DNA from: Blastomussa wellsi
Taxonomy: Eukaryota > Cnidaria > Anthozoa > Scleractinia > Plerogyridae
Assembly (NCBI GenBank): GCA_947652115.1
Contig: OX393567.1
Span: forward strand, 19,605,298-19,669,297
Direction of reading: 5' to 3'
DNA: 64,000 nt
The translations under genes were made by a program, and so were the position numbers. The notes beneath the pieces were generated by a model, which worked only from the letters and a program-made list of their open reading frames with translations, was not told the DNA's origin and searched no databases. Of the stretch, positions 1-64,000 are shown piece after piece; position 1 is the first letter of the stretch, and each line of letters opens with the position of its first letter.

Positions 1-634
1 CAAATAAAAAGGAAAAAAGTATTTTTTATAGTTGTCTACATGTGTACTCTGCTCTGGTGCAAAACTATTCTGACTTGTGGAATGATTTTGCTGAGACCAG
101 CTCACAGAACAGAGCTTAACACAAAAATTAATAAATAAAAAACTACATGTAAGTGTTGAGACTTGCTCAACATGGACGATTTTTTGAATGTTTACAAAAA
201 AGCACCAAATGAATGTACATGTATAACTGTCTTGTACAAAAGGCTCAAGGATGCAAAGTATGGTACAGCAGACAATAGTAACCTGGTTGTTAGTTTACTA
301 GAAACAAGAGTAAATAAATAATACAGTAGAATATTAAAACATTTCTTGGAAATGAGATTTCACTCCTCAATAAACTGGCAGACGAATGTACGTGTAGGTT
401 TTTTTTAGACATGCGCATCTTTGAGATTTTCGCCACAACAACATAAATTATACACATACCCAAAACAAGATAAGCTAAACATCTGGAGTATTTCGTTTTA
501 CAAGTTACCATTAAGTTTCTCTATTAAGAAATCAACTCAGTGCACTAAACACCAAATTGATTCAAGGTCACTTTCAAAGCAGTACACTTCATAAAGTAAC
601 TAAAAGCTGTAGTTATCTACAAGTACGGCTGGCC
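1..634. other. 3' flank of the PIDD1-like gene, no gene seen
   Basis: A/T-rich sequence lying downstream of the stop codon at 635 on the minus strand. It would include the 3' UTR of the death-domain gene. The open frames here are short, low in complexity and resemble no protein I know. I do not see a clear polyadenylation signal on the minus strand. Confidence 0.5.
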
Positions 635-3600
635 TCAACCCATCTCAACAGCCAGACAGTACTGCCTTGCCACATAGCCAAGTCCAACCTTGCAAAGGGC
701 AGATGATAGGTTATTCAGATTGCAACGATCAGGATATTGATCACGCCATGCAATAAGAACCTGGTATGCTTTTTCCTGAAGGCCATCCTGCCTCAGGGTA
801 CAGTCATGTTCTATTTCCTGGATTTTATTGTCTCCAACACCCAAAACTCTACCAAGCTGTTTCCATTTGCCATTTCCAACGTTTTGTGCAAGGTCTTGAA
901 ACTTCTCTTCCCAGTTGACAGGCTCATGGAGTCTACGTTTGCGAGCATTCTTCTTCACACAGGGGCACATTTTAGGTTCCATTTCTGTTAGAATTGATTG
1001 AATCATGTTGTTATCAGTTAAATAGGACAGCCTATACACTACATGTTATGGCAAGACACATGCATTGTTTGCAGACTGACTGACTGATCAACCGACCGAT
1101 GATGTACCATGCCAGGTGGCAGCAGAAAAACCTCTTCAATTCTACCCATCTCTAGCTAAGTTTAGAGGGGGTAAGTTTCTAAAGAAACTGCGGTGCTGCG
1201 GCAGTGGGAAATATAACAATAAAATTCTGTTTTATCAGCTAGGTTGATAATGTGAATTGGCCACCGTAAAGAGATTCAAGAGCTGACGTTTCGAGCGTTA
1301 GCCCTTCGTCAGAGCGAATCAAGGAATTGTGGGTCGTGTGTTTTTTATATATAGAAAGATGGAGCTTTGCTATTGGCTGGTGCCTGGTAACGTGAAAACA
1401 ACGGAATAAATTAGTTGAATGAAAAGCGTTCGTTGATACCGTCAGGATTAAGAGTGCCGATTTGGAAAATAAATTTTTGTTCTAGAGTTTTGCAGCTTTC
1501 CGTATTTCCTTGGTGAAGGGAAAGGCCGCAGACTGCCATATGTTGCTTAGAAAATCGGCACTCTTAATCCTCGCTCACTCGCTCGAAACGTCAGCTCTTG
1601 AATCTCTTTACGGTGGCCAATTCACATTATCAACCTAGTTGATAAAACAAAATTATCTATCTGGTTATTTACAAGCATGACTGGGCACTTGAACAACTCG
1701 TCTTATAACAGAGGTGTATGTTTGCTATACTGGAGATTTGTTTCCAAGTTTTTCAGTAATGTTATATGTTATTGTATGTATGTGTGTTGTATCACAGGCA
1801 GGCCAAGCTCTCTATGCGAACTGTGCAAACAATATGGCTTCAAATAAAAGGGTTTGTACGGGAATTCTGACAAAGGATGCATTAACGTAGTCATACACGA
1901 AAAATTGTCAATAAAAAGGGGTCACCTTGTTCCGTTTGTGTATTGCTTGCTTGTGGTGTGGTTATTTCACCGATCCAAGATGTTGAAATGCCTTGCATGT
2001 AGATCGGTGAAATGACCACACCACAAGCACGCAATATACAAACGGAACAAGGTAAGCCTTTTTTATTGACAATTTTATATCGTATGGCTACCTCCATGCA
2101 TCCTTAGTCGGAATTCCCTTACAAACCCTTATAATTTGAAGCGATACTGTTTGTACAGTTCACATAGAGAGCTTGGGCTGCCTGTGGTTGTATGTATCGG
2201 ATTTGAACCTGAAACCTTTAGAGTTTCAAGTCCAGTACCCTGACCCCTAAGTCACCCAAAAAGCCCCATATCAATGATTTAAATTTGTAGAGATCCCTAA
2301 ATTTCCCATCATGGTAGGTATTCACTTGGTTTTGAAAGCTCAAGAACACAGATGTCTGTTTAGGTTCAGCTCTATACTGCATGCGACAAACTCTCACCTG
2401 ATTCATCTTCTTCCATAGTCCTCATTGATCCACTTCCACTTGGCATTTGCTGTCTAGTCGCATTTCCTGGGGTCCCTGTTTTATACAGAGCTGTGATAAA
2501 CTGATGTGGCATTCCACCACGCCGTTTATAGTCAGCAATGACGGCTGCTATGGGATTGTCACAACTGCTCAAGTTGTTGATCTCCCTTGGAGTATATCCT
2601 AGATTCTCCGCCACTTCCTGCCATACCTCATCACCCATGTCTTTCTCAGCCTTGATGCTCAACAATGCTGAGAGTTCTTTGGTCAGCTGTACTTCCCAAT
2701 CCAGAGAAGCATCGACAACATCAGAATCACGAGGCTGCAATGAAAGATTGTGGAAGAAATTACACAATCATGAAAGTAGCTGGGACAAAAATTCAAAATT
2801 TATTATTGAATAGTTTGTTGACCATACATAAGTGCATGTCCCTTAAAAATAACCCTAAAATAGTGGTAGATACAATTTCTTCCCATTTTATAAGGCCAGG
2901 TGCACCCTTACATTTCTTTCACTAAAAAAGGTTACCATGGTTTAAATCAATCTGACAAACCTTATTTAAGAGAAATGACAGAACTGGCTTGTATCCACCA
3001 TATTGTGAGGGTTGCTCCACAAAAACACTTCCAAAGTTGCCATGAGGAGCGTCACCAGTAAACTGACATCCAAATTGAATTACAAATGGCCGACCTGTGA
3101 AGTTCTCCATGGCAACAAGTTCTTTCATCCCAATTGATGTATCTGCTCTGAAATGAGTTGATTCCAACCTGGTATAGAAAATGGGATTGAAGAAAAAAAC
3201 AAGTGAATCTTATTTGTGTTAAAGTGCACCTAACCCCAAAATATTGTTTTTGCTAACATAAACCGTTGCACCAGTTTGAAACACATTGCACCTTTTGTTT
3301 CTCCTTTTTCCCAATTTCTGACTATTTATAGCATTCGAAAGTTACAAAAAACTGTTCCATGACCGAGTCAGAAGGGGGTGGGTCTATTCCCTGTTTGACG
3401 TCACAAACTGATTTGAATTGCATCAAGTCTTTGCAAACATGCATGCAAATTAGTATGTGACGTCAAATAGGGAATAGACCCACACCCCTGCTGACTCGGT
3501 CGTGGAACAAATGATGCACAGTTTTTTTGTAACTTTTGAATGATTGCTATAAATAGTCAGATTTTTGTCAAAAGGAGAAACAAAAGGTGCAATGCGTTTC

Positions 3601-6366
3601 GAACTGGTGCAAAGGCTCATTTTAGTGAAAAAAAATATTTGGGGGTTAGGTGCACTTTAAGTATCCATACTTCCATTGGTTTGAACCTCATCTCCTCTCC
3701 CCTCTTGGAAATTCCAGTTTAGGTTCATAGGTTTAGGCTGCCCAATAAATATGACATTTCCAAACCACTGGTATGGTTCTGATTTGCTTTGATTTAACTT
3801 CATGAATTATTAACTGGTTTGAGAAGGGTATTTAATTTGAACAAACAATGCCAATGAAGATCTATGCTCCCTGCTTCCAGCTTAACATTTTGTATGTATA
3901 ACAATTTCTGCAACTTTGTCTTTGCCTTGCAGAAGTACAGAAAATAAATTACTGCAAAACAAGGTTTCTGCTTAGTGTACCTGGGTGCCATTAAGTAACA
4001 ACAATTTGGCAGCTTTACCTGATCTGCAAATTTCCTGTGTGTAACATCTTTGGTGCAATACATTTACCAACCAGAATAGGAAAGTTACCAATGCCCTCCA
4101 GAGGTTTGCCGAATCTGTAGCAAGCTATGCAGATGCCAAACCTCAAGCCATCCTCGCTCACTTCTGACATCAATGCTTGGAAAGAGACATTGAACCGAAA
4201 CATGGGAAGGATACTGGATGCACCAAGCTTTGCTTCCCACAGGATGGAATCAATGATATTCCATAAAACTCTGAAGAATGAGAAATGCTCCACTGAGAAG
4301 TACACAGTACACAGGTTCTCATTGTCATTATCAATGTGTAAAAACCTTGGATGAAACTGCTGCCACTGCAGATCTTCGCCTTCTGTTGTGGAACTACACC
4401 AAAATGTGAGCTGTCTGTTACCATACCTCCGTTGAATTTCTTTACCACTTGGAAGTGGAAGGCGGACAGTCACAAAGTCTGCAGAGTCGGGATTGAAGAC
4501 ACAGCCATGAGGTCCCACTTGGATAACTGGTGTTGCCAGAGCAAACGCTTCAGGATCTGAATGATCAACATCATAAGGCTCATCTGCATAGAGAACCTTG
4601 AGAGATGCCTCAATATCATAGAGCAGCGAGGTCTCTGGGATAAGAATTTCCACACCAGGAACTTCAGGGACATAAAGACATCCACCCACCCCAGCCCTTA
4701 TGGTTTTACGAGCTTCAGGGTACCCTTTGCTCACGACAATAGCAAAGAGACTGAAATGATAGGCTCTGACTTCCACATGGGAAGTGAAGACATTGTAGTC
4801 TTCTGGATTTAATTTCTCCCACTTTGTCCTCTGTCCCATTCCTGTGTTACTGCACAGACAAGTAACGCTGTCATTTTTTCCAACTTTGACGTCATAAGGA
4901 AAACTTATAATGGCCGGATCATCGCTGAAAAACTTTGCTCCATGAGGTGCCATCTCTATAACCTCACTTGCCAACACTTGCCGATTACTTAGTTTAGGAC
5001 AGAATGACATGTCTTCAATAACCTCAAGAGTAAATTCTGACTGCAGATGACCAGAGAGGTTTTCCTCTGGGATGATAACACAAATGTCTCCGAGAGAGAT
5101 GTGTCTGCGCCTGTCAGTAATAATTCCGAAGTCAGAGTCATTCTCGTAACAATCATTATCAGAGATGTCACTCAAACATGAACTGTCACTATCACTTGAA
5201 ACATTCTTCTGCCTTAGAACTGCCTGTATGTTGTTGTTTACAGCATCATCTATTGATGACTGAAAACTGATAAACGAATGTTTTCTATCAAGAGGAAAGT
5301 GTTCTCCAATTCCAACACTCCCAGTGAAAGATGAACATGTCCCATACTCACTGGTAGTCACACATCTATTTCGTCTTGGGCCAAGATTCTCTAAATCAAG
5401 GCTAAAATCCAGTCTTCGTCTTGGAAAAGGGAATGGCTGTGGTTGATGCTGGCTTTTAATTCCACGAAGATACTCAATGTTTAGTTTTCTGAGCTCCTGG
5501 TTGAGAAGAATTTTTTTTGTCTGTTCTTTTATAAGGTGTAATCCATTTTGATGTGATTCTTCCAAACTGGAGACTGCACGCTGGTGCTGCTCCAAATATT
5601 TGCCTGGTGAAGTTTCTACAGGTGAAGGCACAGAATTCAAAGAATTTTCTGTTGGTGAAAAAGTTGAACAAGAAGTCTGTTTGCAGGAAGTTTGAGGTTC
5701 TACAACTGGATCAGAATAAGATAAGCCATGACGATGCCCTTCTCTCTGAAATACTTTTGAGCGCAACTGAACTTTGTGCAAACTTTTCCTCGTAGGAGAT
5801 AACAGCGCAAGATTGGTGTTAGAGCCCTCAATATCAACTGTTTTGCTGGGTGGTAGTCTTAAGTAGTTTCGTATTTCCTCTATTCCTTGAAGGTAAACAT
5901 CTTTGGGAATATTTTCAATAAGGTTGTGAACAAGGTACAAGCGGTGAAGATGCGGTAAAAGGAATGCCCAGAATGGTACGATCTCAACCAAGTTTCCTGA
6001 CAAATTAAGCCATTCAAGGTTACAAAGTTTGGAAATGCAAAAAGGTACTTCTTGGAAAATGTTATGCACCAAATCGAGTTTCCTCAAGTTTGACAACTCC
6101 TCAAATTCTTTTGGTAAGCCTTTGAAGTAATTGTGGCCTAAATAAAGCTCCTCCAAACAGGTTAAGTGACAAATACAACTTGGCAGTGATTGAAGGCCAT
6201 TACAGCTTAGCTCTAAAACTTTTAAGTTTTGTGCAAGAGGCTTGGTAAAAACCTCTCGAGGTACACTTGTAAGGTTCAGACCACGAAGATCCAAGAAGCT
6301 CTGGCATGATTTACTGGCTCTTTGTAAAACCTTTTCTTTCTCTTTGAGTCCAGAAGGACTTCTCAT
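635..6366 (-). CDS. PIDD1-like: PIDD1-like LRR-ZU5-ZU5-UPA protein with two death domains (four coding exons)
   Basis: Coding exons on the minus strand are 6366-4019, 3168-2961, 2734-2398 and 984-635, with GT-AG borders and matching phase at each junction, giving 1080 residues. Leucine-rich repeats cover about residues 22-175. Two ZU5 domains follow; each ends in a His-Phe-Ser site (about 537 and 694) like the two autocleavage sites of PIDD1. The 2961-3168 exon fits the UPA region. The last two exons each encode a death domain (LDWEVQL and VNWEEKF starts). In the known family PIDD1 activates caspase-2 through RAIDD or NF-kB through RIP1. Vertebrate PIDD1 has one death domain, so the second is unusual. 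The frame runs upstream of the ATG at 6366 into a TTG; a possible acceptor (TTTTTGTAG) just upstream suggests a 5' UTR exon. Family assignment is firm; strict orthology is not shown. Confidence 0.88.
1230..1664 (-). mobile_element. Penelope-like element fragment, head-to-head inverted
   Basis: The stretch 1236-1550 matches the minus-strand 3' end of the Penelope-like copy at 42208-43280 (hammerhead-like motif, then the last codons of the GIY-YIG protein). From about 1550 the element switches orientation and its 3' end reappears on the plus strand to about 1661, so both outer ends carry the same terminal sequence inverted. It lies in the last PIDD1-like intron (985-2397). Confidence 0.8.
1273..1320 (-). 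ncRNA. Hammerhead-ribozyme-like motif of Penelope 3' region
   Basis: On the minus strand the core boxes CTGACGA, GAAAC and GTC appear in hammerhead order. GGGC and GCTC can form a short stem II with a TAAC loop. Flanking GATTC/GAATC and GCT/AGC can form stem I. Stem III would be only about two base pairs. Hammerheads are known in Penelope-like elements. Of the three copies here, this is the one that keeps the canonical first box. Activity is not shown. Confidence 0.55.
1793..2186. mobile_element. Fold-back MITE, 394 bp, GTTGTAT direct repeats
   Basis: The two halves are inverted copies over roughly 190 bp each, from CACAGGCAG at the left to CTGCCTGTG at the right. The 7-mer GTTGTAT lies flush outside both ends (1786-1792 and 2187-2193) and looks like a target-site duplication. 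It has no coding capacity and sits in the last intron of the PIDD1-like gene. Confidence 0.75.
3223..3656. mobile_element. TTAA-flanked palindromic MITE, 434 bp
   Basis: Ends AGTGCACCTAACCCC and its reverse complement lie immediately inside TTAA at 3219-3222 and 3657-3660. The inverted match continues across most of both halves. TTAA duplication is the hallmark of piggyBac-type transposition. It lies in the first PIDD1-like coding intron (3169-4018). Confidence 0.8.
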
Positions 6367-8112
6367 TTTCCCTACATAGCGGGACAAAATTTAAAGTTCT
6401 ACAAAAACAAAAATAATAGCACTGAATTAGTAAGAGCACATTAGCTACCGTTTTGCCTAATTGATTTTTGACACCTTTTCCACCTAACAGAAAGGTATCA
6501 AGGTGCAAATTGTGAATGCAACAATGAACATTCAAATTAAAGGAATACATTTTGGATTAAGTAACGGTCGATGGTAATGTGAACACCAAAACTAAATTGA
6601 GCTCATATTCAGTTGATCGATCAAGCGTGAGTTACACAAAATTAAACACAGGGGACTATAAAGTACAATTTTTAACTCGATATCAATGAGTGTGGCCATA
6701 CCCATTACGGAATGTAACAGAAAATAGTTCAAAAGGTTTCTTGGGGTGGAATTTGCGACACTGGAGGTAAACTTTAAGCTCGAGTGACTTGTTTATTTGT
6801 TTTTATATTTTACTAACGATATAAGCTTACTAATTGATTCAAGGACAGTCTACAAACTTTCCACTCCATTCAACTAAAACTGTTTTGCCGCCCGTGCAAG
6901 AAACTGCTGCTTGAGTACAATCCAGAAAGCTTATTTTACAATGGGAGTGATAGGTTAAAAAAAGAGCTGGGTGTCCGGCTATCTGTCAGGCGTGTGGGAT
7001 CGTGCTTTCAGCTTCAAAGCTTCAAATCAAACTGTTGACCTGAATTTCGCAGTACTGTCGATCGCGCAGTGGATACATGGCTGCCCCACTACATTTAGAT
7101 AGATAGATAGATAGTAATTCGTACCTGGACTTTTCTTGCTCAAAGCAACATAATTACATTCTTCTTTTACGCCTTCACTCCCCCTTGAGCGACTTTTGCG
7201 TGCCTTGCCTGGGCACGCGTGAAAACGAACAATGGACCAATGTTGTTATGGAAACAGACTATTGTCCTCTCCCACGTGTTTTACTGCCTCGGACAAGGCC
7301 GTGGATTACTGCGCCCTGAAATCTAGATCAATTAATTCGCAAGTTGCCTAATTGCCGAAACTGTGTACCCGCGGCAGCAGTTTCAACGTGAATAGTCAAA
7401 TTTTGGCTAACGGTTTGTCCAGGGCCAGCACGTACAAAACACTTCGAAAGCTCCGCCCGACTCTCAGGGCCTGTTTACATGGAGGCAGGGGTCCCGGTCA
7501 ACCGAGTTACCCGGCTAACCGAGCTACCCTGGGAAGGCTAACGTTTCATACTTTTTTTAGAAAACGCATTGAAGTCCGCCTACCCGGGGCACCCCGTCTA
7601 CTTGCTCGGGGCACCCGGCTTGGCCGGATAGCTTTTTTTCCAAATGGTTGCATCAACAGTGCGCGCGCGCGGTAGCGAGGCTTCATTTGTTGAGGTATAA
7701 TACTTAGAAGGAACGTAAACTTCAAATATATCAGCCGCAATTTTCAAAACTACATTTGTTAGGTCCGTTGACATCACGAACAAACTGATGCAATTCCCAT
7801 GACACACGCAGTAAGCCAAAGTCTCTCCTTCGCAGGCGTTGTTCGGGTCATCACGCAACGCTCCTCCCTCCTCCCCCCGTTTGGCTTGATGTACGATGAC
7901 TACCCCCCCCCCCCCGCCACGTTTCAAAATGCTCCACCGCCTCTGCTTTGATATGGATATAAAGAACAATAAAATTAACGCACAAAATGATTTTAAAAAC
8001 GGAAGTACGAGTCTGCCCACAGACATCCCCCTCACCCCAATTTTAGGAACGCAGTTGGGTGCTTCCGCCAATGAAACGTTCCTCACTATGAGCTCCCGTC
8101 CAAATTTAGCAA
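6367..8112. other. Intergenic region between the PIDD1-like gene and the Polinton
   Basis: This should hold the promoter and any 5' UTR exon of the minus-strand PIDD1-like gene. A short TAGA microsatellite lies at about 7096-7115. A GC-rich stretch starting with CCTGTTTACATGGAGG at about 7470-7680 resembles one end of a dispersed element, but I see no partner end. A C-run is present at about 7904. No convincing gene. Confidence 0.5.
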
Positions 8113-8120
8113 ATGGGAAC
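8113..8120. repeat. Target-site duplication, left
   Basis: ATGGGAAC lies directly outside the left terminus and again directly outside the right terminus (23483-23490). Polintons typically give 6-bp duplications, so GGGAAC may be the true duplication with two extra bases matching by chance or belonging to the end. Confidence 0.8.
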
Positions 8121-8291
8121 ACACACATTACTAGTAGGCTATCTAGCACAGACTCATCCTCTGGACCTTTAAAAATTAAAATTAACCCTCCCAACGGTGT
8201 TGTTTTGCAAACACCACAGTTGGGAGGGTTAATTTTAATTTTTAAAGGTCCAGAGGATGAGTCTGTGCTGGAGCCTACTAGTAATGTGTGT
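8121..8291. repeat. Terminal palindrome (hairpin) in the left repeat
   Basis: Arms of about 80 bp (8121-8200 and 8211-8291) are inverted copies around a short centre TGTTTTGCAA. The outer arm reads GGCTATCTAGCACAG where the inner arm, inverted, reads GGCTCCAGCACAG. Either strand of this end can fold into a long hairpin. Confidence 0.9.
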
Positions 8292-8364
8292 GCCCTGAGA
8301 GGTAAAAACATTTTTTCAACAATCAAGCAACAGCATTTTTCAAAACAGAAGACACAAAGGCAAA
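8121..8364 (+). repeat. Left terminal inverted repeat, Polinton
   Basis: 244 bp that match the reverse complement of 23236-23482. I count about five substitutions and one 3-base indel, all in the centre and inner arm of the terminal palindrome. The match stops at GGCAAA (8364). The outermost sequence is ACACACATTACTAGTAGG. Confidence 0.95.
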
Positions 8365-8506
8365 AGAGAGATGGGATCTGGGTTTTTTTGAAGTTCATTG
8401 TGAAATAAAAATGCACCCATTTTGTGAAAAAAATCAACGCATCACAAAAGTTACGTCATGCGGGAAAGTTTGTAGTTTCAGGAAAATTGATTTGTGCAAC
8501 CTGTGT

Positions 8507-8692
8507 TTAAAAAACGGAAAGAGGCATATTATCGGCCGCCCTGTCTTTCACTGAAATTTCACAATGTTTTTTTTCGTCCGCTTCACGCATCGCCTCAACA
8601 ACTTGTTGAGCTATCTGTCTGACATCATTCAGCCAAACTGGAGAAGAAAGTTCCGCAAAAATAACGAAAAGCATGTGAAATATCGTGATCAT
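8507..8692 (-). CDS. Possible small Polinton protein, 61 aa
   Basis: A short ATG-started frame lying 64 bp downstream of the 213-residue gene on the same strand. A hydrophobic N-terminus is followed by a charged, helix-like segment (VVEAMREADEKK). I do not recognise it. It is listed because it lies in line with the neighbouring minus-strand genes in otherwise empty sequence inside the element. It could equally be chance. Confidence 0.3.
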   Translation of the reverse strand: MITIFHMLFVIFAELSSPVWLNDVRQIAQQVVEAMREADEKKHCEISVKDRAADNMPLSVF

Positions 8693-8756
8693 TTTGAGTT
8701 ATGCAGTCAACCTTTAATTATAGTTAAAGATATTTTTTTTGTTTTTCCTTCAAACT

Positions 8757-9398
8757 TCAGTTCAAATTTGCAGTGCTTGGCGCCGCGAGTTTTCTCATAA
8801 GCTGTTCTTGAAGCTCTTTTTTTATCTTTTCAACATCAGGCAGTTTACCTAAAGATGGTTTTTTTGTGAGCTTTGCTCGTACCTTTTCTTTTAACTCATT
8901 GTACTGTTCCAATTCAGAAAGAATAATCTGAAACTCAGAATCACTAATGCGATTATCAATTAAAGCCTTGGAAACCAGCTTGTCAACACTCGCACGTTTT
9001 GCAAGGCCAAGAGTAACAATCTCCTGGTGTTTAGACATTTTTTTGTCAAGTTTTTTCCCGGCAAGAATCAAACCGGAGGAAGCAACAGAGAATAAACCAC
9101 CAACAACACCAAGAGGGATGGCCACGGGTATTCCGACCCCTGTTAGAGCAGACGCAAGTCCAGCACTAGAAAAAACAGCGCTGAGTCCGCCAAGACCGCC
9201 GGAAATCCAGTTGACGGCTGTTTTTGCGCGTTTAAATTTTTTTCGAACAAGTCTATATTTGTCAACCTCTTCAGCCAACTTTTTTTTGATTTCGTTTATC
9301 TCTCCAAGGCGAAAAGCCTCAGGCTTTTGTAAAACAGGATATAATCCGCTTTGTGGTGTCTCCGGAGGAGCACTGGGCAATACGTTTGATGAAGACAT
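8757..9398 (-). CDS. Polinton virion-type protein with glycine-rich hydrophobic domain, 213 aa
   Basis: Residues 1-25 are Pro/Ser-rich, 30-60 are basic and helical, 61-114 form a long glycine/alanine-rich hydrophobic stretch, and the rest is a charged helical region ending Leu-Asn. The hydrophobic block with basic flanks is like membrane-active minor virion proteins, but I cannot place it in a named family. It lies 51 bp downstream of the probable penton gene on the same strand, suggesting joint late expression. The start is the ATG at 9398, just below a TATTTTATA sequence. Confidence 0.75.
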   Translation of the reverse strand: MSSSNVLPSAPPETPQSGLYPVLQKPEAFRLGEINEIKKKLAEEVDKYRLVRKKFKRAKTAVNWISGGLGGLSAVFSSAGLASALTGVGIPVAIPLGVVGGLFSVASSGLILAGKKLDKKMSKHQEIVTLGLAKRASVDKLVSKALIDNRISDSEFQIILSELEQYNELKEKVRAKLTKKPSLGKLPDVEKIKKELQEQLMRKLAAPSTANLN

Positions 9399-9449
9399 TG
9401 TCTATAAAATACAGCTTTTTTTTTTAATTGTCTGAAATTCAAGAGGTAA

Positions 9450-10115
9450 TCAATTTATCTCCAAAACGAAAGTGAGTGGCATCTCATTGAAATCAAAAAG
9501 TTCACCATTCTCATCTTTGACTGAAATAGTCAAACTGTTTACCTCTCGACTTTTCAAAGTGGAACGAACATGCTGTGGCTCTGACTGATAAAAAACTTTT
9601 TCCCAAGGTTCACCTTTTATATCAAAGTTGGCAAGAATGGTGGATGGTTTTCCATTGAACTGATTTTCTTGTTTGTCAATCAAGTCACAATGGATTAAGT
9701 ACGTTGAAGTGGAGTTCAGTTTTTTTGAATACAATAACGAAAAGAATTTTGGTAAATTTCCGACAACGCCAAAGCCAAGAAGAGAGCTCAAATTTTCATC
9801 AATTTGAAATTCTTCCAAATTTGTGTTTAAGACAACCATTTGACCATAGGGTGTGTTGATTTCTGCTTTTAAGGAGTCACTGTCCGGCAAAAGATCATTT
9901 TCAATTTTACTTTTTAAAGATTTCAAGGTGTAATTGCCCGGTAAAAAGGTGATGGTTTTGTTATGTGTTATCGATTTAAGTCTGCCCACTTTTTTAATGT
10001 TAAACCAAGAATTGTAAAGAGAACAGCTTAAAAGTCTGATATAGTTTGGTTGAAGGGGCTGGTGAAAATAAACTGTGTAGTCGTTTGAAGGAGCGATGAT
10101 TGTGAGCACAACCAT
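9450..10115 (-). CDS. Probable penton (single jelly-roll minor capsid) protein, 221 aa
   Basis: About 220 residues, mostly predicted beta strand, with an ending of the form Val-x-Asp-Glu-Asn-Gly-x-x-Phe-Asp-Phe-Asn followed by a hydrophobic strand (PLTFVLEI). This C-terminal pattern and size are typical of the Polinton minor capsid protein, which forms the pentameric vertices of the icosahedral shell. It is read divergently from the 566-residue gene (86 bp between starts) and followed by the 213-residue membrane-type gene. Start ATG at 10115. The call rests on size, pattern and context, not on an alignment. Confidence 0.7.
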   Translation of the reverse strand: MVVLTIIAPSNDYTVYFHQPLQPNYIRLLSCSLYNSWFNIKKVGRLKSITHNKTITFLPGNYTLKSLKSKIENDLLPDSDSLKAEINTPYGQMVVLNTNLEEFQIDENLSSLLGFGVVGNLPKFFSLLYSKKLNSTSTYLIHCDLIDKQENQFNGKPSTILANFDIKGEPWEKVFYQSEPQHVRSTLKSREVNSLTISVKDENGELFDFNEMPLTFVLEIN

Positions 10116-10201
10116 TTTGTATTGAACACAAAAATAATGGAAAACTATTTTATTTTTGTTCCGTGCAATTTTTCAATTGAAAAATAACAGGGAAAAAGAA
10201 A
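10116..10201. promoter_or_regulatory. Divergent promoter between penton and 566-aa gene
   Basis: An 86-bp A/T-rich gap separates two divergent start codons. The penton start is preceded on its strand by CAATACAAAATGG, close to the CAATATACAAAACATG at 16601. No other element is clear. Confidence 0.45.
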
Positions 10202-11902
10202 ATGAACATATGGAAAACCGCAAACAAACAAGATTCTGTTGCGTATGACTATCTCGAAAAACGAGCGCAGGCTGGCAGCTCCACAAATGCAAAGCTTGCG
10301 CAAGCCAAGGCGTGGGCGACTTTTTCTGCAAGTTTCCCGAGGGCTGACAAAAGCAAATTTGAAGCCCAGGTATTTTTTGCACCGGACAACACAGCAACAG
10401 CCGAAATATTTTTCAAAGAGGGGCCCGACAGTTTGGAAAGCGTATTCGGATCAGATCGCAAATATTGGAGCGCAGAAATGAAAAGAGCTCTGGGTTTGGT
10501 TGAAGTTGGCGGTTTTCCTTTCCAACTGACGCCACGCCCAGAAAAAAGTTCACTGGCGGTTCCAGCAGTTCCATTCGAAGAAGCTGCACCGAGTTTGAAA
10601 AAAATATTCAACAAAGTAATCAAAATTTATGTCACCCCTGACCAGTATTTTACAACAAAGTTTAGAGAGATATTTACCAAGGAACAACCGAAATTCGAAA
10701 CGTCAAAGCCCGCGAAAAAATGGCTGGCGAAGCCAGATATGTCTTTCTGGGAACAGCAGCTGAACTTTGCAGTGTGGTGCGCGACAACAGGCTGCGGAAT
10801 ATCTCGAGAAGTATTTGACAAAGACAGCAAGCTGAAGCTGCCGCCACAGGTACGAGCGTTTTACATCTTTCACGTGTACTTTACGGTTCGACGCATCCTA
10901 TTTCAGCTCGGAGGTATCCAAAGCTTTAGCGCATTGCCGGGTGATCCAACATGGAGTCAGTTTAACAACAAATATGACGAAGCTTCTTATAAAAGATTAT
11001 GTGCTGAGTTCAAAGTTCCTTCATCAACCGATTTTCGGTTTACAATTGGCCCGAACCACGGGCTAGGAAGCGTTTATATTTATTGCCGCGATCCTTTCAT
11101 CCTGAACGTTCCCTATCCATCAGCAAAAGCAAAATTCGATGACGAGGATCCAATGGCGTCAGAAAAGGGAATATCAGTTTGTTTCATAAGAAATGATGCA
11201 GCTGAAGAGCAATTCAACTGGTTCGCACCAAAAACCACAACAGGTTTGACCCAGGCAGGTTTGTCGAGAATAAACCAGTCGATTGAAGCATTTGTGTATT
11301 GCATCTTGGGTGCGCAAGTAAACGTCCGCAGCAGCATTCTTGGGGCGGGGGGCAGAGCAAAGGAGGCCCAGACCGAGTTTCTTGTCCTGGTTGAAGACGC
11401 AGTGAGGATGCCCGACCTGGCAAAGAGCGTGCAGCGTTACCAGCTGGCGGTGGACGAGGCAAAAGTGCGGTTGAACCTTGCTGTGTGCCCGGGCGCTTGG
11501 TTGATGCCAGGCCGCATGGTTATCAACACAGAAAGCACGGTTGGTTACAACAACCAGCTCAAACAAGCGATTCCGGGTATGAAGCTGGGGGTCAACGACG
11601 GGGCAAACAAAAGAACAAAAAAAGCGGCCCTTCAGCACATGGATGGCGGAAAATCAAAAATTAACCCACCAAACAGCCATCCTTCCAATCCAATTCACAA
11701 AGCAGCCACAGCTGAAAGCAAAAAAGATTTGAAACCTGTTGAAACACCGACAACACAAGAGTCAACACAAACAACGCAAGTGCACACAGAAGAACGAGTG
11801 CCAACGGCTGGCTCGGGCAGTGATTCTCATGACACGAACAAAGTTGCAATGATGGTTGGCGCGGTTGCAATTGCAGGTTTGTTGTTTTTGACATTCCGCT
11901 AA
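10202..11902 (+). CDS. Unassigned Polinton protein with C-terminal membrane anchor, 566 aa
   Basis: A large globular region (residues 1 to about 450) is followed by a low-complexity Thr/Gln/Glu-rich linker (about 465-540) and a single hydrophobic segment at 547-565 (MVGAVAIAGLLFLTF). Tail anchoring suggests a protein bound to a membrane or to an internal lipid layer. It resembles uncharacterised proteins I associate with cnidarian Polintons, but I know no function. It is convergent with the 520-residue gene, their stops being 23 bp apart. Size and position in the structural block make a virion or assembly role plausible; this is inference. Confidence 0.85.
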   Translation: MNIWKTANKQDSVAYDYLEKRAQAGSSTNAKLAQAKAWATFSASFPRADKSKFEAQVFFAPDNTATAEIFFKEGPDSLESVFGSDRKYWSAEMKRALGLVEVGGFPFQLTPRPEKSSLAVPAVPFEEAAPSLKKIFNKVIKIYVTPDQYFTTKFREIFTKEQPKFETSKPAKKWLAKPDMSFWEQQLNFAVWCATTGCGISREVFDKDSKLKLPPQVRAFYIFHVYFTVRRILFQLGGIQSFSALPGDPTWSQFNNKYDEASYKRLCAEFKVPSSTDFRFTIGPNHGLGSVYIYCRDPFILNVPYPSAKAKFDDEDPMASEKGISVCFIRNDAAEEQFNWFAPKTTTGLTQAGLSRINQSIEAFVYCILGAQVNVRSSILGAGGRAKEAQTEFLVLVEDAVRMPDLAKSVQRYQLAVDEAKVRLNLAVCPGAWLMPGRMVINTESTVGYNNQLKQAIPGMKLGVNDGANKRTKKAALQHMDGGKSKINPPNSHPSNPIHKAATAESKKDLKPVETPTTQESTQTTQVHTEERVPTAGSGSDSHDTNKVAMMVGAVAIAGLLFLTFR

Positions 11903-11925
11903 TTTTTGAGTTTTCCCAAAGAAAA

Positions 11926-13488
11926 TTAACGCTGCTTTTTGGCATAGCTCTCAACCAAAAAGGCCACAACAGCCAAAATTAAAAGCCATGTGTGTTCTGC
12001 CAGAAAACCGAGGACCTTACCAGCAGTTGCGAAAAGAAAAGAAACAATCGAGCCGAGCAGTCCCGGAAGAATGGAGGCTGTTTTTTTCGCAATAGCTTTT
12101 AACCCGTTTCCCAAAGCTTTGGCCATTGATTTCAAAGCGTTGGTAATGGCGCCAATGACAGCACCAATCGTGACACCTGCGGCAAGAAGGATTGAAGTCA
12201 CTGTCACGCCGTACTTTTTGAAGATCTCTTTTACACGCTCACGAAGCGGCATGGCTCTTTCTTTTTCTTCAATTTGTGTTGCCAACCTGCCAATCTCCTC
12301 TTGTCTATCTGCAATTCTCTCCCTGGCAGCCTCTTTTTCAGAAGGTGAAGCGTTTTCATCATCGATAATTGCTTTGTCTTCTTTATTTTTGTTTTCAAGT
12401 TCTGCTTTTCGCTCTTTTTTTTCGTTAAGATCTTCTGTGTTAATTTTTTCTTGAAGTTTCTCTTCAGTTTCTTTTAATTCGGCATTTTTTTGTGTGAGCT
12501 TCCGAATATCTTCTTGCAATTTTTTGCCATCTTTTGCTGCTTTTCTAGTTTGATCAAGTTTCTTTGCTAATTCTTGATGGTCTTTTTCAAGGTCTTTTTT
12601 CTGTTGTTTCAGTTTTTCAATTTCTTCTATATTCAATGGCTCATTTGTATCTTCAAGATCATCTTTCTGTTGTTCAATTTGTCTTATTTTGTTTCTCTTT
12701 TCTTCCATTTGTTGTTTTAGTTTTTCAGATTCTTTTGCCATTGATTCTTTTTGTTTCAGTTCTTTTTGTTTTTCTTTCATCTGTTTTTCAAGTTCATCAC
12801 TTTGTTTCTTCGTTTCTATTAAATTTTCATTATCAATTTCTAAAGCCTTTCGGCCAAGCACTTTTTTGATGTATTCCGTTTTAAAGAAAGAACTTTGAAA
12901 ATCTTCTCCATTTGAAAGAAATACCTTTATCAGACCAGCATTTTTACCAATAGCAACAATATCCATAAATTTAATTCCTGGTTTTGTTTTTGCTTCTTCG
13001 GCAGTTGCAAGCCTTAATCCCAATTTAGGTATGTTTGCTTCTGGATATCTTTCTTTGATTAATTCTTTTGCACGTTCGATTTCCACATTTTGTACAATAT
13101 TTATTAATTGTTTTGCTTCTTTATCTTTTCCCTCCTGAGTTAAAATTTCATAATTATTTTCAGCTTTATCTGAGGAATATAAATCTGTATGATCGTTTCT
13201 TAAAGCTTTCAGTCTTCTTTGAATCTCATCATCTGTTATATATCTTCTACTTGTTCCACCAAAAGATGTTTCTTCAATATAAGATTTATCTGGCAGCCCG
13301 CTTTTCTCGTGAGACATTGTTTGCATCTCAATCTCTTGACCTTGAGGCCAAGGTGTGGATGAGTCGCCAGGGATAAGAGGAATTATTTCATCGTCATCAT
13401 CGTCATCATCGTCATCATCGTCATCATCGTAGTCAATATCATAGTCAAGATCAGGGTCATCGTATCCAAACTCTCCACCTTCAGCCAT
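11926..13488 (-). CDS. Acidic, coiled-coil, membrane-ended Polinton protein, 520 aa
   Basis: The N-terminus holds an almost unbroken run of Asp (about residues 12-34), encoded by an impure GAT/GAC microsatellite near 13385-13445. Residues about 215-420 are highly charged Lys/Glu/Gln repeats typical of a long coiled coil. The last 95 residues are hydrophobic, with Gly/Ala-rich helices and a final membrane-like segment (WLLILAVVAFLV) before a basic tail. This layout would suit a tether between membrane and a basic partner. I do not recognise the family. It is divergent from the major capsid gene across 60 bp. Confidence 0.82.
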   Translation of the reverse strand: MAEGGEFGYDDPDLDYDIDYDDDDDDDDDDDDDEIIPLIPGDSSTPWPQGQEIEMQTMSHEKSGLPDKSYIEETSFGGTSRRYITDDEIQRRLKALRNDHTDLYSSDKAENNYEILTQEGKDKEAKQLINIVQNVEIERAKELIKERYPEANIPKLGLRLATAEEAKTKPGIKFMDIVAIGKNAGLIKVFLSNGEDFQSSFFKTEYIKKVLGRKALEIDNENLIETKKQSDELEKQMKEKQKELKQKESMAKESEKLKQQMEEKRNKIRQIEQQKDDLEDTNEPLNIEEIEKLKQQKKDLEKDHQELAKKLDQTRKAAKDGKKLQEDIRKLTQKNAELKETEEKLQEKINTEDLNEKKERKAELENKNKEDKAIIDDENASPSEKEAARERIADRQEEIGRLATQIEEKERAMPLRERVKEIFKKYGVTVTSILLAAGVTIGAVIGAITNALKSMAKALGNGLKAIAKKTASILPGLLGSIVSFLFATAGKVLGFLAEHTWLLILAVVAFLVESYAKKQR

Positions 13489-13548
13489 CGCGAAATTATA
13501 TATTCAAATTATTTTTATTTAAATACAAATGTCCGGCGTTGTATAAAC
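13489..13548. promoter_or_regulatory. Divergent promoter between 520-aa gene and major capsid gene
   Basis: A 60-bp interval, strongly A/T-rich in its left part (ATTATATATTCAAATT), separates two start codons. The capsid start reads TTGTATAAACATG, nearly the same as TTGTATAAGCATG at the 17162 gene, so a TATA-like box lies within 10 bp of the ATG. Confidence 0.55.
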
Positions 13549-14799
13549 ATGTCTGTGCAAGCAAACCTTCGTCCAACGAACCAAGAAAAAATTTTAGGCG
13601 GAATGAAAGCCGAGCGCACGGTCAAGCGCATCACTTTTAATCCCAGCGAAGCCAACCCCGGCGAGACGTTGTATGTTTACGTGCCCAAGCTGAATGAGAA
13701 CGAGGTCCTCGTGCCAGGCTCGATCTCACTTATCTTTAACATCGACCTGGCTGGAGGGCACGCCAACAACTTCCTTGTACAAAACGTCTCCCGTGCTCTT
13801 GTCGACAGGCTGACTGTTAAGTACGCTGGAACCATACTGCAGGACACGGTGGGGTATGACATTTTCAAGATCTGGGAGGACCTTTTCCTCTCACAGGAGG
13901 AGCGGGACAACATGCTGCTCGAGGGTATTCAGTCCGAGGACCTCTGCAAGATCCGCTCAAATGCGGGGGATAAAAAAACCTCGGGTGTGGGCGCGGAAAA
14001 CGCACTTAACACGGTTTTCGGAACAAAATATCGAATCCAACTGGACCACCAGATCCTGACCGACCACGGCGTTTTCTACCCCAAAGCTCTTTACCACGAC
14101 CTCATGTTTGTGCTGACCCTTGCGCCGGCCTCGCAGGTTGTAAAAGGCTCTGACCCCGCTAAACTGAAATACAAGCTGACAAACATCCAGCTCGAGTACG
14201 AAATGATGAGGAGCAAGACTCTGGCGGACGACGCGCGAAGTGTTTACTCCTCAGGAAAGGAATTCCTTTACGATCATGTTGAGCGGCCATTTGTGCACAC
14301 CTTCTCAAAAGGCATTGACACAAGGATAAACCTCAGAGTAAACTCGCAGAGAAGGTCCCTGAAAGGTCTTCTTCTCCTTTTCGTTGAGCCTTATGAAGCC
14401 GGCACCAGGGATTCAGAAAAGTACTTCAACCCAGACCTGACAAAAGTCACCGTTACGGTGAACGGCAAGCCCAACATGATTTACAACAACGGCATCGAAG
14501 GAAAGGATATCTGGGGTGAAGTTGACCGCTTCTTTGGAAAGTCAAAAAACAAAACACCGAACATGAATCTGAAAAAGTTTTACACCGAAAACAAGTTCGG
14601 GCTTCTGATAGATCTTCGCTCAATGGAAAGTCATGAAATGCACGGAAGCGGCACGCGGCTTGTAAACACACAAGATGGAGTCCAGCTTGAACTCGAGCGG
14701 AATGCCAAAAACTCAGGCAACGTGAACTGCCACGTCTTTGTTATCAGTGACTCGCAGATGAACGTAATTGGGCAGCAATTAGATTCTGTGCAGTACTAA
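13549..14799 (+). CDS. Probable major capsid protein (double jelly-roll type), 416 aa
   Basis: A 416-residue beta-rich protein without membrane segments, directly upstream of the packaging ATPase (4 bp apart). Several stretches fit the double jelly-roll capsid proteins of Polintons: a mid-protein strand LTNIQLEYEMM, a LKGLLLLFVEP strand starting the second barrel, and a C-terminal block with HGSGTRL and ISDSQMNV. The role would be the hexon-like building block of an icosahedral shell. Codon use is more G/C-rich than the small genes nearby, as often seen for abundant proteins. The identity is inferred from pattern, size and context. Confidence 0.82.
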   Translation: MSVQANLRPTNQEKILGGMKAERTVKRITFNPSEANPGETLYVYVPKLNENEVLVPGSISLIFNIDLAGGHANNFLVQNVSRALVDRLTVKYAGTILQDTVGYDIFKIWEDLFLSQEERDNMLLEGIQSEDLCKIRSNAGDKKTSGVGAENALNTVFGTKYRIQLDHQILTDHGVFYPKALYHDLMFVLTLAPASQVVKGSDPAKLKYKLTNIQLEYEMMRSKTLADDARSVYSSGKEFLYDHVERPFVHTFSKGIDTRINLRVNSQRRSLKGLLLLFVEPYEAGTRDSEKYFNPDLTKVTVTVNGKPNMIYNNGIEGKDIWGEVDRFFGKSKNKTPNMNLKKFYTENKFGLLIDLRSMESHEMHGSGTRLVNTQDGVQLELERNAKNSGNVNCHVFVISDSQMNVIGQQLDSVQY

Positions 14800-14803
14800 T
14801 AAA

Positions 14804-15412
14804 ATGGACCCAGGCAACATACCGTTTAACGCTCTCGTAATTGGACCGACAAATTCGGGAAAATCAAAGTTTGTGGTTGATAAGCTCCGCGGCCCTTTCC
14901 GTGGCAAGTTCGACTTCATCGTGCTCATCTGCCCGACATTTGCGTACAACAAGACTTTTCATCGCTTCGCCGAGGCGGACCCGCGTTTTTTTGTTATCAT
15001 TTGCGAACAGGAATGGGTTGAGGGCTGGTTGAAGCTTGTTTCCGGGCTTTTCGAGGGCACCAACACGCTCATTATCCTTGATGACTGCGCAGCCTCGAAA
15101 GATGTAAAAAAGCGAACAGGCGAGCTGGTCAAACTTGCGTTCAGCGCTCGCCACACAGGGCTAAGCGTGTGGGTGGTCACCCAAAAGATGACCAGCATAA
15201 CGGCTTCTTTCCGCGAAAACATTGGGGCAGTTGTGCTTTTTTACACTCCCGCAGGGAAGACTTTGAAAGCGATTTTTGAAGATTACGCCGGCGAACTTTC
15301 TCAAGATGAGTACAAAGATTACATTTCATGGCTGAAAAAAAATAAGTTTTCCTACCTTGTGTTCTTACTTCGGCACCCTTACGGAATAAAAAAATCTCAA
15401 TTAAAAAAATAG
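14804..15412 (+). CDS. A32/FtsK-type genome packaging ATPase, 202 aa
   Basis: Walker A GPTNSGKS is at residues 14-21. Walker B is the hydrophobic strand ending ILDDC at about 91-95. A later VWVVTQKM strand fits the sensor region. The length of about 200 residues and the position after the capsid gene fit the Polinton packaging ATPase, which pumps DNA into preformed shells. The start ATG follows the capsid stop by 4 bp in the sequence AATAAAATGG, so the two are probably closely co-ordinated. Confidence 0.92.
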   Translation: MDPGNIPFNALVIGPTNSGKSKFVVDKLRGPFRGKFDFIVLICPTFAYNKTFHRFAEADPRFFVIICEQEWVEGWLKLVSGLFEGTNTLIILDDCAASKDVKKRTGELVKLAFSARHTGLSVWVVTQKMTSITASFRENIGAVVLFYTPAGKTLKAIFEDYAGELSQDEYKDYISWLKKNKFSYLVFLLRHPYGIKKSQLKK

Positions 15413-15425
15413 CAATAAATATAAA

Positions 15426-15986
15426 ATGGCAAATCCATCCGAATTAACCCCAGAAATTGAAGAAACTATAAATGACATTATGAACTTGATTGAAGCTGAG
15501 CCAACGAGCGCGCCCGGCAATGCCTTTCCAGTTTCAACGCAGCCTGATATTCCTGCACTTCGTGAGCAGCTTGCCGTGCTGGTGTCAACAGGGAAAGCCA
15601 AAGAAGCAATCGGGGTGCAGTTAACACACGAGAATGTGAAGCGCCTCAGTGACAAAGAGGTCGAGAAATACACAAAACGGTACGAGACATACGTGGGCTC
15701 AAAGACAACCGACAGCTTGATCGACAGCTTCGTTTTTCTTGTAACCAAAGCCGTCGGAATGGCAGTCAACCTCGACGACATCCATGATTATCAAAAAGAA
15801 CTTAAAAACGACTACATCATCAACAAAGAGCTGTCTAACCTGGCAGGCAGCATGTCCCTGAGGTGCGGTCGTTTTCTCGCTGTGGCAAACGCAGCTCTGA
15901 TCACAACAAAACACATTAATTTTGAAAAAAATCACGAAGCAAAATCGGAAGAAATTATTGAGCAAAGCCCACCAACCGCTGAATAA
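15426..15986 (+). CDS. Conserved-type Polinton protein of unknown function, 186 aa
   Basis: A soluble, mainly helical protein: Pro/Ser-rich N-terminal 50 residues, then charged helices (KRLSDKEVEKYTKRYETYVG at about 79-98) and a C-terminal helical part with an alanine-rich stretch (VANAALITT). It resembles an uncharacterised protein I associate with cnidarian Polintons next to the ATPase gene. I cannot name a function. The start lies 13 bp after the ATPase stop, behind an ATAAATATAAAATGG leader. Confidence 0.8.
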   Translation: MANPSELTPEIEETINDIMNLIEAEPTSAPGNAFPVSTQPDIPALREQLAVLVSTGKAKEAIGVQLTHENVKRLSDKEVEKYTKRYETYVGSKTTDSLIDSFVFLVTKAVGMAVNLDDIHDYQKELKNDYIINKELSNLAGSMSLRCGRFLAVANAALITTKHINFEKNHEAKSEEIIEQSPPTAE

Positions 15987-16056
15987 TTACTCAGAAAGCC
16001 AGCAATTCCTGACAAAATTTTTTTTTAATTAAATATAAATTTGTTTCAAAGTAACA

Positions 16057-16554
16057 ATGGCTGAAGAACAGAAGCAACCGACCGCTCAAGAAATCTCTGA
16101 ACCGCAGCAACCAATGGAAAGCCAAGTAACTTCACAAACTCCGGCAACAAAGCCTGCCAAAAATCCCAAGCGAGTGGCTGCTGGGAAAATGGTTGCCGAA
16201 AGAACACGGCTGGCCCGCGAATCGCAGAAAAAAACCGCAGCTGAGGCGGCTATCATTATTGCAAACAACAAGCAGGCAAAAAAAGAAACCGCTCCCCGTG
16301 ATCCTGCTCCTGAGCCGGAAACCGAACCAAAGCCTGCTGCAGCCGATTCAGAGGGTTTCACCACAAACCAATGGCTAACTATCGCTGGAATTGGCGTAAC
16401 CATTGTTACAACTTATGTCAAGCGTGATGATATAAAAGCTTTTTTCGCAAAAAAACAGGATAATCCACCGGAGCCGCAGCCAAAAGAACCAGCTCCTCTG
16501 CCGCAGCCACCGCAGCCACCGCAGCCAAGAAAAGGAATTCGCAAAATGGATTGA
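16057..16554 (+). CDS. Single-pass membrane protein with Pro-rich tails, 165 aa
   Basis: Residues 1-100 are Pro/Gln/Ala/Lys-rich and low in complexity, 105-121 form one membrane segment (WLTIAGIGVTIVTTYV), and a basic stretch leads into a Pro-Gln repeat tail (about 137-160). The tail is encoded by short CCGCAGCCA repeats at 16500-16530. It is one of a run of small membrane-type genes between ATPase and integrase and has no recognised family. Confidence 0.7.
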   Translation: MAEEQKQPTAQEISEPQQPMESQVTSQTPATKPAKNPKRVAAGKMVAERTRLARESQKKTAAEAAIIIANNKQAKKETAPRDPAPEPETEPKPAAADSEGFTTNQWLTIAGIGVTIVTTYVKRDDIKAFFAKKQDNPPEPQPKEPAPLPQPPQPPQPRKGIRKMD

Positions 16555-16600
16555 TTGCATTGGTGCCGCCCCAATTTAATATTTACACAATATACAAAAC

Positions 16601-16855
16601 ATGAAAATTGACGGTGCCCAAGCTGTTGCATCAGGCGTTGGTATTTTTGCAATCAGCTATTTTTGGTTAAAATTTTCCGTAGCATTTTTTGATACAATCA
16701 TGCTTCTCTGGGATGCACCATTCATTGAAGAAGATGAATATGAAGATGAGGAATTTCCTGTGTTGCCAATTTACCCTGACGAGAAACCGCCAAGCTATGC
16801 AGATTCACAAGCTGATGAAGATGAGAAGCCGCCAAGCAATGTGGAGTCTGAATAA
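16601..16855 (+). CDS. Small membrane protein with acidic tail, 84 aa
   Basis: A hydrophobic N-terminal half (about residues 8-38) is followed by an acidic Glu/Asp run and two copies of a DE-KPPS motif at the C-terminus. The start is preceded by CAATATACAAAACATG, matching the start-proximal pattern of other genes in the element. Unknown function. Confidence 0.62.
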   Translation: MKIDGAQAVASGVGIFAISYFWLKFSVAFFDTIMLLWDAPFIEEDEYEDEEFPVLPIYPDEKPPSYADSQADEDEKPPSNVESE

Positions 16856-16894
16856 TTTTCTTTTGAACTTTTATTTTTTTCTTTCATACAAAAC

Positions 16895-17116
16895 ATGCCT
16901 GAAAACAATCTTGTAAAAAACGCCATGGAGGCCGCGACTCTCGTTGGCCTCTCTGCTGGCATTGGGTTGGCTGTCAAAAAAGTGTTCAAGAGAAGTTTTA
17001 CAGATGACCCTTCAGATTCTATCGAAAACTTCGCAATGTTCACTGGTGTGATGACGGGCAGCATCTGGCTCAAGAAGTACCTGGAGGACCAGAAAATCCT
17101 CCCGACCAACGTTTGA
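16895..17116 (+). CDS. Small membrane-associated protein, 73 aa
   Basis: A Gly/Ala-rich hydrophobic helix (about residues 8-28) and a second weaker hydrophobic segment (45-62) are separated by a basic turn. The leader reads CATACAAAACATG like the gene before it. The GC-richer codon use fits the neighbouring genes. No family recognised. Confidence 0.6.
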   Translation: MPENNLVKNAMEAATLVGLSAGIGLAVKKVFKRSFTDDPSDSIENFAMFTGVMTGSIWLKKYLEDQKILPTNV

Positions 17117-17161
17117 ACACCCAAAAAAATCATTTGAAAAAATGCCGCCGATTGTATAAGC

Positions 17162-17593
17162 ATGGCATCGTTTGGAATAATGACTCTCGGGGCTGTGTTG
17201 AACGCAGCTGCTTTCACCGGCGGCAATTATCTGGCGAAGTTTTTAGAAGGCGATGACAGTGAAAAAGCCGCTCTTGAAGAAAAAGAGCGCCACGACCGAG
17301 CTATCGAGGCGTATGATGCTGCGAAAGCCAAATACGTGCGCGACCGCACCAAATTTCTCGACTGGATTGCAACAAACGAGCTCATAAAAGAGGAAGCCAA
17401 TCAGAACTTCACCAACACTGACTACGCTTTAAAACTTTACAACCAGGCGCATCCTGAAGAGCAAATGGCTCCTCCCAAAGAGCCCAAATTTTCGGATTTT
17501 TATCAACCAAGCCAGCGGCAAAAAAATGGTGAACTCATGTTCGTCGGGGCGGGGGCTCTCGCTTTGGGCTACGCTGCTTTCCGGTTCTTTTAA
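17162..17593 (+). CDS. Polinton protein with hydrophobic ends, 143 aa
   Basis: The N-terminal 24 residues are hydrophobic, the middle is a charged helical domain, and residues about 125-143 form a C-terminal hydrophobic segment (LMFVGAGALALGYAAFRFF). The segment KFSDFYQPS before it looks like a conserved motif of this unnamed family. The start lies directly below TTGTATAAGC. A role in the virion membrane or vertex is possible but unproven. Confidence 0.72.
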   Translation: MASFGIMTLGAVLNAAAFTGGNYLAKFLEGDDSEKAALEEKERHDRAIEAYDAAKAKYVRDRTKFLDWIATNELIKEEANQNFTNTDYALKLYNQAHPEEQMAPPKEPKFSDFYQPSQRQKNGELMFVGAGALALGYAAFRFF

Positions 17594-17789
17594 ACTTTTT
17601 TTTACCTCTTTTATATGGATTTCTACTGTGTGTATGAGAAGAAGATCACCCCCAACGTTCGTGGGAGTGAAAGACTCGGAAAAACAAAAAATGGGCAAAC
17701 CTTTCTGAAAGTCAAATGCGCCTCTTGCGGGAAAACCAAAACAAGATTCATCTGCTAACATTTAAACTTTTTTTCACCTCGTTTATATG
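17591..17789 (+). promoter_or_regulatory. Two near-identical leaders (17591-17617 and 17763-17789)
   Basis: The sequences before the zinc-ribbon gene and before the integrase match over 27 bp: a TAAAC box, a T-run, ACCTC, then TTTATATGGA containing the ATG. The second copy differs at two bases. Their repetition directly at two consecutive start codons points to a promoter or initiator with an ATG-embedded TATA. Confidence 0.55.
17615..17758 (+). CDS. Tiny zinc-ribbon protein, 47 aa
   Basis: Read directly from the sequence. Cysteines at residues 5, 35, 38 and 47, with the core KCASCGK near the C-terminus, make a four-cysteine zinc-ribbon pattern similar to the DUF5679-type small proteins of large DNA viruses. 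It fills most of the gap between the 143-residue gene and the integrase, is preceded by the same leader as the integrase, and is followed 28 bp later by the integrase ATG. Function unknown; nucleic-acid or protein binding is possible. Confidence 0.65.
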   Translation: MDFYCVYEKKITPNVRGSERLGKTKNGQTFLKVKCASCGKTKTRFIC

Positions 17790-18785
17790 GACACCAAACT
17801 CGCGAAGATATACTACAGCCCTGGCGGTTATTGGAAAGGCATTGCCGCCATCAAAAAACTGGCCGCGGCTGCAAACGTCCCGGAAGACACCGCAAAAAAG
17901 TGGTTGATCCAGCAAGCCCTCTGGCAGATATTCCTTCCGGCGCCGAAGCATATACCTCGACCGAAATTCGACGTGTCCTTACCCAACAAGGTCCACCAGG
18001 CGGACCTTCTTTTTTTGCCTCACGACAAACTGCCTCGCGGTCGCAAAGTCTGGAAATACGCGCTGAACGTTGTCGACGTGGCCAGCCGTTTCAAAGAGTC
18101 CGAACCCTTGACCTCGAAAAATTCTGATGAGGTTGCCCAGGCTTTTCAGAAAATTTACAAGCGCGGCCCTTTGAAATGGCCTGAAATGTTGCAAGTTGAC
18201 CCTGGGCGCGAATTCATGGGCGCTGTGACGAAAGTCATGGAAAATCACAAAACTTTCATCCGGCGCGGGCGCGTCAACATTCACCGCGATCAGGCCATTG
18301 TTGAACGTTTCAACCGCACCCTTGCCGAACGCCTGTTCGGTCACCAGTATGCCGTGGAAATGCGGATGCCTGAGGGCCAGCGGTCCAGGGCATGGGTGAA
18401 AAGACTTCCTGAAGTTGTTTCGGCTTTGAACAACGAGGTGACCAGCCTCATCGGAAAGAAACCCGCTGTTGCAATCAAAGAGAAATCTGTTTTTTCGAAA
18501 CCTTCGACTGCTTATCACAGACCTGTTGGGAAGGATGAAAAAATCCTGCCATATCTTGTTCAGGTTCGCCATCTTTACGAACCTGGTGAGCTTGAAGGGG
18601 GGAAAAAAAGAGCCACGGATCCGATTTGGTCTTTGAAAGTTTTCACCATTGAAAAGGTTTTACAAAAACCGGATCAGCCCGTTCTGTACTATTTGCATGA
18701 TGTACCCAAGCGCGGCTTTGTGCGTGAAGAGCTGCAGATTGTGCCTAAAAACACCGTTCTCCCGCCGGCCAGCGTGGACAGTTGA
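17787..18785 (+). CDS. Retroviral-type (rve) integrase, 332 aa
   Basis: The catalytic core shows Asp-73 (HQADLLFLP), Asp-138 (LQVDPGREF) and Glu-173 (IVERFNRTLAERL), with 34 residues between the last two, close to the D,D-35-E spacing of the family. The N-terminal 60 residues are helical without a clear HHCC zinc finger. The C-terminal 90 residues are beta-rich and could bind DNA. It inserts the linear element into host DNA and makes the flanking duplication. No inactivating change is seen. Confidence 0.93.
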   Translation: MDTKLAKIYYSPGGYWKGIAAIKKLAAAANVPEDTAKKWLIQQALWQIFLPAPKHIPRPKFDVSLPNKVHQADLLFLPHDKLPRGRKVWKYALNVVDVASRFKESEPLTSKNSDEVAQAFQKIYKRGPLKWPEMLQVDPGREFMGAVTKVMENHKTFIRRGRVNIHRDQAIVERFNRTLAERLFGHQYAVEMRMPEGQRSRAWVKRLPEVVSALNNEVTSLIGKKPAVAIKEKSVFSKPSTAYHRPVGKDEKILPYLVQVRHLYEPGELEGGKKRATDPIWSLKVFTIEKVLQKPDQPVLYYLHDVPKRGFVREELQIVPKNTVLPPASVDS

Positions 18786-18821
18786 ACAAATGAAAATCCA
18801 GATTAAATTTTTTTCTCCAGA

Positions 18822-19112
18822 ATGAAAATCAAAGCTGCTTTGATCAATACCGTCTGTTTTTTCTCTTTGGTTTTTCTCGGTTCAGCCATTTATGGTCCGA
18901 AAGTTCTTGATTCTGTACCCTTTTTTATCAATTTTTTTGATGGCCAGCTTGAAAACATCTTTTGGAATTTGCTCAAAATTACAGTGGCGTTTAATGTGAT
19001 GCTTGTTATTGCAAAAATGTCTTCAGGAACGCGGATTGAAATTCGCTCACCGTTTGGTTTGGGGAAAAAAACTGGCTTGAACAACCAAAACTGGCCAAGT
19101 ACAAACAAATGA
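18822..19112 (+). CDS. Small two-helix membrane protein, 96 aa
   Basis: Two hydrophobic segments (about residues 6-28 and 45-66) with a short loop and a basic, polar C-terminal tail. It starts 36 bp after the integrase stop. No named family recognised. Its position fits the set of small membrane proteins of this element. Confidence 0.6.
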   Translation: MKIKAALINTVCFFSLVFLGSAIYGPKVLDSVPFFINFFDGQLENIFWNLLKITVAFNVMLVIAKMSSGTRIEIRSPFGLGKKTGLNNQNWPSTNK

Positions 19113-19123
19113 AATTTTGAAAA

Positions 19124-19330
19124 ATGGGCCGTGGACGCAACGGTGTTATTGTTCAAACCTCAAGCAAAGGAAAAAAACGCGCCATCAAAGAGCTTTCCAA
19201 TAATGCATGCTCTGTTGTTTTTAAAAAACCCTGCCCATCCTGTGAAAAGGAAGTCATTTTTCTTGATCAAGCCATTGTGAATTATTTACAAAGTTTGGGC
19301 CCGCGTGAGGTGGCTCAAACATTAAAGTGA
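19124..19330 (+). CDS. Small basic protein with one CxxC pair, 68 aa
   Basis: A basic N-terminus (GRGRNG, KGKKRA) is followed by Cys-37 and Cys-40 (KPCPSCEK) and a short helical end. A half zinc-ribbon of this sort could dimerise around zinc or bind nucleic acid. Its last 16 bases overlap the 3' end of the polymerase gene on the other strand. Confidence 0.6.
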   Translation: MGRGRNGVIVQTSSKGKKRAIKELSNNACSVVFKKPCPSCEKEVIFLDQAIVNYLQSLGPREVAQTLK

Positions 19331-22300
19331 ATGCCTTCCAGAAAAGCCGCCATCTCTTCGAGTTCCTCTTCTGTGAGTTGGGTTTCACCCCACCCCCCAC
19401 AACACTCTTTGTAACCATATGCTTTTGTGTGGATCCCGTCATCCGCGATCCAGCGTTTTGAGTCAAACGCGCACAGTGAAATCTTGTTCACGTGCATGCC
19501 CCAGATTTCATGCCCTTCGCTCCGCAGAATGTTCATGCCGTGCCTCAGCTGTTTCTTCTCTCCGAAAATCATTTCTTTGTAATGCTCGTGCTTTATTTTT
19601 TTCTTTACAACGCACTTTTTCACCCCTTTTGCCTTTTTGGTATTTTTTTCGTCCGCTCGGAGGATTGAATACATTTTTGACCTGAGGCAGACAACTTCTT
19701 CTATTGCCGCCCCCGCGCATTCATCTTTCATTTTGCCCAGGACCTTTTTGTTCTCGCTTGAGTGCAGTGGGTGGTCTTTCGGGTAATCGCTCAAATCGTA
19801 CAAAATTTCGTTTCTCGCGATGTCCTTGTACACGTCTTCTGTTTCAATCTCAAGCAAGAGACTGTCCGTGTCCGTGTACAGAAGTTCACATTTCTTGCCG
19901 TACTGCTTTTTCAGGTGGCTGTAGTAAAAGTCGTACATCAGGATCTTGCTGTTGTCCAAGATCGTCATCCCCGTGTACACCGGTTTGTTCAGCAGAAGCT
20001 TTCCCTTGAACATGTGGACACCAGCCATGTTATTTGTGAATTCTACAAACCTTGAGTATAATGGATTGGCTACGAGTTTTCTGATTTTGTTTTCTTCTTC
20101 CGAGTTTACAATCTTGATGTCCGTGCGCTTCCGCAGGTTCTCCATTGTTTTCCCGAATACTGCGTTGTTCATCAGTTTGTAGAAGTTCTTTTCAAAGTCG
20201 CTTTTGGCTTTTTTCCGCAATTCTGTGTTCTTCATGATGTATGGCTCCATCCAACGCTCTTGGTCAAACTCCAGCGCCTTGTGGACTTTTTTCAATTTCA
20301 TCCCCTGGTCAAGATAAAATTGAAGGTTCCTGTAATGTAAAACGTAGTTGTTTTTGTCTTCTAACGTCAGCAGCAGCTTCTTGTCTTTGGGTGGTTTCAG
20401 TTTAAGCTCTTCCATCAGACGTTTTTGGTAATCCGACATGTCCTCTTTTTTTACCGCCTTTTTTTCCGGTGCAAGCGGGTAGCTGTCGTGCTCTTCGTGG
20501 AGCTCCACCGGATATTCCAGGTCGACCTCAAGGATCCACCCCCTTTTTGCCAACTCTTTTTTCTTTCGGATTTCTTCTTCCGTTGGCAGGACCCTTTTCC
20601 AACTGAAATTCCTCAATGGTAAGGGCTTGCACATGGCCCAGCCGTAAAGGTTATTTGCATCGAGATACATGATCCAGCTTTTCGGTTTGGTCTCATCGAA
20701 ATCTTTGCACATTGGGTTGTTGGCTTTCGCGTATCTCTTGCTTTCCATTGAAATCCCGCCTCTCATCCCCCTTTCCACAAACAAGTGCTTGTCGATGTCT
20801 GTGAAAAGCTCCAGCTCGACTTCTGTCATTTTCAAGAGCGCGTCCCAGCCAAATCCTGGTAATGTGAAATAATGCGCTGGATCCAGCCCGTACTGCTTTT
20901 GGCATAAGTCTCTGAAATTTTCAAAAACATCTGCCAACAGTGCGACATCTGTTTCCACATAGAGATCGTGATAGTCTCCAAGATTTTGGCACCCAAACGT
21001 TTCCCACACTTTCTGTGCGTGGGCATAATCTTCATCTGAAATCCCTTCGTCGTTCAGTTTACTATAAAACTTTTCCTTTTCCGGAAGATTTGTCTCCTCA
21101 AATTTCTCCCATGCATCCATGTACTCATATGGGTAAATCCCTTTTTGGTGGAGAAGATTTGCTTCCCTTCCGCGGTCCGCAGCTAATTTTTCTGTGAAAT
21201 ACAACACCTCTTTTGGTGTGGCTTTCACAACTGAATCAAGGCTTGCAAGCAGGAAATTCAAGCTGTCAATGAAATGCAATCCGCCCATGGAAAATGTAAT
21301 GTACTTTTCCATGTTGTTGGCAATGCATTTCACTTCTTTTTTCTGGTGCTCCATCGCTTGCATAATGTGGTGTGCATCATAGCCTCTCAAATTGTGGAAA
21401 ACCACTGGAATTTGGAATGTTTTTGGCTTCAATTTCAGTTTGAAATTGCAACTATTGTGCGCCACACCGCGGAACTTTCCTGTTATATGGCAGTGATCTT
21501 TAACCGCATCCCTGTATAACGGTTGGAGCAATGGTTTTTTACAAAAATGGCAGTTTTCTTGTTTTGCGGCCTCTTCTTTTTGCTCTTTGGAAAGCTTTTT
21601 CATGCAAACCGTTCCAACCCTTTTTTGTACAAACCAGAAACATTTTTTGTGAACCTGACCCAGATATTTTTCTTTTTTCCATGCTGAAAGTGAATCAAGG
21701 AAATTTTCTTTTGTCAGGCTTTTGTTGCAAATGTGGCAATCTTTTGCTGTTTTGAATTCTTCCCAATCGTCATGGTCCATCACAATTTGTTTTGGTTCTT
21801 GCACGCTTTCTCTCAGTTTTTCTTCCTCCTGCACAATATCTTCCAGAAAATTTTTCACCGCGTTTTCTCCTCTGAAAACTTTTTTGTTCATAACTTTCCC
21901 ATCACTTCTCACGCACATCCACGCATACCCACACGCTTGGTGCCTCTCTGTTTTTTCTGTGGAACTTTCTCCTTCCGGTCGCTCGCATGTTGCAACCTTT
22001 TCAATCAGTGCTTCAAAATCCGCATAAATCACGAAAGGGGCTCTCATCTGTTTGTGTAAATTTTGGAATTTCAAGACGTTTTTACCTTCTTCCGGCACTT
22101 CAATTCTTGTCGGCCTGCCCTCCACTCCGTTGCAGTATTTTTTGTGATCCTCCAGCAGGTCTGCCCTTGTGTACCCTGTCATACACAACATGCAGTAATG
22201 GTGTGTGTGGTGTGCTTTGGTCTGATCGTGCAACAAAGCGGTCACACTTTTGACAAAACAATAGTGTTGGTTTTCTCCTGATGTTATCAATATCAGATTG

Positions 22301-23103
22301 GTTCGTGGCAGGTTTTTCTCTTTCTTGCTTATGTGGTGGACGATCACGCTGTTGTTTTCCCAGCCAAAAACGTTGATTGAGAGATGTTTGTTTTGTTTTT
22401 CAAGCTTTTCAATATCCCCCACCGGTGTTGGGAAGTTGATTCCTGTCCAGTTAATTCCATCTTCTTTGGGGTATTTGCTTGTTCTTTGTGGGTTCTTTCC
22501 GTCTTTGGGTGGGAAAAGTGCTGCTCTGATTGCCCACCTCAAACATTCATTGTCATTATTTTGCACGTTAACAACTGCTTTCTTTACCGCGAGTTTTGCT
22601 GGAGTGGGGAAATATGTCCCCGCACGCATCGGTTGATATCTCGCTGTGTTCACATACGCTACCTCCACTCCATCAAAATTCCACCCTGATCCATTCGCTG
22701 ACCAATCCTCGATTTCTCCGTTGACCTGCTCAATAAATTCTTCAAACTTTTGTGCGATTTTTTCTTCATCATTTTTGTCTTTGTTTAAGAAAACAAACGG
22801 GTCATCGTTCTTGAAATAATGTTCTTGTCTCACCGTTTTCATGTTGCCTTCTCCATCATCAACTTCTCGTGAAAACTTTACTCTCATTCCGAAACCCACT
22901 TTCACGTTTTTCAGTGCAACAATTTCATTTTTCACCGTGTTTGTGAACTTTTCTTTATAAAAATTTGCAAAAGTGCGGAGATCTTTGTTGTTTGGGTCAT
23001 TTTCTCTGAATGTCATCCACCAGACGCGGAGCCATTCACGATAGTTCGTTTGTGAAATATTGAAACGTCCATAAGGCATTCCTTGTGGAGCGACGTCGGC
23101 CAT
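19315..23103 (-). CDS. polB: Protein-primed family B DNA polymerase, 1262 aa
   Basis: Exonuclease motifs: IYADFEAL (about 359-366), NLRGYDAHH (571-579) and DLYVETDVALLADVF (713-727). Polymerase motifs: A at MYLDANNLYGWAM (812-824), B at KLMNNAVFGKTMENL (976-990) and C at LYTDTDSLLLE (1075-1085). The long stretch between A and B fits the insertions of protein-primed enzymes. A Cys/His cluster (304-324) and a second one (456-488) precede a block with CHFCKKPL and DHCHITGKFRGVAHNSCN (518-553), which resembles the HNH-like recombination endonuclease VII fold. The enzyme would replicate the linear element from its ends. Start is the ATG at 23103, behind AGTATAGG. Confidence 0.96.
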   Translation of the reverse strand: MADVAPQGMPYGRFNISQTNYREWLRVWWMTFRENDPNNKDLRTFANFYKEKFTNTVKNEIVALKNVKVGFGMRVKFSREVDDGEGNMKTVRQEHYFKNDDPFVFLNKDKNDEEKIAQKFEEFIEQVNGEIEDWSANGSGWNFDGVEVAYVNTARYQPMRAGTYFPTPAKLAVKKAVVNVQNNDNECLRWAIRAALFPPKDGKNPQRTSKYPKEDGINWTGINFPTPVGDIEKLEKQNKHLSINVFGWENNSVIVHHISKKEKNLPRTNLILITSGENQHYCFVKSVTALLHDQTKAHHTHHYCMLCMTGYTRADLLEDHKKYCNGVEGRPTRIEVPEEGKNVLKFQNLHKQMRAPFVIYADFEALIEKVATCERPEGESSTEKTERHQACGYAWMCVRSDGKVMNKKVFRGENAVKNFLEDIVQEEEKLRESVQEPKQIVMDHDDWEEFKTAKDCHICNKSLTKENFLDSLSAWKKEKYLGQVHKKCFWFVQKRVGTVCMKKLSKEQKEEAAKQENCHFCKKPLLQPLYRDAVKDHCHITGKFRGVAHNSCNFKLKLKPKTFQIPVVFHNLRGYDAHHIMQAMEHQKKEVKCIANNMEKYITFSMGGLHFIDSLNFLLASLDSVVKATPKEVLYFTEKLAADRGREANLLHQKGIYPYEYMDAWEKFEETNLPEKEKFYSKLNDEGISDEDYAHAQKVWETFGCQNLGDYHDLYVETDVALLADVFENFRDLCQKQYGLDPAHYFTLPGFGWDALLKMTEVELELFTDIDKHLFVERGMRGGISMESKRYAKANNPMCKDFDETKPKSWIMYLDANNLYGWAMCKPLPLRNFSWKRVLPTEEEIRKKKELAKRGWILEVDLEYPVELHEEHDSYPLAPEKKAVKKEDMSDYQKRLMEELKLKPPKDKKLLLTLEDKNNYVLHYRNLQFYLDQGMKLKKVHKALEFDQERWMEPYIMKNTELRKKAKSDFEKNFYKLMNNAVFGKTMENLRKRTDIKIVNSEEENKIRKLVANPLYSRFVEFTNNMAGVHMFKGKLLLNKPVYTGMTILDNSKILMYDFYYSHLKKQYGKKCELLYTDTDSLLLEIETEDVYKDIARNEILYDLSDYPKDHPLHSSENKKVLGKMKDECAGAAIEEVVCLRSKMYSILRADEKNTKKAKGVKKCVVKKKIKHEHYKEMIFGEKKQLRHGMNILRSEGHEIWGMHVNKISLCAFDSKRWIADDGIHTKAYGYKECCGGWGETQLTEEELEEMAAFLEGIHFNV

Positions 23104-23235
23104 TTTGTTTCCTATACTTTGTCAACATTTCTTCAAATGAAAAAATAATTATTGGCACAAAATTTTTTCAAGCTGTCATCCTATTGTTTGAAGGTTTCCC
23201 GCCCCCATTGTTTGTTTCTTTTCTGGAATAATAAA

Positions 23236-23482
23236 TTTGCCTTTGTGTCTTCTGTTTTGAAAAATGCTGTTGCTTGATTGTTGAAAAAATGTTTTTACCT
23301 CTCAGGGCACACACATTACTAGTAGGCTATCCCAGCACAGACTCATCCTCTGGACCTTTAAAAATTAAAATTAAGCCTCCCAACGATGGTGTTTGCAAAA
23401 AAGCACCGTTGGGAGGGTTAATTTTAATTTTTAAAGGTCCAGAGGATGAGTCTGTGCTAGATAGCCTACTAGTAATGTGTGT
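23236..23482 (-). repeat. Right terminal inverted repeat, Polinton
   Basis: 247 bp, the inverted partner of 8121-8364. It ends in CTAGTAATGTGTGT at 23482, directly followed by the ATGGGAAC duplication. Confidence 0.95.
23309..23482. repeat. Terminal palindrome (hairpin) in the right repeat
   Basis: 174 bp of self-complementary sequence matching the left-end palindrome. The outer arm is identical to the left outer arm over its first 45 bases or more, whereas the inner arms of the two ends differ by a 3-base indel. Confidence 0.9.
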
Positions 23483-23490
23483 ATGGGAAC
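23483..23490. repeat. Target-site duplication, right
   Basis: ATGGGAAC, the same 8 bases as 8113-8120. Confidence 0.8.
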
Positions 23491-26400
23491 AGTGAGCAGA
23501 ATGGACCAAAAGTTCCAGAAACGCGCGCAAGGCGTCACGCGTGACGAGCCCTAAGACGTCTGCGCAGGAGGCTACTGTACGCAAAACCTGTCACCTCGAT
23601 CCGACTTATAAAACATGTTGCAATTGCAACTTCCAACGAAACAATAACAAAGCTTCAGACCATATTCAATTTCTTGTTATTGGAAATTGAAGCTTTTTTA
23701 ACCATACCAACCTCCATTAGCTTCCATTTCAAGCGAGTTCAAGTCAAAAACTGCTTTTTGGAAGAACTGATGTCGGGCATTCGTTCAAAACTTTTTATTT
23801 TGGAGGAAACGCAAGAACTTGACCCATGATTGGTGGAATAAAAAGTTCTCTTTATGAAATCTTAATATAGGAAGCAATTTAAAATTGTAACAAGATGCTC
23901 TCCTACGCAGACGTGCAATTGCTCGTCACGCGGGGAATATTGCGTGACCACCAAAAGAACGTCCGCGTTGGAGGCTATCGTTAGCGGAAGTGTAGCAGCT
24001 CTCGGAAGCTTGTAATTCTACTGTTCCTCTAAGTGTAGCAGTTGCTGTTGTTTTAGGGGCTGTGAGTATCGTTGTTTGTTTTATTGTTTTCACACAGGGT
24101 ATCAAGCAATTCATGTGAGACCTTACGAGAGCTGCTACATCGCCCATGTTTAACAAGTCATCCACTCTTCCGACTGGCTCTTATTTTTGCCTAATACTTT
24201 CTGACAAATACTAAAGCAGAGTTTCCACGAAGTACAATGCGAAAAAAACCTTTCACCTTCTCTAAGCCCAGGTTACATTCAAAAAGAATTTTTAAACATA
24301 TTCAAATTTAAATTGCACCGCGCAAAATGGTCCAAAATGGCTAACGTATAATGCAAGGCGTACTCGAAATAAAACACCATTTATCAATTATGTACATATA
24401 ATACAAGATTGATCATATATTGGATATATTATTATATACAGTAATAAGCTTTCTATAATCAAGATTAGGTTCTCGTGTTAATTGTTCTATTCATTTAAAT
24501 TATTAAGCTAATGTAGAAACGCAAGGTGACTAATGAAATATCAATGCAGAAGAACACAAAACCAAAACATTGTTCATGAGCTACAGTTTCAGACAAATTT
24601 TACAGAACACCTTCATTTTGTCTTATTACACGAAGATAAGAATGACTTGGGACTGTACAGAAGTTATTTGCTAACAATGAATCTCCTTGGAAGCGGTTGT
24701 TTAAGTGGCTAACAACCACGTGCATCCATTCGGAGGTGCCAGTACGAGGAAATTCATTATAAGCGTGTGCATTCTGTTCTACGGTAAGTGCCCTAGCTAA
24801 TCATATCTGATCTGTAGATGACACATTACGAGAATGATTATGGTAAATCAAAAATCCAAGTTTGCAGCTCACTCACAGCCCAAGTGAGTTACACATCGCT
24901 TAGTATGGATTTTCTGTCCGGAGCAGAGGGGGTCAGGGAGACAGGGGGTGACTCCCTTACGAAAGTGACGGCGATGCTAGTCTCACGCGTCTCGTTTAGA
25001 ACACGGAGTTTGGTCGAATTTGGCGAGTTCAGGACAAAACACCAGCGTTATTATCCCTCGTCTAAATCGATTACGTGTGAAAAGTGGTATCATAGGAGTC
25101 GAAAGATATCTGATGAGCACTCCTGTCCCTATCATAATAGGGAACTTTAGCAACTTGGTTATTTCAAGTTGTTGTTTTGCAGAGAACAGCAAAAAATGGA
25201 CAAAAGATTTATTTCGCACGTGCAGAGCAATTGTACTGCTCGTTATATCTTTTGTTACTGCGGTTTGCTAAAGCTCCCTAATGGTTGTCCGACTAACCCC
25301 AACAATAGGCCATTTTACAGTTCTGTGAAATATAACCAGGCGAGGTTTGCGGTGACCTTGTCATATAAAGATCAGAAACTAGTTAACAAAAACCGGCATA
25401 AGGACTTGTACATCAAAAACAAGAGGGTTGTATCAAAACAAGGTCACCTTCAGCCTCACTTCCACTCAAAGGTTTGGTCACTAAGCACAAAACTGTAAAA
25501 TGACCTGTTCTCGAGTTCCCGTTTACACTTCTGGCCCAATCGAGGCACTGTCAGAGCAAAATGCCTAAGAACACAACAAGGGAATAGATGGCTTAGTAAC
25601 GAAATTTGTTGAAAACATGACTGCATGGGGGCTCTTAAAATATACTCAATACGTACTTGTCATTGTCGAGACCCATTTTGAAAAATTTAGCCTAAATTTT
25701 TCAAATTTGTCATGTGCAATCCGTGTCAATCTTCTCCATCCTTGATCATCTTTGTTCCTTTTTGGTTTAGTATCACCTCTTTGGTGTTTTTCTTCCTTAG
25801 TAAACTGTTAGTTTTAGGTTTCTTACGTTTTAAGGGCAATTTGGTTCGTCGCAAAGAATGACTCAGAATATCGTGACGTAATTCCTTTAACACCTGCCAA
25901 TGGCGGATTCCCTCTACGAGACGCTCACACAGGGAACAACGGTAGTTGCACTTCGCGCGCGAAGTCTCCAAGATGTCGCGAGCATGATTAACTACGTATT
26001 AACTAGGTATACCTTGATGTGCGCAAGTCTCAGAGGGAATCGGCGATTATGGTCGTATTTCTACAACTCAGCTATATCTGAATGTTTCACACTGCGTAGC
26101 TCAACACACGATAAAATATCTTAAAGTGAGTGATTTCCATAAAACTAATCAACTGCCCTGGTTAATCTTTTTAGACGTGGCATTTTAGCGTGTAGCTCCC
26201 ATTTTCACCCAACATTTTTCTTTTAAAAATATCAAACATCTACCGACTGTTTTACCGACTACATGCCGAAAATTCACCTACTTCCGGTATTCGGCAGCAA
26301 CCGACCAACAAACTACTGAGAAACTACTGACCTTAAACCGAATTGAATTGAAGACTAGCGACAACGATCGAAAGGCTATCGACATTCAACCAACTACATC

Positions 26401-26876
26401 CATCAGACTACCGACATACAACCGAGAACCTACCGAAAGGCTATCGATATTGAACCAACAGACTAACGACATAGAACGGAGAAACTAACAGAAGAATACC
26501 GACATTCAGCCAACACATTTCCGACAGACTACACTCTTGGGATATTCCAACGACAGATTATCGACATTCTGCGGAAAGATTTCACCCTTTCTACGGACGT
26601 TCTTATAACTTTCAACATTTTACAGCCAGAGTTCTCACAATCCACAGACTGCCGATAAATTGCCAACAGTTTAATGACGGATAACCGACCTCCTGGCGAG
26701 TTTCCACCGAATGCCTAAACATCCTAAGTACCGACAATTTCACCAACAAACCACAGATTCCAAACAACTGAAGAACTACTGACAACTCTTTGGCTAAAGC
26801 CGATTCCCTTTAGGCCACAGGTGAAAATTTGGAGCTAATCGCTATGTTTAGGCGAAGCTTCACATTTAATGTTTAT
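23491..26876. other. Intergenic region between the Polinton and the AHR gene
   Basis: No recognisable protein. Short open frames at 24818-25150 and 25169-25498 resemble no family and lack exon-like borders that I can support. The far end should include the 3' UTR of the minus-strand AHR gene. A possible AATAAA overlaps the AHR stop codon on that strand. Confidence 0.5.
26230..26790. repeat. Degenerate tandem array with CCGAC words
   Basis: Words such as CTACCGACA, AAAGGCTATCGACATTC and ACAACCGAGAA recur many times with varied spacing. The array is low in G on the plus strand and looks like an old, diverged minisatellite. Confidence 0.55.
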
Positions 26877-29848
26877 TCACAAGGAAAGCATCATTTTCAG
26901 CAAACGGTTACCACCTGATTGAAAAGTTTGATCCGCGCTCTCAGCACTTCCGGGGGTATTCTGAAAGTTTTGCTTTTGGAAACTTTGACCAACAGGTTGA
27001 TTCAAGGGAATGCCATTGCGAGGTAACACATTCACTGGCTGCATGGATTCCGTTCTGTTACCGCTGTGGAAACCATTATGGAACTTCACAGAATTTCCAC
27101 AAGGAGTCATATGGTCCACACACAGGCTTGGAGTTAGTTCATCCACGCTTAATACCTCTTCAATCTGAGGAGTTTGCATGTTCTGAGTTAACTGAGTTCT
27201 GTCAGGTGATGAAAACCACAAGTTTGTGTCTTGCCTTGGTATTCCACTGGCACTTGCGTTTACGAAAAAATCATGGGCAAGTGGACTTTCAGTGGCTGAT
27301 GCCGCTACCTTGGAAAAACCGCCTTCTCTTTCTAAGGGATAAAGTCCATTTTGGCTAGTTTGGAATCGCGGTTGAAAAGAGTGATGAAGGCTTTCCTCTG
27401 GGGGTGGAAAAGCGGGCACAAAGTCCGAACCATTTTTCAATTTGTTGAGACTGTCGATACTTACTGGCAGTTTAGGAATGTCCTGCATGTTCACACCGTT
27501 TGCAAAGGAGTTGGCAGGATTCACGTGGCCTCTAAAATCGGATGGAAATGGATATATAAGGTTACTTGTATCAGGTGGTTGCGATCTACCAAACTGCGGA
27601 CCGTTAGCAAGACCTTGCGCCATCCCTGGGGCCCGACAATCGTTTGCATGAAAGGATGCCTGCATTCCATTCTGTGGTGGATAGGTAAACTGACATCTAT
27701 CATCTTGCTGGAAGCTTATTTCTGACAGCACTGGCGATGCTTCTTCGGGATAATTTGCCCAAAGCGGTGGGATAACTCCATTTACCCCAACGGTGTTATC
27801 GGGTTGGCGAACTGGAGGGTCTGCTTCTCCACCCATCAGGAACTGTTTGATAAGGTTGATCTGTTCATGTGCGGACTGACTCCGTTTTGAGTCGGTATGA
27901 GCAGGATCGTGATTCCCGTGTTCCGTTTTGAAGTTGTAAATCGTTCCATGTTGTGCTATGTTGGGCTTCTCCTCCACAGGGAAACTGTTAAAGTGAGGCG
28001 AACTAAACATGCACGACTCCGATGACCTTGTCGTGAGACCAAGAGGCGCCAACAAAGGCCCGCTACTTTCAGCTCCTGTGGTCGGACTACTGAACTCGAT
28101 GATCTCAATGTCCTTCGAATCTTCTAACATGTCTTCATCAGGCAAGGCAGTCATCCCTGCAAAGCATCAGATACGATCAGTTAGTATTAATATGGAAAGG
28201 GTTGTGCAGCCAAGGTCAGTTATCGTTAAACATTTATCCATCACCCCCCCCCCCCCCCAAAAAAAAAAAACCATTTCACATCACAGGGTCTCAATAACCA
28301 TTCCACCCCTAGCGAGGTCTAACTTGAATCACCGGCTAAATAAGTTCTTGTTTGGCCTGAAACGCGCACTTGCTCTTGGGAACTCTCGTGTACCCTCAAC
28401 AAATTTGAACCAACTCAAACTTTTCTTGAGATTTGTTGCAACTCGCATTCTTCAACACTTGAGGACTCTCCGGATTCTCATTCGGCCTTGGCTTAACATG
28501 CTACCAGTACTTTCTTTATCACAATACAGGTAGGTGATACTTTAAAAGGAAAACACGCTAGCCCCAAGAACACTCGGCTGGTTTCCAAGGAGGGCGTGTT
28601 TACACACAAAAACTTCTAAAAATTAACACTGATATTACATTACTGGTCTACTTCTACAACTAATAATACTAAAGAAAGACGGTTTCATACTGGTTTATTT
28701 CGACACGTTTTCTCATTCTTATTCAAAACATCGCATCGATATCAGAACAAAAACCTGAATGACTGTTAGTTTTAGAGTGGAACTGATCAGGTAGACTGGA
28801 ATGGGAAATACAGTAATACTGGCAACCACTTCTTACCAGTTCTGACGATGTCTACAGTGTATATAATAATATGATATTTAGAGAGGAAGCCTAATCAGAC
28901 TCGGCCGGTTTTCATGCGGGTCCTCTATCCAGGTCAAACTGGAATTTAGAAATGTTGGTTTTTGAGGAGGGAGGAAAAAAAACCCAGAGAATCCGGAGAA
29001 AAACCCTTGAAGCGAGGAGAGAACCAACAACAAACTCAACCCACATATGGCACCGGGCCGGAAGTGAACTCAGGCCACATGAAGTGGAGGCGAGCGCTCT
29101 CACTACTGCATCACCCTCGCTCACCGTGCACACAATCACATATCTTCGACGCTAATAAAACCAGTTGATATCTTTTCAACGAACCTTGTCCACCACTCAA
29201 GCCATCACACTCCCTTGCTACAGGTTGAAGTGGTACAGTTGGTAAGAGGGGTCTTCCTGGTGGCAATGTTCTCCCTGGTGCAAGTTGTCCACCCGGAGGA
29301 ATTGGTCCATTGGCGGGATGTGGTTCACCTTGTGTGTATGGTCTATTTGGTGGAGGTGGTCCCTCTTGCAGATGTGGTCCACCCACCGGGCATGGTCTGT
29401 CTTGTGGACTGGGCCCTCCCAATGGATGTGGTCCACTGGTTGGGCGCCTTGCTTCTGGTGGTCCACCTTTTGGGAGTTTTGCTGCCGGCCGTCGACCTTT
29501 TCTAAGCGGTGTATTTTGATTAGTTTCCTTGGCAGATGACTTGTCATCTTCACTTGTTGGAGAAGGAAGAGCCTTTTTCTTAGCCTGCCATTCACAAAGC
29601 ATTTCAAACCCAACCTTTCGAAAGAAAGGGCCTTGTTCATCGCTAAAATGGAAAAAAAAGAGACGATAGGATAATGTAGCTTGTTACAGACTAGCTATGC
29701 TATATTGCATTTCCTGAGCTTTGATTGGTTTAGAGGCAATGGTATATGAGCTCATATACCATTGACCTACAAATATGGTGGGTGTACACGTAAAAGAATG
29801 CATTTTTCGCAATGTTTGTACAATATATTTTGGGCGTTTTTAATAAAA

Positions 29849-29883
<35 letters not shown>

Positions 29884-30369
29884 GTTATAGCCAACTCGGC
29901 GCTACGCGCCCCGTTGGCTATCTACCATCTCATATCCAACGCGCGCTCGTGGAATAATTGTTTAGTTAAACCTATCTCGTTTACGAAGGCATCACAGTGA
30001 CACCTGATATGATTACAAGATTGATAGTGGTCGACTGGTTGGGCACAATGCTGGGTTTGTGTGAGGTGATTGCAACCATCACAGCATGGAAAATAAGAAA
30101 AGAAGTTATTTCATCTTTTTGCTTTGCTTTGAAAGTTTCTCCCGCATTGTAAAACTTTGAAGTTTGAAATCGCCCTTTTATGCTTTGCAAACTTATAATA
30201 CGTCATGTATGCCTATGGATTGTCTCTCTTGTAATGCGATCTGGAGACTGAAGGACTTTTTTAATTTCGAACCCTTTTTTAATTTCATACCATGCTTTTA
30301 CCGCCGCCTGGTTAGCTCAGTTGGTAGAGCGCCGGACTGTTGTGCGGAAGGTCTCGAGTTCGATCCCCA

Positions 30370-30410
<41 letters not shown>

Positions 30411-33400
30411 GGTGCTGCCTTTGTTACGACATCTGCAAATGGTTAGACCTTCTAGTCTTCTCGGATAAGGACGAAAAACCGTAGGTCCCGTCTCTTGCAT
30501 CTTCAGTGTTACGGTAAGCAGGGGACGTTAAAGAACCCACGCACTTCTCGCAAAGAGTAGGGAACGAGGTTCCCGGTGTTGTGGTCTGGCCTTGTCACGG
30601 GTTGGTGCTTAACATAGGGATAACCTCACTGCACCTTTCCCCCTTGGACGGACTTGTCCAAGAAAAATTGAGTATGAGTATGAGTATGCTATTCGTCTGC
30701 CATTATGTCTACAAGAGGAAGTTGAATGGGGATGAACTGTCGCTCCCGACTTTATAAATACGATAATGTATGAAATATAGTATTGAGAAACTTTGAACTT
30801 GACTACTGAGTAACTGCACATCTTCGAATTATAGTGGTGTCTCACCCCTCGCTCTATTAATTTTAAAGCTCTGTATTACACTAATGAAGGAAAGCTGCTC
30901 CTTTGTAATGCACCCTCTTGCCGTGGCATATGTGTAAACGTTATTCATTTACCTCCAGATGTACTGTTTTTAGTTATATGCTCATCATTGTATATATTTT
31001 AATTGTAATTACTATCGTTTGCTTCAATGCTGTATTTATCAATCTTGTAATCGTATCAGGTGTCTGAGGCTACGTTTACACGGGATCGGACCGTTCCGAA
31101 CCGAACCGAACCGGATCGGCTCCTGTTAACATGGAACCGTTTGGAACCGATCCTGGTCTTTACACGGGATCGGACCGTTCCGAACCGAACCGAACCGGAT
31201 CGGCTCCTGTTAACATGGAACCGTTTGGAACCGATCCTGGTGTTTACACGGGATCTTTATGGAACTGGTCCGACATGGATCCAACACTCGACAGCTCCAG
31301 TCTTGGATCCGTTCCGGACCGGTTCCAGAACAGTCCCGTGTCAACAGAAAGCCTATCGGGGCCAATTTTCGGACCGAAACCATTTGGATCCGTTTGGAAC
31401 TGGTCCCGTGTAAACAAAGCCTGAAATAAAGCTTGCAAAAACTATATATATATATTGTGGACACATTGTTGCTCTCCAAGATGTTGAATCATTCAAGATG
31501 TTTCCTTGGGTGGGCAAAAACCAGAAAGATTTTTTGTCTTGACAAATTCTGGGTCTGCAACAATGTAGCGCGTGGGCAAACAGGAGAATATTTGAGCCGT
31601 CTAGAACAATGTGTCCTCGCTTGGCACGGCCTTAAGACATGTTCATAAATGTGGCTAAATATAATTTAAGCAAGGTTAAACTCGAGACAATGCAGGGGCT
31701 CAGTAATTTTACAGGTCTCGTGTTGAGGTCAAGTCATTTGCTTGCGTTACCTTTCGCTAGCTGGGACAGCGATTGCTTTTGCTCCCGCCCCTCCCATCCC
31801 TTGTGGTAAGTATGGGTAGCTTGATGATTTTTCCACTGAGTTGTTGCTCAGTGTGACGGTGCCTGGTGGTTGCCACCCACAGGGTTGTCATGGTTACTGT
31901 TCGCGCTCGGGGCGGCTCCCACAGGAACTTCAGGCACCTTCCCCGAACTCATCTATTGGTGATGAGTTTAAATACTGATACATGGCATTTTTTACTTACT
32001 TCAAAAGAACGTTATCAGCAGTTACCCACTCCGGTTTATCATTTTTGTCATACAGAGTTCTTGCCTTCCCTCGGATCCACTGATATACCCCTTTACCATT
32101 TGTTAGTCGAAACACTATTTCACAGGCTCCGGTTTCAGTAACTGCAATTTCAAAAAGACAAAGTAAACCAGACATCTGTGTGGTCATAAGAAAGCCTCTC
32201 TTTACAACCCTGGTGAACATCTTAAAGCAATCCTGCAGGATTCGTACAATGAACACATTCTTAAAGTCCCCGCAAGGATTTTGAAAACGATCGTCAAAAA
32301 GTGATTTTAAGGAGGATCCCACACAAATTTCGAGCAATTAGTGAAAAAATGAAGTACTAAAAATCTACTAGGAGCTCAGTGGCATTTCCAACACTATTTG
32401 AAACATCTAGGTTTAATTCATTTCTTTAGTTTAAGTGCCCTGGAAAAACCTCTTAAAACGTGTGTTAGTTGTATTAGTCATGTTAGTTTAACATGAAACG
32501 GCTGCTTTGATTAAAATATGGATAAATGTTTATTTTTGCCTTTATTGCTTTAATGTTGAACAGAAATCGTCTTAGAGGAAACCGTCCAGTGATAAAAATC
32601 TCCTGTAATGAGTGCCTTTGTATGAACACTGCAAGGGTTTTAAAGACAAGCCATCATAACCAGATTATCTCAGTGAAAATATACAGATTCGTCTAACGTG
32701 TTTACATCCCTGTTGCCAGGCAACTCATAGAATAGCACCATTTGTGTGCTTTTTCCTGTGACAAAGTCTGTTCAAATTTGATGTTATATAGGTTTATAAT
32801 GAAAATTATTAATTGAAAATCATAAAAAAATTGTTTACGTTGTTGATGTGCCAATGCTAAGCATGGAATGTCATCAGGATGAGCTACCATGTAACCAGAC
32901 AAATTGTGAGCCTCCTTGTCACTATAGAACAAAGACTTTTGTCCTCTGTGAAAACAAAGCAGTTTAAGAACAGTTTGTTAACATGATGTACTTAGTAGAG
33001 GATTGAGAGATCACACGTATAAAACAGCAAATAAACACATTTTATCAAATGGGAGGCGTGTGGTCTAATGGTTACTGCACTGGGCTGAAGACACTTGAAT
33101 TTCACAATGCCTCACTACAGGGCTCGAACCCTGACCGTCTGATCCGGACGGTGGAGTCCAGCGCACTAACCATTAGGCCACCCCACATCACAAATTCAAA
33201 AGTCGAGGGGTGATCATATGACGGACTACAATTACTTTCAAATTGTTGAGACAATCACTCAGAAATAGTATTTTTCTTCATGAAATAAGGTAGGCGCTCT
33301 TTGAAAAATTAATCAATAATTTATAACTGCAACCCCCCTTTCAAAGTTCTTGCTTAGAGGTTTGAATGTAAACTGAAGTCAGCCGTTTGTTTGAAAAATT

Positions 33401-36400
33401 ATTCTGAGAAAATATTTCGCAACTTGCAAGTTCATTGAAGTTTTCACTCATGCGAAAGCAAATGCAATGTTTAAAATGCTTGTTGGTTTTTTTTTTGTCA
33501 AAAAGTGAAAGATGAAAGAGATTAGACATGTCCACCAGATCACACAAAAATTCAGTGAAGTTTATCATTTTTGCATAACTACGAGCCACAAGCAAATCTG
33601 TCAGTGAAGCTTTTAGGAAGTACTTGTACAGATTAGGTCAAAGAAATTCCCTTTGAAATTTAGCCTGTGGACAGGAAGGAGCTAAGGTTGGAGGAATTGA
33701 TGCAGGGTCCTCCAGATTTGAAATTCAGCAACCAGCTGGGATACACTAGCCAAGGTGACAAGCTCTATGACAAGTAGCTCTGTGTGCAACAATCTGCAAC
33801 ACCTCATCTTCTGTGACACGGTGAATTTTTGTGAAAAAATACAGTACTTTGTCACTGTGATCAGTGACTCACACAAATCCAAACTGGTTTGAATTTGTGT
33901 GACTGATCATAGTGACACAAAATTCTGTTGCAGTAACAACAAAAATTGAGGTGAACTGTTGCATTAACTTGTCCTCAAGAAGTACTACAGCAACTTGTTG
34001 CCTAGTGTCTCAGAGATTAAAGGAGCTATGTCATGGTTTGTGCATTTTGATAAATTTAGCTTAAATTTTTCTTTTTATGAAACAATTATTCATTTTAATT
34101 AGAATTTAGTTCGTCACAAAAGTGACTCAAAATATTGCAATGAAACTCCTTTAACCACTCGTCACAACACCAGAGACTCGGAAACAGACTTGTCTATTTT
34201 GCAATAATATTGTATTTACCTGTTGTCCAGCTTTTGTACTCTGAGGTCTAGACCCATCTTACAGCTGTAGACTTGAAGCAACTCTTTAGGAGTACTGGTA
34301 AATGGGTTAGCAGGGTTGACAGGAGTGCACAGGGCAAAGAATCCATACTGCTTCCTTTTACCACTTAGCAGCGGCTTGATGTGGCCATCAAATTTAAATG
34401 ACTGCATTAATAACAAATGATAATACAAAAAACATAAGGATACTACAGTGAACAACTGAGTGGCCTGCCAGAGCCTTTTATCTCTGAGGGTTATTGTTCA
34501 CTACTGCACATACACATATAACAAATATATTGATTACTGAAGGCTGGTATTCACTAACAACAAAATAAGGATCAAAGTTAGAGTCAAAATCAGAATCACA
34601 GTTTTCAAAAGAGTGCTTATAACCTAATGAAGCAGAGTCATAAGCTTGACAGGCTCAGAACATTTGCTTCTAATTCTGCTTGTGACTCCATTTCTTATGA
34701 TACAGTGACAACTAGATTGTTGGAGTTGCAAGCAGAAACAGAAAAACAAATCAACGCAATATGCCAGTTCTCAGGCCCTCTGAGTACTTCCCTTCACTTG
34801 TTAATCCACAACAATCTAGTTTTCACTAGGTCGCAACTGGAATCTCTTTATGTTCTTTGGAATCTCTTTGTGCTATTTGACAACAACATTTAGTTTCCGC
34901 AACTTTTAATTATTTGACCATACTCTTGGATTCAAATGAAAATAAAAACGTTGAAACGTTGTTCGCACGATTATCAGTTTCGCTCAGCGAGGTCAGTGAT
35001 AGTGCTTCATGTAAACTGACATGAGGTTTCCTGCTTTTGAACACTTTTCTTTTGGCGACCAAAAGTTTTGTAGCGGCGACCATTTTAAAAAAGGAAGTCA
35101 CATTTTGGCAACTTTTTGGCAACAGATAATAGTACAAAGAGATGGGAACTACTAAGAAAAAGACAGGAAGTGGGAGTAAAAGGTATGGGAAGTGAGAGCT
35201 TCCAACCCCCACCCCCCCTGCACCCCCTCCCCAGGAAGTGGGAGACGCTAGGCCCCCTTCCCCCCTGGGGAAGTGTGACTAAAAGGTATGGGAAGTGTGA
35301 GATTCCAACATCCCTCGACCCCCCTCTCTTCTCAATAATGTAAAAGGTAAAGTCTGTATACGAGCCTGGTGGCCCATCAGGCCGGAGCTTATCCCGGTTT
35401 CCTTAGCATAAAACGACAGAGAGTATTTCTACTCTCCCTGGATGGGATGCTAGTCCATCTCAGGGTTACCCCCCAGCAGTAAATTTGCCAGTACCCATTT
35501 ATACACCTGGGCAAAGAGAGGCACTGTGAGAGTAAAGTGTCTTGCCCAAGAAAACAATGCAGTACCCCGGCCAGGGTTCGAACCCAGACTGACAGATCCA
35601 GATTCGCTCCGACGAAGGGCTAACGCTCGAAACGTCAGCAATTGAATCTCTTTACGGTGGCCAATTGACATTATCAACCCAGTTGATAAAACCAAATTAT
35701 ATTGACAGATCCAGAGTCCAGCGCACCAACCACTAGGCCACCATGCCTCACGCCCTCTCAATAATGACACACATGTAAATGTTCTTTGCTTCAGATCAGG
35801 CAGACATTAGTGAACAGTTAACTCACAGGTATGTTAACCTATAGGGAAGATATCAGTGACGTCACCCATTGTTATTAATGTGCCAACCAGGAAACTATTG
35901 GCTGGTGAAACAAAAAGCTCTTTTGTTTAATTTGTTGGCAATTTAAATAACAAAAACAATGTTTGTAAACAAACATCTATAGCAGCTGTGTTTACTGTTG
36001 TTTGCCACCTACCCTATAATAAAAGGGGCTAACATGACTTGATTGTCTTCCAGCATGGCACTTGACACTACAGAAACACACTTGTGGTATTGGTTGTTCT
36101 AGGAAAAAATATTGTTGTAATTATAATCTATTCATTAAATTTTGTAGTAAATAAACCAGTTTTTGTGTTGATGAGTTAGTAACAAACAAATAAAGCAATA
36201 GAGAACATTTTCTGTGTTTAAATAACCTCATGTAAACACAAGGGAGTTTGGGAGAATTCAAGACAAACCTGAGACATAGTCGAGGGTTTGCATGACTTTT
36301 GAGAATTCTCCCAAACCCCCGCATGTTTAGATGATGCTCTGTAAACACGGAAAATTACAACCATGTTTAAATACTTTCATCTTAACACAACTCTCAAGCA

Positions 36401-39400
36401 ATGAGATAAATAAATAAATATAAATAACACTACTGAGGCCCAGTAACTAACCTGACTAATGCATGTTCTAAATTTAAATATTTGTACCAATGCCCCTTCA
36501 TTTGTACCAATGCCTCTTGTACCCTGGTGCAAAATTATAAAGGCTGCTGGATAACTGTTAACCTAGACTGAGGGAGGGTGGGGGGAAGAGTGTAAGCTGC
36601 TATGAAAACTGGGATAAGCTAACTGGTAGAGTTGGCAACATTAGCGAAAAAGCAAAATCATACATTTATTTATCAACATGATTAATAAAACATAGGTAGT
36701 ACCTTCAAATTCTTGACAGTCAAGTCCAAGTCCATTATCTAACTCCACAATCCTCTGAAAAAGTTTAAAAAGATTTGATGAGTAAACAAGCACAACAAAA
36801 ATCACCTTTGGGACTCAAAAATTTATTATATTAATAGAGCAATACATGGATATGCAGAAATGTGAAATTTCTCTTCTCGTGTTCAGCTCGATATCTCAAG
36901 ATATTGAGTTGAACACGAGAAGAGAAATTTCATATCTCCAAGCAACTGTGTATTATTTTGTTTATTTATCAATTTTATAAGCATGTTTTAACAAAGTTTT
37001 TGACAGGTTGACGAAGATTTCAAACCATTTTTCAAAGATTTCTGATCGAAGGTTCAAACCCGTTTGTGAAGTCAAAACATTCTTGTGTCTTGCATCGTGT
37101 CCTGCACATACAATTAATCATTTGCCTGCATTACTAGAGACAGCAGTTTCCTTTCACATGCCGTGTAGTGGCCAGTTTTTCGCAACATTAAGCTAAGAAT
37201 GTCTGGTAGTTTTGGTACATGTATGTTGTTTTCTCGTGGCAGTGACGAAATTTCAAAATAAATTTGCAAGTTTAGGGCAAGTAAACAGCCCCGATAGCCA
37301 AGATAAGTTTCAAAATTATATGTTGTACCAAATTAATGTATTAGGTAGGATTTCTAGCCAATTTGGCGGTATTTTGCATGTTTTTGTCAATTTTGCAGGA
37401 TTTCGCAGATATACTTGAATTTCGCGGGGTCCGCGACCACACAAAATTTCAGAAGCCCTGTTACTCTTTAATATACATTCACTGTTTCTTTGTTGTCACA
37501 TCATAAATAGTTCTTTATTGTATTTCTTAGTCACACAATTAGCTGTATGTTCACACTATGTTATGTAATTGGAATTAGCTTATTGCTTTAGGTTGTATTT
37601 ATATCACACCCACTAGTGTGTTCTGCTGATTGTACTGACGATGGAGGTTGTACTTACAAAACATGTCTATTAAAACTGTTGTTACTTTTCTTAAGATTAT
37701 AAAGCACTGCAGTTTATATAACAATGCATTCTCCTAACATCGAATGCAAATACATAAACGAGGCATAAAATACAAATTTGAAACTTACTGCTCTTGCAGA
37801 CCGTCGTAGACATCTCTCAAATCCTACAACATCGTCATGATGTACAAAATTGAGGAAGTTCTGGTGCATCAAAAATGTCTGTTGAAAAATAATAAAACAT
37901 CATACACTCAGGTAAACACTTAAACTACCATGTGCAAGCTTATAATTTGGGAGGTATGCTTGGACACTTCTGGGAAGGTCACATGGCTGGAAAGTTTGAC
38001 TGAATTGTACAGTCATAACCTTCTCACTAGAACAATACAGTCAGTAAACAATAATAGTATTTAACATGACCGCTGTGTCAGTACAAAGGTCTATTCAGTT
38101 CAATCTTGGTCATGACAACTGTTCACACAGACACTGAAAATATAAAAGAGGGGGAGAGGGGGCATTCTTCCCTCTGATACCATTGGAAAATGTTTACAAG
38201 CCTTAATATGGTCTACCGCACATAGTTAAATCTCACCCTAACCTGGTCCACCTAACCTCTGGCTTGATCAGGACAAGCCATTACTGAATGATGCAGTGAC
38301 CATGCATATGGCAAGGATTAACTATGTAACTAGTGTGCATCTATAGCAGTACCGGAACAAAATGACTCACAATAACGTGTTATTTAAGTCACAGTATTTT
38401 GGCATCATTTTAAAATGCTGAAATATGTTCTTGTATCAGTGGAAATCCAAAAATAATGGTGTAGTTTTGTTACCTAGGACTATATCCAGGGTTCGTACCC
38501 CTTTTCAAAGACAAATTTCCAGGACTTTTCCAGGCCTTTTCCAGGACTCACATCAAATTTTCCAGGACTCCAAAATTCACATTAAACCCTTTTTCGTCCA
38601 AGATCCCAATATAAATTCTCCCAACTGTAAGCCTCGCATTCCTTATAAAGTTAGTTCAGAACAATTCATTTCTTGAGTTTAACAGATTTTCAGGACTTTC
38701 CAGGACCTGTAATCTTTTACCAGGACTTTCCAGTCCTGGAAAATGCCATAATAAAATTCAAGGACTTTCCAGGTTTTCCAGGACCCGTATGAACCCTGTA
38801 TATCAGTACACTGAAACCGTTTATTGTCGCCTATCACTTAGGATGGCAAGGATGGAAGTGGATTGAAATTTGCAAAAAACTTGCCAGTTTTTCAAATTCT
38901 AGAGACATTCCTTGAAAATATCACCAGGAATTCATTATGGTTTGCTCTCTGAGCCACAATTCATTTGATATCTTCCTGTTAGTCCATCAGGAGCATTTTG
39001 AACCCCCTTAAAGGTACCAGATAATGATTTCAGCATTGAATGAAGCTGAAAACACCCAAACCCCTGTGACAGTGCTCCTTAAATACCTGTGTGTATCCCA
39101 GATATCTGTAGACATTTTCTGAGGAAAAGAAAACATCTCCTGTTTCTGACAGCACCAAGAAAAAAGAATCCAAAGCCTAATGATATAAAAAGATAAAGGC
39201 ATTCAACATGATTCATTTTTATCATTTCATCAAGAGACAAAACTTGAAATCATTTTTCTATCTCTTTATTTAAAGATGAGATGCACATACATTGTAGTTT
39301 TTATTGATGTTTTCAAAATTTCTTTTCTATCACTGGATTTCACATTGTAAGAGTTTTCCTAGCGTTACATTTGTTATAATGGAGGTGGTAGGCAATAGCG

Positions 39401-42400
39401 TGCGCTAAGCCACTTGGGCATGAATCATAAGGTAAAGTGCTTTGTTTACAGGGTATGGGCTGTGAATGGCCCAGTGAATGTGTATTCTGGGGTATTCTGT
39501 TCTCAGTCTAATATTCATAAATAAACTGATCAAAGCAAAAAACATCTCTTTCAAGAGGTTTTTCCAAACACAGTACAGCTGAGTTGTCTGTTTCCTGGTT
39601 GTTACAAAATTTGAACTGAAAATCCTGGTGGGCATCTTTGCATATTGCAGCATGACATGCACAACATGTTATACAATTCTCCTGTAGGCATTCAAGGTAT
39701 TTTCATCTGCCAGTGTTATCACTGGAAATATCGATCAATTTACTTTTAATTAGCAGCTGATTAACTTTTTCCTAGGATGTGAATTATACAAGGTCTCGTG
39801 CAGGCATGCAAGGAATTTCCAGCTGTCTTGTTATTATTGGACATTGACTTTTAATGAGCCGATATATGATACCCTGGTCACCAACAAAACAAATAAAGAA
39901 ATAAATTCCGCCCGAGCAAGAGCTGTGCTCTCACTACAGTATTTAATTGTTCAGTCTTAATTGTGGGGGCATTATGTTTTTGCAAAAGGGAACAGTGTTT
40001 CATCACTTTTCCAAACACCAAGAAGAGAGTTGAAAATACGATGAGAAGCAGAGTATTTTTGACGAACTTCAAGGTGTTTGGAAATGTGATAAAACACTGT
40101 CTTGAGTGTTTGATATATCTTCTCAATCAAAACTAAAACTACAGAGAAAACGAAGAAATAAAATCTTAAAAATCTATGCTAATTAAGATCACATTTATGG
40201 TTACGGTTACAGTTCTGATTTCCTTTGTTTTAACGTGATGAGTTATTAACGAGTTTGAGAATTATATCTCAAGATTACACTGGCCAAGAAATATAAAAAT
40301 GACTAGTCGTTGTATGAAAAGCTTAACTACTGAGCCAGTGTAAATACAATTGCCAACAACTGCATTAAACTGTGAAGCAAGCATTGTGCAGTACACCTTT
40401 AATTTAGTCACGCAGTTAAAACTCCGAGTGACAATAACAACTAACCCTGCTACCAACTATTATTATGCTTCACTGACATGATTGATTGACTTTAACTTGT
40501 TTTGAAATTGTCTTTTTATTAGCCATAAATTTGCAACACAAGTTTCATTAACCTACTCAGGTTATCCATTATTCAAAGTTCCACATGCAGTCACTTCAAA
40601 GTAAATCAAAAACAAGCAAAGTTCAGTTTTGTCATGTGTGCTATGCACTGTACTGTCTGCGTGGAACACAACACGTGAAGAAATAATTGATGGAAGGCAC
40701 GAATAAACAGTCTCCCACAAGGGGGCAAACCACATTAATTTGACCTTAAATCTAAATTTAGGTTTACTTAGAATCTTTTTCCCTTTTTAAATGCAAATCA
40801 AGATTTTAATAAAAAGCACAATGGAACATTATTTGATAACAGTTTGACTTGACATGGTTGAGAAGTTATCACATATCATTTTCCACCCCCTAGAACAAAA
40901 ATTAAACTCACAATAATAGCAACATTCTAAACAACCCTTTTTGAATATTTTTAAGCCTTGTTACCAACAGGTAACAATTATATATAACTATAAAAGTGTA
41001 CAAGAACCTTTTTGAACCTTGGAAAACATTGTTTTATTAGCAGGTTGAGAGTTATGAAATTAATAGAAAACTCTCAATGAAGATGAAAGCTGCAGTAGGA
41101 AAAACAAAAATATAGCACCATTCAATACTGACAAAAAATGTTCTCAGTATTAGCACTTGAAGGACACTGTATGCAATGATAATTTATGACAAGAAAAGGA
41201 AAGGATTTTTCTTAAACATATTTATATTAAAAATCTTCACCTCAATATCAAACCAACTGGTAATACTAATAATGTGCTAATGGATTTGAAGACAGTGAGT
41301 ATTACGAGTGTGAGCTAACATAAAATCCAGAAAATTAAACACAATAGCGGAGCTTCAGCAGCCCAAAGGGCCACAGAACAGAGCCCCATGTCTATAGAAA
41401 TATGAGAACCAAGCACAGATACAAAGTACAAACAGGAGAACCATGCCTTTTATTTCTCATGGTCAAAATGGCAAGTGGCAAGTGTGCACGTGCAAAATAT
41501 GTATGTACGATGTCGCCCCAAATATCAAATTGATATGGCGACCATAGTCCAGAGAATTCGACCTGGTTAACATTTTTAAAGGTTACTACTATGTGTTTAC
41601 ATCTTTGCCATGTTATGGTCAACTGACAGCTGTCAAAACGTATCTGCTGACCAGTATCACATGACCAGATTGCAGGCTCAGATTTAGAACTCATTGAGGT
41701 CACCTGTTTTTCGCTGATCAGGTATTGTCTTCTTTCATTGATTGCGGGCTCAGGTCCGATTTTTTGTTTGTGGCAGAATTTTTAATTTTTCTTGGTCATT
41801 CTCAGCAGAAATTCTGCAATTGGAGTTGATGTTTTTAATTATTCTTATTTATTTCAGCAGTGGAATCTTTCTTCAGTAGTTGCACACACTAGTACTTTTA
41901 ATGCACGCAATTTCAGAAATTATTAAAAACCAGCAAAAATATGGAGCTCCACTTTTAGGCTTGGCTAAATCTATTTATTATTATTTGAAGGTTTATTTTA
42001 AAAAAACATCTATTCAATGTGACACCCAATGTACTTCCAGTTTTATGTTTTAGGAGATTTTTGGATCAGGCAGCCAAAAAGAGGAAAACAGTCAACTCTC
42101 TCTAAACGGACATCTCTATAAGATGGACACCTCTATTGGACAGACACCTGGTGCTAGTCCCGGCCGTTTCTCAGTCATTTTACTATAACCAAACTCTCTA
42201 TAAGACGATATAATTTGGTTTTATCAACTGGGTTGATAATGTCAATTGGCCACCGTAAAGAGATTCAAGAGCTGACGTTTCGAGCGTTAGCCCTTCGTCG
42301 GAGCGAATCAAGGTATTGTGCGTTGTGTGTTTTTATACACAGAAAGGTGGAGCTTCGCTATTGGCTGGTGCCTGGTAACGTGAAAACTTCAGAATAAATT

Positions 42401-45400
42401 AGTTGAATGAAAAGCGTTCGTTGATACCGTGGGGATTAAGAGTGCCGATTTGAAAAATAAATTTTTGTTCTAGAGTTTTACGGCTTTCCGTGTTTCCTTG
42501 GTGAAGGGAAAGGCCGCAGACTGCCATATGTTGCTTAGAATGATTTGGGAGATTGAAGTGTCTCGCGACCGGTTTCGATGCATTTTTGTCATCTTTCTCT
42601 ATGTCACGAAGCTGTTCTCGGAATCGGTCGCCAAGTTGTCTCCCTGTTTCACCGATGTATAACTTTTTGCAAAGAGTGCAAGTTATGCAGTAGATGGCAT
42701 TGGCTGAGGTACAGGTGAAATGATCAGTGATTTTGATTGATCGCTTGGGTCCCGATATTTTGTCAACGTTGTGAATGAAAGGGCATGTTTTGCATCGTGC
42801 GCGAGCGCATTTAAAAGTTCCGGGTTGATCACTAGTTTGGAATGCACTTCTGACTAAAAGGTTACCTATGTTTTTTCGCATTTGAATGAAATTAATGGAG
42901 GTTGCAAAAAGATTCTACCAGTGTCTGGATCATTTTGAAGTAATTTAAAGTTTTTGAGAATGATGGATTTAACTGCGTGGTTGTGAGTGTGAATGGGATT
43001 CTATCGTTGTTTTCTCTCTGTGACATTTGTAGTGCTGACTGTCGATCAATTTGTTGGGCGCGATGATGGCCTGCTTGAACAACAGAAGCAGGCTAGCCGC
43101 GTTTGTCGAAGAAATTGCACATGTCCTCTGATTTTAAGGAAAAATCAGAGTCGTCACTACAAAGACGGCAAAGTCTAAGAAACTGAGAATAAGGAATGGA
43201 ATTCTTGACATGTGATGGATGTGAAGATGAATACAACAAATAACTATGAGAATCTGTCCTTGCACTCTTGTGTTGCTTTGCAGTTTACAACATAAGAACT
43301 GTTCGTGATCGAAGGTTCAAATCCATTTGTGAAGTCAAAACATTCCTGTGTCTTTGACCGTGTCCTCCTAGTCCTGCACGCAGATGAAACGTGCCGGTCC
43401 CAATGGTGTCCGTCTTAGAGAGAGTTGACTGCATGTAACAGTGCTTCATCAGATACCCTGTCTACAAAACAATATTTGTACAGGGGAATTCTTTCTTAAT
43501 ATGTTCATATTTTGGTTATTCCATCCATCTTTTTTGGTTGAAACAAAACCTCACCATAATCATTTCCGTATTCAAACTATAAACCCTTCAGTCTGCCTTG
43601 CTACCACCAACAATTTTTGAAGGCCCAACCTTTATTGCCTTACTTTGTAAATTCAGCTTGTTTATTAGACCACTCAATGCTAATAAGTGTACTGAGAATT
43701 TAAGCCAAAAGACGAAGATTAAAATAATATTGTGTTAAGTTACAATAGAAAAATATCATTTGTGCTTGCTGTACTGTGAACAGGAGTTGCTGGGAATTCA
43801 GAGGTAAATTGATAACAGTTACAGAAAATCGGCCCTGTTAATGAGATCATATTTTTTTTATTGCCTGTTAGTTAGTAAGTAAGTAACTAACAACTTTATC
43901 AGGCGGTTCATTAAGGGTTAGGGACCGGGCAAATTGACCGGCTGTGAATAAGACTTAGCCATGACTTTGCCTGGTTATTTTCCTCTTCTCTACTTACTTT
44001 CTTTTATAAACGAAAAACTAAAAATGCCTGGCTGAAAAACCCTACTGACCTCCTGCACAAAAACTTAATGAAACCCCCTGCTTTATTTAAAGAGGGTAGC
44101 ACAACAGTGTAACTGATGAACTAGTGGCCCTCTATCTAAAATTAATATTAAAATTACTAAAGATACATCCAGGATATTAAAAATAATAATATAAAAATTT
44201 AAAAAATATTTAAAAACTTTTTTATAATTTAAAAATATGAAAAATATGAAGAAAATTTTAAAAACGTGGAGAGGTATGTACATAAGGAGGGAAACTGGGA
44301 AACTGAAAGGGTGATAAGACACTAATTAATCAAATTAAGCTAAGTATTTCTGGATAAAAAATATTTTAGGACAGAAGATTTAAAAGTGCAAATGGACTCT
44401 TTCTTGCGAATATGACAAGCAACATGGCCCAACAGGTATTGGCAGCTCATAGAATGATTGAACCAAATCAAAACACAAGAAAAGTTTGCTCGCTAAAATT
44501 TCACAGTGACGTCAACGAAGAGCACAGTAAAGCACAGAGCATTTTTTAAATTCGTGTCACAGGACACTGGCAGTAACCGACACTTTTGAACACCCCTGCT
44601 GGCGACTTTTCAATGAACAAATAGAAATTCACATCATACTTGAGCAATTCAGGGATCTCATAACACAGCATGACAACTACCGTAGTTTTTCGGTTATAAG
44701 GCACACTCGACGCCCCCCCCCCCCCCAACTTGGCAATGTAATTATGCCAAATTCCCAAACTGAAAATTATGTGAAAATTCTTAGTTATAAGACACAACTA
44801 GAATTCAGAGTTCAAATAGACTTGTGTGCTGATGAATTAAAGGGTCATATGCAATTATCTTTGCACAAACATGTGAACTTAATTTTTAACTGCAAACAAA
44901 AGTGTAAAAATCACACATTTAATGATATACATGAAAACAAAAGTTACAAACTCACACCTCTAATGATAAACATAAAATGCATACACATCAATGTAGATGA
45001 AACGCTAATGTCGTTCGAGCTACCGGCCACCGAACCTTGCAGTTTACCAGGATGTGGTGCCGATAAGCATAGTTTCAAGGTTGTGGTGAAAGCCAACAGC
45101 GAGAAAATTTCAAAAAAGGTCATATTTAAAGGCATTTGATAGCTGAACATCAACGCGCCACCAAGTCTCAGTTCACAAAGAAGGGCTGGATGGATGAAGA
45201 AGACAAGCATTATTTCCACATCATAAATTCTTCGTGGGATCTTTTCGATAAAGGAAGCAAACAAATAATTTCTCCGAAACAAGGTTCAAATTTCATTGTT
45301 GACGTATCGTGTTACTGAGCGCATGCTCTTTCTCAGGTATACAAATTTTAGTTTGTTTGGTTTTCCCTGTGCAGTCGATCGTTGCTCGATACAATGCAGC

Positions 45401-48400
45401 CTTTCAAGTGGAGTTAATTCATTGCAATGTTCCTTACACTATAGACCAAAAAGATTCCTTCAGTGGACATTCGACAGACACTGTGACGAGGCAAAATGAG
45501 TTTGACACGGATAGCGAGCAGGAAGACCAGTGGCCAACTTTGTTCAAGATAAAAGGGTTCTTTTCGGAACCATTTCAACGGCTCTTTTCAGAGCCACCCC
45601 GGTTCTTTTTCATAAAATTATGTTCTTTGGATTTTGTTTCCTGAAAATATTTGGCTATAAGGCGCACCCCAATTTCAGGAGTAACTTGCAACAGAAAAAC
45701 AATTTGTCTGTGAAAAAACCACGTGCCTTATAACTGAAAAGCTATGGTAAGTGCTACTGCTGTGACAGAGCTTTGACAAAATCAGTAAATTAAAGTTAAA
45801 ACAACAAGTGTCTCTGGTGATGTCTAACTCTAGGAAAAGCAATATTTTAAGTCACAAAATTAGTTATGTTGTCAACAAATGATTTTCAAAAATGGACATG
45901 ATAATGCTGTTTACAAAAGCTTTGAACAAAATTATAAGAAATGATCTACGCACAAAAATTGCAGAAAGTGACTACGGAGGGTACATGCTCATTCATTATT
46001 GACAGTCAGGAAAACATGAATCTCGGAAAAAAAAGCCTACAAATTGAAGCTAAAAGCTGTGATTTTATTTACTTTGAACTCTGATATTATTTAAATGATA
46101 TAGAAAAGTTCTCACCTCCAGCGAGATATCACTGACATTAATATTACACTCCTCAAGTTTTTTGGTAATTTCGTTTACTGATGCTTCGTCCACTCTTCTC
46201 TTTCTCTTCCCTATTAAGGCATAAACACAGATTAGTGTTGGTACTGTTTGATCTGTCCTGAACTGCAGAATTTATGATTATTTATAATCATATAATTAGA
46301 TTACACCCTACTAATTCACTCACACTTACTAACACTTACAAGGAAATCCTTGGGCAAGAAAAATTATGGGTTTCAATAAAGTTTGAAGAACGCAGCTGAT
46401 TTGAGTAGAGAACCCAACTATTTGAAAGAATCTCTATAATAAATTCTGTCAGTAATTTTACATTTCTTGTTGTTTTATTTAAGGTATCAGTGTACCCTAA
46501 ATTACAACCTCGCGTTGTTGTTGCTTCGTGGTCACACGTTCATAAAACCCCCAATTAAGTATATATTTTCTGAAAGCTTTGTAATTGCAGATTCCGATTA
46601 TTACTTGATATAAGACAAGACGTAAAAACCCTTTCCTAAAATAGCGATCATTTTACAAAAGTATGTAGTTTCACAAATTGAGTTTGTTTCAGGTCAGAAT
46701 TTATTGGGAGAAAGCGAGCGACATCACTACGTTTCACACCTTGATCTAAAAAAACCGTGTCAGGGAATTTTTATCACGTGTCTGGTTTGTTTTTAATACA
46801 ATGTTAAACTTTAAGTTTTTATAAAAGACGCATTACCTTTGCTTGAATACTCATTACTTTTGAAGGAGGCAAAAAATAAAAATTCCCCAACATGTTTTTT
46901 TGCCACATTTTAGGGCAACATTCTTGCCAAATTTCAGCGAAAAAGGATGAAAACTTGCTGTAAACGAACTGGAAAGGTGTGCCACATTCGTTGAAATTTT
47001 AGTTTGAGAAATAAAGCAAAATGTACTTCAGGGCATTTTTCCGGGCTTGTTTGCAGACCTTACTAAAAAAGGGGTTAATTAAAGGCCAGGCACCAGGCAA
47101 ATTGACCGGCTGTAAAAACAAGACTTAGCCATGACTCTGCGAGTCTGTTTTCATCTCCCCTACTTACTTTCTTTTAGAAGAAAAACTAAAAATGCCCGGC
47201 TGAAAAACCCTACTGACCTTCTGCACAAAAACTTAATGAAACTCCTTACTAACCTAGCTTGCTCAAGCCATTCTGAGGAATATAATGTGCAGGGTTGTCA
47301 ATAAGATTTGATGTATGCGGAGATATTTTGAAAGTAGATGGCACTTGGGGCCCTTTTTTTAAGTGTTTTTGTAATGATTGCTTTTTTTCCCTCTTATCTC
47401 CGCCAAATTGTAGCCGGCAAAAACATTTAAGTAGCCTGCGATATCGCCGGTCACTGGCGCTTATTGACAACCCTGAATGTGGACTAGTGTTTTACAATTA
47501 AGTTGGCAGATGTCTTGCCTTGGTTCTTGCCAATCAGCCAAGTGAGAATGAAAAGAAACTTGCCCAAAAGGAAAATCTTCTATGAGCGGCACTTTTAATA
47601 GATGCAAGACTTTCACAGTGTTTGTTTTCAGCCACTGTGTTACAACCTTTGATCCTGAAGGTCCTCTTTAACCCAGCATGGACAACCACATCAGGTTAAA
47701 ATGAGCGCCAGATGGTATTTTTCAGAGGCTTTCTATTATGTTGCGTGTGGGTTATGTTTCCTTTCACATGTGTGCATTGGATGTTAATCTCTTTTGCCAA
47801 TATTGTTCTTTTGGCTGATAAATGTATTTGACCACTTTTTATAATTGTAGTTAACAGGCATTTTAACAACATTTATTTAACAAAACAAACTGTAAAGCAA
47901 AATGCATTAGGCACATGGCACTTAAAGGACTTCTAGAAATCTTAATTTCTTCTATTGTTATTTATCAGTGGAAAGACTTACCAGATTGGAGATAATTTTG
48001 AGTTTGGAAAAAGCTAACAGACAATTTCAATACTGTGAGCTTATCCAATTTTGACCTTGATTCTTCGGGCAATGGAAGAAGACCTCCCAATTCTTCCAAA
48101 GTTGCATTTATCTTTTCTCTATGTCGTCTAGATGCACTCTGCGGCACTTTGATCCTGTGTTTGTGAAAATAATAGAGTGATGTCTTAATTAAAAATAATT
48201 ACTTCACTTTCACCTACTGAAATAAAATCAAATAAAATCATGAAAACATGTATGGGATCTTTACCTTTCATTCTGTAGTAAAATCAAATTAACATTTCAC
48301 ATTTAGTAGCAAATTGGAATTTAAAATAATCATGTCATTGCAAACATAAAGGAAATGATCATTATAATCACTCCACAGTAAGTGCTAGAGTTATTTTTAG

Positions 48401-51400
48401 CAAGTCTTTAGCATTGCAAATTAATGTTGTCTAGTAATGGCTAGGGTTACCAGCTGTGAATAAGCACATCCCTTGTGGTTTTATTTTCAAATATCTTAGC
48501 ATGAACAAGTCAATAACGACACTTTTTAATTGCATTTTGCATGGAGCTTTAATTAAGTTGCTGCAGTAATAAACCAGATAGCCTACACATGAAATGAACA
48601 TCAATGGTAGTAATCACAGACATCTGTTAGCCCAGGGAAACAGACAGATTTAACCATTCAAAGAATATATTAGGTATAAAGAGATATGACCTTAGATCAT
48701 ATTCAATTACAAGTACATTCAAATCATTTTTAATTAAAATACACAGAGATCCTAGTTAATGATTCAAAGGATGTGCATCTAGACAATACATATAAGTAAC
48801 TAGCCTGAACATTCAATAACTGCGTCAAGAATGTTGAGTTCACAAAATATAGTCTAGTTTTTCCATTCAATCTAAAACATCAATAAGTAGGTGATTTCTA
48901 CAAGGCTAACACTTGCCAAATTTCGACAATAACAATAATTTTGTACAGGAATTGAAGCAGCACATAAGTATCAGATGACATTTTTCATAATTATACAATA
49001 TATAAAAACAAACAAATAAGCAAAGCGTTATATGACTATGTAACAGGCACATCTCTAATGTAAACAGAGTTGAATTAATTCTTGGTTTCTTTGAAAATCT
49101 ATTCATTACTAACAGAGAATCTATTTATTACTAACAGAACTGTTAATGCGTAACATAAATTTTCCTGCGTCATTTCCAAGCTTACGATAACTACTTCCTT
49201 CCCCATATGGTGCAACTTAAAGTTTCTATTGAGGCTAATCCTGTTTCATTAGTCAGTAATTGCTTAATAACTATGAATCCTACGCCAAAAATAATTTATT
49301 TGTTCTAAGATTCTTTTAGTTCTCAGACACAATTCATTTTATTATCAGCACTGATGATTAACTCTTGGGATGGTCAACTAGCGATGGAGTCAGAGTCATA
49401 AGCGGATTGGCAAGCGAAAATCAAATCAACGGAGTAGTAAGCAGAGTTCTGATGAATTCCACTTACGACTCTGTTCTGATTCTTCCGTCGTGTTTATTAC
49501 TCCACTCACAACTCTGATTTTCGATTTTCATTAGGTTGTAAGCCTGCTTGTGATTCTCCGTATGTCTCTGTTTCCCTCCCAAGTGACAACCAGGATTTAG
49601 GCTTTACACCAATTTGATATTAAAAGTGTGCTAATTGTCAATGAGGCTTAAGCAAAAGGAATTTAGAGATGGTGGTCTTGATAACACATAAGTACCCACA
49701 ACACAATCCTTTTAGAGAATATGGAGGCAAACTCTATGGGATGTTCGTAAAACAATGAGCGTGTAACCTTTCTCTGAAGAATCAGTTAATAGCTTAAATA
49801 TAATTTTTGGCCAAAAGAATTCTTTTCTTTGAGTTTTAATCTAATAAGCAACTTAATAATTATGTCTGCATAGTTCCACAGATTATGAGTGAATTGTTTT
49901 GCAGATTTGCAGGTTGAGCTGACTTCTCAGATTTTGTTCGTGGAGGTTTTTTAATAAGACAATGTACAACTCCGATTCAACTCATTTTTACCCCCAGGCA
50001 ATGGTATTGAAGACTGATCACTCATTGACAATTGACATGTCATCGATCCACTTTTCTTTTTCAACACTGGTTAGCTTTCAGGACCCATACCAGCACACAA
50101 GAACTAATTTCAGCTGCTGAAATTGTTTGTTGTTTCAAACAATTTAAGACTCTTTACACCAACCCCCTGAGTTAGAGCTTAACATTTAAATCTGATATCT
50201 GGGAATGTGTGGTTTTATGCACTTTGCTCCACGGCCATTCATCAGTGCAGCCACTCCTCAAGAACAAACAGATTTTAGGATAAAAAAATATTATCAGTCT
50301 AAATAACAATGCAGCTTTCTCAAAGCAGCCCAGCCCCTTCAATGCAAGCCTTGAAAGAACATTAAAATGGTTTGAAGTTAGCAAACAACACATGCTGAAA
50401 TTACCCTTCATCATTTGCATTCATAATCGCTTCATCGAAGAAATCAAAATGTTGAATGAAAAGTTTCAAGGACATCAGCTAATCAAGCCATGTACCATTA
50501 TAGTTCTGACTTGTTCACCATGCAAGATAATTTTAAAATGCATCATTAAGCAGTTTTTATCTTTTGTAACCATTCACTCAATATACACAGGTGTAGAAAA
50601 ATTGATTTACCTGTGAGGTACAGCTCATAGAGATCGATTCACTCAGGGTGGTCAGAGCACTGCTTGGGGCTTCATTTAATACATCGACAGTACTTCCTTA
50701 ACCTTCCAGCTAACAATGCCCGGTAGAATACCCTTAATTATTGAAACCTTTTGATTTTACGCAAAGTACTGTGACATTCTAAGGAAGGAATTGAATGTTA
50801 CAATAAAAGTAGTTGTTTCACCAATGAAATATTATAATACAAAGGAAAGAAAATTCTTGCAGATGCCAAAAGTATACATGTGCGTTGAAGTGTCCTCATT
50901 AATTTGCTTTGCTTTAAATTTCCGCCAAAGTTGCACACGATCTTTCGCGGATACGCTAATTTCATAAAGACGGCAAGCTTTTATTTAATTCCTTTTCTAC
51001 TTTACAAATTTCTCCCTTTTGGGCTGCCCTACTTTTCCACTTAGCACATTCACCGAGCACGATAATTTATAAATTATACATTGTGAATTTTATCTTCACT
51101 ATGCACCTATTTTATACGTGCCGGTACTGAAAATTATAAAAGATTGAAGCGTTTGATAATCTCCCCCATCACAAAACAAGTCAGCCGAGCGTAAATGTAT
51201 TTGACGGCGTGAAAACTGTACAAATTAACGCGAGCTTAATGACAACATAGGCGTCTTTCACAGTTTCTCTGATTAATGACGGCTAGATCGTGCAGCCAAG
51301 CCACAAAAACAGACAGTATTATATTTACTCGCTGGGCGAAAATGGAAGTCTGAGGAGATTAGATCTAATACAGCGGGCCAAAAAGAATTGAACTTCGCTC

Positions 51401-51654
51401 ACTCGAATCCTTTCTAGAACCTTACACTATACAGACTGCAGTCAAGCGACCGAAATGCAGCTAGAATAATGAATTCTATAATTGCGTGCTTGAGAATGCA
51501 GTGTGAACTTAAATTACTTAGGTGACACCTTTTACGTTTATTTATAACCGGACAAGAATTAGCTAGCTCACCTATCTTGTTCAGCCGCTGAGTCGCTTGC
51601 AATCTTCCGTTTTCTGTCTTTTCCGCCAAGGTTTACTCCACCGTTAGCTTTCAT
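26877..51654 (-). CDS. AHR: Aryl hydrocarbon receptor homologue (bHLH-PAS), 12 coding exons, 945 aa
   Basis: Coding exons (minus): 51654-51572, 48154-47982, 46210-46116, 39176-39087, 37878-37789, 36754-36703, 36098-36013, 34401-34220, 32945-32839, 32141-32000, 29642-29185 and 28156-26877. All junctions are GT-AG and keep phase. The bHLH spans residues 28-85, with the AHR-type segment LPEESRSKLDKLTVLKLSVS. PAS-A is about 110-250 (ALDSFFLVLSETGDVFFSSE) and PAS-B about 262-367 (FRLTNGKGVYQWIRGKARTL). Residues 368-520 are Pro/Gly/Lys-rich and the last 425 residues are Pro/Asn/Ser-rich without a known domain, fitting a transactivation region. AHR pairs with ARNT to control transcription. SIM-type proteins lack the KLDKLxVLxLSVS pattern. 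The introns are rich in transposons. Dioxin binding cannot be predicted. Confidence 0.9.
28918..29140 (-). mobile_element. tRNA-derived SINE-like repeat
   Basis: On the minus strand the left part reads like a degenerate tRNA head (GTAGTGAGAGCGCTCGCC, later GAGTTC), followed by a body with GGTTCTCTCCTCGCTTC and a GA-rich or T-rich tail. It lies in the last AHR intron. I recognise the pattern as a dispersed coral-type repeat, from memory only. Confidence 0.5.
29846..29963. repeat. Inverted repeat, about 118 bp
   Basis: AAACAATTATTCCACTCGCG at the left pairs with CGCTCGTGGAATAATTGTTT at the right. A second paired block GGATATGAGATGG / CCATCTCATATCC lies inside, around a centre rich in GCGC. It is probably a small fold-back element in an AHR intron. 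Confidence 0.7.
30303..30689 (+). mobile_element. tRNA-derived SINE with (GAGTAT)n tail
   Basis: The head has a Pol III A box (TGGTTAGCTCAGTTGGTAG) and B box (GGTCTCGAGTTCGATCCC) in tRNA order and spacing, with an Asn-like GTT in the anticodon position. A unique body of about 290 bp follows and ends in TGAGTATGAGTATGAGTATG, a short tandem tail. The body makes it a SINE and not a tRNA gene. It lies in the AHR intron between exons 10 and 11. Confidence 0.8.
31067..31422. mobile_element. MITE with 84-bp internal tandem repeat
   Basis: The ends AGGCTACGTTTACACGGGA and (inverted) AGGCTTTGTTTACACGGGA form terminal inverted repeats. Inside, an 84-bp unit starting TTTACACGGGATCGG occurs at about 31074, 31158 and 31242, the third copy diverging. 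Because the unit includes the terminus, the element seems to have grown by end duplication. Confidence 0.7.
33050..33188. repeat. Head-to-head tRNA-like repeat
   Basis: A plus-strand A-box-like GTGGTCTAATGGTTACTGC at the left faces a minus-strand GTGGCCTAATGGTTAGTGCG at the right, with a B-box-like GGGTTCGAGCCCTG between, read on the minus strand. It looks like a tRNA-derived SINE head with a duplicated and inverted A box. Confidence 0.55.
35601..35648 (+). ncRNA. Hammerhead-like motif in a short Penelope insert
   Basis: Same layout as at 1273-1320, but the first box reads CCGACGA, not CTGACGA, which should weaken catalysis. GATTC/GAATC can close stem I. Confidence 0.45.
35603..35702 (+). 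mobile_element. 100-bp Penelope-like 3' end with 13-bp duplication
   Basis: The insert is colinear with the last 100 bp of the Penelope copy at 42208-43280, from the hammerhead-like motif to the terminal TAAAACCAAATTATA. TGACAGATCCAGA lies directly before it (35590-35602) and directly after it (35703-35715), a clean target-site duplication inside the host SINE. Confidence 0.8.
36831..36957. repeat. Inverted repeat, about 127 bp
   Basis: GAAATTTCTCTTCTCGTGTT pairs with AACACGAGAAGAGAAATTTC around a centre with GATATCTCAAGATATTGAG. Flanks pair more weakly. A palindromic non-autonomous element in the AHR intron just after the exon at 36754. Confidence 0.65.
38487..38798. mobile_element. CAGGGTT-ended MITE, 312 bp
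   Basis: Left end CAGGGTTCGTAC and right end GTATGAACCCTG form inverted repeats. TATATC lies flush outside both ends (38481-38486 and 38799-38804). The interior repeats TTTCCAGGACT-type words on both strands. No coding capacity. Confidence 0.75.
39989..40100. repeat. Inverted repeat, about 110 bp
   Basis: AACAGTGTTTCATCAC with TTTCCAAACACC pairs with GGTGTTTGGAAA and GTGATAAAACACTGT. Short palindromic element in an AHR intron. Confidence 0.6.
42262..42309 (-). ncRNA. Hammerhead-like motif in the Penelope 3' region
   Basis: It lies about 90 bp downstream of the GIY-YIG stop, the usual place in such elements. The first box is CCGACGA, followed by a GGGC/GCTC stem and GAAAC-GTC. Confidence 0.5.
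42399..42881 (-). pseudogene. GIY-YIG endonuclease domain of the Penelope-like element
   Basis: A 160-codon open stretch with paired cysteines (CARARCKTCPF, CITCTLCKK) and the KLYIGETGRQLGDRF segment typical of the GIY-YIG domain of Penelope-like elements. That domain nicks target DNA for reverse transcription. The upstream reverse transcriptase part is in another frame, so the ATG at 42881 is an internal codon and not a natural start. Confidence 0.85.
43912..44080. repeat. Dispersed repeat, copy 1 of 2
   Basis: About 170 bp that recur as a direct copy at 47080-47250, sharing CAAATTGACCGGCTGT, AAGACTTAGCCATGACT and CTGCACAAAAACTTAATGAAA. Confidence 0.7.
44678..45749. mobile_element. Pogo/Tigger-like transposon, about 1.07 kb, decayed
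   Basis: The ends TACCGTAGTTTTTCGGTTAT and (inverted) TACCATAGCTTTTCAGTTAT form terminal repeats beginning with TA, fitting TA target duplication. The internal plus-strand frame 44744-45139 contains NVDETLMSFELP, like the catalytic strand of pogo-class DDE transposases, and 45189 onward reads WMDEED. Stops and frameshifts separate the parts. Confidence 0.75.
44744..45139 (+). pseudogene. Remnant of a pogo-class transposase
   Basis: 131 codons with INVDETLMSFELP, followed about 30 residues later by a hydrophobic strand. The first catalytic Asp (VDET) is recognisable. The N-terminal DNA-binding part is poor, and a short continuation sits after a stop at 45140. A nonfunctional remnant. Confidence 0.6.
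47080..47250. repeat. Dispersed repeat, copy 2 of 2
   Basis: Direct copy of 43912-44080 with scattered substitutions. It also ends near an ACTTAATGAAAC word. Confidence 0.7.
47290..47475. mobile_element. CAGGGTT-ended MITE, 186 bp
   Basis: Terminal inverted repeats CAGGGTTGTCAATAA / TTATTGACAACCCTG. AATGTG lies flush at both sides (47284-47289 and 47476-47481). The same start and the same 6-bp duplication length as the element at 38487-38798. Confidence 0.8.
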
Positions 51655-52712
51655 TGTACTAATTTTTCGCGATAACTTATGGCATTACGAACGCTAACAT
51701 CCTTCTTTGATAGCTACATCGACCGACGGACCGCACAGAATTCTTCAAGTCGCCATCTTCCCGAGCTCTGTAGATCTGTCAAAAATCACAATATAACCAC
51801 GCATTAGCTCTTTCATTTGCAAACAGAACGATATCAGACATCGCCTTAGTCATGTAAACAACGAAATTCGTTTCTATTTACCTGAAAGAATAGTGAATTT
51901 TTTCACTTCAAACCCTTTCAAAAGACCCAGACTGAAAACCTTGATTTCAGTTGCGGCCTGTGGAATCCCACCGCGAGCCAAATGCGTGATACCGTGTATT
52001 GATAGCGCGGCCAAATAGACTGGGTCTGGCTTCGAAAACAATAACAGTATTGTCTTACAACTATAATTTTTAACTCGCAATTTTCTGGTCATGAAATAAA
52101 TTTTGATATTTTTTATTTGGTTATTCTGGCTCCAGTCTGGTTCCTTCCCTGACTTTTTCACCTCTAGAAGATCGAATTTCTTTAGTTTCGTTCCAACGAA
52201 ACTTCCTTGCGTCATATATATACAACATTGCGTCCGTGTTTGTTTCACATTTAGCTGACATCTTGCATATCCAGAATTGGCCCTTTGCAGCTGGAAATCA
52301 CGTGATCGTTATATTTAAAAAGTGTATTTTTAACGCCATAGGTGTTCCAAGTGAGGGGCTGGAATAACTTAAATTGGGGAGACTTGATAACAATCGCACT
52401 ATAATCACTAACAAATTGAAGTAAGGGGCTTTTGACTTGAGCTTACTAATAATTTTCTGTGGAATTATCACTGCTGGAATTCTTAAATAGGGTGTGTAAT
52501 TGAGAAATGTTTATTGGATATGACAACCAAACCCGCGGCCGTACACCACGAAATCGTCAAGCTCTCGATATTTGCATACAGGTTTCGTGATGTAGGTGGG
52601 AAAAGAATTATGGGTAAAAGCTAAAATGGCCGTCGATACGCTTTCATTTTCCATCTGTTCGTTTGGGCTAAAGAATTAACTGTTTTTGTTAGACTCAATA
52701 TTTGTGCGCTTT
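51655..52712. promoter_or_regulatory. Divergent promoter region of AHR and the PH-START gene
   Basis: 1058 bp separate the two start codons on opposite strands, so both promoters or 5' UTRs must overlap this interval unless upstream exons exist. I see no clear TATA box or CpG-dense core. A short open frame at 51874-52248 has no similarity I can name. Confidence 0.5.
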
Positions 52713-55700
52713 ATGGAGAACCAGTTTGTCATAAAAGAAGGCTGGGCAGTAAAAGAAAGCGGACAAGCTGTACTTGGTCAGACAAACTGGCGGAAGCGAT
52801 GGTGTCGGCTTGTGCGAAGTCCGCACGGGACTTCTTGGTCGTATTTCAGGTACTTCCATCGTTGTTAATTGTTTTTTGGTACTTTTGTTAACGGCAGTAA
52901 AAACTCACATAAATATTTGATGTGAGCTCAAGGTTTTTTCGAATCGTCACGGTCTTGAACCTCGTTAATATATTTATTACACAACGTGACAAGAACGTGA
53001 AACCCGCAACCTACTCTGATAAGGTTTATATATTGTGGAAGATCTTTGGACCTTTATAAAGAATCTCGAGACTTCACGGCTCGTCCGAGTTCCCCTTTCT
53101 GAGTGATATTGTTCTTCTGATTTGATAACAATCGCATTAACCTTCAATAAGCTGATATTTACACACAGTATTCTGTTACTGACATCTAAAGGTTTCATTA
53201 TTTAACCTTGAAAAGTATAATACTTTTGATCGATCTACAATACTTTTAAGTGTAGTACACCATGAAATAACGCACAAGTGAATAGCTTCTTTCTCTTTCT
53301 TATAGAAAAAGGTTGTGCCAAAATCAACCTAAAGTAATTAATGCAATATTCAAATTCATCAACAGTGCTGCTGTCCGGACTCCGATTATATTATTTTAGA
53401 TTAGCGCGATAAGCTCATCGCCTAAAAGTCATCTTTTGAATTTGAAATCTGGAGTTCCTTGGTTCAATTCCTCTACAGACAACTACAAAGAACTCAATTT
53501 GTTCACAGTAGTTGGTTTTGTAAATAACCAGTTATTGGCTGTAAGTCACCATCCCATCAGTTTGGACATATGGTTTGTTGATCATTTACAGTGTAAATGC
53601 AAAAGCACTTGTAAAGAGTCTTTGTTTCATAAGCTGAGTCAGTCTGGCTCACAAAGAAGTTAAATAATTCAGTCCAAATTGAATGGTAGTAGAAAATATT
53701 TTATACCCCAACTGTATTAAGGTCAACCTAGTAGAAGTTTAGATAGTCATGTTTTATTCCAATGGAGTATTAAGAGAAGCTCATGACTTGGCGAAAACCA
53801 AAGGGGCACAAAAACTGTCATTTAGATGTTTAAGGGCCCATTAACTGATCTTTTCGAGCCGTTGCTAAGGAAAAATTATTTTCATATAACCTCATCATTT
53901 TAAGTCAGTTCAGGGTTATTTCAGGTGTTTTAACTTTTTTGTGACCAGTAACATCAGGGGTGGCGTCATAAGGCCACGTCCTTGGTCATGTGACTAACAC
54001 TGAAAAAATGCAAAGGCTCCCAGGTAAATTACTTTGTCGGGATTTTTTCATTGATTTAATATTTTAATTTTAATGCTATGCATAGATTTTGTTTTATTTC
54101 TAAAAGGTCAGATTTTGAGAAAATTTTTAAAAATGTGTAATTTTCTGAAAAAAGTGTGATTTTGAAAAAAGGAATGTATAGCTACGGTATGTTTCCAACA
54201 TTGGCTTTAATCAGTAATCGTTGAAAAGGGCTCGCGTCTCCTTTAGCACTTAAAGAAACCGGAAGTGAGCCTGATATATATTGGAAATTACCCAATCAGC
54301 GTGCGTGCAATTTACACTACCAGTGCACTTCGGTAAGATCAAACAAAGCCACGCAAAGTTGTTTTTTTTCTTTCTTTTGCTCTTATTTTGTCTTTGCTTG
54401 TACTTTTTTATTTTACATCCAGTGAAACACAAAGCAAAAATATCTAAAATGTAAGCAAATTTGCGAGTTATTGAGTGGTACGGCTTTAAGACTTTCATCG
54501 GGTTTTACATTTGTAAGCATATCTGAAATCAAAAACGTTCATCAGCATTTATTTAGCCGGTCATCAGTCAGCTGCATTCTATCGTTTTCCTTTGCCCCAC
54601 ATGTAGGTGTTTGACAGTACTTTTGTCCTAAACAGGTTCAGGGTTTCAAACCTCTAGTGGCATCCCTATACCTGCCCACCTGGGGACTGACAGCCCTTTT
54701 TTCTTTGTACCAAATTATGATGATGCCCATATTAAAGGGAACAACTATAAGAATGAAATGCTTTGACAAAGAGACAAAAATTTCTGTTGTTGGTTATATT
54801 TTTTTAGGAAAATGGATGATATTGCATCAAATCAGCCAGCTGGTAGAATAGAACTTGATTCAACTTGTAAGTCAACTTTGATCTTGGAAACTTAACGGGG
54901 GAGAACCCTAACTACAAAACGGTTGCTGCAGATGACTTCTGATCATAATTATCTTGGGTCCCCTTTCAATCCTAGGATTAGTTTTTTGCCATGCTTGTTC
55001 TATTAGAGGCTGCTTTCACTTTTGGCAGTTTTGACCATATTTGGAAAGTCATGTGACCAGAACACATAAATGCTTAAAACTTGCAGAGCTTACATCATCC
55101 CAGGATTGAAAGGGAACCCAAGATATGATGGTTAGAAGTCATCTGCTGCAACTGTTTTGTAGTTGGGGTTCTCCCCCCTTAACTGGTACTAAACTTTTAC
55201 TGTTATTGCTAGCTAAGGAGGCATGGTGGCCAAATGGATAGCATACTGGATTCGGGATTAACCAGGTGACGTTGACGTAGTTGACGCCCTAGTTGGGGTC
55301 ACTACATTTTACTCTGGGGCAAGACACACACACATATTTAGTGCCTGTCTCCACCTAGATGTGTATAAACTGGTTCTGGTGAATTAATGCTAGTGGTAAT
55401 CCTGCGATGGACTAGCATCTCATCAGGGAGGAGCAATCTGTTGGGGAGACTGGACAGAATGCTGGGGAGTAACCAGTGATGGACAAACATCAGTGGTAGA
55501 TCTAGGGGAGGGGCCTAAGGGGTCAACCACCTCCCTTATATTTGGTTATGGCCCATGTATTCAATATCGCACATGACTACCCACCTAAATTTTTCAACCG
55601 CCCCCCCCCCCCCTTCCCTCTTAGCTCAAGGTCTGGATCTGACAGTGAACATTCCATTCAGGGGGAGTACTGGTAGTTCTAAATACTATTAGCCACCCAT

Positions 55701-58700
55701 GTCTGGCAACGGTTGAGTATAAGCTCTGCAGTGTATGAAAGTTGAACATGTTCTCGTAATAAGACTTAAATAATTTAGACATCTTTAGCTTATCTGGCAA
55801 CATTCTTTCTCTATTGAAGTAGATTTTTCAGAACTTTACGTACTATTTTGTACCTACTGCAGATGCTGCACGTGAACTTGAAGAAGGGGAAAGAAAGAAG
55901 AAGCCAAACTGCTTTGCTCTTGGTCCAGTGTTTGACAACTTTGCCAGGAGAACTTATTACATCAGTTGCGGTGAGTTAATGTTACCCCCCCCCCCCACCC
56001 GTGCAGTGAGATGACTGACTATCATTAGCTTTTGGTAAGATATGAAAGTGACCTCTGCTGGGGTCAAGCCCCGGGCAGGGTCACTGTCTTGTGTTCTTCG
56101 GCAAGCCACTAGTACTTTACCTCACAATGCCTCTCTCCACCCAGGAGTGTAATTAAATGGGTACCGGTCAATTGTTGGTGCAACCTGACAGAATTCTCCT
56201 ATGGAGTAACCTGCGATGGACTAGCATCCACCATCTAGGCGGAGTAGAAATGCTGCTAGATGCTTCATGCTACAGAAACCGGAGTCCATCGCTAGCAGAT
56301 ATGAGCCAGTTTGTACTTTGTAAAAGGATTTACTGAAAACCTAGTTTTATGGCCGAGACTCAAACAGACCTGCTCCTGGTGCAAAGAGCTGGATTGTCAA
56401 GTACATACATACATGACTAGGAAGCATATAATTATATTATAACAAGCCATGGATAGTGTTAACATTTTTTGTTTACTTTACAGAAACTGTTGATGACAAG
56501 CTTAGCTGGATGGAAGTGCTTAATGCTGTGACAGAGTCTCAAACAGAGACACCAGACAAATTTGACAAGAGAAAAAGAAGTGTTCGGCAGAGACTAACCC
56601 GAAGGGTAAGCCTTTGTGAAGCCAAGATGCACAACAAAAACACACTGGTATTAACATCTCTGGCAGTTATTTCTGTAACATTACATGGCTAGTAATATTG
56701 CCCGGATGGAGTGAGCCAAACACAATCCAATGATAAGATCATCCATGATACCATGATCTGGTAAAACATCATAACATCATGTAGCATTGTGTACAACATG
56801 ATAAGTTAATGAAAGCATATAACTCAAAATCTTATATGTCAAGTAATTTAGTAAACCAAAGACTCCTGCAAACACTGGAAGTGCATAAAAGCACAGTCAC
56901 ATAAATTAGTTTTCTCTCCTGTTCCTGACATCCACATGCACAAGGACATTGCCTTGTGCTAGGAGTATAGGGGTTGGGATAGCCTCCTGTACAAATTTTC
57001 TTTTGGCTTGGCTGAAAGGTTGTATGTCGAACCACAAGAATATATGCTTAGGAGGCTATAGGCTCAGTTACCAGCTGCCGTTTGGGAAATGAGCCTGCAC
57101 TCCTCCCCAGATACGGAGAAGAACAAAGACCAGATGTTAGAGAGTGGCAGAAATCCAGTCTAGGGAGGCTAGGTGGGAAAGCAAACAAAAATCAGCTGTT
57201 TGTTAACGTTGATGCTTTATACAGCTTACATGTATATTGCTGTTACTACTTTTCTCCATTTCTTCTAATATATCCTTCATTTGAAAGGCATGCTTGGAAA
57301 CTTAGCTATCCCAAACTATAATCTTATGATGCATTTTATTTATTTTTTTCTCATTGCCTTTGGCTTTGTCCTCAGTCAAGAAAACACACTGCTGGTGGGA
57401 AGGGTGTAGATGGTACCAACAATACAGCATGTCTGGATCCTCTTGAAAGGATGGAGGTAAATTTTGCTAATTGAAGACAGAGCTCTCCTTATTTCAAAAG
57501 GAACAGGAATGAATGTTGCAGATTGAAAATAAACAAATTAAAATATAAAACTAAGGAAAACATTCGTACTACTGTCTTGTGCACACAGGGCAAATGGATG
57601 TATTGTACTCACTGCTCTGCTTGGCAACAATAAACAAAATCTGGAAAAAATAATTTAAATAAGAGCTGTTCATAATTAGGGGTCTGTACTTATTCTGTTG
57701 CAAAATATTACACAGACTTTCAGGTTTTTCCCACTTTCAACCAGCTCCAAGCACCTCTGGAATCCTTTGGGAGTCCTACCCCTCCTATTCTGCCAGGTTC
57801 CCATGGCCCCTGTTCCCTTCCACTTCACAAACCTGAAGATAACTAACACTGGTAGATCCATGGAAGATGATGGGGAGGTTTCCACCTTGCCCCTCCCATC
57901 TCCTTCCAGACCCCCAACGATTTAGGGCACTGTTATTGTAATATGAGGTCCCAGGAACGAGACCCTGCCCTGCCACTAGCAGGATTTCTTTCTCGGTAGT
58001 CCTGAGTACTGAGTCCTCGGTCGTGCCTTGTAAATAGCCAACTGGTCTGCCTCTTGCTTGTTGGGATTTTTAGCCATGTTATTTTCATTTAAGATATTTG
58101 TTTCCTTTGTTTGAGTGACATGCCTGAAAACTAACTAAGCTTGAATGAATGGCTCAATAGGGTGCACAATTACAGTCTCCCTAATGGCCCTATGAAACTA
58201 AGTTACAACATTTCTAGTTACAGCACAGGTAGCCCAAGCTCGATATATGAGCAGCTCTTATGTTGACTCGAGCGATTTGCATATTTATAAGGATTTGTAT
58301 GGGGAAAGAAATAAAGCCGAAAAAAACGACAAATTAACCCTTGAATTACAGTAAAAACCGCTCACCTGAACTCCCGCGCTTCTTTCTTTGTGTGCTGTGT
58401 GGTTTTTATAACTGATTTGAAGCGATTTAGTGCACTTTTATATATAGAGAAGAAACCGTTGGAAGTAAAACTACACTAAAAATACTAAAATGACAAAATA
58501 CTAACGTATTGTAAAAGTAAAGATCACATGAAACTTAAGATCACATTAATAACAAACTAAAATATTCTGTCAGTTACAAAGCTATCAGGTGTGAACTTAC
58601 GCATAATGCACTCAGAGTAGTTTCTTCTAAACTTCTTTAGATCGGTGGAATAAACAAAGTCATCGGTAATATTCTTACACAATTGAAGAGCATTATAAAA

Positions 58701-61700
58701 GAGCATTGGCTTCCTGCTGATGGTACGTGGAAAAGGTAAACTTATGTTTTTTTTTTATTTTTGTCATTGTGATATTTTACAGCAGTGGACAAATCTTTGT
58801 CGAATCAGTGATTGTGGGGAGTGGAAGAAAACTGATATCAAGAACGGAATAAAAATATCCCGACTTAGCTTTACACATCAGGACATGGTAGCTGTGAAGG
58901 TAAGTGGTAATGCATGCGATGGGCTAGGTTGTTTGTTTAGAACTAAGTAGGAAAAAGCCTTAGAAAGCATGCCCAAATGAGTGAAATTTGCTAAGAGGTA
59001 GTCATACACGCACAGAAACCCTTTGAAGGGTTGCCTTGCAAAAACGGAGAAAACTTAAAAGATTAAAAGGAAATAGAAGAAAGAGACAAAAAGAAGGCCT
59101 AGAACTCTTCTTTTTAACCGTAGGTTGAAGGAATTATTCCAGTTCCTCCAGACATCGCATATGATTATCTGCGGTTAGCAATGCAAAAAGGCGGCAAGGT
59201 GAGAGACAAAATCCTTTTACAGACAATTTATAGCTGAGGAAGTCGAAGATCCGCTTGAAAATCTTTTATTACCTCTAAAAATGTTTCGCCGACCGGAACG
59301 TCGGAACTTTTCAGCACTTTCCAAACGATTCATCTGGTTTCTTTGGCCCCAAAAGGTGGACTGTGGGGTGAAAGTCCATGAGATCAGACAGTTTCCAGAA
59401 AATCCGCTCGGAAATTGTGGAGCACCTCTAAAGTTGTTCCGCCGATCGGAACTTCGGAAAATTTCTTTACCACTGGCTCTGTGAGTGGCCAAGATGAAGC
59501 AAATTGCGCGCTGTGATTGGCTACCCGAGCGGTCGAGATGGAGCCATCTCGCCACAAACACGCAAAAAAGAACTTGGCCAATATCCGTCCATCTTGGCCT
59601 CACGCTTAGCCAATAACACATATTTACCGCCAATTTGGCATTTTACCGCCACATGAGTCAATGGCGTTTGTTTCTCTAACTCTCCTTCGCAGCAACAACA
59701 ACAACGGCTTTATTTTTGTGTCAAAGTGCTTTATTATACCTGTTAATTGGAGACACAGTAAGCTGTCACGCAACGTTCCCCCCAAAGAGGGAGCGTTGCG
59801 TTGCGTGACATCCCAAAAAAGGCTGCATTAGGGTCACAGTAACGCCACCGTGTTTTTGTGGGGGGTGGGGGGTTGGGGGTGTCGGGGGGGGTGGGGGGGG
59901 GTTGGAGAATGGTGCGAGATGCCTGTCTTTGCGGTCGATCTTAGGCTATTTCTGTAAGAATCTTTTCTCTGCTTGTAATTTTCCTGTACGGGACAAAATG
60001 GTAACTCACTTTAAGTTGGTGCTTACTAATCCTGATGAGAGCTATAACAGGACCTTATGCTGGTATGGTTTTTCAAGAAGAGAAACGACTTTTCAACAAA
60101 ACCGTAACTGAGTTCATCCTAACTCCATAGATTTCATGAATAAGAATTTTTTCGTTTTGTTTCAGCTGGACCAACCATTTCGCGGCGAAGAGGTTCTACA
60201 GAAAATAGATGGTACCATACTTTTGCTGATTTCTGTTCGTTATCATTATGAACTTAACATCCACGTACATTGCTGGTATTGCCTCATTCCTATTCCCCCG
60301 GCCCGTCGTCGGTAAAGAGCGGTAAAAACTAAAGAGCGATGCTTGGGCACGAGGTTGATTGCCTTCCAAAGTGAGCCAAAGTAGAAGCAAATTTTTCTTA
60401 CATGAATTGCAGCTATAATTCAGACAAAAGCCAGTCGTTTAGAAATGGCATTTCCACATGGTGTCTGAAACGAACTTCGAAATCATAGGGAACATGCGAT
60501 TTGCTTTTCCCATGAACGTTGCTTTCCTAAATATTCTGTTTAGAACTTATTTTTATTTAAGGCTCCCAACGCTTGACTCCTACCCACAAACTCTCATTAG
60601 GACATTACATTTATGGAATCCAAACCATTTCATTTCTTGCTTGTAGAATCTATACCACATGCTTGGATCGTGTACAACAAATACACTTTACCCCTTCCAA
60701 GTGCGTCCCCACGAGATGTGTGCCTACAGAGAATGTGGATGCCGTCATACTTAACTAAAAATGGAACATCAGGTAGGTGTTTTATTAACGGTTCGGTGAG
60801 CAAGTGAGAACTATCAGCATAGATAAAACTGACGTTTGGGGCGTTTGTCAACACCTGAGTACCTTGCAAGTTTTAAAATTAAGCTAATTTATTGTTTGCA
60901 ATAGGCATGGTATTATGGTCGACGAATCACTCTCAAATCCTACAAGTGCAGGTGAGCCAATTTAATGTTTGGAAGAATCTCTTCTCCGGCAAGCCCGCAT
61001 GCAGTTTTCGACAGCGGCATTACTAGTGACGTAGCCTATTGGTTATGACGACAAGCTGGCGTCACTAAATTAGGAGTGGTCGTGTTCTCTAAACTACACT
61101 CTGCAGGGAGAGGTTAATCTGACCAAAATATCACTGATTCGGCTGTTATAATTTTAGCCCCCCTCCGGGGAGGGGGTGCTGCTTGACCCATGTTTAGGTA
61201 CAGGGTTGCTGCGCGGCTGAAGGTTTGAAACCCTGACCCTGTTTAGGACAAAGAAAACGTTTTTTAATACTGTAAGGCTAATATCTATTCCTGAAAATGA
61301 TCTTATGTTGACCGGTGACTGTCTAAATAAAAACTGCTGAATGTGTGCAAAGTCTTCGTTGAAGCCATACCCTGTCTAGGACGGCTCCAGACAGGACAGA
61401 TGCGCTTGAAATTATATACCGTACCCTGTTCACGAATGAGGATTCACAAACCACACCCTATCCAGCGTGGGCAGGTCCCCGTATAGCCCATATAGGGGAG
61501 AATCCCCCCCTCCCCGTGATTATAGCAGAGTACAATCCACCGTAAGCAAAACGATGGCGACTGGTACATTTACCTATAATGCTTTGCGCGCGAAAACCCT
61601 AAAAGAGCGTATAAAAACACAAAGAAAAGTTGGAAGTCATTCAAACTCGGCAAGGATCGACAAGTGCAATGTTGTTAGTACAAGGAACGACTTCCGTTAT

Positions 61701-63531
61701 ACCATACCTTGCTATATGCCCAGTGGGAATTGTTTGGTTCGCAAGGTATTGTGGTAAAATGTACATCCGCCATCTTTTTTTCTTACGGTGGATTGCGTTC
61801 CATTATTCTTAAAAAAAAAGCCTTTATTTCCTTGGCCTGCGTGTAGCAGAGTCCAAGGTTAGCCTTAACTAAGTTCTTTGAAAACAATTTGTGTGGTGTA
61901 TAGTAACTGAATGCGGCAACCTTTCAAACGGTTTTACCGCCCTTCTCGTGGCCTTTGGTAGTAGTTTCCTGTCTGCCTTGATTAAAAGAGATACCATCAG
62001 ATTTGCAATTTTTATAACAAAGCGAACAGGAAGCTGTTAGTCAAAGGGCGATAAAACCCGCCTGAAACGTCGCCAAAATATGCTGTGAAATGAAGATTTG
62101 TGAACAATAGAAACCACATAATCTGTTTGAATCTTTTCTAATTTTGACTATTCGGTCTATTTAATAGCTTACTTGTATATAATTCCTGTTTATCGAGGGC
62201 TCCATAGCCTCATAGAGTTCCGTTCAGTTTAAAGAAGCTAACGACACGTATACTGCAGTTTGGAAAAAAAATAATTTCAATTTTGTTGATCGCCAAGCCA
62301 TCTTAATATTACTTAATCTGAACTGTCCATGTTTCTTTGTTCTTGAGTCTTTCTACCTTAGTTTACAATCATTTTGAGCTTTCTTACCATTTCAAAAGTA
62401 TATCGTGACATTACTATTTTGCATGTTTGTTTGTGGCATGCGAGACAAGCTTTGAGGTGGTCTGTCAGAGAGCGTGGATCAGTGCTGAGCTATGCTCAAA
62501 TAGGATTGTGCGTGTTAAAGGTTACCTGCGCGTGTTCAGTTTTAGGGTGTGGGAGAGTTGATAATAAGATAACACGCTAATTTGTCTTATTTCAGGGTTT
62601 TACGAGAGTTCTTGCCGGCTTGTCTGGATTTGTATTATCACCTATTACTGCATCAGGTGGGTGCTCCAAGTCAACTTTGTCTTTTCGTTGATGTCGCCTG
62701 TTGGGAATGTGTGATAGTGCCGCGCTTTGTGTGACACAGTAGCCAATGAGCGTGCACAAGATTTGGCCTGAGTGTTGCGCCAAATGCAAGCCTACGCGCA
62801 GGTTATGTGTTCTGCGAAGTGTCTAGAAAACATGTGATCATTCACACTCACTTTTAATCCCGGAAGTGCTGGTATATGGTTTTGATTGAACAACTCATTC
62901 GGTTTGACAACGGAGGCCATGATCTGCTTGACGATAATCCCACCCGATCTCAAAGGAATAACTTACTCAACGGAATTCGTTTACTTGCAACTTGAGATTG
63001 CATTAAAAAGAAATCTATAGAACTAACGCCCATTTATTTTTTAAATAACTGAAATGCTACGCGCGCTCTCATTGGTCGATAGGTGTGTTTAGATAAGAGT
63101 GTGTAAACGCGGTTGTGACGTTTTAGATTCGCGCATAGGTTTGCGAAATGTTACAGCCTTGCTCATAAAACCTAGTCTCCTACGCAGCCGTTATTAGGGG
63201 ACTGCGTTACACTGGCTACGGTAAAGGTGGATTTCAACTGTCGCGTAATTTTTTACGTGCGTTCACGTGCGTAAAAAAATTTAGAGACAATGTATGAACG
63301 ACTAGCGTAAACGTTTACGCAAGTTTTCCATACATCGTCTCTAATTTTATTCACGCACGTAAAAAATTACGCGACAGTGGAAATCCACCTTAAGTCGTTT
63401 GTTATCAAGCTTGCCTTCAGTGTGTTCGACAGTCTCATTGATTTTCAGTTTTCATATTTTTCCTCATAGCTCCGCAAAAAGACGTACAATCCAGCAACGA
63501 ATTACTGAAGTTCAGCCAAATGAAAAGCTAG
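52713..63531 (+). CDS. PH domain plus START domain protein, 13 coding exons
   Basis: Exons: 52713-52849, 54808-54866, 55863-55970, 56484-56605, 57376-57456, 58641-58722, 58783-58899, 59124-59198, 60166-60211, 60647-60772, 60905-60951, 62596-62656 and 63470-63531. All other borders are GT-AG and in phase, but 58722 to 58783 does not keep frame with any splice sites I can find. Exons 1-4 encode a PH domain (KEGWAVKESG start, ending SCETVDDKLSWMEVLNAV with the conserved Trp), which would bind membrane phosphoinositides. From 58783 the protein reads as a START lipid-transfer domain (GEWKKTDIKNGIKI, then VEGIIPVPPDIAYDYL, then SASPRDVCLQRMW). CERT has the same domain pair, but this PH domain does not look like CERT. 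A membrane-targeted lipid carrier is likely. Confidence 0.75.
54896..55178. mobile_element. TTAA-flanked palindromic MITE, 283 bp
   Basis: Inverted arms of about 85 bp starting CGGGGGAGAACCC and ending GGGTTCTCCCCCC (mismatches allowed) lie between TTAA at 54892-54895 and 55179-55182. It is inserted 29 bp after the donor of PH-START exon 2. It is not the same sequence as the TTAA element at 3223-3656. Confidence 0.8.
55219..55500 (+). mobile_element. Diverged SINE copy
   Basis: Starts GGCATGGTGGCCAAATGG (A-box-like) and later shares GTGTATAAACTGG and GCGATGGACTAGCATCTCATC with the SINE at 35370-35757. The B box is degraded. Confidence 0.6.
56060..56300 (+). mobile_element. Diverged SINE body
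   Basis: Shares CTTCGGCAAGCCACTAGTACTT-like text (cf. TTGCCCAAG at 35540), TAAATGGGTACCGG and GCGATGGACTAGCATCC with the same SINE family. The tRNA-like head is missing or unrecognisable. Confidence 0.55.
59220..59580. repeat. Internally duplicated repeat
   Basis: ATCCGCTTGAAAATC...CGCCGACCGGAACGTCGGAA recurs about 125 bp later as ATCCGCTCGGAAATT...CGCCGATCGGAACTTCGGAA. It also contains a short palindrome around CGACCGGAACGTCGG. Confidence 0.55.
59764..59809. repeat. Short palindrome
   Basis: GTCACGCAACG pairs with CGTTGCGTGAC around a centre of C and A runs. Probably the end of a dispersed element. Confidence 0.5.
59859..59905 (+). other. G-run tract with quadruplex potential
   Basis: Five or more runs of four to nine G separated by one to three T or C bases, inside the PH-START intron and on the coding strand. 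It could form a G-quadruplex in the pre-mRNA. Confidence 0.5.
61533..61795. mobile_element. MITE with ATCCACCGTAAG ends, 263 bp
   Basis: CAATCCACCGTAAG...ACGATGGCG at the left matches, inverted, CAATCCACCGTAAG...AGATGGCG at the right. I see no clear flanking duplication and no coding capacity. Confidence 0.6.
63224..63391. mobile_element. Fold-back MITE, 168 bp
   Basis: AAGGTGGATTTCAACTGTCG with AATTTTTTACGTGCG pairs with CGCACGTAAAAAATT and CGACAGTGGAAATCCACCTT. A second inner pair GAGACAATGTATG / CATACATCGTCTC encloses a centre with AACGTTTACG. It ends 78 bp before the last PH-START coding exon. Confidence 0.75.
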
Positions 63532-64000
63532 CCTATGGGTCAAAGTTTCCACGTTTCAGACTCTAAACGACTGCGTAGCGATTTTGGTGTTCGGAAAAAT
63601 ATTATTTCAAGTGTGTGCGCCGTTCATAATCGTCGGTTGTTCAAACCCAATTTTAAGCAAATTGAGGCCTCAAATCAAAGGGCCAATGAACTATCGAAAG
63701 GAGAAGTTGAACATATTTTCAAGCCAGCCTTTTAACCCAGCAGCGCTGGACGTTTAAAATCGTTCTGTGGCAAGTTTGTCGAATGAATGATTCAGCGCGG
63801 TGAATCCCTTCGATTTGTTCGCTCGTAAATACCACGGATGTGGACCTCTTTGATGATTTCTAAATTAATTCCGCTTTGCGTTTTCGAGTTGGTGTAGTGT
63901 TTGCGACCGTATTAAAATGACACAAAGTCAAGCAAGAACCGCCATGTTTAATTCTCCTCTCGCCACACTGTGGTTTTTGGATGTAAGCTAGTTCCCAGTA
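63532..64000. other. 3' region of the PH-START gene
   Basis: The frame at 63535-63735 begins just after the stop codon and has no similarity I recognise, so I treat this stretch as 3' UTR and flank. No other gene seen before the window ends. Confidence 0.4.

Follow-up and report, generated by a model that had tools for sequence, protein, structure and literature searches.

Positions 8121-23482 of the window (the whole 64,000-nucleotide stretch of Blastomussa wellsi DNA that was analysed) hold a complete integrated virus-like mobile element of Polinton type in an animal genome. A sequence-only reading had placed a Polinton/adintovirus-like provirus at exactly these coordinates, an assignment supported by the gene set and the inverted ends, and the genes it had described as uninterrupted (polymerase, integrase, ATPase, capsid and penton-like protein) are indeed so. 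The features are as follows (window coordinates, strand in brackets):

8113..8120 (no strand): target duplication, left copy ATGGGAAC, 8 bp
8121..23482: Polinton-type provirus, 15,362 bp, with open frames, inverted ends and flanking repeat
8121..8364 (+): left terminal inverted repeat, 244 bp
8121..8291 (+): left terminal hairpin, 171 nt, tips ACACACAT/ATGTGTGT
8757..9398 (-): 213-aa protein with hydrophobic middle, no Pfam match over cut-off
9450..10115 (-): 221-aa penton-like (minor capsid) candidate, 852 homologues
10202..11902 (+): 566-aa conserved protein with C-terminal hydrophobic segment, 2481 homologues
11926..13488 (-): 520-aa acidic, coiled-coil-like protein (judged by eye), no Pfam match
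13549..14799 (+): major capsid protein (MCP), double jelly roll, 416 aa, from fold search
14804..15412 (+): genome-packaging ATPase (A32/FtsK type), 202 aa, Pox_A32 E 1.5e-7, over cut-off
15426..15986 (+): 186-aa protein, open reading frame scanned with Pfam
16057..16554 (+): 165-aa proline-rich protein, open reading frame scanned with Pfam
16601..16855 (+): 84-aa open reading frame
16895..17116 (+): 73-aa open reading frame
17162..17593 (+): 143-aa protein, open reading frame scanned with Pfam
17787..18785 (+): retrovirus-type (rve) integrase, 332 aa, with D73, D138 and E173
18822..19112 (+): 96-aa hydrophobic open reading frame, scanned with Pfam
19124..19330 (+): 68-aa open reading frame
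19315..23103 (-): polymerase, 1262 aa, exonuclease and palm motifs located
23236..23482 (-): right terminal inverted repeat, 247 bp
23309..23482 (-): right terminal hairpin, 174 nt, inner arm longer as conserved in the family
23483..23490 (no strand): target duplication, right copy ATGGGAAC, 8 bp

For the capsid protein, all 50 fold-search matches listed are double-jelly-roll capsid or scaffold proteins (E 1e-9 to 2e-6, from a modest model with pLDDT 58), and the closest database relative among 47 capsid proteins placed in a tree has 79 % identity. The integrase matches rve with E 2.9e-7 at 31.1 bits, just below the curated 32.6, and we take its three acidic residues to be the D-D-E motif. In the polymerase, the exonuclease and palm motifs are presumably assigned correctly; Pfam DNA_pol_B_2 gave no match at E≤1, and a weak tblastn match (E 0.001, 22 % over 193 aa) leads to another pPolB of the same genome. 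Cysteine and histidine motifs that we take to be OTU-like are also present in the polymerase, while neither an OTU domain nor a chromodomain gave a profile match among the 12 proteins scanned with Pfam. The same scan, over all frames but those of 84, 73 and 68 aa, returned no adenain-like protease, HUH (rolling-circle) nickase or superfamily 3 helicase, and a primer domain was identified by none of the tools used. The 221-aa protein is a candidate single-jelly-roll penton, presumably so from its conservation and sequence character; its best profile match among solved structures is weak (E 0.28). The structure model of the 566-aa protein (pLDDT 48) was too poor for a fold search, solved structures searched by sequence, with the polymerase, the integrase and three alignments as queries, yielded nothing usable, and a viral contig collection held no relatives by MCP alone, MCP alignment, 566-aa alignment or tip 20-mer.

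The two inverted repeats differ by 5 substitutions and one 3-bp gap over 247 alignment columns, in agreement with the 97-98 % identity read earlier, and the 8-bp flanking repeat reported with them was likewise recovered. Identical 8-mer pairs at the spacing of the two copies amount to 3 per 48,622 window positions. The repeat is a real duplication, yet atypical of its family: the target duplication is an exact 5 bp in 25 of 26 elements, whatever the stem type of their ends (see below), the window copy being the exception, and a 5-bp duplication sought at both of its ends gave no 5-bp match. Since hAT and P elements make 8-bp target duplications, the repeat might have been taken as a pointer to such a transposase, or as the habit of the family; both were rejected in view of the 5-bp duplications elsewhere.

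The earlier statement that decay is absent holds for the open frames but not for the left end, which carries a 3-bp deletion absent from 12 other end copies. Recent insertion, also proposed there, fits the family (by the capsid loci and hairpin pairs described below) better than the window copy itself, which has the most substitutions between its two ends (5; the runner-up has 3). By eye, two or three of these five differences are variants also present in other copies, so the ends are no simple clock, and dating by end-to-end differences was set aside for this reason.

Terminal hairpins and their asymmetry

The outer 171 nt (left) and 174 nt (right) of the ends each form a near-perfect hairpin, a notable feature that had escaped the sequence-only reading. 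As DNA, positions 8121-8292 fold with -88.6 kcal/mol (shuffles -16.1, sd 3.1) and positions 23311-23482 with -85.3 kcal/mol (shuffles -14.9, sd 2.5). The arms are slightly unequal: in 48 of 49 ends the inner arm exceeds the outer by 1-2 nt. The sole exception is the left end in the window, where the inner arm is 2 nt shorter than the outer because of the 3-bp deletion.

Long terminal hairpins and a conserved 1-2-base arm difference, which resembles the GA/GAA doublet-triplet in the left hairpin of minute virus of mice, both speak for parvovirus-like self-priming. Here, the folded 3' end would act as primer, a nick at the bulge (possibly by an Endonuclease VII-like module of the polymerase) would resolve the closed end, and, with just one arm active as an origin, a single orientation would persist. 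The polymerase does contain an Endonuclease VII match (E 1.5e-6), and the module recurs in all six other polymerase pieces that cover the region (types W, B and D), in one of them with a changed histidine. It is unspecific, however, since such modules are widespread in animal Polinton polymerases, and the proteins scanned lack the nickase and helicase named above. Moreover, symmetric hairpin transfer would swap the arms in about half of the ends, contrary to the nearly constant longer inner arm, which also leaves a flip-flop of the whole hairpin as in AAV unsupported. Self-priming is thus unlikely in our judgement.

Each hairpin ends in the tip ACACACAT on both arms (outer 48/48, inner 47/48, the 48th being offset by a one-base cut boundary), although 16 of the 24 elements were picked by having both exact tips, a choice that biases the set towards young copies and renders the agreement of the tips partly circular. 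All six elements picked by capsid position rather than by tip carry the tip at a located end; one further piece of sequence had no tip inside. The doubled tip would suit hairpins that serve integration or excision, with an integrase that needs two inverted tips per end and a stem that is a mere spacer. Against this, in 24 of 24 elements the target duplication directly adjoins the outer tip, a spacer leaves the pairing kept along the stem unexplained, and the integrase pieces are 97-99 % identical at the amino acid level in all six other elements compared, across five stem types, while the stems differ. We regard this role as distinctly unlikely.

Stem types and genes across the family

A search of the host genome for the tip pattern at hairpin spacing gave 180 places, as compared to 5 for the reversed control. 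The places listed are the first part of these 180, and hairpins were read in 18 elements beyond the window type; they fall into five stem types. Arm identity inside one hairpin is 85-96 %, whereas outer arms compared with inner arms of a different type show 38-72 %. Between stem types the two arms have changed together, with 28-31 matched against 4-7 unmatched positions in one group and 19-34 against 5-13 in the other, and matched changes outnumber unmatched ones in 24 of 24 such comparisons. Within types, unmatched changes prevail in 5 of 12 comparisons (for example, 11 versus 1 in type E), which means that compensation is not immediate.

These unmatched changes would also fit an ordinary Polinton with neutral terminal palindromes whose similarity stems from host-chromosome gene conversion alone. 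Arm-to-arm exchange does occur, judging by the copy at C9:1.07 Mb, whose loop is inverted in both ends (1 difference when compared inverted, 7 when compared directly). Drift, however, would not hold a fixed arm asymmetry in all ends but one, and stem mismatches are common to separate insertions, so the arms are not continually homogenised; neutral palindromes therefore appear very unlikely to us.

Several observations support that the family has spread recently and widely in the host genome, as far as sequence comparison can tell. Over 1,248 coding bases, the 30 best-scoring of 100 listed MCP loci are all at least 98 % identical to that of the window; they include the window locus itself and four more without any difference from it. 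Of 24 two-ended elements, 19 show zero substitutions between their own two hairpins. The end of the window type is present in at least 13 copies: six elements supply 12 of the 13 found, and the other is a single end running on into element sequence.

This last count bears on whether the provirus could be a composite, carried by an independent foldback transposon (the palindrome) at each of its ends. The hairpin unit does have the terminal sequence of the element at both of its own ends, and some hairpins of another stem type lack a partner ~15 kb away. Yet none of the at least 13 window-type end copies is a lone hairpin, the bases just inside the window hairpins (GCCCTGAG) do not repeat the outer flank, and the 5-bp duplications of the family differ from those of hAT or P elements. 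A composite was rejected for the window type, where no hairpin was found alone, and is extremely improbable overall.

The polymerase, compared together with the Endonuclease VII module in ten 501-base pieces, behaves differently from the capsid and integrase genes. MCP DNA is identical in the window, C1:31.27 (type C) and C10:16.6 (type D), while the polymerase pieces of the latter two have 78 % and 81 % DNA identity to that of the window; those of three window-type elements reach 99.6-99.8 %. At the amino acid level, identity to the window polymerase is ~99 % in the window type and 55-82 % in other stem types; same-type pairs are 81-100 % and different-type pairs 56-93 % identical. Stem and polymerase identity correlate (Spearman 0.63, over 33 non-independent pairs) but are not strictly paired: the two type-B polymerases are 81 % identical, whereas three pairs of a B with a window-type polymerase reach 85 %, and between types C and D the polymerases are 89-93 % alike on stems 67-69 % alike. 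The polymerase thus seems to follow the stem type in part and loosely, and linkage alone could yield the correlation because its gene adjoins the right end. The near-identical capsid-integrase cassette beside diverged polymerases represents gene-block exchange within one animal genome.

A possible role of the hairpin in replication

We give an even chance to the reading that the element is a recently spread integrated Polinton-type virus in which the hairpin would be part of the replication origin, and the integrase would read the shared tip only, perhaps together with a bulge near position 25. In the likeliest scheme, the polymerase would begin at the (AC)3 tip with a protein as primer and displace one strand, each end of which would then fold back, so that a double-stranded tip could be re-made without the opposite end; the small arm asymmetry would determine the choice of outer arm. 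Several points count against the origin reading: polymerase and stem are loosely paired, and linkage might account for their correlation; unmatched arm changes outnumber matched ones in some within-type comparisons; matched changes might equally arise from gene conversion between arms; just 11 of 37 capsid matches on two contigs sit between two strict-pattern hairpins; and the tools used identified no primer domain.

A more far-reaching scheme would mix a Polinton-type protein-primed polymerase with parvovirus-like hairpin telomeres, the asymmetry marking the active arm, polymerase and hairpin co-evolving, and the capsid-integrase cassette moving between replicons. Taken as a whole this is doubtful, if somewhat less so than self-priming; if true, it would provide a present-day system with Polinton genes and parvovirus-like ends, relevant to the origin of bidnaviruses.

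Relation to known systems

Many eukaryotic DNA viruses are traced back to Polintons, whose mode of end copying is largely deduced from that of other protein-primed viruses. Like animal Polintons/Mavericks, the element combines a protein-primed-type polymerase, an rve integrase, an A32-type ATPase, a double-jelly-roll capsid and inverted ends within ~15 kb; unlike them, its ends are long hairpins and an adenain-like protease found no match. Such a protease is present in 74 % of Polintons according to an excerpt of PMC4028283, and it is no strict requirement for Polinton membership. Vertebrate Mavericks are reported to have (AG)3 tips and 6-bp target duplications (PMC8097293); the (AC)3 tip has the same form with AC instead of AG, while the duplication is 5 bp in the family (8 bp in the window) rather than 6 bp. 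Polinton-like viruses are credited with 5-6 bp, so that the departure concerns the vertebrate type alone.

The element also resembles adintoviruses, including the Stylophora coral adintovirus, in its animal setting and its integrase and type B polymerase, a likeness by description only. Adintoviruses are defined, in an excerpt of PMC11071296, by a polymerase with N-terminal OTU-like domain and an integrase with C-terminal chromodomain, for both of which the element lacks a profile match. A polinton described from a coral encodes its terminal protein in a separate gene (PMC11071308, section 11).

In the left hairpin of minute virus of mice, the origin lies on the doublet side only of the GA/GAA doublet-triplet (passage in PMC1185569). 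The terminal hairpin of the element, with its conserved small arm asymmetry, is like such parvovirus telomeres; unlike parvoviruses, the element has a double-jelly-roll virus gene set, both ends alike and no parvovirus gene in the 12 scanned proteins.

Bidnaviruses are thought to join parvovirus and Polinton genes. They have a type B polymerase of Polinton origin and share GT-repeat tips with a wasp Polinton, and the relevant passage of PMC4061559 states that their ends form no hairpins. The element thus matches them in the type B polymerase and differs in its hairpin-forming ends. Given that bidnaviruses are stated to be hairpin-less, hairpins on the Polinton side are unexpected, and long hairpin ends are not expected for the Polinton class of virus. 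This arrangement makes the way in which the element copies its DNA testable, and the many young hairpin-ended copies, with several stem types and paired changes, constitute a natural data set for which end features matter.

Locus and gene content

The genome searched comprises 368 Mb in 124 contigs, and the window corresponds to C10:19605298-19669297. It contains the following features:

635-6390, minus strand: open frames with leucine-rich-repeat, ZU5 and death-domain matches (one of the two death-domain matches lies below the cut-off)
8121-23482: the Polinton-type provirus
1211-1656, 35601-35717 and 42193-42540: dispersed repeat family, direct and inverted copies 90-97% alike
31075-31242: tandem 84-bp repeat, two copies, 99% identical

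Judged by their domains, the frames at 635-6390 probably form a single host gene with a PIDD1-like arrangement, which suggests an animal host; the largest of them is separated from the element by about 1.7 kb. A weak, below-cut-off GIY-YIG match (42399-42914) lies near the dispersed repeat copies, and together these are perhaps a broken Penelope-like element.

The provirus is real, as the sequence-only reading of a Polinton-like element with open frames had proposed. Pfam matches back the ATPase and integrase identities, and all 50 of the 50 listed matches in a structure search with the capsid model (itself modest; pLDDT 58, pTM 0.56) are double-jelly-roll capsid or scaffold proteins. For the capsid and 566-aa proteins, the few relatives that are named are from the coral Oculina patagonica, which makes a coral, or an animal close to corals, the likely host. 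In the polymerase, the motifs expected for its class were located, together with an Endonuclease VII-like zinc module; Pfam DNA_pol_B_2 did not match it, and no protease was found among the element proteins scanned with Pfam.

The element family is also recent, which bears out the earlier claim of recency at the level of the family. At least 100 relatives of the capsid gene are present in the genome (100 scored of 1261 candidates), and the best 30 loci share 98.0-100% DNA identity with the window's major capsid protein (MCP) gene, with a premature stop in two. Their distinct codon variants (34 silent, 40 replacing) give a pN/pS of about 0.34, a value biased low by the ranking of loci by protein score. 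The family is of interest chiefly for its hairpin ends with paired changes and for the exchange of gene blocks among elements, with the underlying mechanism being inferred.

Hairpin ends and paired change between their arms

Both inverted ends carry terminal hairpins, of 171 and 174 nt. A genome search with the window's left end returned 13 copies, namely six two-ended elements and one single end, the only ones in which this end sequence was found; the copies differ mostly in the hairpin loop, which is inverted at both ends of the copy at C9:1.07 Mb. Six further elements were picked solely by capsid position (C1:31.27, C9:0.946, C9:2.38, C10:16.6 and C2:10.77 Mb, and one on C15). All six bear the tip ACACACAT at a located end, on stems unlike the window's, and the hairpin architecture is thus wider than the window's end sequence. 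The pattern ACACACAT-N(145-175)-ATGTGTGT matched 180 places in the genome as compared to 5 for the reversed control, these being pattern matches of which a part was read. When the pattern was matched strictly, two hairpins bracketed 11 of the 37 capsid hits on C1 and C2 but not the other 26; some hairpins have lengths that the pattern does not cover. The same tips with a further stem type occur at G000:C1:18970808, C1:27498050, C2:9411386, C2:10900032 and C4:14280260, with no partner at about 15 kb among the places listed; these are possibly solo or non-autonomous derivatives.

The genome also harbors a separate Polinton lineage (e.g., loci L001-L008), with many copies, many of them open-framed, whose polymerases of about 1320 aa match DNA_pol_B_2. 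At E<=0.01, L001, which itself matches this family, showed no match to Endonuclease VII, and none of the 18 compared DNA_pol_B_2 matches on C1 lies within 20 kb of any listed hairpin (the other matches on C1 being second matches at the same places).

Within one hairpin, the arms are 85-96% identical (49 ends), as compared to 38-72% for the outer arm of one stem type and the inner arm of another. Eight comparisons between window-type and type-B stems (among the latter the C15 stem, by its sequence) gave 28-31 positions that had changed alike in both arms and 4-7 that were unmatched; types C, D and E against each other gave 19-34 matched and 5-13 unmatched (16 comparisons). Within types, 0-20 were matched and 3-11 unmatched, the latter prevailing in five of 12 comparisons. 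Recent arm changes are thus often uncompensated and long divergence largely compensated, as expected under selection for pairing, even if slow gene conversion would produce a similar picture of matched changes. The inner arm is longer by 1-2 nt in 48 of the 49 ends, all but the window's left one, with the difference lying some 21-27 nt from the tip.

Exchange of gene modules

The integrase pieces sampled, from six elements belonging to five stem types, are 97-99% identical, which argues that the integrase does not depend on any one stem. At the DNA level, the window's capsid gene has exact counterparts in C1:31.27 (type C) and C10:16.6 (type D). Among polymerase pieces from ten elements, protein identity to the window is 98.8-99.4% in three window-type elements and 55-82% in the other seven (types B, C, D and E). 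The Endonuclease VII module occurs in all six pieces covering that region (W, the window type, B and D), once with a changed histidine. Same-type pairs share 81-100% and different-type pairs 56-93%, and stem identity correlates with polymerase identity (Spearman 0.63; 33 overlapping, non-independent pairs), for which linkage of the polymerase to the adjoining right end is an alternative explanation. Stem type follows the polymerase only partly, since the two type-B polymerases share 81%, not above B versus window type (73-85%), and types C and D share 89-93%. Five loci (L054, L061, L062, L063 and L064) suggest gene-block exchange between elements: their capsid genes share 98-99.6% identity with the window's, whereas the 1.5-kb stretches next to them are divergent or unmatched on one or both sides.

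Target duplications and known systems

Comparison of 24 two-ended elements (six window-type, 16 found by tip pattern, two by capsid position) revealed an exact 5-bp duplication in 23, versus 0 of 552 mismatched left-right pairings; the capsid-picked elements on C15 and at C9:0.946 Mb also have exactly 5 bp. The 8-bp flanking repeat of the sequence-only reading is present at the window copy, the sole such duplication and one without a 5-bp match, but is not the family pattern. The duplication at C2:5.34 can also be read as 8 bp, via a short repeat, and that at C2:9.36 as up to 6 bp, within a T run.

A search of the Polinton literature, limited in depth, returned no report of hairpin-ended Polintons. 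Bidnavirus ends are described as forming no hairpins (PMC4061559), arm asymmetry is described for a parvovirus hairpin (PMC1185569), and a coral polinton is described as having a separate terminal protein (PMC11071308). For polinton-like viruses, duplications of 5-6 bp are given (PMC12220804). Vertebrate Mavericks have (AG)3 ends and 6-bp duplications (PMC8097293), whereas 25 of the 26 elements here have 5 bp.
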